Assembly (NCBI GenBank): GCA_016219705.1
Contig: JACRKQ010000030.1
Span: 1 to 36,268 of the forward strand
Reading direction: 5' to 3'
Length of the DNA: 36,268 bases
DNA from: Candidatus Saganbacteria bacterium
GTDB lineage: Bacteria; Margulisbacteria; WOR-1; O2-12-FULL-45-9
Positions 1 through 36,268 of the stretch are shown here, piece by piece. The notes under the pieces were generated by a model that saw nothing but the letters and a program-made list of their open reading frames with translations, searched no databases and was not told the origin of the DNA. Position 1 is the first letter of the stretch; the number at the start of each line of letters is the position of its first letter. The translations under genes and the position numbers were made by a program.

Positions 1-145
1 CTTTTTGGTCCAGCGGCTTATACGAGCCCGCATAAACGGGGAACTGAATATCTAAGCCAGTAGGGAGTTTAACCGTACCTGAAACAAGAGCGCCTTTCGG
101 GATTTGTGAGAGTAAAAATTCACGGGATTCATTATTAAATTTCAA
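1..145 (-). CDS. Possible 5' fragment of an unidentified gene, running off the window
   Basis: The minus strand is open from a TAA near 190 to the window edge. A TTG at 145 could start a protein beginning LKFNNESREFLL and containing VKLPTGLDIQFPVYAG. No clear Shine-Dalgarno precedes it, and no ATG is available in this frame. The segment around residues 25-40 loosely resembles the N-terminal part of succinylglutamate desuccinylase/aspartoacylase-type proteins, but that is a guess from a few residues. It would be divergent from murF. The stretch could also be non-coding. Confidence 0.25.
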   Translation of the reverse strand, partial: MKFNNESREFLLSQIPKGALVSGTVKLPTGLDIQFPVYAGSYKPLDQK

Positions 146-222
146 TCTTGTCCAACAGACAGAGGAGGCGTTGCTACGCGGGGTTCGTTAAAAGATGTGG
201 GTAAATGTCAGTCGCTCAGGCC

Positions 223-251
223 TTGAAAAGACATACCATATCTAGTATATT
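223..251 (+). promoter_or_regulatory. Sigma70-like promoter for murF
   Basis: A -35 TTGAAA at 223-228 and a -10 TATATT at 246-251 are separated by 17 bases. Transcription would start near 258, about 20 bases before the murF ATG. Only a weak AGG lies between them. Confidence 0.5.
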
Positions 252-277
252 TTCTGAATATAGGTTTTATCCGGTTT

Positions 278-1519
278 ATGCTGTTTGCAAAAAAAGAAAT
301 ACTAACAATAATCCCCTCCGCCAAAATTCTTGGCAAACAAGAAAACTTCTCCGCCGTCTCCACAGATACCCGCACGATTAAAGCTGGAGAACTTTTCCTC
401 CCTTTGTCAGGTAAAAACTTTGACGGCCGCAAATTTATTCCTGCCGCCCTGGGAAAAGGCGCCGCGGCTCTGGACGTCAAAAATGGCTTGGAGCCCCTGC
501 AGAAATTAGCCGCTTACCACCGGAGCAAACTAAAAATTCCCGTCATCGGCATCACCGGCAGTGTGGGGAAGACGACAACCAAAGACATGCTTGCCGCTAT
601 CCTTTCAGAAGAATTTCCCGTATTGAAAACCGAGGAAAATCTTAACAATGAGATCGGCGTCCCGCTGACATTATTAAAGTTAAATAAAAAACACCGGGCT
701 GCCGTGATCGAAATGGGAATGCGGCGTTTAGGCGAGATTAAATTGTTGGCCAAAATCACCCGGCCAACTATTGCCGTCGTCACCAACATCGGCGAATCGC
801 ACCTTGAATACCTGAAGACCCGCAAAAATATCGCGCGCGCTAAAGCCGAGATATTTACCTGCTTAACTAAAAAAGATTTTGTAGTTATCAATGCTGACGA
901 TGAATACTTCGAACACCTAATGTCAAATGTCAAATGTCAAATGTCAAATGTTTGTACCTTTGGCATTATTGATAAGAACGCAACAATAACGCCGAAAGAA
1001 TTAAAAAACATTGATCTTCCGTTGCCTGGCGAACACAACATCTATAACGCCCTGGCCGCCATTGCCGTCGCTAAAATATTAAAGATTAAAAAAACATCGA
1101 TCAAAAATGGACTGGAAAGATTTCGCCCCTCCGCCAACCGCTGGGATGTGATCAATCGTCCTGACAATGTAAAAATCATCAATGACGCCTACAACGCCAG
1201 CCCGCAATCAATGGCCGCCGCGCTCCAGGTTCTGGCGGGGCTTTCAGGCCGCAAAATCGCCATCCTCGGCGACATGTACGAACTGGGGAAGAGAACGATT
1301 GCCGCCCATCGCCAGATTGGCAAACTAGCGCGGCGGTTGAAAATTGATTATTTGGTCTCGATCGGCAAACTGGCAAAAGAGATGAAAGCCGACTATCATT
1401 TTGCCTCCACAACTTCCGCCATTAAAAAATTAAAAACATTGATCGGGCCTGGCGATTGCATCTTGGTCAAAGCTTCCCACGGCCTCCATCTTGAAGAAAT
1501 AGTAGAAGCCCTCCACTAA
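278..1519 (+). CDS. murF: UDP-N-acetylmuramoyl-tripeptide--D-alanyl-D-alanine ligase (MurF)
   Basis: MurF adds D-Ala-D-Ala to UDP-MurNAc-tripeptide in the cytoplasm, the last soluble step of peptidoglycan precursor synthesis. The protein has 413 residues, slightly shorter than E. coli MurF. Family marks in order are the N-terminal STDTR at 28-32, the P-loop GSVGKTTT at 94-101, NLNNEIGVPLTLL, EMGMRRLGEI, the VVTNIGESHLE block, DAYNASPQSM and LGDMYELG. The ATG at 278 is chosen because the protein start fits the family, although the ribosome site is weak. An unusual stretch, LMSNVKCQMSNVC, lies in the central domain and is encoded by a tandem heptamer repeat (919-952). No murE, mraY or other mur gene lies in the window. 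Identification is secure. Confidence 0.95.
   Translation: MLFAKKEILTIIPSAKILGKQENFSAVSTDTRTIKAGELFLPLSGKNFDGRKFIPAALGKGAAALDVKNGLEPLQKLAAYHRSKLKIPVIGITGSVGKTTTKDMLAAILSEEFPVLKTEENLNNEIGVPLTLLKLNKKHRAAVIEMGMRRLGEIKLLAKITRPTIAVVTNIGESHLEYLKTRKNIARAKAEIFTCLTKKDFVVINADDEYFEHLMSNVKCQMSNVCTFGIIDKNATITPKELKNIDLPLPGEHNIYNALAAIAVAKILKIKKTSIKNGLERFRPSANRWDVINRPDNVKIINDAYNASPQSMAAALQVLAGLSGRKIAILGDMYELGKRTIAAHRQIGKLARRLKIDYLVSIGKLAKEMKADYHFASTTSAIKKLKTLIGPGDCILVKASHGLHLEEIVEALH
919..952 (+). repeat. Tandem heptamer ATGTCAA inside murF
   Basis: Four copies of ATGTCAA follow each other, then a partial fifth (ATGT). They encode MSNVKCQMSNV in frame. The unit is not a multiple of three, so a change by one copy would shift the murF frame. 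It belongs to the same style of short AT-rich words seen in leuS and upstream of flhB. Confidence 0.85.
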
Positions 1520-1558
1520 ATCTGCTAAAATAGCTCATAACTCAAAGTGCAAAGCTCG

Positions 1559-1642
1559 GCCGAGGTGGTGGAACTGGCAGACACACCAGCTTGAGGGGCT
1601 GGCGCCTTCAAAAGCGTAGGAGTTCAAATCTCCTCCTCGGCA
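1559..1642 (+). tRNA. tRNA-Leu (anticodon GAG)
   Basis: The acceptor stem pairs GCCGAGG (1559-1565) with CCTCGGC (1635-1641), followed by discriminator A. The anticodon stem CCAGC/GCTGG holds the loop TTGAGGG, giving anticodon GAG (reads CUC and CUU). A long type II variable arm (CGCCTTCAAAAGCG) fits leucine. The T arm is AGGAG-TTCAAAT-CTCCT. The CCA end is not encoded. It lies between murF and the flagellar operon promoter. Confidence 0.97.
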
Positions 1643-1668
1643 TTTTGAGTTTTGATTTTTGAACTAGG

Positions 1669-1697
1669 TTGACTTGCGCAAGTTTATTCGCTAAACT
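1669..1697 (+). promoter_or_regulatory. Sigma70-like promoter of the flagellar operon
   Basis: TTGACT at 1669-1674 and TAAACT at 1692-1697 have a 17-base spacer. The start site would be near 1704, with a GAGGAGG ribosome site at 1713-1719 before the GTG of fliK. The match is to a housekeeping sigma factor. I saw no sigma28 or sigma54 pattern here, so late-class flagellar control is not indicated. Confidence 0.5.
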
Positions 1698-1723
1698 TTC
1701 GATTAACATATAGAGGAGGCAGC

Positions 1724-2476
1724 GTGACCACCGAGCTTTCAGCCATCCAATCTTTTGAACCACAAACTTTGGGCGAGTCCCGTGGCCCGGCCGTTAATCT
1801 GAACAATGATTTCCAAAAATATCTCGATGAAGAACAAAAACGCCTGGTTTTACTCTTTTCCCCTTTCAATCAATTTGATTTCAGCGCCTGGTTCAATTAT
1901 CAGATCTCAACCGATAACCAAACAGGCCGTCAGCCAAAAGTTAATTTGTTTGCCGACATAAATCGACCGCCTGTGAGGACAAAAACCTCTGAACCCGGCC
2001 CAACGGCCAAATCGATAACCGACGCCAATCCTGCCAACGTCAATTTTTCTCAACTTTTGGCTGACAATAGACAATTAACCAGGCAATTACTGCAGAACAT
2101 TTTAGCGCAAACCGGCTGGCTCGTTCCCAATCTTGGCGCCGTCCCGCAATTCCAATCAGCCCAGCTCCAGGGAAAATTATTGGCGACATTCGACCTCCAG
2201 GCGCTGGTCGACCAGATTGTCTCCCAGGTTAAAATGGTGAAAGAAAAAGGCAAAGTAGAATTAAATCTGGGCTTAAAACCGGAAAATCTGGGCGAAATTT
2301 TCCTGACTTTATCAGCGCAGACCGGGAATGTCGCCATCCAGATCCAGGCTTCGGCCGAAACAAAAAAACTTTTGGAACAAAGGCTCGTTGACCTGGAAGC
2401 CGCCCTGAAAAAAGCCCACGTTAATTTTACGGAAATAAAAATTATCGAGACACAGGAGGCAAAAGACCATGCTTGA
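1724..2476 (+). CDS. fliK: Flagellar hook-length control protein FliK
   Basis: FliK measures the hook and switches the export apparatus from hook to filament substrates by acting on FlhB. The 250-residue protein starts with GTG, five bases after a strong GAGGAGG. The first half is polar and low in conservation, as usual for FliK. The C-terminal part (about 150-240) fits the Flg_hook domain, with LNLGLKPENLGEIFLTL followed by IQASAETKKLLEQ. It is the first gene of the flagellar operon and overlaps the next gene by 8 bases. FliK is often 350-400 residues, so this is a short version. The assignment rests on the C-terminal domain and its position. Confidence 0.85.
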   Translation: MTTELSAIQSFEPQTLGESRGPAVNLNNDFQKYLDEEQKRLVLLFSPFNQFDFSAWFNYQISTDNQTGRQPKVNLFADINRPPVRTKTSEPGPTAKSITDANPANVNFSQLLADNRQLTRQLLQNILAQTGWLVPNLGAVPQFQSAQLQGKLLATFDLQALVDQIVSQVKMVKEKGKVELNLGLKPENLGEIFLTLSAQTGNVAIQIQASAETKKLLEQRLVDLEAALKKAHVNFTEIKIIETQEAKDHA

Positions 2477-3281
2477 CATAATGAGCCAGGCCCAGAACGC
2501 GATTGAAGCTTATAATGAAGCGCTAAAAGTCACATCTTCTAACATCTCCAACATGAACGTGACCGGTTATAAAAAGCTTGATACTTCATTTCAATCAATC
2601 TTTGAGAAAATTTTAACTCGGGGCACAGCCGCCCGGAACAATATCGGCGGCACCAACCCTCTCCAATTGGGACAGGGGATGAATTTAGCCAGTGTTTCTA
2701 TTGATTTTTCTAACGGAGAATTAGTCGACGGTAGCGGCGCAGATTTAGCCATCAAAGGCCTGGGGTTATTTATCGTTTCGCCGGACGGCGGCAAGACTTA
2801 TCTCTATACCCGCGCCGGTAATTTCCAGATTGATGCCAGCGGCAATCTGTCCAGCAACGGCCTGCAGGTTTACGGATTAGACGGGGCAGGAAATATGACG
2901 CCGATCACCGGGCTGCCATCCGGCAACCGGAGCAGCTATAAATGGTTATCTGACGGGACGCTTCAATACGCTACCGATGGGACAACTTTCATCTCTACCG
3001 GCTACCGCATCGCTCTGACTTATTTCACTAACCCCAATGGATTAGCCCAAGCCCGAGGCTCAAGTTTCGCGGAGACAGCGGCTTCCGGCAGCGCCGCCGC
3101 CGCTCAAGCGCCCGGCGGATTAGTCGGCGCTGTGTCGCCAGGGCAACTGGAGCGTTCCAATGTCCAATATTTAAGCGAGACAATCGACGCCTTAGAATTC
3201 CAGCGCGCCATGAGCGGCAACCTGACCATGTTGAAGATGGCGTCAGACCTGATCTCATCTTTCATCAGCAAGTTGTCATAA
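2469..3281 (+). CDS. Flagellar hook/rod protein of the FlgE/FlgF/FlgG family
   Basis: This is an axial structural protein of hook or distal rod, exported by the flagellar type III system. The N-terminal block (roughly 5-35, with NISNMNVTGYKK) is the conserved rod/hook motif. DLAIKGLGLFIV, YTRAGNFQIDASGNL and the C-terminal VSPGQLERSNVQYLSETI with LEFQRAMSGN complete the family pattern. At 270 residues it is the size of FlgG and much shorter than a typical FlgE (about 400). Its position right after fliK is where flgD-flgE usually lie, so it may serve as the hook protein; I cannot decide between the two. The ATG at 2469 has an AGGAGG just upstream and overlaps the fliK stop. No flgD is present between them. 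Confidence 0.88.
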   Translation: MLDIMSQAQNAIEAYNEALKVTSSNISNMNVTGYKKLDTSFQSIFEKILTRGTAARNNIGGTNPLQLGQGMNLASVSIDFSNGELVDGSGADLAIKGLGLFIVSPDGGKTYLYTRAGNFQIDASGNLSSNGLQVYGLDGAGNMTPITGLPSGNRSSYKWLSDGTLQYATDGTTFISTGYRIALTYFTNPNGLAQARGSSFAETAASGSAAAAQAPGGLVGAVSPGQLERSNVQYLSETIDALEFQRAMSGNLTMLKMASDLISSFISKLS

Positions 3282-3306
3282 AAATGATAAGAGATAACGA
3301 CTGACC

Positions 3307-4530
3307 ATGACAACAGAGAAGCAAACCGGCAAACCAGAAATCGGCGCCCAGAAACGGGTGATAAAACTGGCGCCGGCGCTGGGCGATTGGACAACTTACA
3401 AACCGCCCAGAATTTTGGTCAAGAAAGTCAAAAGCGGTCTGTACGGCTTTGATCGCCTCTCCAAAAAAGAATTGACCCTGGCCTTGACCATCCACTATCG
3501 TTTCATCCAGCAGTTGCTAAAGCGCTTTAAGGCCGATCTCGACCTGGCGGTTGAACTCTCCCAGACCCAAATGGAACAGACAACTTATTTAAGTTTTTTC
3601 AGGCCTCTGACCGGCTCTTTCGTCCAATGCCGCCTGAATGTGCCGGATTTTTCTGAACCAATATTTTTTTTTCTGGAACAGTCAAATGCCAACGCCATCA
3701 TCAATTATGCTCTTGGCAGTATCGACCTGGAACCGATCAATCGCGCTTTGACTGAAGCGGAAAAGATAACCCTAACGACGGCATTAAACGAATATTTACC
3801 TCTGCTTAATGAAGCTTTTAACCAGACATTAAATGGGGTGAATCTTAACATTATCAGTTCCCCTGATGTTATCATGGACCCAACCGTTAGCCACACTTCA
3901 ACCCTGGCCGCCTTTTCAGCCGATATCTCTTTAGCCGATAATCCTCCAGCTAAATTAATTATTGCCTACCCCGGCTACACGTTAAAAAAACTGCTGGCGG
4001 CCCATCAGGAAACAGAAGACAACAAATCTCTTGATTTTTCCCGCCTGCCGGCAAAACTGCAAGCCGCGATCACTGTCTCGGTCAGCGCCATCCTCGGCGA
4101 AACAACCCTCACCGCCACCGAACTCCAGCAATTTGAAGTCGGCGATGTCGTAACCCTGGAGGCCGACACATCGGAACCGATTACCGCCACTGTGGGAGAA
4201 GACTTCAAACTCTTCTGCCAGCCAGGCTTGAAAAATAAAAAATTGGCCGCGCGAGTGGTCGGACTACAGGAGACAACCGATATCGAACTGCCGCCGCCGC
4301 TGCCGCCGGAACCTCTCCCGCAACCGCCGGCAGAACAAGAAGCGGCAGCCAATCCAACGACCGAGATGCCGGCGGCCGAGATGCCGGAGCCAAACCCGGA
4401 AACAGAAGAAGAACAATTTGAAGACAAATTCGATGAAAATTTTGATGAAGATATTTTAGACGAAGATTTTTTAACTGAAGAACAGACTGCGGAAATACCA
4501 GAGGACAAACAGCCGGGAAGCGCGTTATAA
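3307..4530 (+). CDS. fliM: Flagellar motor switch protein FliM with an acidic C-terminal tail
   Basis: FliM links the MS ring to the C ring and normally receives CheY-P. The region 45-90 (YGFDRLSKKELTLALTIHYR) matches the start of the FliM middle domain. The CheC-like middle domain follows, and a SpoA/FliMN_C domain lies at about 240-322. Two features are unusual. The N-terminal LSQxEIDALL-type CheY-binding peptide is not visible; the start instead reads MTTEKQTGKPEIGAQKR. After the SpoA domain there is an extra tail of about 85 residues, first proline-rich and then strongly acidic (FDENFDEDILDEDFL). The start at 3307 lies 25 bases after the previous stop. FliY is an alternative, but the SpoA domain would not normally be followed by such a tail there either. 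Confidence 0.85.
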   Translation: MTTEKQTGKPEIGAQKRVIKLAPALGDWTTYKPPRILVKKVKSGLYGFDRLSKKELTLALTIHYRFIQQLLKRFKADLDLAVELSQTQMEQTTYLSFFRPLTGSFVQCRLNVPDFSEPIFFFLEQSNANAIINYALGSIDLEPINRALTEAEKITLTTALNEYLPLLNEAFNQTLNGVNLNIISSPDVIMDPTVSHTSTLAAFSADISLADNPPAKLIIAYPGYTLKKLLAAHQETEDNKSLDFSRLPAKLQAAITVSVSAILGETTLTATELQQFEVGDVVTLEADTSEPITATVGEDFKLFCQPGLKNKKLAARVVGLQETTDIELPPPLPPEPLPQPPAEQEAAANPTTEMPAAEMPEPNPETEEEQFEDKFDENFDEDILDEDFLTEEQTAEIPEDKQPGSAL

Positions 4531-4551
4531 TATCATTTAAGGAGGCTCGTT

Positions 4552-4842
4552 ATGGAAGTTAAAAATGTTAAATTCCCGGAATTCGGACAGGAAGAAAAAG
4601 GTGAATTTGTCGAACAGCGGGCCCTGGGGCATATCCCGGTTAAGGCCACGGTAGAATTAGGCCAGGCCGAACTGTCGCTCAAAGAAATTCTTGAATTAGC
4701 TGAAGGCTCGATTATCGAATTAAACCGCCTGGCGGGCGAGCCGCTCGACCTTAAAGTCGGCAGCCAGTTGATCGCCCAGGGCGAGGTGGTCGCAATCGAC
4801 GATTCTTACGGCCTGCGGATCACCAGCGTGGTAATGAAATGA
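4552..4842 (+). CDS. fliN: Flagellar motor switch protein FliN
   Basis: FliN forms the lower C ring with FliM and helps deliver export substrates. The 96-residue protein is almost entirely a SpoA domain: IPVKATVELGQAELSLKEIL, then GSIIELNRLAGEPLDLKV, then IAQGEVVAIDDSYGLRI. The length is typical of short FliN proteins. An AAGGAGG stands about 9 bases before the ATG. The stop overlaps the fliO start (ATGA), which indicates translational coupling. Confidence 0.95.
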   Translation: MEVKNVKFPEFGQEEKGEFVEQRALGHIPVKATVELGQAELSLKEILELAEGSIIELNRLAGEPLDLKVGSQLIAQGEVVAIDDSYGLRITSVVMK

Positions 4843-5135
4843 CCCAGGAGGCTCTGACCTTCCAGCATACTCCCGTCATAACTTTTGGCTATATTGTCCA
4901 ATTAATTTTTTCCCTGGTTGTCGTTCTGACGTTGATCTACTTGATCGCTAAATATCTTATGCCGCGGTTAAAATTAAATCCTAACGGAAAATTGATCCAG
5001 GTCCTCGATCGGGCCTTTCTGGAGCCGCAGGTCAGCGCTTATTTGCTGAAAGTCGGCAAGAATGTCTGGCTGGTCGCCGCCAGCCAGAAACGGATAACAA
5101 AGATCGACAAACTCGAAGAGAGCGAGCTGGTGTAG
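4839..5135 (+). CDS. fliO: Flagellar biosynthesis protein FliO
   Basis: FliO is a small membrane protein that assists assembly of the FliP ring of the export gate. The 98-residue product has one clear membrane segment at about 17-40 (VQLIFSLVVVLTLIYLIAKYL). A small cytoplasmic domain follows, with IQVLDRAFLEPQVSAYLLKV and VWLVAASQKRI, which is the usual FliO pattern. It starts inside the fliN stop codon (ATGA). FliO is poorly conserved, so position between fliN and fliP is part of the evidence. Confidence 0.88.
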   Translation: MTQEALTFQHTPVITFGYIVQLIFSLVVVLTLIYLIAKYLMPRLKLNPNGKLIQVLDRAFLEPQVSAYLLKVGKNVWLVAASQKRITKIDKLEESELV

Positions 5136-5137
5136 AA

Positions 5138-5833
5138 ATGTTTGCTCTATTAGCCGCCGCTCCGCTTATGCCGGCTCTTGATATAAATCGCCTTATAAGC
5201 AGCCCTCAATTTAGCAGCAGTATTCAGATGATTTTATCCATGGCGCTGCTCTCGCTGGTCCCATTTTTTCTCGTTTCGGTTACTTCTTTTCTGCGCATCA
5301 TTATTGTTTTTGGCCTGGTGCGGACCGCCGTCGGCACCCAGCAGGTGCCCCCCAACACTGTCCTGGTTGGCCTGGCCCTTTTCATGACGGTTTTTGTCAT
5401 GTCCCCCGTCTGGAAAGAGGTCAATACCACCGCCCTCACTCCCTATAATCAGGGAAAAATCAGCCAAACCAAGGCCATAGAGATTGGACTAAAACCTTTG
5501 CATCGTTTTATGCTCAAGCAAACCCGGGAAAAAGATCTGGCCTTATTTGTCCAATTTGCCCATATTGCTCCGCCCCACAAGCCTGACGACGTCCCGCTCT
5601 ATGTTTTGATCCCCGCTTACATGATTTCAGAACTTAAGACCGCTTTCCAGATCGGTTTCCTGCTTTTTATCCCTTTCATCATGATCGACCTGACCGTCGC
5701 TAATGTTTTGCTCTCCCTGGGGATGTTCATGCTCTCGCCTGTCATGATCTCACTGCCGTTTAAGATTCTGCTTTTTGTCCTGGCTGACGGCTGGAACTTG
5801 ATCTGCCGCGGCCTGCTTTTAAGTTTTAGGTAA
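5138..5833 (+). CDS. fliP: Flagellar export gate protein FliP
   Basis: FliP forms the core pentamer of the type III export gate in the inner membrane. The 231-residue sequence carries the family signatures SFLRIIIVFGLVRTA and VPPNTVLVGLALFMT in the first half. The C-terminal half has YVLIPAYMISELKTAFQIGF and SLGMFMLSPVMISLPFKILL. Four hydrophobic membrane segments are visible. The start follows the fliO stop by 2 bases. Length is normal for FliP without a long signal peptide. Confidence 0.97.
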   Translation: MFALLAAAPLMPALDINRLISSPQFSSSIQMILSMALLSLVPFFLVSVTSFLRIIIVFGLVRTAVGTQQVPPNTVLVGLALFMTVFVMSPVWKEVNTTALTPYNQGKISQTKAIEIGLKPLHRFMLKQTREKDLALFVQFAHIAPPHKPDDVPLYVLIPAYMISELKTAFQIGFLLFIPFIMIDLTVANVLLSLGMFMLSPVMISLPFKILLFVLADGWNLICRGLLLSFR

Positions 5834-5836
5834 TTT

Positions 5837-6106
5837 ATGAACCAGGATTTTGCCGTCCAGGTCCTTTATCAAGGAGTCATCACCACGCTGATGATTTCCA
5901 TGCCGACCGTCGGCGTCGGTTTGCTGGTCGGTTTTATCATCAGCCTGTTCCAGGCAGTGACCCAGATCCAGGAACAGACTTTAACCTTTGTCCCCAAAGT
6001 CATCGCGGTCTTTCTGGTCTTGGTGCTGACCGCCCCCTGGGTCTCCTCAATTATGGTTGATTTTACTGTCACCCTTTGGAGCATGATTCCCGGCATGGCT
6101 CGATGA
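5837..6106 (+). CDS. fliQ: Flagellar export gate protein FliQ
   Basis: FliQ packs around the FliP/FliR core of the export gate. The 89-residue protein has two membrane hairpin segments and the conserved centre GLLVGFIISLFQAVTQIQEQ, followed by TLTFVPK. Length is typical. It starts 3 bases after fliP, and its stop overlaps the fliR start by ATGA. Confidence 0.97.
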   Translation: MNQDFAVQVLYQGVITTLMISMPTVGVGLLVGFIISLFQAVTQIQEQTLTFVPKVIAVFLVLVLTAPWVSSIMVDFTVTLWSMIPGMAR

Positions 6107-6876
6107 TTATCAGTCTTCCCCAGTTAACTGTTTTTTTATTGATCATCGCCCGCATCGCCGGAATTTTCCTCCAGGCGCCGATTTTTACCTCCCGCAGTTT
6201 TCCTGTTTTGGGCAAAGTCACTTTAGCAATTTGGATCACCCTCCTGCTCTGGTTTGTCGTCCCGATCTATCGCCCCCTGCCAGCCGCCTTGCCGCTGCTG
6301 ATGCTGGCCCTGGTCTTTGAGGTCGCCCTTGGTTTTGTCATCGGCTTCATGGTCAATTTTATTTTCCTGGCGCTGCAGGCCGCCGGCGAGATCATGGACA
6401 TGCAGATGGGCCTTTCCGTCGCTACCGCCCTCGACCCGATTTTTGGTTCGGTGATCTCCATTATCGGCCGGTTAGCTTTTTATATCGCCCTGATCTTTTT
6501 CCTGGCGGTTAACGGGCACCATCTGATTTTAAGCGCTCTCCATCAGAGCTTTACCATCATTCCCGTCGGTAAGTTCGCAAATTTCACCTCGCCTCATCTG
6601 GCTATGCAAATGATCAGTTTGGGTACGGCGCTCTGGCGGTCCGCCATCCAGCTGGCCGGCCCCATTATCCTGATGATCTTTCTAATCGATTTTTCTTTCG
6701 GCATTATTTCGCGGGTCGCCCCCCAAGTCAACGTTTTTATGCTCGGCTTCCAGGTCAAGCCGATGGTCGGTTTGCTCGGCTTCTCTCTCTGCCTGCCGTT
6801 TATCGTCAAATATTTTAACCACCAGCTCGAATTCATGACCCAACAACTAATTCTACTGTTAAACAACATCAAATAG
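6103..6876 (+). CDS. fliR: Flagellar export gate protein FliR
   Basis: FliR completes the FliPQR gate. The product from the ATG at 6103 has 257 residues with six or more hydrophobic segments. It carries family stretches such as RIAGIFLQAPIF, FEVALGFVIGFMVNFIF and the GEIMDMQMGLSVATALDP block. A TTG at 6076 would add nine residues, but that start lies deep inside fliQ, and the ATGA overlap at 6103-6106 matches the coupling used by its neighbours. The gene is followed by a 152-base repeat-bearing gap before flhB. Confidence 0.96.
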   Translation: MIISLPQLTVFLLIIARIAGIFLQAPIFTSRSFPVLGKVTLAIWITLLLWFVVPIYRPLPAALPLLMLALVFEVALGFVIGFMVNFIFLALQAAGEIMDMQMGLSVATALDPIFGSVISIIGRLAFYIALIFFLAVNGHHLILSALHQSFTIIPVGKFANFTSPHLAMQMISLGTALWRSAIQLAGPIILMIFLIDFSFGIISRVAPQVNVFMLGFQVKPMVGLLGFSLCLPFIVKYFNHQLEFMTQQLILLLNNIK

Positions 6877-6886
6877 TCCTATAATA

Positions 6887-7019
6887 AATCCTAATTCCTA
6901 AATACTAAATTCTAAACAAATTCTAAATACAAATGATTTAAAAATTTTGATTCGCGCGTTTAGAATTTATGTCATTTGGATTTGTTTAGAGTTTCGAATT
7001 TAGTGCTTAGAATTTAGGA
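6887..7019. repeat. Imperfect inverted repeat of AT-rich words between fliR and flhB
   Basis: The left arm (about 6887-6936) contains CTAAATACTAAATTC and TAAACAAATTC. The right arm (about 6971-7019) is nearly its reverse complement, with GGATTTGTTTAGAG and GAATTTAGTGCTTAG. The arms could fold into a long imperfect hairpin around a centre near 6950. The outer end of the right arm supplies the TAGGAG used as the flhB ribosome site. The style matches the GAAATACGAAATTCGAAA words in leuS. This is the largest non-coding gap inside the flagellar operon. Confidence 0.75.
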
Positions 7020-7028
7020 GTTACGGTT

Positions 7029-8138
7029 ATGGGTGAAGGTGGCGGCGGCGATAAATCTGAAGAACCGACTCCGCATCGGTTAAGAGAAGCGCGGGAAAAA
7101 GGCCAGGTCGCCAAGAGCCGCGAAGTAACCGTGGCCGTGGTCCTCTTGGTTACGTATTATTCCCTCCGCTTTTTCGGACCAATGATGTGGACGGGATTAA
7201 TTGATTCCATCAACGCCATGTTCGACCTTATTCCCGAAGCTACGAGAAATTTCAACCTGACTCTGGCCGGCTATATCCTGCTCCTGGGATTGCGCGGCAT
7301 GGCGCTGGCGGTACTGCCAATATTCGGCATCGCTTTCGCCGCCACTTTTATTGCCGAGGTCCTGCAGACAGGATTTGTTTTTTCTTTCGAACCTTTGAGC
7401 CCCAAAATTGAAAAGCTCAATCCGCTCGAAGGTTTTAAAAAAATGTTCTCCCTGCAGGGCCTGGTCGAGCTGGTCAAATCCCTGCTGAAAATCGGCATTG
7501 TTTTTTATATCACCTGGCTGGCGATCAAAGAAGACCTCCCCTTTATCGTCGTGCTGGTCGAATCTCATCCCTGGGAGATCATCGCTCTGGGCGCCAATCT
7601 TGTTTTTAAGATCGCTATGCGCGTCGGCGTTTTCTATATTGCGGTCGCCATCCTTGATTATTTGTATCGCCGCTGGGAATACATGCGCAATCTCAAAATG
7701 ACCAAACAGGAAGTCAAAGAAGAATACAAACGGCTGGAAGGCGACCCGATGGTTAAACAGCGGATGCGCGATTTACAACGTCAGGCCGCCCAACAGCGGA
7801 TGATGGCCGCCGTCCCCAAAGCCGATGTCGTCGTCACTAACCCGACCCACATCGCTGTCGCCCTGAAATATGAACAGCAGAAAATGAAAGCGCCGCTCGT
7901 CCTGGCCAAAGGGGAGCGCAAAATCGCCGAAGAGATTAAAAAGATCGCCGAAGCCCATGAGATTTCCATTGTGGAAAACGAGCCGCTGGCCCGCTCCATC
8001 TACCGCAGTACTAAACTTAACCAGGAAATTCCCAGCGAACTTTACCAAGCCGTGGCCGAAGTTTTGGCCTATGTTTACAAGGTCCGCCGCGAGCGCGCCG
8101 CTCGACGGAAAGGTTCGATTGCTCTTGCACCCAGATAA
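7029..8138 (+). CDS. flhB: Flagellar export switch protein FlhB
   Basis: FlhB is an inner-membrane export gate component whose cytoplasmic domain self-cleaves to switch substrate class. The 369 residues begin with a glycine-rich start, then the family block SEEPTPHRLREAREKGQVAKS. Four membrane segments span about 30-210. The basic linker (YRRWEYMRNLKMTKQEVKEE) follows, and the autocleavage motif NPTH is intact at 271-274. A TAGGAG at 7015-7020 precedes the ATG. An extra GEGGGG at positions 2-7 is a small oddity. Its partner FliK is encoded at the head of the same operon. Confidence 0.97.
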   Translation: MGEGGGGDKSEEPTPHRLREAREKGQVAKSREVTVAVVLLVTYYSLRFFGPMMWTGLIDSINAMFDLIPEATRNFNLTLAGYILLLGLRGMALAVLPIFGIAFAATFIAEVLQTGFVFSFEPLSPKIEKLNPLEGFKKMFSLQGLVELVKSLLKIGIVFYITWLAIKEDLPFIVVLVESHPWEIIALGANLVFKIAMRVGVFYIAVAILDYLYRRWEYMRNLKMTKQEVKEEYKRLEGDPMVKQRMRDLQRQAAQQRMMAAVPKADVVVTNPTHIAVALKYEQQKMKAPLVLAKGERKIAEEIKKIAEAHEISIVENEPLARSIYRSTKLNQEIPSELYQAVAEVLAYVYKVRRERAARRKGSIALAPR

Positions 8139-8160
8139 GTATATAATTTGAGGCGAAAAT

Positions 8161-10248
8161 ATGGCCGCGCCAGGATTTGATTTAAAGAGCATTCGCAGCC
8201 TTTTTAGCCTTAGTGATTTTCTGATGGCGGCGGTCCTCGTGGTCATCATCAGCTTGATGATCGTCCCCCTGCCGCCTTTTATTCTCGACCTTTTGATCAC
8301 TTTCAGCTTAGCCTTCACCCTGGTGATCTTATTGGTCGCAATGTACTTGAAAGAGCCTCTTGATTTCGCCTCTTTCCCGTCTATATTATTGGTCATTACT
8401 GTTTACCGCCTGGCGATCAATATCGCTTCTTCCCGCTTGATTTTAATCCAGGGGTATGCCGGCGAGGTCATCAGCGCTTTCGGCGCGTTTGTGGTCGGAG
8501 GCAATTATGTCGTCGGCGCCATCATCTTTATCATTATCACCATTGTCAATTTTGTCGTCATCACCAAAGGATCGGAACGCGTGGCGGAAGTCGCCGCCCG
8601 CTTTACTCTTGACGCCATGCCCGGCAAACAGATGAGCATCGACGCTGATTTAAACGCTGGCTTGATCGACGCTAATGAAGCGCGGGCGCGGCGGCGCAAG
8701 ATCGAGCGCGAAGCGACATTTTTCGGCTCCATGGACGGCGCCAATAAGTTTGTTCGCGGCGACGCTATCGCCGGCATCATCATTGTTTTGGTCAACATTA
8801 TCGGCGGTATTTTAGTCGGCTGGCTGCAGGGCGGTTTGGGAGTTTTGGAGGCGCTCAACCGCTACGCCCTCCTGACCATCGGTTCCGGTCTGGTCGCGCA
8901 ATTAACCGCCCTCCTGATCTCTATTGCCACCGGCCTGGTCATTACTAAATCGGCGTCAGAAATGAGTTTAGGGACCGATGTCGCCAGCCAATTGATCGCC
9001 CAGCCGCGCGCCTTCGCTTTTGTTTCGATCATCCTGGGAATTTTCGCGCTGATCCCCGGCATTCCCACCATCCCCTTCCTCACTCTCGCTTCCGCCTCCG
9101 GCGGGTTAGCGCTGGTCTTGATGCGCACCCAAGCGATGAAAGCGGAAGCTGGCGTCGTCAGTCAGGAGGTTTCGGCTAAAGATGTCCTGAAAAAACCGGA
9201 AAGCATTTTAGGAACGCTGGGGCTTGATCCGCTCTCCCTCAAAGCCGGCCGTAATTTAATCCCCTTGATCGATCCGGGACAAAAAGGGGCTCTGCTGGAA
9301 CGGATCACTCTGATCCGCTATAACATCGGGCAGGAATTAGGTTTTGTTATTCCCGGCGTCCGGGTTATGGACGATTTAAGCCTGCCGCCCGACCAGTATA
9401 CGATTGAAATCCGCGGCACAAAAGTCGCCAACGGTGAAATCAAACTCGGCCACCACCTGGTCGATCTCCCTCTCGCCCAGCTTAAAGCGAAAAATCTGCG
9501 CGGGCTGGACGGACGTAACCCCGCTAACAATGATCCGATCTCCTGGGTCCCTGACGATCTGCTCCCGGAACTGCAAAAGCAGGGCCTGGTCGGTAAAACC
9601 CCAGTCGACGTCATCTCCGAACATTTTACCGAGGTGGTCAAACGCTACGCCGACGAGATCATGACGCGGCAAAACGTCCAATCGCTGATTGAACTGGTGA
9701 AAAACACCAACGCCGCCATTGTCCGCGAACTAATCCCCGACCTCTTGTCTCTCGGTCAGGTTCATAAAGTTTTGCAGCTTTTGGTCAGAGAACGGGTTTC
9801 CATCCGCGACCTTTCAACGATTCTTGAACGTTTGGCTGATTACGCCCACCTTTCCCGCGACGTGAATGTGCTGGCAGAATATGTGCGGCAATCCCTGGCC
9901 CGGCAGATTTGCGAAAAATACACCAACAAGGATGGTATAGTTACCGTCGTGACTATCGATCCCGCCCTGGAAGAGACTTTGATCGGATCGATCCATCAAT
10001 CTGAATACGGCTCGTTTCTGGCGGCCGATCCGACAGTTGGCGAAAAAATCCTGGTGCAAATTTCGGGACACCTGCGCAACTTTAAGCGGATGCAGCTCCC
10101 ACCGGCGATTCTCTGCTCGCCCCGCCTGCGTCCGCATTTTAAGCGTTTTATTGAACGGAGCTTTCCCGATCTGGCTGTGTTGTCATATAACGAGATCGTC
10201 CCGCAGGTTAAGGTCCAAAGCATCGGTATGATCTCGATCGAACAATAA
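8161..10248 (+). CDS. flhA: Flagellar export protein FlhA
   Basis: FlhA forms the nonameric ring of the export apparatus that couples proton flow and docks chaperone-substrate complexes. The 695 residues are the normal size. Eight membrane segments fill about 20-330. The conserved cytoplasmic loop contains GSERVAEVAARFTLDAMPGK and IDADLNAGLID, and the earlier RLAINIASSRLIL is also typical. The soluble C-terminal domain runs from about 350 and includes GFVIPGVRVMDD. A GAGG stands 8 bases before the ATG. It is the last recognised flagellar gene here; flhF, flhG, fliA and motor genes are not in the window. Confidence 0.98.
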   Translation: MAAPGFDLKSIRSLFSLSDFLMAAVLVVIISLMIVPLPPFILDLLITFSLAFTLVILLVAMYLKEPLDFASFPSILLVITVYRLAINIASSRLILIQGYAGEVISAFGAFVVGGNYVVGAIIFIIITIVNFVVITKGSERVAEVAARFTLDAMPGKQMSIDADLNAGLIDANEARARRRKIEREATFFGSMDGANKFVRGDAIAGIIIVLVNIIGGILVGWLQGGLGVLEALNRYALLTIGSGLVAQLTALLISIATGLVITKSASEMSLGTDVASQLIAQPRAFAFVSIILGIFALIPGIPTIPFLTLASASGGLALVLMRTQAMKAEAGVVSQEVSAKDVLKKPESILGTLGLDPLSLKAGRNLIPLIDPGQKGALLERITLIRYNIGQELGFVIPGVRVMDDLSLPPDQYTIEIRGTKVANGEIKLGHHLVDLPLAQLKAKNLRGLDGRNPANNDPISWVPDDLLPELQKQGLVGKTPVDVISEHFTEVVKRYADEIMTRQNVQSLIELVKNTNAAIVRELIPDLLSLGQVHKVLQLLVRERVSIRDLSTILERLADYAHLSRDVNVLAEYVRQSLARQICEKYTNKDGIVTVVTIDPALEETLIGSIHQSEYGSFLAADPTVGEKILVQISGHLRNFKRMQLPPAILCSPRLRPHFKRFIERSFPDLAVLSYNEIVPQVKVQSIGMISIEQ

Positions 10249-10261
10249 GGGGAAGAAAATA

Positions 10262-13200
10262 ATGAAAATAAAAAACATCTTATTAATCGCTCTTTGCTGT
10301 TGGCCATTACTATCTATCTTGGCTTTTGCCGCCCCAACCCAGGATTGGGGAGAGACTGGCAAAGTTATCGTTTCTGCTGAAGCGGATGTCGCCCAATCGC
10401 AGCCGGTTATTGCGGCAGATGGCAGCGGCGGGACTTATTATGCCTGGCGGGACGAACGCAACAGCGTGAAGGGACTTTACGTTCAGCGCGTGAATACTAA
10501 TGGCGAAACGCTCTGGTTGACTACTGGCGTCACCGCTTGCGCCAGCGATGTTACTTCAATTATCGGGTGCGCCACCGATACTTCAAATAATCTACTGGTG
10601 GCCTGGAACAGCTCAACTGCCAGCAACCAAAGCGCTATTTATGTGCAAAAAATATCGAGCGCCGGCAGCGTCCAATGGGCGGCTGCTGGTGTTTGTGTCG
10701 TCGCTACCCCCAGCAGCGCCAATCAGGCCCAGGGGGAAATCGCAACTGACAATACCACCGGCGTCTTCGTCACCTGGACAGATTACGCGGCTGACAGCAA
10801 AGGGGATATTCGCGCTCAATATTTTAACGCCGCCGGGGCGCGCCAGGCGGGAGATAATGGTGTCGCCATTTCCACTCTCGACTCTTCCGCCCAAACCCAA
10901 CCCAGCCTTTGCCGCAATTCAGGCGGCAATGCCATTATCACTTTTACCGACAATCGCAGCGGCAACAATGATATTTATGCCCAACTTCTGGCCACAACAG
11001 GCACTGTCCAATGGACCGCTAATGGCGTCGCTGTCTACACCGGCGCTGGCGGACAAACCTCCTCCGATGCCGTTGCCATCGACGGCGGCGGAGCAATAGT
11101 TGCCTGGGAAGATGATCGCAATGGCAACCCGGATATTTACGCTCAAGGCCTTACTGTCGACGGCTCAACTTCATTCCCCAGCGCTTTTGCCGTTGTTACC
11201 GCCGCTAATGCGCAGCAAAATTTTAAGATCGTCTCTGATGGTTCCAACGGCGCTATGCTCTGCTTTGAAGACAACCGGAACTCCGGGACCACTGGCCAAG
11301 ATATTTATTGTCAGCGGATTTTAGCCCAGGGAGCAGTCGGATACCCGGCCGATGTCGCCGTCACCACTGCCGCCAATAATCAGCGGCGCCCGCAGATGTT
11401 GACTGATGGCCTGGGAAATGTCGTCATAGTTTGGGAGAGCGACACCAATAACGACGGCAAACATGATTTGCAGGCGCAGGCAGTAGCTATCGCCACCGGC
11501 AACTTGGGCTGGGGGCCAAATATTTTTTGTAACGCTTCCAATTTACAGCAATTGCCAAAGATCGGCGCCGGTAATGCCGGCGCCATAATCGTTGTCTGGG
11601 AAGATCAGCGAGGCGCGACCTATGTCGGCGCTGCAAATTCAGATGTTTACACCCAACGCCTGGATAGTAACGGCACAGCCAGTTGGACAAGTAATGGTCT
11701 TAACCTTTGTTCTTTAACCGGTCCAGCCACCCAAGATCAGGCCGCTCTCTGTGCCGGCAGCGGGGTTGTTGTCTGGCGCGACTACAGGAACGGCCTGGCA
11801 GAAATTTATGCCCAGAAATTCGATGATAACGGCAATGCGCTTTGGACAACCGGCGGCGTTAGCGTCTGTGTCAACAGCCAAGCTCTGGCCAATAATCGCT
11901 CCGTCGGCGGCGTCTGCAAAACCGGCGATGATTTCCTGGTTGTTTGGACAGATGATCGAGTTAGTAGCGGTGTTATGAATATTTATGCGCAAAAAATAAA
12001 TTCGGCCAATGGCGGCAGTTTTTGGACCACCGGCGGCGTGGCGGTCACCGTTATTTCTGAAGGCAATCGAGTTTCTATAAAAGTTATTCCTGATAACGCC
12101 AGCGGGGGTATTATTGCCTATGCCATTGAAGTCGGCTCGAGCACGACAAGTAAAGTTTATGTCAAACGGATCGACGCTAATGGCGCTTTAGTTTCCGCCT
12201 GGGGGACTGACGCAGATGACGCCGCTGATGCGGGCATAACTGTTGATACTTATCCGGTGGCAACTGGTTTTAAGGAAACGACTCCGGCTTTGACCCGGAT
12301 TGGCACCGAGGCCGTAATCGTTTGGGCCGATAACCGCGACGATATTTCGAATGATCTCTATAATTTATATAGCCAAAAACTGGCCCTTGCCGATGGCAGA
12401 CGTATTTGGTCAGCCAACGGTGTCGCTCTCATCACTGCCGCCGCTAATCAGCTTACTCCGTCTGTCGCTAATTATAACAGCAACAATGAATATTGCGTTC
12501 TGGCCTGGTCAGACAATCGAGCAGGACGTGTGTCTCCAAGCGGCAATCTTCTGTATGATCTTTATCATGCCAATATCAAAATCAGCGGCTCAACCCCGGT
12601 TACCGGAGAAGCTATAATAATTGCCGCTCCCACTGCCACCTCGCTGGAAGAACCGCAGGTAATTGTCGACGCTAATGATAATAGCCACACCCTCTATCTA
12701 GACCGTGATTTTTCCGTCAACACTTCACGACTTGGCCTTATTGCTAATTATTATGACAGTACTTTGGCTACAAATTCTTTTGCGCCTACCAGCAGTAGTA
12801 ATAATCAGAATTCCCCTAATCTCGTCATCCAAGCGAGCGGCGCCTTCAACTTAGCCTGGGCGGAAAATAATTCCGCCGCTACCGACACAGACATTTACGT
12901 TCAACAAATCACCAATACTATTTCTACCACCACCTCAACAACAACAACGACGACCACCACCACAACTACTACCGTCAATACAACAACAACGACCACAACA
13001 ACCAGTTCTACGACCAGCACAATTTTAACCGCCGGAGTTTTTTTCTATCCAACCAGGATCAGCAGCGGCGAGTTCCGGACCGCAGCCTCAGCCCAACAGC
13101 CGCGCATTGCTTATTCATTGGACGAAAATAAACCGATCGACATCCTTATCTATGATGTTCGCAATACGCAGGTGATTTTTCATCGGAAAATTGCCTCCGG

Positions 13201-13348
13201 CGAGGCAGGAGGAAAAGCCGGCTACAATGAAATTCTCTGGGATGGCCAGGTTGACCAGGGAGGGTCGGTGCGCAACGGTTCTTACATCCTGCAGGTTGTC
13301 AGCCAGGGCCGCATGCTTGGGCAAACATACTTTATCGTAACCGAATGA
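10262..13348 (+). CDS. Secreted repeat (propeller-like) protein with Thr-rich stalk and C-terminal FlgD-like Ig domain
   Basis: The 1028-residue protein begins with a signal peptide (KNILLIALCCWPLLSILAFA, cleavage near 24). From about 35 to 885 it consists of roughly a dozen diverged repeats of 50-70 residues. The consensus resembles 'VVWxDxRN..DIYAQ(K/R)(I/L)D.NG...W...GV', for example AWEDDRNGNPDIYAQ and VVWRDYRNGLAEIYAQ. These are expected to form beta-propeller blades. A stalk of almost pure Thr/Ser (about 889-920) leads to a final domain (about 925-1028) with YNEILWDGQVDQGG and RNGSYILQV, which matches the FlgD Ig-like fold used as a C-terminal module in many exported proteins. It starts 13 bases after flhA, so it is probably co-transcribed, and ends in an ATGA overlap with the next gene. 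A surface or flagellum-associated role is inference. No enzymatic motif is seen. Confidence 0.85.
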   Translation: MKIKNILLIALCCWPLLSILAFAAPTQDWGETGKVIVSAEADVAQSQPVIAADGSGGTYYAWRDERNSVKGLYVQRVNTNGETLWLTTGVTACASDVTSIIGCATDTSNNLLVAWNSSTASNQSAIYVQKISSAGSVQWAAAGVCVVATPSSANQAQGEIATDNTTGVFVTWTDYAADSKGDIRAQYFNAAGARQAGDNGVAISTLDSSAQTQPSLCRNSGGNAIITFTDNRSGNNDIYAQLLATTGTVQWTANGVAVYTGAGGQTSSDAVAIDGGGAIVAWEDDRNGNPDIYAQGLTVDGSTSFPSAFAVVTAANAQQNFKIVSDGSNGAMLCFEDNRNSGTTGQDIYCQRILAQGAVGYPADVAVTTAANNQRRPQMLTDGLGNVVIVWESDTNNDGKHDLQAQAVAIATGNLGWGPNIFCNASNLQQLPKIGAGNAGAIIVVWEDQRGATYVGAANSDVYTQRLDSNGTASWTSNGLNLCSLTGPATQDQAALCAGSGVVVWRDYRNGLAEIYAQKFDDNGNALWTTGGVSVCVNSQALANNRSVGGVCKTGDDFLVVWTDDRVSSGVMNIYAQKINSANGGSFWTTGGVAVTVISEGNRVSIKVIPDNASGGIIAYAIEVGSSTTSKVYVKRIDANGALVSAWGTDADDAADAGITVDTYPVATGFKETTPALTRIGTEAVIVWADNRDDISNDLYNLYSQKLALADGRRIWSANGVALITAAANQLTPSVANYNSNNEYCVLAWSDNRAGRVSPSGNLLYDLYHANIKISGSTPVTGEAIIIAAPTATSLEEPQVIVDANDNSHTLYLDRDFSVNTSRLGLIANYYDSTLATNSFAPTSSSNNQNSPNLVIQASGAFNLAWAENNSAATDTDIYVQQITNTISTTTSTTTTTTTTTTTTVNTTTTTTTTSSTTSTILTAGVFFYPTRISSGEFRTAASAQQPRIAYSLDENKPIDILIYDVRNTQVIFHRKIASGEAGGKAGYNEILWDGQVDQGGSVRNGSYILQVVSQGRMLGQTYFIVTE
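12927..13023 (+). repeat. ACN-rich microsatellite coding the Thr stalk
   Basis: Runs of ACA, ACC, ACG and ACT codons encode about 32 residues of nearly pure threonine and serine. The tract is triplet-based, so length changes stay in frame and would lengthen or shorten the stalk. Confidence 0.85.
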
Positions 13349-15171
13349 AAAAAATTGGCGTCTTAATTTTATTAATCGGTCTATGTTTGGCCGCAGCAAC
13401 AGCTGCGGATGTAAAATTTTCCTCCGATGTCACCCGCTTGGCAGTCGGCGCGCGGCCGCTGGGGATGGGACGGATGTTTACCGGGTTGTCAGATGATTTA
13501 AGCGCCATGTATCTGAACCCCGCAGGTCTAACCCAGTTAAACACCAGCCAATGGCTGACGATGTCAGGAAAATTCATTAACCAGGTCAATTACCTGGCTC
13601 TGGCTGCCGCCCTGCCGACAAAATCGGGGGCATTAGGCATCGGCTATTCCGGGGCGGGACTCGGCTTCACCGTCCCGGTCTTAAATTTAGTCGAGATTGC
13701 CACCGGCGAATACCGCGTTATACCTTCCACCACGGAATCAGTTTCTTATGATTATAATAATTCCGCCCTCGCCTTCAGTTACGCGGCAAATTTTTTACTG
13801 CCCAGGCTTTCCGTCGGCGCCACTCTTAAATTATTCAGCGAAACTTTTGGCGGCGCGGCGGCCGTCAGCGGACAGGGTACCGATCTTGATCTCGGCCTCC
13901 TTTTTAAGCCCAATAATTATCTCTCCCTGGGCGTAACCGGAAAGAATATCCTGCCGGCCAACCTGGGCGGGAAAATGACCTGGAGCACTAAATTGGTTGA
14001 AGCAATTCCTGCAACCTTAATTTCCGGCGCTAATTTACAATTTGCTTCCGCCAGGCTCGGCCGCGTGAACATGGGGGCTGATTACGAACTGCAGCCGTCC
14101 CAACCATCCATCCCCGGCTTCTGGCATATCGGGCTGGAGTGGTGGCCGCTGAAAAATTTTGCCCTGCGCGGCGGCCTCGACCAGGACGTAATCGGCTCCG
14201 GCAGCGGCACAGGATTAACTGTCTCCAATAATCCCACCGCCGGCGTCAGCCTTTATTTTTCTGACTTTCGTTTTGATTACGCCTATCATCGCTATAACGA
14301 CGTGGCTAACAACGACACTCAATATTTTTCTCTCTCCCATATCCAGCCGGAAACTATTCCCTTACAAGTCTTTCCGGGTGATCCTTTTATCACGCGGGAG
14401 AGCACCGTTGTTGTCAGCGGTATTGTTAATGATTCCAATGTCAAGCAAATCACTATTAATGGCCAGCCAATCTCTTTCAGTCAAGGAAAGTTTAGTTATG
14501 AAACCAGTTTGCTGCTGGGCAAGAATACTATCCTGGTCGCCGGTTTAAACCGGCAAGGAAAGATTATCCGCAAAGAACGTTTGCGTGTTTTACGCTTGAT
14601 CAAATTTTCCGACGTCACCCTAGATTATTGGGCCAGAAATGATATTGAATTATTGGGGACATTAAATATCATGCCCGGCTTTATTGATGGGACTTTTAAA
14701 CCGGAAAAAATGGTGTCGCGCGTCGACTACTTAATGAATCTCCTCAACATCGGCAAACTGCCGCCGTCGACAATCCTCACCCCTTTCCCCTTCCGCGATG
14801 TCCAGACAACAGAAGTGATCGCTCCCTACGTCAAATCAGGACACGATCATAAACTGGTCAAAGGCTACCCCGACTTAACCTTTCGACCGTGGCGCTTATT
14901 GAACCGTGTTGAAGGCGCTTTGATGACTGTCCGTTTCTCCCAGATCAAGCTCTCCGATGTTTTGGAACGGCCCTATCTCGACATTGCGGCGCGGCACTGG
15001 GCGATCAAAGAAATTACCGCCGCCAAAGAACATAGTATGCTGCAATTTGCTTTGGAATATTTATATCCCAGAAAAGAATTGCCGCGGTCAGAATTAGCGG
15101 CCATGATCGCCTATGTCCCGCTGGTGCGGCTGCAAATTGAAGAATTATTGAATTTTGATGTTGGATATTGA
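13345..15171 (+). CDS. PorV/PorQ-like (UPF0164) outer-membrane barrel with Ig-like domain and SLH repeats, copy 1
   Basis: The 608-residue protein has a signal peptide (KIGVLILLIGLCLAAATA). A predicted beta barrel follows (about 25-350), with the PorV/PorQ family opening VGARPLGMGRMFTGLSDDLS and YLNPAGL. An Ig-like segment (about 360-418) comes next: RESTVVVSGIVNDSNVKQIT and LLGKNTILVAGLNRQG. Three diverged SLH repeats lie at about 420-472, 481-535 and 545-595. It ends ELLNFDVGY. SLH repeats bind cell-wall polymers or peptidoglycan, so the protein may tie the outer membrane to the wall. The ATG overlaps the stop of the repeat-protein gene, which indicates coupled expression. The SLH repeats here are weaker than in the paralogue at 15214. 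The PorV family includes a type IX secretion component, but no other T9SS gene lies in this window. Confidence 0.85.
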   Translation: MKKIGVLILLIGLCLAAATAADVKFSSDVTRLAVGARPLGMGRMFTGLSDDLSAMYLNPAGLTQLNTSQWLTMSGKFINQVNYLALAAALPTKSGALGIGYSGAGLGFTVPVLNLVEIATGEYRVIPSTTESVSYDYNNSALAFSYAANFLLPRLSVGATLKLFSETFGGAAAVSGQGTDLDLGLLFKPNNYLSLGVTGKNILPANLGGKMTWSTKLVEAIPATLISGANLQFASARLGRVNMGADYELQPSQPSIPGFWHIGLEWWPLKNFALRGGLDQDVIGSGSGTGLTVSNNPTAGVSLYFSDFRFDYAYHRYNDVANNDTQYFSLSHIQPETIPLQVFPGDPFITRESTVVVSGIVNDSNVKQITINGQPISFSQGKFSYETSLLLGKNTILVAGLNRQGKIIRKERLRVLRLIKFSDVTLDYWARNDIELLGTLNIMPGFIDGTFKPEKMVSRVDYLMNLLNIGKLPPSTILTPFPFRDVQTTEVIAPYVKSGHDHKLVKGYPDLTFRPWRLLNRVEGALMTVRFSQIKLSDVLERPYLDIAARHWAIKEITAAKEHSMLQFALEYLYPRKELPRSELAAMIAYVPLVRLQIEELLNFDVGY

Positions 15172-15201
15172 TTGACAATTTTAGCGAAATTATGATATTA
15201 T
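15172..15201 (+). promoter_or_regulatory. Sigma70-like promoter for the second PorV-SLH gene
   Basis: TTGACA at 15172-15177 directly follows the previous stop codon. The best -10 is TATTAT at 15196-15201 (18-base spacer); GATATT at 15194-15199 is an alternative. The -10 ends 12 bases before the ATG at 15214, so the transcript would be almost leaderless. No Shine-Dalgarno is present. Confidence 0.5.
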
Positions 15202-15213
15202 TTTATTGACGGC

Positions 15214-17112
15214 ATGAAGAAAAAACTACTATTATTTTTTGGGTTATGGCTGGCCTTGGCCGGCTTGGTTTTGGCCGCCGCTGCCCCCGACCCTATTCGT
15301 ATCGCTACGGGCGCGCGTCCCTTGGGTATGGGTAAAGCCTTCGTCGGTTTGGCCGACGATCTCGGCTCTATTTTCCTCAATCCCGCGGGCCTGGGCAATC
15401 CGGAACGCTGGCAGTTGACTTCTATGTCCGGCAAGCTTTTGGAAGAATTTAATTACCTCTCTTTCTCCGGCCTTTATCCGACGCAATACGGCAACTTCGG
15501 GATCGCTTATATCGGATCTTCCGTCGGCGGCGCCATCCCCACCACAATCGAAGCCGGCTCTTCCGCTTCTGACCCGATTTACACAGTCGATCTTTCCGGC
15601 GATGGAGCAATGAGCTATTATAATAATCTTTTTATCCTCTCGTACGGCGCTAAACTGGAAAAAATACCGGGTTTAGGTAAACTTTTAACTAAGAGTTTCC
15701 CCCGCTTAACCGGCATAAATGTCGGAGCTAACCTGAAATTTTTCTCCGTTAATCTGACTGGCGACCACATCACCAATGGGAGCGGCAGCGGCAATGAACT
15801 TGACATCGGTGTTCAAGGAAAACCGCTCGGCTGGCTCTCCCTCGGCGCCAATATCCAAAACGCCTTGCCAACGTCAATGGGCGGTAAATTGCATTTTAAC
15901 AGCGGCTGGGAGGAAGCTTATCCGGCCGTGCTAAAATCCGGCCTGGCGGCAGCGATTATTGGCGTTGATAACTCACTAATGAAATTAGGGGGGCATAAGG
16001 TTAACGTGCTGGCTGATGTCGATTATGAGCTGACCAGATCATCAACTATCCCGCCGCTTCTCCATCTTGGCGTGGAATGGAAACCCATTGAACTGTTAGC
16101 TATCAGGGCAGGTATTGACCAAGAAATGGCCGGAGCTTCAGAAACATCCAATAATTTCACTTCCGGAGTGGGATTAAATTATGGCGACTTCCGTTTTGAC
16201 TATGCCTTCCACCAGTTTACCGGAGCGCCGGGAGTTGAGAACCATTTCTTCTCCTTATCTTACGGCATCGCCCCAGTCAAGAAGTTTACGGAACAGATAA
16301 TTGCCACCCCGGACAAACTAATAACAACAGAAACAGCTGTTGACATTAAAGGAACAGCGGTTGATTATGCCATCAAGGGAATTAAAATCAATGGCTTAAA
16401 GGTCCAGACAACGCCGCGCGGCGAGTTTACTCTCACTGTCTCCCTTCCCGTCGGCAAAAATGCGATTCTGATTGAAGGCCTTGACACGCAGGGTAAAGTT
16501 ATCGCCAGCAAGAAACTGCGCGTCCTGCGCCTCTTGACCTACCCCGATGTCGCCGGCAACCACTGGGCCGCCGAACAGATCAGCTATATCGGCACACTGG
16601 GAATCATTAAGGGTTATCCTAATGGGGTCTTTAAGCCGGAAGGGAATATCACCCGAGCAGAACTCTCTGCCCTCCTCGTGAGGACAAAGCTGGGTAGCGA
16701 CCAGAATGTCCCGGCCGCTGGCAAACAAAAATTCAGGGATGTCGGTTTAGCCCATTGGGCAGTCAAATATATCAACGCGGCGGCCACAGACAGCATTGTT
16801 ACCGGTTATCCCGATAAGACCTTTAAGCCGGCGGCTAATATTTCGCGGGCGGAAGGCTTGAGCATGGTCGCCAGGTTTGGAAGGGTAAAACAAATTCCCT
16901 ACACCAGCGAATTTACTGATATTAAAGCGACACATTGGGCTGCGACTTTACTGGCCGGGGCCAAGAAAGAAGGGCTGTTAGCTTTCCTGGCCAATCAACC
17001 ATTTAGTCCTAATAAAAAATTAGTCCGGTCGGAAGCGGTGGAAATATTGTTTCGCAGTCAGCCGGTCAAGGCGATTATTGCTGACCTAATGAATTTTGAT
17101 AAGGGCTACTAA
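15214..17112 (+). CDS. PorV/PorQ-like outer-membrane barrel with Ig-like domain and three SLH repeats, copy 2
   Basis: This is a 632-residue paralogue of the preceding gene. It has a signal peptide (KKLLLFFGLWLALAGLVLA) and the family opening ATGARPLGMGKAFVGLADDL with FLNPAGLG. The barrel runs to about 360 and an Ig-like segment spans about 370-440. Three clear SLH repeats are at about 442-495, 507-558 and 565-616, with GYPNGVFKPEGNITRAELSA and GYPDKTFKPAANISRAEG. It ends DLMNFDKGY, matching NFDVGY in copy 1. It appears to have its own promoter, and no ribosome site is visible before the ATG. The last nine codons overlap the 3' end of the opposing S41 protease gene. A wall-anchored outer-membrane role is inferred from domains. 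Confidence 0.88.
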   Translation: MKKKLLLFFGLWLALAGLVLAAAAPDPIRIATGARPLGMGKAFVGLADDLGSIFLNPAGLGNPERWQLTSMSGKLLEEFNYLSFSGLYPTQYGNFGIAYIGSSVGGAIPTTIEAGSSASDPIYTVDLSGDGAMSYYNNLFILSYGAKLEKIPGLGKLLTKSFPRLTGINVGANLKFFSVNLTGDHITNGSGSGNELDIGVQGKPLGWLSLGANIQNALPTSMGGKLHFNSGWEEAYPAVLKSGLAAAIIGVDNSLMKLGGHKVNVLADVDYELTRSSTIPPLLHLGVEWKPIELLAIRAGIDQEMAGASETSNNFTSGVGLNYGDFRFDYAFHQFTGAPGVENHFFSLSYGIAPVKKFTEQIIATPDKLITTETAVDIKGTAVDYAIKGIKINGLKVQTTPRGEFTLTVSLPVGKNAILIEGLDTQGKVIASKKLRVLRLLTYPDVAGNHWAAEQISYIGTLGIIKGYPNGVFKPEGNITRAELSALLVRTKLGSDQNVPAAGKQKFRDVGLAHWAVKYINAAATDSIVTGYPDKTFKPAANISRAEGLSMVARFGRVKQIPYTSEFTDIKATHWAATLLAGAKKEGLLAFLANQPFSPNKKLVRSEAVEILFRSQPVKAIIADLMNFDKGY

Positions 17113-18324
17113 TTCCTTGACCGCATTCAAGGCGGCGGCCAGTTGAACATCTATTGTTTCATCATCTCTCAAATCAACCGCCCACCGCGGAGTAATCCCC
17201 GTTCCTGAAATCACTTGCTGCGTCGGTGTAAAGAACTCCGCCGTCGTCACGTAAAGGGCGGCCCCGTCGCTCAAATAATGGTGAACCTGCATCGTACCCT
17301 TGCCATAAGTCCTCGTCCCGACAGCCACAGCTCCAGCTTGTTCAATTAATGCCCCGGCAAAAATCTCCGCCGCCGAGGCGGAATCATGATCGATTAAAAC
17401 TGCCAGGGGTAAAGAGATAAGCGCCCCGGGTGTGGCGTCATATTTCTGCATCACCCCAAGCTTGTCCTTATACCACATAATTGTTTTCCCTGCGGGGACA
17501 AAAAGAGAGGTTAAACTTAAAGCGCTGTTTAATTCACCGCCGCTATTGCCGCGCAGATCTAGAACCAGCCCTTTGAGCGGGCCAAGCGTTTTGTAAGCCT
17601 GGACAAAATCAGCGGCGGCGCTGTAACCAAATTGGAGGAGCTTGATACAACCGATACTGCCGGGGAGCATCTCTCCATAAGCATTTTTTACAGCCAGCGG
17701 CTGGCGGATAATATTAAATTCTAAATTGTCGGCGCCGCGCAAAATTTGCAGTTTAACAGTCGTCCCGGCCGCGCCGCGGATCAAAGCCATGATTTCTGCG
17801 GTACTGGAACCGCCAACTGAAATTTCATCCACCATCATGATCCTGTCGCCAAACCGCAGGCCGCTGGTCTGCGCCGGACTGCCGGGAATGACATAATTAA
17901 TGCGGGCTGTATTATTTTTAAAGCTAAAGAGAATCCCTATGCCGGAGTAAACTTGACGGTTCAACATCGCATCGATTTGGTCAGTACCGTTCGGGAGATA
18001 GCGAGTATAGGGGTCGTCCAAGGAGCGGACAAAACTTTCAATGGAATGGTAGTCGGACAAAAGCGCCGCTTCCAGAGAACTTTCCGTCAGCTCTCTAAAC
18101 CTGGCGGGAATTTTTTGCGCGTAAACGCTCTCATCGATAAAATAATGATAAGCTTCAACAATCGGACGATTGAGACCGATATAATTGGCGGACGATATAT
18201 TGGCGGGGAAATTTGTTGCGCTAATCGGCGGCTGGACTGGATTTTGGCCGCAGCCGGCGGCCAGCAAAACAACCAGCAGGGAAGAAAACAACCAGTAAAA
18301 AAATTTCTGCTTAACGTTCCTCAC
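17086..18324 (-). CDS. S41 family C-terminal processing protease, lipoprotein
   Basis: This is a tail-specific serine protease of the Ctp type with 412 residues. It starts at GTG and carries a lipoprotein signal ending LLAAGC (Cys25), so it should be membrane-anchored outside the cytoplasm. A PDZ domain lies at about 125-215 (GIGILFSF, GLRFGDRIMMVDEISV). The S41 core includes GLVLDLRGNSGGELN, then DHDSASAAEIFAGAL holding the catalytic Ser, and TRTYGKGTMQ holding the catalytic Lys. It follows speB by 35 bases in the same direction. Its end overlaps the converging PorV-SLH gene by 27 bases. The substrate is unknown; trimming of exported proteins such as the neighbours is possible but unproven. 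Confidence 0.93.
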   Translation of the reverse strand: MRNVKQKFFYWLFSSLLVVLLAAGCGQNPVQPPISATNFPANISSANYIGLNRPIVEAYHYFIDESVYAQKIPARFRELTESSLEAALLSDYHSIESFVRSLDDPYTRYLPNGTDQIDAMLNRQVYSGIGILFSFKNNTARINYVIPGSPAQTSGLRFGDRIMMVDEISVGGSSTAEIMALIRGAAGTTVKLQILRGADNLEFNIIRQPLAVKNAYGEMLPGSIGCIKLLQFGYSAAADFVQAYKTLGPLKGLVLDLRGNSGGELNSALSLTSLFVPAGKTIMWYKDKLGVMQKYDATPGALISLPLAVLIDHDSASAAEIFAGALIEQAGAVAVGTRTYGKGTMQVHHYLSDGAALYVTTAEFFTPTQQVISGTGITPRWAVDLRDDETIDVQLAAALNAVKELVALIKIH

Positions 18325-18359
18325 AGATCTTCTTCGTTACATCAGCAGAAAAATTTCAC

Positions 18360-19208
18360 TTAAAGGCCCTGCGGCTGGCTGATCTGCCCCGCGGCAATGT
18401 AGCCCATTAATTTATAGACCATTTTGGCGACGGTAAAATCGGAGGCGATGTCATCGCGGCGAGGAGATAATTCTACGACGTCAAAACCGACAACGTTTTT
18501 GGCGGCGCAAACATTGCGCAGGATTGTCAGGACCTGCGGCCAGAACAAGCCGCCCGGCTCGGGAGTACCCACCGCCGGCACGACTGCCGGATCGAGGACA
18601 TCAACGTCGATCGTGATATAAACATCCGAAGACAACGCCTCCACAATCTGGGTCGTGACAGAAAGCCTATCAGCCCAATGGATGCGCCGGTCTTGCCCTG
18701 ATTTTTGGGCGTAGTCCCATTCTTCCGCCGATAAACTGCGGACGCCGACCTGAACAGCCGGACAGACTTCCAGCACCCGACGCATAACGCAAGCGTGATT
18801 ATTGAGCGAGCCTTTGAAGGTGTCGCGCAAGTCCGCGTGGGCGTCAAGCTGCAGCACCGATAACTGCGAATATTTTTTTCCATAAGCCCTGACAACCGGC
18901 GGCGTGATCGAATGTTCGCCGCCTAAAACGGCGGCAATCTTGTTGGCGTTGAGAATCTTATCTATGACAGCAGAAAGCTGATTTAATGAACAAGGCGCGG
19001 TCGTGTGGACAGGCATTTTTTTGTAAGTTTCAAAATTCAATTCCTGGTCGAACTCTTCCAGATGCTGGGAGGCATGGAGGATCGCTTCCGGACCACGTTT
19101 TGTCCCCTGGCCGTAAGTCGTCGTCGCTTCGTGCGGCACAGGCACAACAATGAATTTTGCCGCTTTATAATCCTTGTATTGGGGGAGAATGTCGAGAAAA
19201 TCAGGCAT
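18360..19208 (-). CDS. speB: Agmatinase (SpeB), ureohydrolase family
   Basis: Agmatinase hydrolyses agmatine to putrescine and urea with a dinuclear manganese site. The 282-residue product shows the metal-binding motifs GGEHS (96-100), DAHADLRD (122-129) and DVDVLDP (201-207). NNHAC (136-140) and GTPEPGG (214-220) are also typical of the agmatinase branch, and DVVELSP follows. I chose the ATG at 19208, which overlaps the speD-like stop by 8 bases. A TTG at 19223 would add five residues and lie further inside that gene. The pairing points to putrescine synthesis, but no conventional arginine decarboxylase lies in the window. Other ureohydrolases such as arginase or guanidinobutyrase are less likely. 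Confidence 0.9.
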   Translation of the reverse strand: MPDFLDILPQYKDYKAAKFIVVPVPHEATTTYGQGTKRGPEAILHASQHLEEFDQELNFETYKKMPVHTTAPCSLNQLSAVIDKILNANKIAAVLGGEHSITPPVVRAYGKKYSQLSVLQLDAHADLRDTFKGSLNNHACVMRRVLEVCPAVQVGVRSLSAEEWDYAQKSGQDRRIHWADRLSVTTQIVEALSSDVYITIDVDVLDPAVVPAVGTPEPGGLFWPQVLTILRNVCAAKNVVGFDVVELSPRRDDIASDFTVAKMVYKLMGYIAAGQISQPQGL

Positions 19209-19650
19209 TGAGGCTACCGACAAACTCGAAGCTGTTGAGAGCTGTTGTGTCCAGCTGGTGCGCCGGCTGGCCGGTTACCAACCCCTGATCTAAAATGGTA
19301 ACTTCCTGGTCAGTCGCCCGAAAAAGTCCTGATAAGGTCTCACAGGCAATGTCGACATCAAAATCATGATTGGCAAAAATATCGACAAAAACACGGGCGG
19401 TGGAGGGGAACGTGTGGATGGAAATATGCGCTTCGGCCGCTAATATTACTCCGCTAACTCCCCATTCCTGCGCCGTTTGTCCCTGATACCGAAAAACATT
19501 GACGGATCCAGGCCTGGCAATGCCAAGTTTTGTCGGTAAGGCTCTTAAGACATCGTCAACAAAAGAGACATCAGTTAATTTTTCCGGAAGACAGCCGAGA
19601 AGATCGAGCAAGAGATGGGAACCGGAGCCATACCTGGTCTGATTGGACAT
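19201..19650 (-). CDS. SpeD-like AdoMet decarboxylase homologue lacking the pyruvoyl serine
   Basis: The 149-residue protein resembles prokaryotic S-adenosylmethionine decarboxylase: GSGSHLLLDLLGC near the start, WGVSGVILAAEAHISIHTFP at about 63-82 and VFVDIFANHDFDVD at 87-100. In active family members the motif is ESH and its Ser self-cleaves to make the pyruvoyl cofactor. Here it reads EAH, with Ala at 74. The usual catalytic Cys (TCGE context) aligns with Asn94. The His of IHT is kept (79). It overlaps speB. The ATG at 19650 begins the recognisable domain; an upstream open extension of 123 codons runs antisense through rpsA and is not coding. It could be a non-catalytic partner, an enzyme with another mechanism, or a decayed copy. 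Its neighbour makes polyamine work likely. Confidence 0.8.
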   Translation of the reverse strand: MSNQTRYGSGSHLLLDLLGCLPEKLTDVSFVDDVLRALPTKLGIARPGSVNVFRYQGQTAQEWGVSGVILAAEAHISIHTFPSTARVFVDIFANHDFDVDIACETLSGLFRATDQEVTILDQGLVTGQPAHQLDTTALNSFEFVGSLNA

Positions 19651-19660
19651 ATTGTTAATT

Positions 19661-19689
19661 ATTTTGCGCTCCGGCAGAGTTTTTGTCAA
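19661..19689 (-). promoter_or_regulatory. Sigma70-like promoter for speD-speB-S41
   Basis: On the minus strand a consensus TTGACA (19689-19684) is followed after 17 bases by CAAAAT (19666-19661). The -10 ends 10 bases before the ATG at 19650, so the mRNA would be leaderless or nearly so. The GGAG further upstream would fall inside the promoter spacer and cannot act as a ribosome site for this transcript. Confidence 0.4.
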
Positions 19690-19692
19690 GCT

Positions 19693-19713
19693 GCCAGCTA
19701 GAGAAAAGCTGGC
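19693..19713. repeat. Perfect 7-bp inverted repeat in the speD/rpsA divergent gap
   Basis: GCCAGCT and AGCTGGC flank a 7-base AGAGAAA spacer. It lies just upstream of both divergent promoters and could be an operator or a small hairpin. No T-run follows on either strand, so a terminator is unlikely. Confidence 0.4.
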
Positions 19714-19722
19714 CGCGGGTAA

Positions 19723-19751
19723 TTGACCTGGCGACGGTAATGTGGTATTGT
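19723..19751 (+). promoter_or_regulatory. Sigma70-like promoter for rpsA-pyrF-queF
   Basis: TTGACC (19723-19728) and TATTGT (19746-19751) have a 17-base spacer. Start would be near 19758, leaving a leader of about 27 bases with AAGGAG at 19773-19778. Confidence 0.5.
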
Positions 19752-19784
19752 TGAAGGGTTGCGCCAGACTGAAGGAGAAAACAC

Positions 19785-21203
19785 ATGACACACGAAGAAT
19801 ATTCCGGCACGAGTTTTGAAAAAAGCAAAGGGGAAGACGAATTTCTGGCTGTGGAATCCTTAATCCAGGAGACCTTGGCCGAAAGCAAATTATTAGAAAA
19901 AAGTGAACCGGCGCCGCCGCCCCCCCCGATCGCCGCGCCAACCGTAAAACCAGCGCCGCAGCCAGCGGCAGAAAAAGCAGCCGTTCCAGCCGCGGCGGCC
20001 AATGCCTATGAAGCGACATTTAAAGAATACCGAGCCGGTGATATTGTAAAAGGCAAAGTTATCAAAATCGATCCCGGCGCCGTGCTGGTTGATATTAATT
20101 ATAAAGCTGACGGCCTTATCCTGCCGGAAGAACTCTCCGACCGGCCCTTTAGCAACCCGGAAGAAATTGTCAAGATCGGCGAGATGATCAACGTTTATAT
20201 CATCCGTATTGAAAACAAGGAAGGCTATGTTGTCCTCTCCAAAAAGCAAGCCGACTATGAAGGGAGCTGGCATCTGGCGCAGGAAGCGCTGAAAAAGAGA
20301 ACTCTCCTGGAAGGTAAAGTTATTCAAGCTGTTAAAGGCGGACTGGTTGTTGACTGCCAGGGCCTGCGTGGTTTTGTCCCCGCTTCCCAGGTGCAAAAAA
20401 GCGGCCAGGAATCGTTGGAAATTTTTAACGGCCAAACCATCGCGGTAAAAATAATCGAGGTCAACCGGCGCCAGGGAAAAATCATCATGTCGCACAAAAT
20501 GGCGGCTGGAGAACAAGAGAAACATCAGTCGAGCAAGATTTTTGATGAATTGGAAGTCGGCCAGATCCGGCGCGGCAAAGTCTCCAGCTTGAAAACTTTT
20601 GGCGCTTTTGTCGACATTGGCGGCGCTGAAGGCTTGATCCATTTAAGCGAACTCTCCTGGAAGAGGGTCAGGCACCCGTCGGAACTGCTGAAAATCGGCC
20701 AGGAAATAGATGTTTTTGTCCTCGGAGTGGACCGGATCAATAGAAAAGTAGCGCTCGGATTAAAAGAATTACAGACTGATCCCTGGGAGCAGGCGAGTGA
20801 ATATTTTAAACCCGGACAAGTCATAAAAGCGAAGATTGTCCGTTTCGCTAAATTTGGCGCGTTTGCCGAAATCGACCATGACCTGGAGGGGCTAATCCAT
20901 ATTTCAGAATTATCAAAAACACCGGTGGAGCGGCCGGAAGACGCGGGGATTAAGATTGGCGATGTTGTTGATGTCAAAATTTTGCGCGTCCAGCAGGCGG
21001 AGCAGAGAATTGGCCTTTCGATTAAGGAAGCGCAGAAACTTAAAGAAAAAGAAGAGCTCAAAGAATCCCAACCGCCGACAGATATTCCGCAAAAAGTGAC
21101 CATCGGCGATATTATCACCCAGAAGGAAAAAAACCGCGCCGAACGCGAAGAGATAGAAGCGGAAGAAATTGAAGAAGCGGCAAAAGAGGAACAACCGACT
21201 TGA
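19785..21203 (+). CDS. rpsA: 30S ribosomal protein S1-like, four S1 domains
   Basis: S1-type proteins bind mRNA on the small ribosomal subunit and assist initiation. The 472-residue protein has an acidic N-terminus and a Pro/Ala-rich linker (about 41-72). Four S1 OB-fold domains follow at about 79-150, 168-237, 253-325 and 338-411. The last two are most canonical (GRKxxLxxFGAFV-like: RGKVSSLKTFGAFVDIGGAE and AKIVRFAKFGAFAEIDHDLE). A charged C-terminal tail completes it. E. coli S1 has six domains, while four is common elsewhere. AAGGAG stands 6 bases before the ATG. The stop overlaps the TTG start of pyrF by 4 bases. The N-terminal proline linker is not usual for S1. Confidence 0.9.
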   Translation: MTHEEYSGTSFEKSKGEDEFLAVESLIQETLAESKLLEKSEPAPPPPPIAAPTVKPAPQPAAEKAAVPAAAANAYEATFKEYRAGDIVKGKVIKIDPGAVLVDINYKADGLILPEELSDRPFSNPEEIVKIGEMINVYIIRIENKEGYVVLSKKQADYEGSWHLAQEALKKRTLLEGKVIQAVKGGLVVDCQGLRGFVPASQVQKSGQESLEIFNGQTIAVKIIEVNRRQGKIIMSHKMAAGEQEKHQSSKIFDELEVGQIRRGKVSSLKTFGAFVDIGGAEGLIHLSELSWKRVRHPSELLKIGQEIDVFVLGVDRINRKVALGLKELQTDPWEQASEYFKPGQVIKAKIVRFAKFGAFAEIDHDLEGLIHISELSKTPVERPEDAGIKIGDVVDVKILRVQQAEQRIGLSIKEAQKLKEKEELKESQPPTDIPQKVTIGDIITQKEKNRAEREEIEAEEIEEAAKEEQPT

Positions 21204-21979
21204 ATTTCCTGTCTCTGTTAGACCGGACTGTTAAGAAAAATAATAGTTTAGTTTGCGTTGGTTTGGATGTCGACATCGCCTCTCTTCCCGCCTCCGCCAA
21301 GACTTTAGCAGAGCGAATTATTTCTTTTAATCAGGGGATCATCAAGGCCACTAAAGATTTGGTTTGCGCTTATAAACCCAACAGCGCTTTTTATGAACAA
21401 TACGGCCTGGCGGGCATCTCCGCTCTGCTGAAAACGATTGAATATATTAAGAGCCAAACTAATATCCCCGTTATTCTCGACGTTAAACGAGGCGATATCG
21501 GCCATTCTTCCGCCGCTTATGCCGCCAGCGCCTTTAAAATTTTTCAAGCCGACGCCGTCACCGTCAATCCTTATATGGGATTTGATTCCCTGGAGCCATT
21601 TTTAAATTATGAAGACAAAGGCGTTTTTATTCTCTGCCTGACCAGTAATCCTGGCGCCAAAGATTTTGAGACTAGTATTTATAAAAACGTCGCTGATAAA
21701 GCCAAAAAATGGAACAAATCTGGCAACCTGGGACTGGTGGTCGGCGCCACCAAACCGGAAGAATTAAAAAAGATCCGCCAAATCGTCCCTGATCTGCCGC
21801 TTTTAATCCCCGGCGTTGGCGTTCAAGGCGGCGACATTGCTGCAACTGTGAAAAACGGGGTCAATAAAAATGGCGGGCGGGCAATAATCAATTCTTCGCG
21901 AGGCATCATTTATGCTCAAGATCCCAGAGCAGAGACGCAAAAACTTCGGGACCAGATCAATGAATATCGAAACTGTTAA
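21200..21979 (+). CDS. pyrF: Orotidine 5'-phosphate decarboxylase (PyrF)
   Basis: PyrF converts OMP to UMP, the last step of de novo pyrimidine synthesis. The 259 residues fit the longer (type 2) PyrF class. Visible motifs are VCVGLDVD near the start, CAYKPNSAFYEQYG, and the catalytic loop DVKRGDIGHSS at about 94-104 with its Lys and two Asp. VNPYMGFDSLEPF, PGVGVQGGD and INSSRGIIYA follow. The start is TTG at 21200, sharing TTGA with the rpsA stop and preceded by GAGG. It overlaps queF by 20 bases. The grouping with rpsA and queF looks like general growth genes rather than a pyrimidine operon. Confidence 0.95.
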   Translation: MNFLSLLDRTVKKNNSLVCVGLDVDIASLPASAKTLAERIISFNQGIIKATKDLVCAYKPNSAFYEQYGLAGISALLKTIEYIKSQTNIPVILDVKRGDIGHSSAAYAASAFKIFQADAVTVNPYMGFDSLEPFLNYEDKGVFILCLTSNPGAKDFETSIYKNVADKAKKWNKSGNLGLVVGATKPEELKKIRQIVPDLPLLIPGVGVQGGDIAATVKNGVNKNGGRAIINSSRGIIYAQDPRAETQKLRDQINEYRNC

Positions 21980-22325
21980 AAACGAATACGTCAACAAAGA
22001 TTATCTGGTCAACATAGAATTCCCGGAATTCACCTGCGTCTGCCCCCGCACCGGCCTCCCCGACTTCGCCGCGATAAAAATTGAATATGCGCCTGATAAA
22101 TTATTGGTTGAGCTTAAATCCTTAAAATTATATTTTGTCTCCTACCGCAATGTCGGGACCTTCCACGAAACTGTGATCAATAAAATTCTCGATGATTTTG
22201 TCGCCGCTTGTAAGCCGCGCCGGGTAAAAATTGTCGGCGAATTTAACGTCCGGGGAGGAATTCACGCAACGGTGACGGCAGAGTTTACAAATAATACGCA
22301 GGAGCAAACGCCACTTCACAGTTAA
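21960..22325 (+). CDS. queF: NADPH-dependent preQ0 reductase (QueF)
   Basis: QueF reduces 7-cyano-7-deazaguanine (preQ0) to preQ1 in queuosine biosynthesis. The short single-domain form (121 residues) is present. FTCVCPRTGLPDFA carries the nucleophile Cys28 and the Asp35, and ELKSLKLYFVSYRNVGTFHE is the family signature for substrate and cofactor binding. The ATG at 21960 lies within the pyrF end, with GGGA about 7 bases upstream. An earlier in-frame ATG at 21912 would add residues read from pyrF and is rejected. The last 41 bases, after the conserved GGIHATVTAEF, overlap the opposing ATPase gene, so the final dozen residues may be a chance extension. Other queuosine genes are not here. Confidence 0.95.
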   Translation: MNIETVKNEYVNKDYLVNIEFPEFTCVCPRTGLPDFAAIKIEYAPDKLLVELKSLKLYFVSYRNVGTFHETVINKILDDFVAACKPRRVKIVGEFNVRGGIHATVTAEFTNNTQEQTPLHS

Positions 22326-23589
22326 TAAACACTTTCCGACCAAAGTAATTTTTATTGACAACCAGGGCGCGCGGTGGCTTAAAATTATTAATAAAAGCGG
22401 CTAAACTCCTGGAAATTTGGGGTTGGTCATAGCGGGAGTATTTTACTTCTATCGGGATAATTTCCCCCCGTTCTTGCATAACAAAATCGACTTCCGCGCC
22501 GGCTTTGGTTCGCCAAAAGTTAAGCTCGGCTTCTTCGGTTAATGCTCTTTTCAAAAGCAAATAAACGACATTTCCTATCGTGGCGCCGCCTTCAGTTTTT
22601 TGGTCAAGTGGCTGAAAACTTTTTAATAAACTGTTGCGAAAACCAAGATCTTCAAAAAATACTTTAGGATTTTTTGATAATTCTTTTTGTTTATTTGTAA
22701 AATATGGAATCAACAACCGAATAACAAAAGTTTCCTGTAAAATCCTCAAGTGTTTCTTCAAATTACGATAATCCAGATCAGCAATCTTGCCTAGATTTTG
22801 ATAGTTTAACAGATTGCCAATTTGCGTCGCCAGCACCCGGGTCAATTGATAAAGCTGGTCTTCGGTCGCCAATTCCAATAAGCCTTTTATGTCGCGTAAA
22901 ATGTAATTATCATAAATATCATTTAATAATTTCTGTTTTTCGGTTTCTGTCTCTGCCATAACAACCGCCGGATAACCGCCAAAGGTCGCATAGTTTTCAA
23001 AAAAAGGCAGCAGTTGTTTCGCAAAAGGATCCGCCCCGGCATCTGATAATTTATTTTCCAGACCGCGAAGATAATTATATATTGCCTTCTGTTTTTCTGA
23101 AAGGACACCGGCCAATCTTTCGTCACAGGCCAATAAATACTCCTGAAAATCAAAAGGAAAAAGATGAAAAGTTAAAAGCCTGCCAACCATAAATTTACCG
23201 ACTTTGGCTTTTATTTCCAAAGATGAAGAGCCGGTCAAGATTATTTTCACATTTTCCATGGTGTCATATATCAGCTTGAGTTTTTGTCCTCCGGAAGCGG
23301 CATATTGAAATTCATCAATCATGATGATAGCCGGTTTATTATCTTGTCCCGCATATGAACGGACAAAAGCAATTGGATCTTGACGAAAAGAATGAAGCAG
23401 TTTACGATCTTCAAAAGTCAAATAATGCACATTGGGCGAAGCTACCCCCTGACTTTCGACCAGGTATTCTTTTAACATTTTTAGGAAAGTAGTTTTACCT
23501 GCTTGTCTTGGGCCTATGATAGCAATATATTCTTTTCGATTTAGAAATCGGGCAATTTGTTGTTTTAATTTTCTCTGTATTAACGCCAT
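22285..23589 (-). CDS. P-loop ATPase of the AAA/DUF4143 (COG1373) family
   Basis: The 434-residue protein has the Walker A motif GPRQAGKTT (26-33) and Walker B IIMIDEFQYA (acidic pair near 92-93). LTGSSSLEIKAK with GRLLTFHLFPFDFQEYL is typical of this family. The C-terminal half is DUF4143-like, with a nuclease-type FWRTKAGAEVDFVM and IIPIEVKYS motif. Such ATPases are common, patchily distributed and of unknown role. Base composition is clearly more AT-rich than its neighbours, and it has its own promoter. Its 3' end overlaps queF in a converging arrangement. This suggests it arrived by transfer. It starts at the ATG at 23589. Confidence 0.9.
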   Translation of the reverse strand: MALIQRKLKQQIARFLNRKEYIAIIGPRQAGKTTFLKMLKEYLVESQGVASPNVHYLTFEDRKLLHSFRQDPIAFVRSYAGQDNKPAIIMIDEFQYAASGGQKLKLIYDTMENVKIILTGSSSLEIKAKVGKFMVGRLLTFHLFPFDFQEYLLACDERLAGVLSEKQKAIYNYLRGLENKLSDAGADPFAKQLLPFFENYATFGGYPAVVMAETETEKQKLLNDIYDNYILRDIKGLLELATEDQLYQLTRVLATQIGNLLNYQNLGKIADLDYRNLKKHLRILQETFVIRLLIPYFTNKQKELSKNPKVFFEDLGFRNSLLKSFQPLDQKTEGGATIGNVVYLLLKRALTEEAELNFWRTKAGAEVDFVMQERGEIIPIEVKYSRYDQPQISRSLAAFINNFKPPRALVVNKNYFGRKVFINCEVAFAPAYYL

Positions 23590-23630
23590 AAAATAACCAA
23601 TATAATCATTTATGCAGCAAACGTATTTTT

Positions 23631-23659
23631 AGTATGGCTAATTATTCAAACATTGTCAA
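23631..23659 (-). promoter_or_regulatory. Promoter for the DUF4143-type ATPase
   Basis: TTGACA (23659-23654), a 17-base spacer and CATACT (23636-23631) on the minus strand. The leader would be about 35 bases and AT-rich, without a clear Shine-Dalgarno. The HD gene ends at 23674, so this promoter separates the ATPase from the trp unit. Confidence 0.45.
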
Positions 23660-23673
23660 GCTGGTTTCAGTAT

Positions 23674-24213
23674 TCAATAAGTCGAATCCGCCTTTTGTAA
23701 AATCTTTAATTCCAGCGGATCATCCGCGCCCAAAGGCTCCGCCTGCGGATCATGTTTGGAAATAATAGAAATTACCACCGACGATTCGCCCAGCTTCTCT
23801 AAAAGATGCGCGCCGATCGCCCCGTGATGTTTGTGGCTGTAAAAACGACGGAAGAACGGATGATTTTTGCCTAAGTCAGCCAAATAATTAAATAGCGGCG
23901 GCAACAAAAACCTGATCATGACCATAAATGCTTTAGTTAAAAGAGAATTTTTTTCAACAATTTTTCCAATGTCATGGAGCAGGCCTAAACGCGCCAGCAG
24001 ACGTTTATTCAATTCCGGATACTGATGAGCGGCCGACAACATTTTTTGGGCGACAACAACAGCATGTTTTTTCTCGAAATAAGGCAACTGGTTAAAAAGC
24101 GCCAGCTCTTTCCGACTTAAATAATTTTGGGCAAAAACCGCATCAGTCGCGGTGTAACGAGAGAAAACTCCGAAATAAAATTGTTGGAAACGATAAATCA
24201 AGCGATCAAGCAT
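23674..24213 (-). CDS. HD-domain hydrolase (putative phosphohydrolase)
   Basis: The 179-residue protein carries an HD metal site: His near 49 (KKHAVVVAQKM), LHDIGK at about 79-84, SHKHHGAIGAHLLEKLG and SKHD. These residues bind a divalent metal in phosphodiesterases and phosphatases. A hydrophobic helix pair (AFMVMIRFLLPPLFNYL) sits in the middle, suggesting membrane contact or a buried core. The start overlaps the trpA stop by 8 bases, so it is translated with trpBA. Substrate is unknown. Its place behind trpA is probably convenience rather than tryptophan-related. Confidence 0.8.
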   Translation of the reverse strand: MLDRLIYRFQQFYFGVFSRYTATDAVFAQNYLSRKELALFNQLPYFEKKHAVVVAQKMLSAAHQYPELNKRLLARLGLLHDIGKIVEKNSLLTKAFMVMIRFLLPPLFNYLADLGKNHPFFRRFYSHKHHGAIGAHLLEKLGESSVVISIISKHDPQAEPLGADDPLELKILQKADSTY

Positions 24214-24958
24214 CGATGGCTTTTCTTAAACCAGCTACAAACTTACCGACTGCCGAAAATTTCTTTTTGGCGATGAGGTCAACAATCGCCGAACCAACGA
24301 TCACCCCATCGGCCGCCGCGGCCGCCGCCCGGGCCTGGGCTGGGGTTGAGATACCAAACCCGATCGCCACCGGCAAAAGGGTGTGCTGGCGGATCCGCCC
24401 AACAAGGTCGGCCAGATTTTCCGCTAAATTTTTTCTGGCTCCTGTAATCCCCGCCACCGAGACTAGGTAGACAAAACCGGTCGATTTTTCCGCAGCCAGC
24501 TTGATTCGTTCATCAGTCGACGTAGGAGCGACGAGGAAGATGAGGTCCACCCACTCTTGTCTCCCCTTAAATTCTTCCGGCGGCAAGTCCGGAATAATAA
24601 CCCCGTCAATGCCAAATTTTTCACAATCAGAAAAAAACTTCTCCGGGCCGTACTGCAGGATCAGGTTATAAGCCAGCATGAAGCAAATCGGGATGCTCGT
24701 TTTTCGTCGCAAATGCTTGACTGTTTTAAAAACTGCCGTGAGACCGGTGTTTTTCTTTAAAGCCCGCTGATGAGACGCTTGAATAACCGGTCCATCCGCC
24801 AAGGGATCGGAAAAAGGAATCCCCAATTCAACAATATCCGCTCCCGCCTTTTCCAGCGCCAGGACTAATTTTTCTGTCGCCGCAAGATCGGGATCGCCGG
24901 CTGTAATATAAGCGATCAACGCTTGGCGTTTTTTAAATGCTTCTGATAGCTTCGACAT
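24206..24958 (-). CDS. trpA: Tryptophan synthase alpha chain (TrpA)
   Basis: TrpA cleaves indole-3-glycerol phosphate to indole and glyceraldehyde 3-phosphate, then channels indole to TrpB. The 250 residues show the TIM-barrel family marks AYITAGDPD, the catalytic Glu44 in [15 protein letters not shown] and catalytic Asp55, then [14 protein letters not shown] and [18 protein letters not shown] and [10 protein letters not shown] bind the phosphate. The ATG at 24958 has AGAGGAG just upstream within trpB, giving a 26-base overlap. A longer start would be read from trpB. Length is slightly under the usual 265. Confidence 0.96.
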
Positions 24959-26102
24959 CTTTATCTCCTCTGCCGGACAGACAGACAATAATCGTTTGCG
25001 AGCGTTCGAGTTGCGGCGCCAATTTCTGCAAATAAGCAATAGCGTGGGCTGATTCCAGCGCCGGAATTATCCCCTCATATTTAGCTAAAAGTTTAAAACC
25101 CGCCAGGGCTTCTTTATCGTTAGCCGTCACATAATCGACGCGGCCGATCTCTTTTAAATAAGAATGCTCCGGCCCCACCCCGGAATAATCCAGCCCCGCC
25201 GAGATTGAATGGGTAGTTTTAATCTGTCCCGTTTTGGTTTGCAGAACATATTCTTTGGCGCCCTGAAAAATGCCAATCCGCCCGCAATTAATCGCAGCCG
25301 CTCCCGCCGCCTCCACGGCGATCATTTTAACTTCCGGCTCATTCAAAAAGGGATGGAAGAGGCCGATGGAATTACTGCCGCCGCCAATACAAGCGACCAG
25401 GTAATCAGGCGCTTTCTTTTCTGATTCAAGGTGCTGGACTTTGGCCTCAAGGCCTATGACCGACTGGAAATCCCGGACCATCAGAGGATAGGGGTGCGGG
25501 CCAAGGGCAGAGCCGAGGCAATAATAAGTTTCCTGGGGATGGGCCATCCAGTCGCGGAAGGTCTCATTAACCGCATCTTTCAAGGTGCGGCTGCCACTTT
25601 TGACTGGAATAACGGTTGCCCCCAGCAACTTCATCCGGTAGACATTAAGCGCCTGGCGGCGGACATCTTCTTCGCCCATGTAGACGACACATTCGAGTCC
25701 AAATAACGCCGCCCCGGTGGCAGCAGCGACTCCGTGCTGGCCTGCTCCGGTCTCGGCGATGATCCGCTTCTTACCCATCCGTCGCGCCAGCAGTATTTGC
25801 CCCATGACATTATTTAATTTATGAGAGCCGGTGTGGCAGAGGTCCTCGCGTTTTAAATAAATTTTCGCCCCGCCCAATTTTGCCGTCAGGCGGGCGGCGC
25901 AATAAAGGGGCGTGGGGCGGCCGATAAAGTGTTCAAGATAATAATTTAACTCGTCGTGAAAAGCCTGGTCGCTGCGGGCCAAGAGATAGGCGGCGGTTAA
26001 TTCTTCGATGGGAGCCATCAGCGTCTCCGGCACAAAGCGGCCGCCGAACTGGCCAAAGCGGCCTTGGGGGTCTGGGAGGGAGGAAAAATCCGGCAACATC
26101 AT
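24933..26102 (-). CDS. trpB: Tryptophan synthase beta chain (TrpB)
   Basis: TrpB condenses indole with serine using PLP. The 389 residues are the standard TrpB1 type. [16 protein letters not shown] opens the protein. The PLP lysine is Lys95 in [18 protein letters not shown] follows, and the phosphate loop is GGGSNSIG. The ending GRGDKDV is typical. The gene begins with two adjacent ATG codons and has no ribosome site; a promoter lies immediately upstream, so the transcript is probably leaderless. Only trpB and trpA of the tryptophan pathway are here. Confidence 0.97.
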
Positions 26103-26111
26103 TATTGTTTA

Positions 26112-26140
26112 ATTATAGTCAACAAAGAAAATGTATTCAA
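26112..26140 (-). promoter_or_regulatory. Sigma70-like promoter for trpBA
   Basis: On the minus strand TTGAAT (26140-26135), a 17-base spacer and a consensus TATAAT (26117-26112). The -10 ends 10 bases before the trpB ATG at 26102, leaving room for only a few leader bases. No trp attenuator or T-box fits in this space. Confidence 0.55.
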
Positions 26141-26159
26141 GCAGAAACATCGCCTCGGG

Positions 26160-26188
26160 TTGAAAAAATCCTGCATAATTGTTAAAAT
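26160..26188 (+). promoter_or_regulatory. Sigma70-like promoter for clpC-leuS
   Basis: TTGAAA (26160-26165), 17-base spacer, TAAAAT (26183-26188). A GGGAGG at 26201-26206 then precedes the ATG at 26212. I saw no CtsR or CIRCE-type heat-shock operator in the 110-base gap shared with trpB. Confidence 0.5.
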
Positions 26189-26211
26189 GTCTTATTTCAT
26201 GGGAGGATATA

Positions 26212-29073
26212 ATGGAAGAATCAAATCAAGGATTTAAATGCGAAGTTTGCGGCCAGCCGGCGACTGTCCACATCACCAAAATTGTTAACGGCCGGAAGGC
26301 CACCCGCCATCTCTGCGCCAGGCACGCCGCCGAAGAAGGATTGATGCCGGGCGCGAACCTGGGGGGGAATGCCGGCGGTTTTGAAGATTTTGGCTTTCCC
26401 GGTTTTTTTGAATTCCCGGATATTTTCGCTTCTCTTTTCAAACGCCGGTCGTCGGAACGTTTCTATGATTATTTTTCGGCGGAAGCCCAAAAAGTTGTCC
26501 ATCTGGCATCGGAAGAGGCCAAACGCTTGGGACATGACCACCTGCGCACCGAACATCTCCTGCTGGGCTTGATCAAAGAAGAAGGTTTCGCTGTCCAGGT
26601 GCTGCAGCAATTAGGGGTCGACATTGTAAATCTATTTTCTGATATTGAGTCATTGATCGGCCATGGCGAAGGTTCTCCGGAAAAAGTTGCTCTCTCCCCT
26701 CGCGCTAAAAAAGTCCTCGAACTCGCCTACAACGCCGCCCGGGAATTGGGTTTTAATTACGTCGGTCCGGAACATATCCTCCTCGGTATTATTCGTGAAG
26801 GTGAAAGTATTGCGGCGCAGGCGCTCCATAAACGGAAAATAACTTTTGACAAGGCGGCTAAAGAAATTATCGCCGCGGCGGAAAAAGCTTTGGGCCAGGC
26901 CGGCGAACCAGCGGACGAAGGCGCTTTTGGCGGGGAAGAGCTCTCGCCGGAAGAGTTTGAACAGTCCGGCGGGATGTTCGGTTTCCCCGGCATGGGTATG
27001 GGCATGGGCGGGACGCCACGTAAGCAAAAGGCGGCTTTAGCCTCATTTGGCCGCGATTTGACCGTCGCCGCCAAAGAAGGAAAACTTGATCCGGTTATCG
27101 GCCGGGAAAAAGAGATTGATCGGATCATGCGCATCCTCTCGCGGCGGACAAAAAATAATCCCGCCCTCCTGGGCGACCCTGGCGTCGGGAAAACCGCTAT
27201 CGTTGAAGGCCTGGCCCAGCGCATTATCAAAGGAGAGGTCCCTGATGTCATCAGGGACAAACAAGTTATTTCCCTGGATCTAGGCGGCATGGTCGCCGGG
27301 ACAAAATACCGCGGAGAATTCGAATCCCGCGTGAAAAAGGTCATCGAAGAGATCTTGGCTAAAAAGCGCCAGATAATTTTATTTATTGACGAGCTGCACA
27401 CGCTGGTCGGGGCCGGCGGGGCCGAAGGAGCCATCGATGCCGGCAACATGTTAAAACCGGCGCTGGCCCGCGGCGAACTCCAAATCATCGGCGCCACCAC
27501 CGTCGATGAATACCGCAAGAACATTGAAAAAGACGCCGCCCTGGAGCGCCGTTTTCAGCCGGTTTTGGTGACAGAACCGACAGTTGAGCAGACCATTGAT
27601 ATCCTCAAGGGGATCCGCGATCGCTATGAATCGCACCATAAGGTTAAAATCCCCGATGCCGCCTTAATCGCCGCGGCTTCCCTCTCCCATCGCTACATTT
27701 CCGATCGTTTTCTGCCGGACAAAGCCATCGACGTCATGGATGAAGCCGCCGCCAAAGTGAGATTGCGCCTCCTTTCTCCGGTGAAAAATATCCAGTTGCT
27801 TAAGCGGGCGCTGGAAAAAGCCAATAAAGATAAGGAAACATTATTAGCCGAACAAAAATATGAAGAAGCGGCCAAATTGCGCGATAAAATTGCGGCCGAA
27901 GAGAAAAAGCTGCAGCAGTTAGAAACCAGTCATAAAGCGGAGACCGAGACGGGCGGCGCCATGGTGACGGAAGATGATATCGCGGAAATTGTTTCTGACT
28001 GGACCGGCATTCCCGTTGTCAAACTAACCGCCGCCGAGACGGAAAAATTGATCCGCATGGAAGATGAAATGCACAAACGGGTCATCGGCCAGGATGAAGC
28101 GATCCACGCTATTTCCCAGGCGATTCGGCGCGGCCGGGCAGGATTGAAACCGCCGCAGCGGCCCATCGGTTCATTTATTTTTGCCGGACCGACCGGCGTC
28201 GGAAAAACCGAAGTCGCCCGCCGATTGTCTGAATTCATGTTCGGCACCCAGGACGCCTTAATTCGCCTGGACATGTCGGAGTTTATGGAAAAACACACCG
28301 TCTCCCGCCTGATCGGCGCCCCCCCCGGCTACGTCGGCTACGAAGAAGGCGGCAAGCTGACTGAAGCGGTGCGGCGCAAGCCTTATTCGGTAATCCTGTT
28401 TGACGAGATTGAAAAAGCTCATCCTGATGTTTTTAATGTCATGCTACAGATATTAGAAGACGGTCGCTTGACTGATTCCAAAGGCCACGTTGTCGATTTT
28501 AAAAATACGGTTATCATCATGACCAGCAATATCGGACAGAAGATGATTGCCGAACAGGGGCCGATCGGCTTTATGGCCCAGGAAGATCGAGAAGCGACTT
28601 ATGAAAAAATGAAAGACACGGTGCTTGACGCCATGAAGCGGGATTTCCGGCCTGAATTTCTTAATCGTGTCGACGAAATTATTGTTTTCCATCAGCTCAC
28701 TGATGATGAGTTAAAGAAAATTGCCGGTTTGATTATCGGCGAAGTCCAAAAGCAGATGAAAGACCGGGAAATGGAATTGGAGATCACGGAAGCGGCTAAA
28801 GCCTTGATCGTTAAAGAAGGTTATGAGCCGAAATTCGGCGCGCGGCCATTGCGCCGGGCGGTACAGCGCTTGATTGAAAATCCTTTATCCAATCAAATTA
28901 TTGATGGAACCTTTAAGGCCGGCGATAAGATCAAAACCGATATCAAAGACGGCAAAACTTTTTTTGAAAAGGTCGGAGCCACGCCACTTAAAGAACCTCA
29001 AACAAAAAAAGCAGAACCAGAAGTTGTAGAAAAACCAAAGAAAAACGAAAAACCGGCTAAGAAAAAGAAATGA
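26212..29073 (+). CDS. clpC: ClpC-type AAA+ unfoldase with N-terminal McsA-like zinc finger
   Basis: ClpC unfolds proteins for degradation by ClpP. The 953-residue product begins with CEVC at 10-13 and CARH at 35-38, a zinc-binding pattern like the N-terminus of McsA. A Gly-rich linker and the double Clp_N domain (about 84-230) follow. AAA1 has Walker [10 protein letters not shown] near 321 and Walker [11 protein letters not shown] near 388. A UVR-like coiled coil with [17 protein letters not shown] lies at about 550, and AAA2 has GPTGVGKTE near 659 and [11 protein letters not shown]. The IGF tripeptide (GPIGFMAQ) of the ClpP-contact loop is present. The tail is Lys-rich. The ATG at 26212 is set by GGGAGG; the longer reading lacks one. 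In Bacillus, McsA is a separate protein, so the fusion is notable. The stop overlaps leuS (ATGA). Confidence 0.95.
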
Positions 29074-31547
29074 CCCCTTATACCCCCACCGACCTCGAGC
29101 CTAAATGGCAGCAAGAATGGGAAAAACAGCAACTCAACATTACTCAATATGCTTCTGCTCAACCCAAGTATTATGCCCTTGTCATGTTTCCTTATCCCTC
29201 CGGCAACCTTCACATGGGGCACGTCCGCAACTATGCCATCGGCGACGTGATTGCCCGTTTTAAGCGGATGAACGGCTTTAATGTCCTCCACCCCATCGGC
29301 TGGGACGCCTTTGGCCTGCCGGCGGAAAATGCCGCCATTAAAAATAACACCCATCCTGAACCCTGGACCGACAGTTGTATTGCCCGGATGAAAACCCAGT
29401 TAAAAAGGCTGGGAATTTCTTATGATTGGGGCCGTGAAATCAACACCAGCAAACCAGATTATTATAAATGGACCCAATGGATGTTCCTTTTAATGTACGA
29501 ACGGGGTTTGGCTTATCGTAAAAAAGCTTCAGTTAACTGGTGCCCGCAATGTGAAACAGTCCTGGCCAATGAACAGGTGATTAAAGATAATATCTGCTGG
29601 CGCTGCGACTCCCAGGTCCAGGAGAAAGAACTGGAACAATGGTTTTTGAAAATTACCGACTATGCCGACCGTCTGCTCGACGACCTTGACCAATTAACGG
29701 GCTGGCCCGAGCCGGTCAAGACGATGCAGAGGAATTGGATCGGGAAGTCGGAGGGAGTAGAGATAAAATTCGAAATACGAAATTCGAAATACGAAATAAA
29801 TCAAAAATCCAAAAATCAAAACCTTTCAATTTATACTACTCGACCTGATACGCTTTTCGGGGTAACCTATATGGTTTTGGCGCCGGAGCATCCGCTGGCG
29901 CTTGAGCTGGCGCATGGCACACCTCAAGAAAAAGAAATTAAAGCCTACATTGAAAAAGTGAAACACGAGAGCGCGCATGACAGGGCCGTCTCGACCGCCA
30001 AAGAAGGGGCCTTTACTGGAGGCTACGCTATTAATCCCGCTAACGGAGAAACGGTCCCGATCTGGATTGCCGACTACGTCCTGATGGGCTATGGCACCGG
30101 AGCCGTGATGGCCGTCCCCGCCCATGACCAGCGCGATTTTGAGTTTGCCCGGCAAAATGACCTCCCGATTAAAATCGTCATTTGTCCCAATTATCCCGAA
30201 CCGATCTGCCCGATATTGGAAAAGGCTTTTGTCGACGAAGGACATTTAGTCGATTCCGGCAAGTTTAACGGCCAAAAAAGCTCGCTAGCCCGTGTCGCCA
30301 TCGGAAACTGGTTGATGGAGCAAAAATTAGGCCAATGGAAAATCAATTATAAATTGCGCGACTGGCTGGTCTCCCGCCAGCGCTACTGGGGCGCACCTAT
30401 CCCTATAATCTATTGTCCTAAATGCGGCATTGTCCCTGTGCCAGCCGAAGATCTTCCTGTTAAATTACCAATAGATGTCGAATTTACCGGTGCAGGGGCC
30501 TCGCCGCTGATCAAGTCAAAATCATTCCTGGAAGCCGCCTGTCCCAAATGCGGCGGGAAAGCCAGACGAGAAATTGATACGCTTGATACTTTTAACTGCT
30601 CGTCCTGGTATTATTTCCGCTACACCGACCCGCATAATGATAAAAAACCATTTGAGCCGGCCCGGGCTAAAGAGTGGCTGCCGGTCGACCAATATATTGG
30701 CGGAATCGAACACGCTATCCTGCATCTCCTCTACTCGCGCTTTTTCACCAAAGTTCTCCATGATGCCGGCTGGTCAGCGGCGGGGGAACCTTTTAAAAAC
30801 TTATTGACCCAGGGGATGGTAGTTAAAGACGGAGCCAAGATGAGCAAATCGAAAGGCAATGTCGTTGACCCCGACGCTATCATCGAAAAATATGGGGCGG
30901 ATACGGCCCGGCTTTTTATCCTCTTCGCCTCGCCGCCGGAGAAGGAGCTGGAGTGGAGTGATAAGGGGGTCGAAGGGTCATTTAGATTCCTCAATAGAGT
31001 GTGGCGATTAGTTATTGATAATGCCGAATTCCTAACGCTTAATGCCGAATTAATGAACATTCATCCTAAATTATTAAGAAAAACAAATCAATTAATTAAA
31101 AATGTTTCAGAAGGTATTGAAAAATTTTCTTTTAATACAGCTATTGCAAGAATGATGGAGTTTACCAATCTATTATACGAATATAAAAATGATCCTACTT
31201 TAGTTAGGCATTTGGCATTTTGCATTAGGCATTTATTGATAATGTTAGCTCCTTTCGCCCCTCATTTAGCAGAAGAATTATGGCAGCAGTTGGGTCACGA
31301 GGAGAGCATCCACTCCCAACCGTGGCCGAAGTACGACATGAACTTAGTCAAAGAAGAGACGCTGACCATTGCGGTTCAGGTCAATGGAAAACTGCGGGAG
31401 ACCATCCGCGTGCCGGCCGTGACCAGCGATGAAACGATAAAAGCAACTGCTTTAGCCAATGAAAAAATCAAGTCCTTTACTAACAACAAAGAAGTTGTCA
31501 AAGTCATCATTGTGCCCAACAAGCTGGTTAACATTGTCGTCAAATAA
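29070..31547 (+). CDS. leuS: Leucyl-tRNA synthetase (LeuRS)
   Basis: LeuRS charges tRNA-Leu and edits mischarged products. The 825 residues include the class I signature HMGH at 48-51 ([18 protein letters not shown]), [12 protein letters not shown], two zinc-type Cys pairs (CPQC and CWRC), the CP1 editing region with TTRPDTLFG, and KMSKS at 590-594. The anticodon-binding and C-terminal domains follow. Three in-frame low-complexity insertions are odd: about residues 232-252 ([14 protein letters not shown]), 650-661 ([11 protein letters not shown]) and 712-722 ([11 protein letters not shown]). These are encoded by short tandem word repeats, and each sits between conserved blocks where a loop is plausible. 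The start overlaps the clpC stop. Confidence 0.97.
29764..29822 (+). repeat. Word-repeat insertion in the leuS editing region
   Basis: GAAATACGAAATTC is followed at once by GAAATACGAAATAA, then AATCAAAAATCC and AAAAATCAAAACC. It encodes about 20 residues rich in Asn, Lys and Ser, just before the conserved TTRPDTLFG. The reading frame is preserved. Confidence 0.8.
31020..31051 (+). repeat. Direct repeat AATGCCGAATT in leuS
   Basis: AATGCCGAATT occurs at 31020-31030 and 31041-31051, encoding NAEF and NAEL. A related word block, GGCATTTGGCATTTTGCATT then AGGCATTT, lies at 31207-31234. Confidence 0.65.
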
Positions 31548-31557
31548 ATGTTATAAT
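31528..31557 (+). promoter_or_regulatory. Promoter for the nucleotidyltransferase module, inside the leuS end
   Basis: TTAACA (31528-31533), 18-base spacer, consensus TATAAT (31552-31557). The -10 ends 10 bases before the ATG at 31568 and no Shine-Dalgarno is present, so the transcript is probably leaderless. Confidence 0.5.
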
Positions 31558-31567
31558 TAAAACAATT

Positions 31568-31882
31568 ATGTTTGATCCGCGTAAAAAATTAAAAATCATT
31601 CCAGCTTATACTGGCTTGACCACTTTGAAAGAAGTCTTAAAAGACGAACGCGCCCAGCGCCTTCTCTGGCTTGAGATTCTCTTTAATGACACTATTGATT
31701 GGAGAAAATTCAAGCGGAAAATTTTAAAAAAAGCATACAAGAAAGCCAGCCTTTGGTATGGGCATTTTAAGACCATGATAGATAATTATGTCGGCAGAGA
31801 ACCCTTAAAAGCCCAAAGAGGCAGAATTGATGGCCGTGAATATCGAACGTTCCTGGAGGCATTGAATCTTGTCACAGCTTAA
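31568..31882 (+). CDS. Small basic protein of unknown function, partner of the nucleotidyltransferase
   Basis: I do not recognise this 104-residue protein. It is strongly basic and looks alpha-helical (RKILKKAYKKASLWYGHFKTM), with no signal peptide or membrane segment. It overlaps the following nucleotidyltransferase-fold gene by 14 bases, so the two are translated together. It has what looks like a private promoter with no leader. Such an overlapping pair, a small basic protein plus a DUF6036/AbiEii-like protein, is reminiscent of toxin-antitoxin or abortive-infection modules, but no family match supports calling it a toxin or antitoxin. TTLKEVLKDERAQRLLWLEI near residues 18-37 could help a database search. 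Confidence 0.7.
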   Translation: MFDPRKKLKIIPAYTGLTTLKEVLKDERAQRLLWLEILFNDTIDWRKFKRKILKKAYKKASLWYGHFKTMIDNYVGREPLKAQRGRIDGREYRTFLEALNLVTA

Positions 31883-32396
31883 TCTTTCAAAAATTATTAA
31901 ACTCCTTAAAAAGTTTACGCAGGAATCCCGCACTTCTTTAGAAATCATCATCATCGGGGGGTTAGCCCTCTCTCACTATGGCTTGAAAGGGCGATCAACT
32001 GTCGATATAGACGGCGAAACAAAGGGTGATCTTGATTCGCTCTCTAATTTTTTAAAATCACGAAAAATCCCTTTTAGTCTGGGAGAAAACATTTCCAACT
32101 GGGGAATTGTGAGCCTTTCCCCAGGCTATCGCTTAAGAGCAGTCCCTATTTTTACGGACCAGGATCTCATAGTAAAAGTTCTCGATCCTGTAGATTTTAT
32201 TATCGCAAAAATCAGGCGGTTTTCCGAAATAGATATAAAAGACGCCCTTTACGTCGCAAAAAAATTTAAAATTAAACCAGAAGTAATAAGCCGGGCCGCC
32301 GGAGAAGCGATCGGGAACTCGCCTAAAGACACAGCCCTTTTTATCTTTAAGAAAAATTTAGCCTTGTTTATTAAAATGCTGCGTCCCGTGAAATAA
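31869..32396 (+). CDS. Nucleotidyltransferase-fold protein (DUF6036/AbiEii-like)
   Basis: The 175-residue protein fits the minimal nucleotidyltransferase fold: IIIIGGLALSHYGL gives the GG motif, RSTVDIDGE gives the DxD-like acidic pair, and VLDPVDFIIAKIRRFSEIDIKDA is the downstream helix block seen in DUF6036 and AbiEii relatives. It starts with TTG at 31869, set by GGAGG nine bases upstream inside the preceding gene. Relatives act as tRNA or protein nucleotidylating toxins in type IV systems, or are uncharacterised. With its overlapping basic partner it may form a two-gene module. Which partner is toxic, if either, cannot be told from the sequence. Confidence 0.75.
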   Translation: MSQLNLSKIIKLLKKFTQESRTSLEIIIIGGLALSHYGLKGRSTVDIDGETKGDLDSLSNFLKSRKIPFSLGENISNWGIVSLSPGYRLRAVPIFTDQDLIVKVLDPVDFIIAKIRRFSEIDIKDALYVAKKFKIKPEVISRAAGEAIGNSPKDTALFIFKKNLALFIKMLRPVK

Positions 32397-32427
32397 GATA
32401 ATTTTGAAAACCATTGATTAAAAATTT

Positions 32428-34143
32428 ATGAAATCTCTATATGAAGAAAAAATCCTCCCTTTTGTCCAGCGGCCCGGGCGCTATATCGGCAATGAGTTGA
32501 ATTCCGTCCACAAGGATTGGGATAAAATCAACATCAAAGTCGCCCTCTCCTACCCCGATCTGTATGAGATCGGCATGTCCAACGTCGCCATTCAGATCCT
32601 CTACTATACATTCAATCAACAGCCTGATGTCCTGGCCGAGAGGGTCTTTGCTCCGGCCCCAGATTTTGAAAGTTTACTTACTACTAACAACTTACAACTA
32701 ACGACTCTCGAATCTTTTCGCCCTTTGTCCGATTTCAATCTCATCGGGATCTCCCTTGGCCACGAGCTAACCTACACTAATATTTACAATATTCTCAAGC
32801 TGGGCGGGGTTCCACCATGGCAAAAGGACCGCGACGACAAAGCTCCTTTGGTAATGGGCGGCGGACCGTGCTCCTTCAATCCCGAACCGATCGTTGATTT
32901 TTTTGATTTTTTTGTCATCGGGGAGGCAGAAGAAGTGCTTATTCAAATTCTAGATGTTCTCCATAATTCGTCATTAGTCCCGCCTCCATTATTTGATAAT
33001 TGTTGCGGGATCCCGCAAAGCGGGAGCATTCGTCATTCTTCATTAGAAGCCCTTGCTAATATCCCGGGAATATATGTCCCCACCCTCCACAACAAAGTAA
33101 CCAAAAGAATCGTCAAAGATATAAACAACACTCCTTACCCCACCAACCCGATCATCCCTTTTATCGAAACGGTCCACGACCGGGCAGTCGTTGAAATCAT
33201 GCGCGGGTGCAAATGGGGCTGTAAATTCTGCCAGGCCGGCTGGACCAACCGTCCGGTGCGGCAAAAATCAGGCGAGAAAATTATCGCCCTGGCCGATGAA
33301 TTATTAAAAAACACCGGCTACGAGGAGCTCTCTCTGGTTTCGCTTTCAACCTCTGACCATACCCAGATTGCGGAGACGGCCAAAACTTTGGCGAAGAAAT
33401 ATCAGGATAAACGGATCAATATTAGCCTCCCTTCCATGCGTACGAACACTTTTTCTGTTGGCTTGGCTAAAGAAGTCTCGCGCGTGCGCCCCAGCGGCGT
33501 GACACTCGCCCCCGAAGCCGGCACGCAACGTCTGCGGGATGTGATTGGTAAAAACATGAGCGAAGAAAACATCTTTGACGGGATCAAAGCCGCCTTCTCG
33601 GCCGGCATTGAATCGATCAAACTCTATTTCATGATCGGTCTACCGACCGAGACTGATGAAGATTTAATCGGAATTTGTAAGCTTGCCCAAAAAATCTGGG
33701 AGACGGGGAAAACGTATACTAATCGGGTTCGTATTTCAGTCAACTTGGCCACCTTTGTCCCCAAGCCGCATACTCCTCTGCAATGGGAAGAACAAATTGG
33801 GATTGCCGAGACCTTAAGACGACAGCATCTGATCAAACAAAACGTTAAAAATAAGCGGATTGAGGTCCGCTGGCATCAAGCCGAGGCCAGTTTTATGGAG
33901 GGGGTATTCGCCCGTGGCGACAGCCGCCTCTCAAAAGTTATCGAAAAGGCCTGGGCGCTCGGCTGCCGCCTCGACGCCTGGTCGGAATATTTAAAGTTTG
34001 ATCTATGGCTGCAAGCATTTAAGGAATCCGGTATCGATCCGCATGAGTATCTTAAAGCCCGCGATAAAAATGCCCCTCTACCCTGGGATTATATTGATAC
34101 GGGAGTAGCTAGGGATGTTTTGCTGCGGGTTGCTAATTACTAA
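32428..34143 (+). CDS. B12-binding-like radical SAM protein, TIGR03960 type
   Basis: The 571-residue protein has an N-terminal Rossmann-like region (SYPDLYEIGMSNVAIQILY) and a radical SAM domain. The 4Fe-4S cysteines are in RGCKWGCKFCQAG (Cys261, Cys265, Cys268). Downstream TLAPEAGTQRLRDVIGKNM and KLYFMIGLPTETDED are typical of the TIGR03960 family. That family is often joined to or followed by a DUF2344 (TIGR03936) partner; none follows here. Function is unknown, possibly RNA or ribosome modification. Two in-frame odd stretches, about residues 84-95 (LTTNNLQLTTLE) and 178-206 (NSSLVPPPLF then IRHSSL), look like repeat insertions. The start lacks a Shine-Dalgarno. Confidence 0.9.
   Translation: MKSLYEEKILPFVQRPGRYIGNELNSVHKDWDKINIKVALSYPDLYEIGMSNVAIQILYYTFNQQPDVLAERVFAPAPDFESLLTTNNLQLTTLESFRPLSDFNLIGISLGHELTYTNIYNILKLGGVPPWQKDRDDKAPLVMGGGPCSFNPEPIVDFFDFFVIGEAEEVLIQILDVLHNSSLVPPPLFDNCCGIPQSGSIRHSSLEALANIPGIYVPTLHNKVTKRIVKDINNTPYPTNPIIPFIETVHDRAVVEIMRGCKWGCKFCQAGWTNRPVRQKSGEKIIALADELLKNTGYEELSLVSLSTSDHTQIAETAKTLAKKYQDKRINISLPSMRTNTFSVGLAKEVSRVRPSGVTLAPEAGTQRLRDVIGKNMSEENIFDGIKAAFSAGIESIKLYFMIGLPTETDEDLIGICKLAQKIWETGKTYTNRVRISVNLATFVPKPHTPLQWEEQIGIAETLRRQHLIKQNVKNKRIEVRWHQAEASFMEGVFARGDSRLSKVIEKAWALGCRLDAWSEYLKFDLWLQAFKESGIDPHEYLKARDKNAPLPWDYIDTGVARDVLLRVANY
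32962..33046 (+). repeat. Repeat insertion with palindrome in the radical SAM gene
   Basis: ATTCGTCATTA near 32966 and ATTCGTCATT near 33028 flank the perfect palindrome GCGGGATCCCGC at 33005-33016, followed by AAAGCGGGA. The segment stays in frame and encodes residues with no counterpart in the conserved family core. A second word block lies at about 32677-32711 (ACTAACAACTTACAACTAAC). Confidence 0.65.
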
Positions 34144-34149
34144 TTACTC

Positions 34150-34170
34150 GCCTACGGCGGGCAGGCTCAC
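34150..34170. repeat. GC-rich short repeat CGCCTACGGCGGGCAGGC
   Basis: The 42-base gap between the radical SAM and RNA ligase genes holds TAATTACTCGCCTACGGCGGGCAGGC. A similar TAATTAGTCGCCCGCAGGCAGG lies at 35244-35266 at the end of the last minus-strand gene. The CGCCTACGGCG core can form a tiny hairpin. It may be a dispersed repeat of this genome. Confidence 0.5.
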
Positions 34171-34185
34171 ACTAGGATAACTATT

Positions 34186-35229
34186 ATGACCGAAAGAAAA
34201 TTAGCGTCTATTCAGAAAATTATTAAATTGGAACCGATCGCCGGCGCTGATTTAATCGAAACCGCGACGGTGCTCGGCTGGCAGTGCGTGGTCAAAAAAA
34301 ATGAATTTCATGAAGGAGATAAAATCATTTATTGTGAAATTGATTCCTTTTTGCCGCTCAAGCCAGAATTTGAATTTTTAAGAAAATCATCTTACAAAAA
34401 ACTAATCAACGGCCAGGAGGGCTTTCGTCTCAAGACAATGAAGTTTAAAGGCGTGCTGTCACAAGGACTGGCGCTTCCCATCTCTGTTCTGCCTGCGGAT
34501 GATTATGAAGAAGGGGCTGATGTTGCCGCCATACTGGGCATTGAAAAGTATGACCCGCCCATCCCGGTTAATTTACAGGGAATTGCCAAAGGAGTGTTTC
34601 CCCGTTTTATTCCTAAAAGCGACGAGCTCCGCGCGCAAAGTTATCCGGAAGCGTTAAACGAATTAAAAGGTCAACCATATTATATTACGACCAAAGCCGA
34701 CGGGACAAGCGCGACTTTTTATCTTGGTATTGATCTGAAATTCGGCGTCTGCAGCCGCAACCTTGAGTTAGTAGGCGATGAAAACAACACTTACTGGCGG
34801 GTCGCCAGGAAATATGGCCTGGAAAAGTTATTGAAAGACTGGCAGGCCACGGAAGAAAAATGTTTCGCCATCCAGGCGGAGCTGGTTGGGCCCTGGATCC
34901 AAAAAAATCCCTTGGCCTTAAAAGAGAGTGAGATAAGGGTTTTTAGCATCTACAATATTTCCGACCGCCGGTATGTCGATTTCGACGCTTTGCTCAAACT
35001 TTGCGCCGGGGCCAACCCGCCCTTGCCGGTCGTAGATGTGGAAGAAAAAGGCGAAAATTTCAATTACACTTTAGAGGATTTAATCGAGAAGGCCAAAGGA
35101 ACCTATGCTTCCGGCCGGCAGAAAGAAGGGATTGTCATCCGACCACAAACAGAGCGCTGGTCTGACGCCCTGCAGGGGAGGCTCTCCTTTAAAGTTTTGA
35201 ACAATAACTATTTGTTGAAGGAAGAGTAA
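34186..35229 (+). CDS. RNA ligase of the Rnl5 / DRB0094 type
   Basis: This is an ATP-dependent RNA ligase. The 347-residue protein starts with an OB-like N-terminal module (about 1-120: LASIQKIIKLEPIAGADLIE, GDKIIYCEIDSFLP, LKTMKFKGVLSQGLALP), the arrangement of the Deinococcus DraRnl family. The nucleotidyl-accepting lysine is Lys170 in TTKADGTSATFY (motif I, KxDG). SRNLEL fits motif III, EGIVIRP motif IV, and SFKVLNN motif V. An AGGATAA stands 7 bases before the ATG. The substrate in the cell is not known. No RtcB, Pnkp or Hen1 partner is adjacent, and it does not share an operon with an obvious repair gene. Confidence 0.92.
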   Translation: MTERKLASIQKIIKLEPIAGADLIETATVLGWQCVVKKNEFHEGDKIIYCEIDSFLPLKPEFEFLRKSSYKKLINGQEGFRLKTMKFKGVLSQGLALPISVLPADDYEEGADVAAILGIEKYDPPIPVNLQGIAKGVFPRFIPKSDELRAQSYPEALNELKGQPYYITTKADGTSATFYLGIDLKFGVCSRNLELVGDENNTYWRVARKYGLEKLLKDWQATEEKCFAIQAELVGPWIQKNPLALKESEIRVFSIYNISDRRYVDFDALLKLCAGANPPLPVVDVEEKGENFNYTLEDLIEKAKGTYASGRQKEGIVIRPQTERWSDALQGRLSFKVLNNNYLLKEE

Positions 35230-35242
35230 GCGGCTAAAACAC

Positions 35243-35872
35243 CTAATTAGTCGCCCGCAGGCAGGTAAGCTGAAATGCGACGCTGGTCAAACCGCGCGCA
35301 GCGCATAACGGGTCATTATTTGTCGCTCCTAGCAATAGAATCATTGCTGTCCTCAATTCACCGATCTTAACCAGGGCCGATATGGCCGCATATTTACGAA
35401 CACTTCTAATGAATTCTTGTTCATCATTATTAAAAAAGTCTGCCCGAGCCTGCCTCATGGCGGTTCCTTTTCCTAAAAAGTCGCTGGAACTAACAATTTG
35501 CAAAGATTGTAAACCAATAAGTTCAAACCTTTCAGCGCTCTTTATTGGATTGGACAGAATTTCTTCTTTTATAAGATTAAGCAAAATATAAAACCTATCA
35601 AATTGCCCTTTCTCCTGCTCGATTGAGACCGCGTATTCAATTAATTTCCTCAACAAATCGAATTTATCATCATTATCACTACCGGCAATTTCTTTAATTT
35701 TTTTCTGAAGTAAATCGGCCGCCAAACTGTTATTCCTTTTGACTAATAACGCTTTAGCTTCAGATATTATTTGATCGGTTTGGCTAAAATCAGGTAGAGC
35801 AGGTGAGGCATTATTAAATTCTCCGGCCTTCAGTTCTACAGCCAGATCATGAAAACCAAATTCCCTGGCCAT
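35243..35872 (-). CDS. 3' part of a broken alpha-helical gene of unknown function
   Basis: The 209-residue reading frame is predicted to be almost wholly alpha-helical and has no recognised motif. It begins with an internal ATG without a ribosome site. The codons just upstream (QKTEAIK) join smoothly to the 5' part if one G is added to the 9-base homopolymer at 35894-35902. It is therefore likely the C-terminal two thirds of one protein. The last residues (QLTCLRATN) are encoded by the GC-rich repeat at 35244-35266, so the native end may have been altered. Helical repeat proteins of TPR or HEAT style are a possibility only. Confidence 0.6.
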   Translation of the reverse strand: MAREFGFHDLAVELKAGEFNNASPALPDFSQTDQIISEAKALLVKRNNSLAADLLQKKIKEIAGSDNDDKFDLLRKLIEYAVSIEQEKGQFDRFYILLNLIKEEILSNPIKSAERFELIGLQSLQIVSSSDFLGKGTAMRQARADFFNNDEQEFIRSVRKYAAISALVKIGELRTAMILLLGATNNDPLCAARGLTSVAFQLTCLRATN

Positions 35873-35874
35873 TT

Positions 35875-36126
35875 TTATTGCTTCAGTTTTTTGCCCCCCC
35901 CCTGCACCAGTAAGATGCAGACCTTCGTAATTTCATCCAGCTGAATAGCTTCTCCGCCGCCTTGTCTGGCGGCACTGTACGCCACAAGAGCTTCGGACAT
36001 TATATTGCGAGGATCAAGCGGCCCGGTCATTGTTGGAGCAAACAGAACGCGCAACAACTCCTCGCCTGAAATATCCTTCCTTGTACCATCATCAATGTCA
36101 ATTACCCCCTTATCTGTTCTAATCAT
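35875..36126 (-). CDS. 5' part of the same broken gene
   Basis: From the ATG at 36126 the frame gives MIRTDKGVIDIDDGTRKDIS and ends shortly after VCILLVQGGG, at the poly-G tract. An open frame continues upstream of 36126, but it runs through the hairpins of the IS-like element and is probably not coding. The short spacing of GAGG to the ATG is poor for initiation, so the original start and promoter may have been lost to the element. Function is not recognised. Confidence 0.55.
   Translation of the reverse strand: MIRTDKGVIDIDDGTRKDISGEELLRVLFAPTMTGPLDPRNIMSEALVAYSAARQGGGEAIQLDEITKVCILLVQGGGKKLKQ
35894..35902 (-). repeat. Nine-base G homopolymer at a frameshift
   Basis: The tract is nine C on the plus strand, nine G in the coding sense. 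With nine G the frame ends at a TAA soon after. With ten (or seven) G it continues into the 209-residue frame. It could be a phase-variable switch, a true mutation or a sequencing/assembly error. Confidence 0.8.
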
Positions 36127-36135
36127 CCTCAACCA

Positions 36136-36184
36136 CCGTCGGCTATAAGCCGACGGGTTGAAAAACAGCTGACTGAAGTCAGCT
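36136..36184. repeat. Two tandem hairpins at the end of an IS200/IS605-like element
   Basis: CCGTCGGCT-ATA-AGCCGACGG (36136-36156) is a perfect 9-bp stem. AGCTGACT-GA-AGTCAGCT (36167-36184) is a perfect 8-bp stem that contains the stop codon of the transposase fragment. IS200/IS605 elements carry such subterminal hairpins, which their Y1 transposase recognises as single-stranded DNA. Confidence 0.7.
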
Positions 36185-36268
36185 CTCGACCTTAAAGGCA
36201 TCTTCTCCCGCCTCCCCTTCTTCATGATCTTCGATGTACCTTTTTATCATCTCTGCCGTCACATTCCC
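36179..36268 (-). CDS. C-terminal fragment of an IS200/IS605-family (Y1) transposase
   Basis: Twenty-nine codons are visible before the gene leaves the window. They read GNVTAEMIKRYIEDHEEGEA and then an acidic end FKVES. The VTAEMIKRYIE block matches the last helix of TnpA-type Y1 transposases. The catalytic His-His and Tyr lie outside the window, so activity cannot be judged. The stop codon lies within the second hairpin. The identification rests on a short stretch plus the hairpins. Confidence 0.65.
   Translation of the reverse strand, partial: GNVTAEMIKRYIEDHEEGEAGEDAFKVES

Follow-up and report, generated by a model that had tools for sequence, protein, structure and literature searches.

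Seven-nucleotide tandem arrays within conserved genes and intergenic hairpins of a Candidatus Saganbacteria genome and its class relatives

Heptameric repeats are the commonest class of long simple sequence repeats (SSRs) in many bacteria. Described examples include the STRR sequences of cyanobacteria, GGGAATC in Xanthomonas and TAACTGA in the Beggiatoaceae, and polymerase slippage is the published proposal for such repeats (PMC4692102, PMC4679880), the mechanism having so far only been proposed. Heptads are also found in the P6b region of the Nostoc tRNA-Leu (UAA) intron, where they fall into Class I (TDNGATT) and Class II (NNTGAGT), one class repeatedly replacing the other (PMC4476775). Rickettsia palindromic elements (RPEs) are insertions of 105–146 bp which keep their palindrome and are found between genes as well as, in frame, within conserved genes (PMC2229807). 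Among open-licence papers we found no description of heptad arrays in protein genes of the Margulisiibacteriota.

The arrays reported here resemble the heptameric SSRs in consisting of tandem 7-mers, with many copies per genome and some inverted pairs; TAACTGA-like units of the Beggiatoaceae type are also present (loci L023 and L146). Their exact 7-nt units exceed chance as do those of STRR, but while heptameric SSRs are mostly intergenic, with one dominant word per genome, the present arrays are mostly genic (65 of 103), in frame, built from many words and recurrent at homologous protein sites. With Nostoc P6b they share degenerate 7-nt units at a fixed site, replacement of classes by lineage, and inverted arms which form a stem. 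P6b, however, belongs to a self-splicing intron and functions as an RNA stem-loop, whereas here many words are spread over the genome, in the coding segments of essential enzymes and in hairpins between genes. An earlier note, made from this DNA alone, had likened the repeats to RPEs in effect, and this holds: there are dispersed hairpin-forming elements between genes as well as in-frame copies in conserved genes. RPE copies keep their palindrome, whereas the genic copies here are mostly single heptad arms, often without net insertion; an inverted partner within 250 bp accompanies 15 of the 31 intergenic arrays (1.9 expected) but only 2 of the 65 genic ones (1.9 expected by chance). Finally, short GC-rich dispersed palindromes recall the REP/RAYT (Y1_Tnp) systems; unlike those, the palindromes are often in genes and in frame, and the genome has just two Y1_Tnp matches, one of them weak.

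The window, that is, the whole stretch of 36,268 nucleotides analyzed, is contig C94 of a 94-contig genome (1.47 Mb, 87% complete). The closest relatives of its LeuRS come from metagenome-assembled genomes (MAGs) of Ca. Saganbacteria, WOR-1 and Margulisiibacteriota. NCBIfam models matched murF, leuS, a TIGR03960 radical SAM gene (rSAM), flhB and flhA, and no Rfam family was found in the window. At its right end (36120–36268) lies a dispersed repeat which it shares with the ends of further contigs of the MAG; terminal repeats of about 150 bp are present on several contigs.

Table 1. Genes, repeat sites and dispersed palindrome copies. Positions refer to the window unless a locus is named.
Feature	Position	Strand	Remarks
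murF	278–1519		
leuS	29070–31547		
TIGR03960 radical SAM (rSAM) gene	32428–34143		
MurF 219 array, in murF	912–955	+	AATGTCA x4.7; residues ~212–226; native helix-loop-strand apparently overwritten, no net insertion
flhB hairpin, intergenic, upstream of flhB	6881–7020		inverted TAAATTC-type heptad arms; CTAAACAAAT junction in both arms
LeuRS 238 array, in leuS	29763–29826	+	AAATTCG/AAATACG to 29800, then AAATCAA/AAATCCA units to 29822
LeuRS 655 block, in leuS	31020–31051	+	weak AATGCCG/AATTCCT
LeuRS 716 array, in leuS	31200–31238	-	AAATGCC (GGCATTT on +, 31203–31235); ~+7 aa
rSAM 88 array, in TIGR03960 gene	32674–32715	+	ACTTACA/ACTAACA; protein length unchanged
rSAM 200 composite insert	32966–33045	+	ATTCGTC-type units flank GC-rich palindromic core (~32972–33030); +16 aa
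TGCCTGCCGGCCAGACGGCCCGTATGGGCAGGCAGG palindromic family copies	L158:8127–8182, L180:8469–8519, L180:12543–12599, L191:3995–4040, L194:908–951, L196:6879–6922		
TACCCCCTCTT...AGAGGGGGT family copies	L186:3626–3707, L191:4610–4689, L191:14841–14931, L196:6490–6535, L207:7002–7077		

Tandem words had been claimed at sites in murF, leuS and the rSAM gene, and all are present (Table 1). The weakest is leuS 31020–31051, which is best described as a 21-nt repeat (AATGCCG recurs after 21 nt), lies below the lag-7 threshold and is absent from the TRF list; the same LeuRS 655 site holds strong arrays in relatives. The block upstream of flhB is indeed a hairpin, its RNA fold having an energy of -37.7 kcal/mol (z -6.9) which none of 200 shuffles equalled. 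The units had been put at 7–14 bases; the true unit is 7 nt, those of 14 bases being two 7-mers in alternation.

We scanned 1.21 Mb (82% of this one MAG) at every lag tested, blind to sequence, requiring at least 18 matches in 21 at a given lag. This gave 41 sites at lag 7, as against none in Markov-4 and 6-mer-block shuffles; the other lags from 4 to 13 gave 0–3 sites each, except lag 8 with 10, which are perhaps arrays with indels. A looser threshold (at least 16/21) returned 103 arrays, of which 65 are genic and in frame, 31 intergenic and 7 partial, according to approximate gene calls from an ORF/hexamer caller. The proposal of a genome-wide repeat system which tolerates coding DNA, keeps the reading frame and is written in words that differ but share a style is borne out. 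The genic arrays are fewer than the approximately 92 expected in genes at random. The arrays occur in leuS, ileS (three sites), valS, murF, ligA, gltD, rpe and coaX, and further in trmD, aroA, queA, panB, a TatD-linked radical SAM gene and a BioD-like AAA_26 gene. At L142:13199–13244, L148:6389–6437 and L177:5147–5214 there are apparent signal peptides, judged by eye, whose hydrophobic core derives from heptads (HLSFVICHLSF) or from a palindromic core; in L142 and L148 the array lies inside the signal peptide. L185:800–2506 is a single ORF matching Resolvase, UPF0004 and Radical_SAM (Pfam), with arrays near residues 341 and 418; possibly it is a false fusion of ORFs, or else a real one.

The commonest array words in the genome are AAATGAC, AATGACT and AAATCCG. 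Most words are AT-rich, as had been noted, but GGGTCAA, ACGAGGG and CCCTACT types are present too. There is no fixed variable position within the 7-nt unit (mismatch concentration 0.378, 0.366 expected). When the array peptides were recoded with synonymous codons the mean lag-7 score was 11.1, compared with 17.6 observed, and in 54 of the 65 genic arrays no more than 3 of 300 recodings reached the observed score. Since synonymous recoding loses the score, the periodicity is a property of the DNA and not a consequence of the peptides. One might have supposed that peptides are selected, either as 7-residue repeats or as motifs that serve a function in loops and signal peptides, with the DNA period as a by-product, and the peptides at one site are chemically alike between genera (S[NKR]V...S[NKR]V in MurF). 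Beyond the recoding result, however, 31 of the 103 arrays are intergenic and identical words turn up on either strand and in several reading frames, and we regard this explanation as very improbable.

MurF, the radical SAM protein and LeuRS were chosen for ortholog comparison because the window arrays lie in their genes, and were aligned from up to 30 relatives belonging to other genera of the same class. Lag-7 arrays numbered 17, 27 and 30 in the three genes respectively, while the counts at each of the remaining lags between 4 and 12 were 0–6 (one LeuRS lag match being a run of N). They recur at MurF ~18 and ~219, at rSAM ~88, ~200 and ~237, and at LeuRS ~238, ~377, ~655, ~716 and ~745. The words differ by genus; at MurF 219 they are of AAATGTC, AAGGGTC, AAAAGTC, GGGTCGC or GGGTTAC types.

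The earlier note spoke of insertions, and this is true of only some sites. The LeuRS 238 loop of the window is about 9 aa longer than the usual bacterial loop, at a place where length varies freely among relatives. LeuRS 716 measures 33–34 aa in 5/6 sequences with arrays and 26–28 aa in 14/15 without; the gain of about 7 aa equals 21 nt, that is, three units or seven codons, the smallest multiple of both 3 and 7. In rSAM 200 of the window the additional 16 aa are due to the palindromic core. Elsewhere length is mostly the same whether or not an array is present: MurF 219 is 34 aa in 9/11 sequences with arrays and 8/11 without, rSAM 88 is 27 aa in 10/12 and 14/16, and rSAM 237 is 27 aa in all. 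For rSAM 200 among the relatives the common length, 33 aa, was seen in 7/10 with arrays and 9/18 without. The MurF 219 segment, a helix-loop-strand in a structure model, exists in the MurF of E. coli and Pseudomonas, about 2 residues shorter, so that native sequence appears to have been overwritten. Judging from these alignments, native sequence would have been rewritten as heptads, with different words per genus and usually at equal length, at MurF 219 and at rSAM 88, 200 and 237.

A congeneric pair, G015 and G017, illustrates such a change. In the flank of rSAM 200 their DNA identity is 86% and their protein identity 96%, whereas at the site itself the values fall to 44% and 33% with no indel, the words being GTTACGC in one and AATTCG in the other. 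On the sequences of this single pair, replacement of the whole array is not easily explained by gradual substitution or by slippage. Slippage of the polymerase in preferred steps of 7 nt, building arrays from local sequence while selection keeps net changes of 0 or 21 nt, would explain why the period is fixed and the words vary. That words are specific to a site agrees with local seeding, and the gain of three units at LeuRS 716 fits too. This model does not account readily for the wholesale switch between G015 and G017 at fixed length, for words, junctions and unit order common to unrelated loci, or for the frameshifts through which stepwise changes of +7 or -7 nt would pass in essential genes. 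Slippage as sole driver is not supported by these results; in the form just described we think it unlikely. Somewhat tentatively, and at rather less than even chances, we suggest a DNA-copying process with a built-in 7-nt step which rewrites patches of the chromosome in place, codons of essential enzymes included, sister genera repeatedly receiving new words at constant length.

Words are shared within genomes. In the window genome 89 pairs of arrays have identical words, compared with 4.75 for letter-shuffled words; in the remaining genomes of the class, pairs of distinct loci had the same word in 11/222 cases within a genome and in 28/4419 between genomes. The leuS array at 31200–31238 has its order of variant units and its flanks in common with intergenic L198:18750–18785 and L145:10696–10732, with 94% identity over 36 nt and 92% over 37 nt. 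The aperiodic junction of the flhB arms recurs in intergenic L154, L172 and L206 and in genic L191 (queA) and L196. In 29 class genomes a pattern for this junction matched 62 times and its reversed control 4 times; the corresponding figures for 40 genomes elsewhere in the phylum are 6 and 1. Because some arrays at unrelated loci have such an aperiodic junction or unit order in common, it appears that sequence is being copied.

The palindromic core of rSAM 200 (~59 bp) is 96.6% identical over 59 nt to a sequence in truB and 95.6% over 68 nt to one in a signal-peptide gene; in all three genes it is open in frame and bordered by heptads. Dispersed palindromic families P2 and P3 lie mostly in genes, and the GC-rich palindromic elements lie within or beside places with heptad arrays. 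One dispersed palindromic family, TGCCTGCCGGCCAGACGGCCCGTATGGGCAGGCAGG, has six copies, five in predicted genes and two adjoining TAATGAC heptads; a second dispersed family, TACCCCCTCTT...CTCCCCCTT..AAGGGGGAGAA..AGAGGGGGT, has five copies, four of them in predicted genes. Such observations might be explained by small mobile elements of MITE or RPE type with heptad arms, inserted by a transposase, the genic copies being truncated or eroded. The intergenic elements with inverted arms, the near-identical core in three unrelated genes, and the mostly genic P2 and P3 all speak for this, and RPEs are a precedent (PMC2229807). Set against it are the lack of net length gain at MurF 219, rSAM 88 and rSAM 237, the different words at one site and the presence of only two Y1_Tnp matches, one of them weak; furthermore no target duplication was identified. 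We consider mobile elements an improbable source of the arrays.

Across genomes, the words found at one site resemble each other more closely than permuted words do (0/300 permutations, three genes). The effect of belonging to the same genome, within these three genes, is weak on the coding strand (15/300) and clearer when either strand is allowed (3/300). Taken together these results fit targets which partly match the donor word, with donors supplied by the genome, although the likeness of same-site words could also stem from protein constraint. As same-site words are alike and words are also shared within a genome, we favour templated copying within the genome.

The reading we prefer, to which we give an even chance, is a class-wide heptad system whose arms would be copied within the genome by templated synthesis and then filtered by selection. 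The intergenic form would often be a hairpin of two inverted 7-mer arms around a spacer, and the genic form single arms in frame. Any of the many arms in the genome might act as donor and a partly matching site as target, which ectopic conversion or template switching would overwrite in register. Copies with stops, frame shifts or an altered length of a fixed-length protein would presumably be purged by selection. Single arms in frame would then persist in loops, linkers and signal peptides, and entire hairpins in the intergenic regions. We infer no benefit to the host; a process that is tolerated, selfish or mutational is consistent with the pattern.

As to what might write the arrays, several candidates were rejected. 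Reverse transcriptase (RVT_1) is scattered, being present in 18/69 phylum genomes, and is not class-specific. Loss of mismatch repair is at odds with MutS in 58/69 phylum genomes, most members of the class included. Among the 69 phylum genomes checked for RVT_1 and MutS, no class-specific enzyme was found. The window genome has no MutS_V match while nearly all its class relatives have one, which probably reflects an assembly gap. Phage-borne spread was discounted, three tandem AAATGAC units occurring in 8 viral stretches as against 12 for the reversed word; nor do the words fit the 7-nt anticodon loops of tRNAs as templates (by eye).

In some 30 sister genera, heptad arrays occupy the same loci of essential genes but are spelled in different words, and the length of the protein is often fixed. 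The class is therefore a natural comparative experiment on the origin of the 7-nt period, on the copying of words within a genome and on how much overwriting a conserved enzyme tolerates. Alignment blocks of LeuRS, IleRS, ValRS, MurF and others can hold repeat-derived, non-homologous residues, and such blocks may mislead phylogenies and structure inference.

The earlier suggestion would have failed had the words been no commoner than chance. The degenerate word WAATGNC, three times in tandem, has 17 matches in the window genome and none for the reversed control; it is absent from 31 genomes of other phyla and from G034, which belongs to another class. AAATGAC x3 is present in 11/74 and AAATCCG x3 in 7/74 phylum genomes (reversed controls 0), all among the 31 genomes of the window's class, and both are absent from the 43 phylum genomes of other classes. 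As far as the tested words go, the heptad system would appear confined to one class of the Margulisiibacteriota, uncultured relatives of cyanobacteria; other words may occur outside it. A few lag-7 arrays are present in loci of Firestonebacteria and Actinomycetota. One Firestonebacteria genome lacks the WAATGNC word, yet has at L087:1440–1535 an inverted pair of heptads, TAAATTC/TTTAGAG, in the same style.

Follow-up and report, generated by a model that had tools for sequence, protein, structure and literature searches.

What is a SpeD protein doing beside an agmatinase gene when the serine that should become its pyruvoyl cofactor is missing? The question is raised by a gene in the window, the 36,268-nucleotide stretch of DNA analysed here, which belongs to the genome of a WOR-1 (Margulisbacteria) bacterium (G000; 1.47 Mb, 87% complete, a draft assembly of 94 contigs). 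The reading that we prefer, with a probability of roughly 0.6, is that the gene descends from a SpeD-type arginine decarboxylase (SpeDA), was displaced by PvlArgDC and is now catalytically dead, the ancestral activity and the causal order being the parts that we infer. The features concerned are:

18360..19208, minus strand: speB, agmatinase (TIGR01230 3.4e-69, over the cut-off), with the metal-binding motifs LDAHADLRD and DVDVLDP intact
19201..19208, minus strand: 8-bp overlap of the speB start (ATG, 19208-19206) and the speD stop (TGA, 19203-19201), ATGCCTGA
19201..19650, minus strand: speD homologue of 149 aa with the class 1b AdoMetDC fold, lacking both the pyruvoyl-forming Ser and the catalytic Cys
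19369..19371, minus strand: Asn94 codon AAT, where the catalytic cysteine (T. maritima C83) would lie
19414..19416, minus strand: His79, equivalent of the processing His68 of T. maritima, retained
19429..19431, minus strand: Ala74 codon GCG, in place of the serine that forms the pyruvoyl group (T. maritima S63)
19785..21203, plus strand: gene for a ribosomal protein S1-like product, in divergent orientation to speD; the flank is syntenic in about 16 relatives
21200..22325, plus strand: pyrF and queF, remainder of the conserved divergent flank

The overlap with speB, already pointed out in the first-pass annotation of this DNA, is confirmed at 8 bp; an alternative speB start, TTG, lies at 19223.

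Residues and fold of the window SpeD

The speD reading frame starts with ATG and ends with TGA. Residues 12-122 of the product match the Pfam AdoMet_dc profile (PF02675, 1.7e-21), and the score against TIGR03330, the adenosylmethionine decarboxylase equivalog model, is 60.3 bits, below the cut-off of 75.65 bits. An AF2 model obtained with 27 sequences in the alignment has a core pLDDT of 90-98 over about residues 11-120, and its best Foldseek matches are the T. maritima SpeD structures 1vr7 (E 1.4e-7, TMt 0.82), 1tmi and 1tlu. By descent and fold the protein is a class 1b AdoMetDC/SpeD homologue, and the earlier description of its fold as well kept is borne out.

The same holds for the two replaced residues on which that description centred. 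The codons GAA GCG CAT encode E73-A74-H75, giving EAH where the family has ESH, and an alignment of 25 WOR-1 orthologues with 7 outside sequences places Ala74 in the serine column of this motif and Asn94 in the cysteine column, with His75 and His79 preserved. Self-processing of T. maritima SpeD is described as requiring residues S63, H68 and C83 (PMC10407285). The window SpeD lacks two of these three: it has neither the ESH serine nor the catalytic cysteine of a functional pyruvoyl SpeD and keeps the processing histidine. A shifted serine replacing Ala74, which the first-pass annotation had named as a possible refutation, was considered and rejected: the nearest one, Ser77, is a serine in many ordinary ESHIS members as well.

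The closest structural parallel is the T. maritima S63A protein (PDB 1tmi), which shares with the window SpeD the fold, an Ala at the pyruvoyl serine and the motif EAH, but was made by engineering and retains Cys83, whereas the window protein is natural and has Asn there. Because Ala74 is the very change of this non-processing mutant, no pyruvoyl cofactor would be formed by the known mechanism, as the first-pass annotation had argued. The window SpeD is thus very probably dead as a pyruvoyl enzyme, a prediction made from sequence, and with the model it is predicted to be folded yet catalytically dead. An enzyme working by some other chemistry, for example with a carbonyl cofactor derived from another residue or from outside, would be consistent with the retention of the pocket residues His75 and His79, its only favourable evidence; yet the cleavage position holds no Ser, Thr or Cys, the Cys needed for decarboxylation has also been lost, and in this fold the S63A mutant is described as failing to process itself, which makes this reading highly improbable. 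We know of no pyruvoyl enzyme that makes its pyruvoyl group from Ala.

Polyamine genes and a candidate SpeDA ancestry

Protein and Pfam searches recovered no second, Ser-bearing SpeD from G000 (87% complete), and the earlier suggestion that the window protein regulates another SpeD is left without a partner. The genome, at this completeness, also has zero matches to PF01564 (spermidine synthase SpeE), the partner expected in the genome of a bona fide AdoMetDC, and a Pfam search found no arginine decarboxylase of the PF01276 type. The search for an arginine decarboxylase that the first-pass annotation had proposed did return one PvlArgDC on contig 29 (E 9.8e-59) with its canonical VSSIFPPG cleavage site intact; it is unrelated to SpeD, though likewise a pyruvoyl arginine decarboxylase. 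Judged by gene content, this enzyme can supply agmatine for SpeB, and because it is intact and unrelated, the SpeD step would be redundant in G000. Also present are a homospermidine synthase (best PDB match 2ph5, 6.9e-99), which adjoins a decarboxylase of the AR fold whose nearest matches are lysine/ornithine decarboxylases (5gjm, 1.5e-82) and which is read here as ODC, and a deoxyhypusine-synthase-like gene. A search among genome contigs with back-translated patterns gave no close relatives, and a literature search found no published work on WOR-1 polyamines.

A SpeD from Ca. Marinimicrobia, clustered with speY and speB, has been proven biochemically to decarboxylate arginine (PMC10407285). 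The gene order speD-speY-speB occurs in four relatives of the window's genome (G014, G016, G027 and G028), and because it resembles the Ca. Marinimicrobia cluster, the WOR-1 family was probably SpeDA in origin; the 8-bp overlap in the window and the speD-speB pairing across the class show the same clustering. T. maritima CGEDVDPW aligns with WOR-1 SCKDFDTD, which has no Pro in what would be the column of the AdoMetDC-conserved proline. The window SpeD has in common with SpeDA (Li et al. 2023, PMC10407285) the class 1b fold, a genome without detected SpeE and the clustering with speB, joined by speY in some relatives. In contrast, the proven SpeDA keep the serine, and the genomes with anomalous SpeD in that study lacked canonical arginine and ornithine decarboxylases, whereas G000 has another arginine decarboxylase.

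The history that we favour would run as follows. An ancestral SpeDA, pyruvoyl-dependent and of the SpeD fold, would have made agmatine for the co-transcribed SpeB. A second and unrelated enzyme, PvlArgDC, would also make agmatine in many WOR-1 bacteria, and this redundancy would have freed SpeD, with the loss of catalytic residues in several lineages; in that of the window Ser74 would have become Ala, ending self-cleavage and pyruvoyl formation, and Cys94 Asn. At present arginine would be converted to agmatine by PvlArgDC and agmatine to putrescine by SpeB, in parallel with an ornithine route through ODC and homospermidine synthase.

SpeD orthologues across the WOR-1 class

SpeD is present in 26 of the 31 genomes of the class (numbered with G below). 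In most WOR-1 genomes speD adjoins speB and ESH is the usual motif, and the divergent S1-pyrF-queF flank is kept in many; because both the adjacency and the flank are conserved, the odd SpeD copies are orthologues and not strays. At the position of Ala74, where a comparison of orthologues had been called for, the alignment has Ser in most, Ala in G000, G013, G016 and G026, and Gly in G030, so that four genera besides the window's are Ser-less. The cysteine is replaced in G000, G006-G010 (all five), G014, G016, G019, G021, G024, G026 and G030, and in 14 of the 26 SpeDs the catalytic motif is broken at Ser, Cys or both.

These comparisons bear on the possibility that, in a metagenome-assembled genome, the changes are errors of sequencing or assembly. 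The assembly is a draft in 94 contigs and Ser to Ala takes one base; however, Cys to Asn takes two changes in a separate codon, and two of the four other Ser-less genera show the same motif in assemblies named independently. The first-pass annotation would have taken Ser in the orthologues as a mark of error; most do have it, but with the cysteine lost too and the further Ser-less genera an error is hardly credible.

On a tree of SpeB, S1 and PyrF the serine changed in at least three events. G013 and G016 are well-supported sisters (98/91), each with a GCG-encoded Ala, and probably share one loss, which suggests that a Ser-less SpeD outlived the split of the two genera. SpeD was not found in G023 (99% complete) or G029, both of which keep PvlArgDC, SpeB and the deoxyhypusine-synthase-like gene. 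Since these two genomes have SpeB without a detected SpeD, SpeB is not generally dependent on SpeD.

Among the 26 genomes that have a SpeD, a broken one occurs in 13 of the 18 with a canonical PvlArgDC versus one of the eight without (Fisher p 0.009, kinship ignored); when kinship is corrected for, only 2-4 independent contrasts are left, none of them against the trend, and the association is not significant. Five PvlArgDC-bearing genomes have an intact SpeD. The exception among genomes without the enzyme is G007 (Cys to Arg), in which PvlArgDC was not found and which is 80% complete. All five Ser-less SpeDs are in PvlArgDC-bearing genomes, and serine loss taken alone (5/18 vs 0/8) is not significant (Fisher p 0.28). 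G015 was counted among the genomes without canonical PvlArgDC, its divergent match (G015:C21:130429-130950, 4e-27) lacking the cleavage motif VSSI.PP; with its SpeD intact, this genome is a mirror image of the window.

If displacement by PvlArgDC is the right reading, the class would hold several stages in the replacement of a pyruvoyl arginine decarboxylase by a second, non-homologous one, namely SpeD alone, both enzymes, SpeD dead and SpeD gone, and a speD-speB operon would be an unreliable sign of the agmatine source unless the serine and the cysteine are checked.

Several individual loci were set apart. G024, at first sight Ser-less, keeps the Ser and has changed E73 to Gly and H75 to Leu; its SpeD homologue (G024:C29) reads GSL for ESH and Thr for Cys in a frame that is still open, and this degenerate copy is retained in a 96% complete genome in which no SpeB was found. 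The SpeD of G014 (G014:C8:22495-22854) has Arg for Cys and an in-frame TAA that removes the C-terminal tail, the latter being, as read from the sequence, a further sign of decay. An N run inside the frame on G016:C1 links a MinC-like start to the Ser-less SpeD, and the apparent MinC-SpeD fusion was rejected as a scaffolding join. In G007 (C62:4803-5545) speB is split across two frames, perhaps by a frameshift or through misassembly. Spermine_synth Pfam matches in G005, G003, G025, G018 and G011 lie inside open frames of 473-745 aa, far longer than SpeE, and are probably not spermidine synthases.

Constraint, retention and Ser-less SpeDs elsewhere

Terminal branches of SpeD were compared with those of SpeB on the conserved-neighbour tree, parts of which are weakly supported, so that the ratios are indicative. 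The median ratio is 0.67 for intact SpeDs, 2.18 for broken ones (p 3e-4) and 3.80 for the Ser-less (p 0.001), with 2.68 for the window; relative to SpeB, broken SpeDs have evolved about three times faster than intact ones. The window SpeD deviates at 12 of 41 conserved columns, whereas intact copies, when each is left out of the set, deviate at 0-9 and mostly at 0-4; its deviations near the active site include I71A, S74A, S93A, C94N and K95H. At the level of sequence this is relaxation of constraint.

Were all amino-acid change on the window branch neutral, about 8.6 stops would be expected and none is seen (P about 2e-4); across the five Ser-less branches about 40 would be expected, again with none seen. 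Either most of the change came before the losses, or the Ser-less proteins remain under weak selection. Because the reading frames survived more change than pure neutrality predicts, a residual non-catalytic role of the window SpeD is possible; the protein looks like an enzyme between replacement and loss, or one kept for a non-catalytic job.

The second of these alternatives would make the Ser-less SpeD a maintained pseudoenzyme, whose old pocket would bind arginine, agmatine or a polyamine and which, by analogy with the trypanosome AdoMetDC prozyme, would serve SpeB, PvlArgDC or another polyamine enzyme as a non-catalytic subunit or ligand sensor. The open frames of the Ser-less branches, the serine loss probably common to G013 and G016, the conserved position adjoining speB and the confident predicted fold are consistent with it, as is the presence of the AdoMetDC-like N-terminal domain of human spermine synthase among the Foldseek matches. 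The prozyme itself (PMC5201418) is a precedent, being a catalytically dead AdoMetDC homologue of the polyamine pathway; it is, however, a paralogue of class 2 whose role is to activate a live AdoMetDC, and no active SpeD paralogue that could be such a partner was found in G000 (87% complete). The quicker evolution, with conserved residues lost in scattered fashion, also speaks against maintenance, as does the degenerate SpeD of G024 without SpeB. Regulation of SpeB, proposed in the first-pass annotation, is weakened as an obligatory role because related genomes (G023 and G029) keep SpeB without detected SpeD. Maintenance is, on balance, a possible but unlikely account, and displacement by PvlArgDC remains the preferred reading.

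In the literature searched, many subscription papers being outside its scope, no description of a stand-alone Ser-less bacterial SpeD was found. One prokaryotic precedent was found in print, a Victivallis vadensis fusion protein (PMC10407285) whose C-terminal SpeDC domain is defunct. This domain is likewise a SpeD-fold unit whose critical active-site residues are lost and whose self-cleavage is impossible, but it is fused to an active SpeD, whereas the window SpeD stands alone in a genome with no active SpeD found. Should the dead WOR-1 copies prove to be maintained, bacteria would have stand-alone equivalents of the dead AdoMetDC units found in trypanosomes and in prokaryotic fusion proteins.

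A scan of 84,980 genomes for the pattern [D/E/Q][A/G]H...HTFP returned the three WOR-1 copies that it could see, together with a Ser-less family in Pelosinus and one Acidaminococcales genome. In the order of Pelosinus the Ser-less SpeD occurs in 10 of 10 genomes, always as EGH, with an invariant C-terminal stretch (KRGDFGS.SDMKPKI...RRVRDT), and dN/dS among five Pelosinus is 0.01-0.10. This strong purifying selection favours the pseudoenzyme reading in so far as it shows that selection can maintain a SpeD without the serine; it does not show this for the window's copy. The family resembles the latter in being class 1b-like with the serine replaced, and differs in having Gly instead of Ala, strong conservation and a C-terminal extension of its own, and in standing away from speB, in several genomes beside a class 1a-like SpeD. 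That stand-alone Ser-less SpeDs form a recurrent, selected class of bacterial pseudoenzymes, with the WOR-1 copy in the agmatinase operon serving the agmatine branch as a non-catalytic sensor or partner and the copy of the Pelosinus relatives strongly conserved, is a doubtful generalization. The EGH genes of the Pelosinus relatives and Acidaminococcales stand away from polyamine genes altogether, several of the genomes bearing them hold a second, larger SpeD of about 280-300 aa, and the EGH family is possibly more interesting than the window copy.
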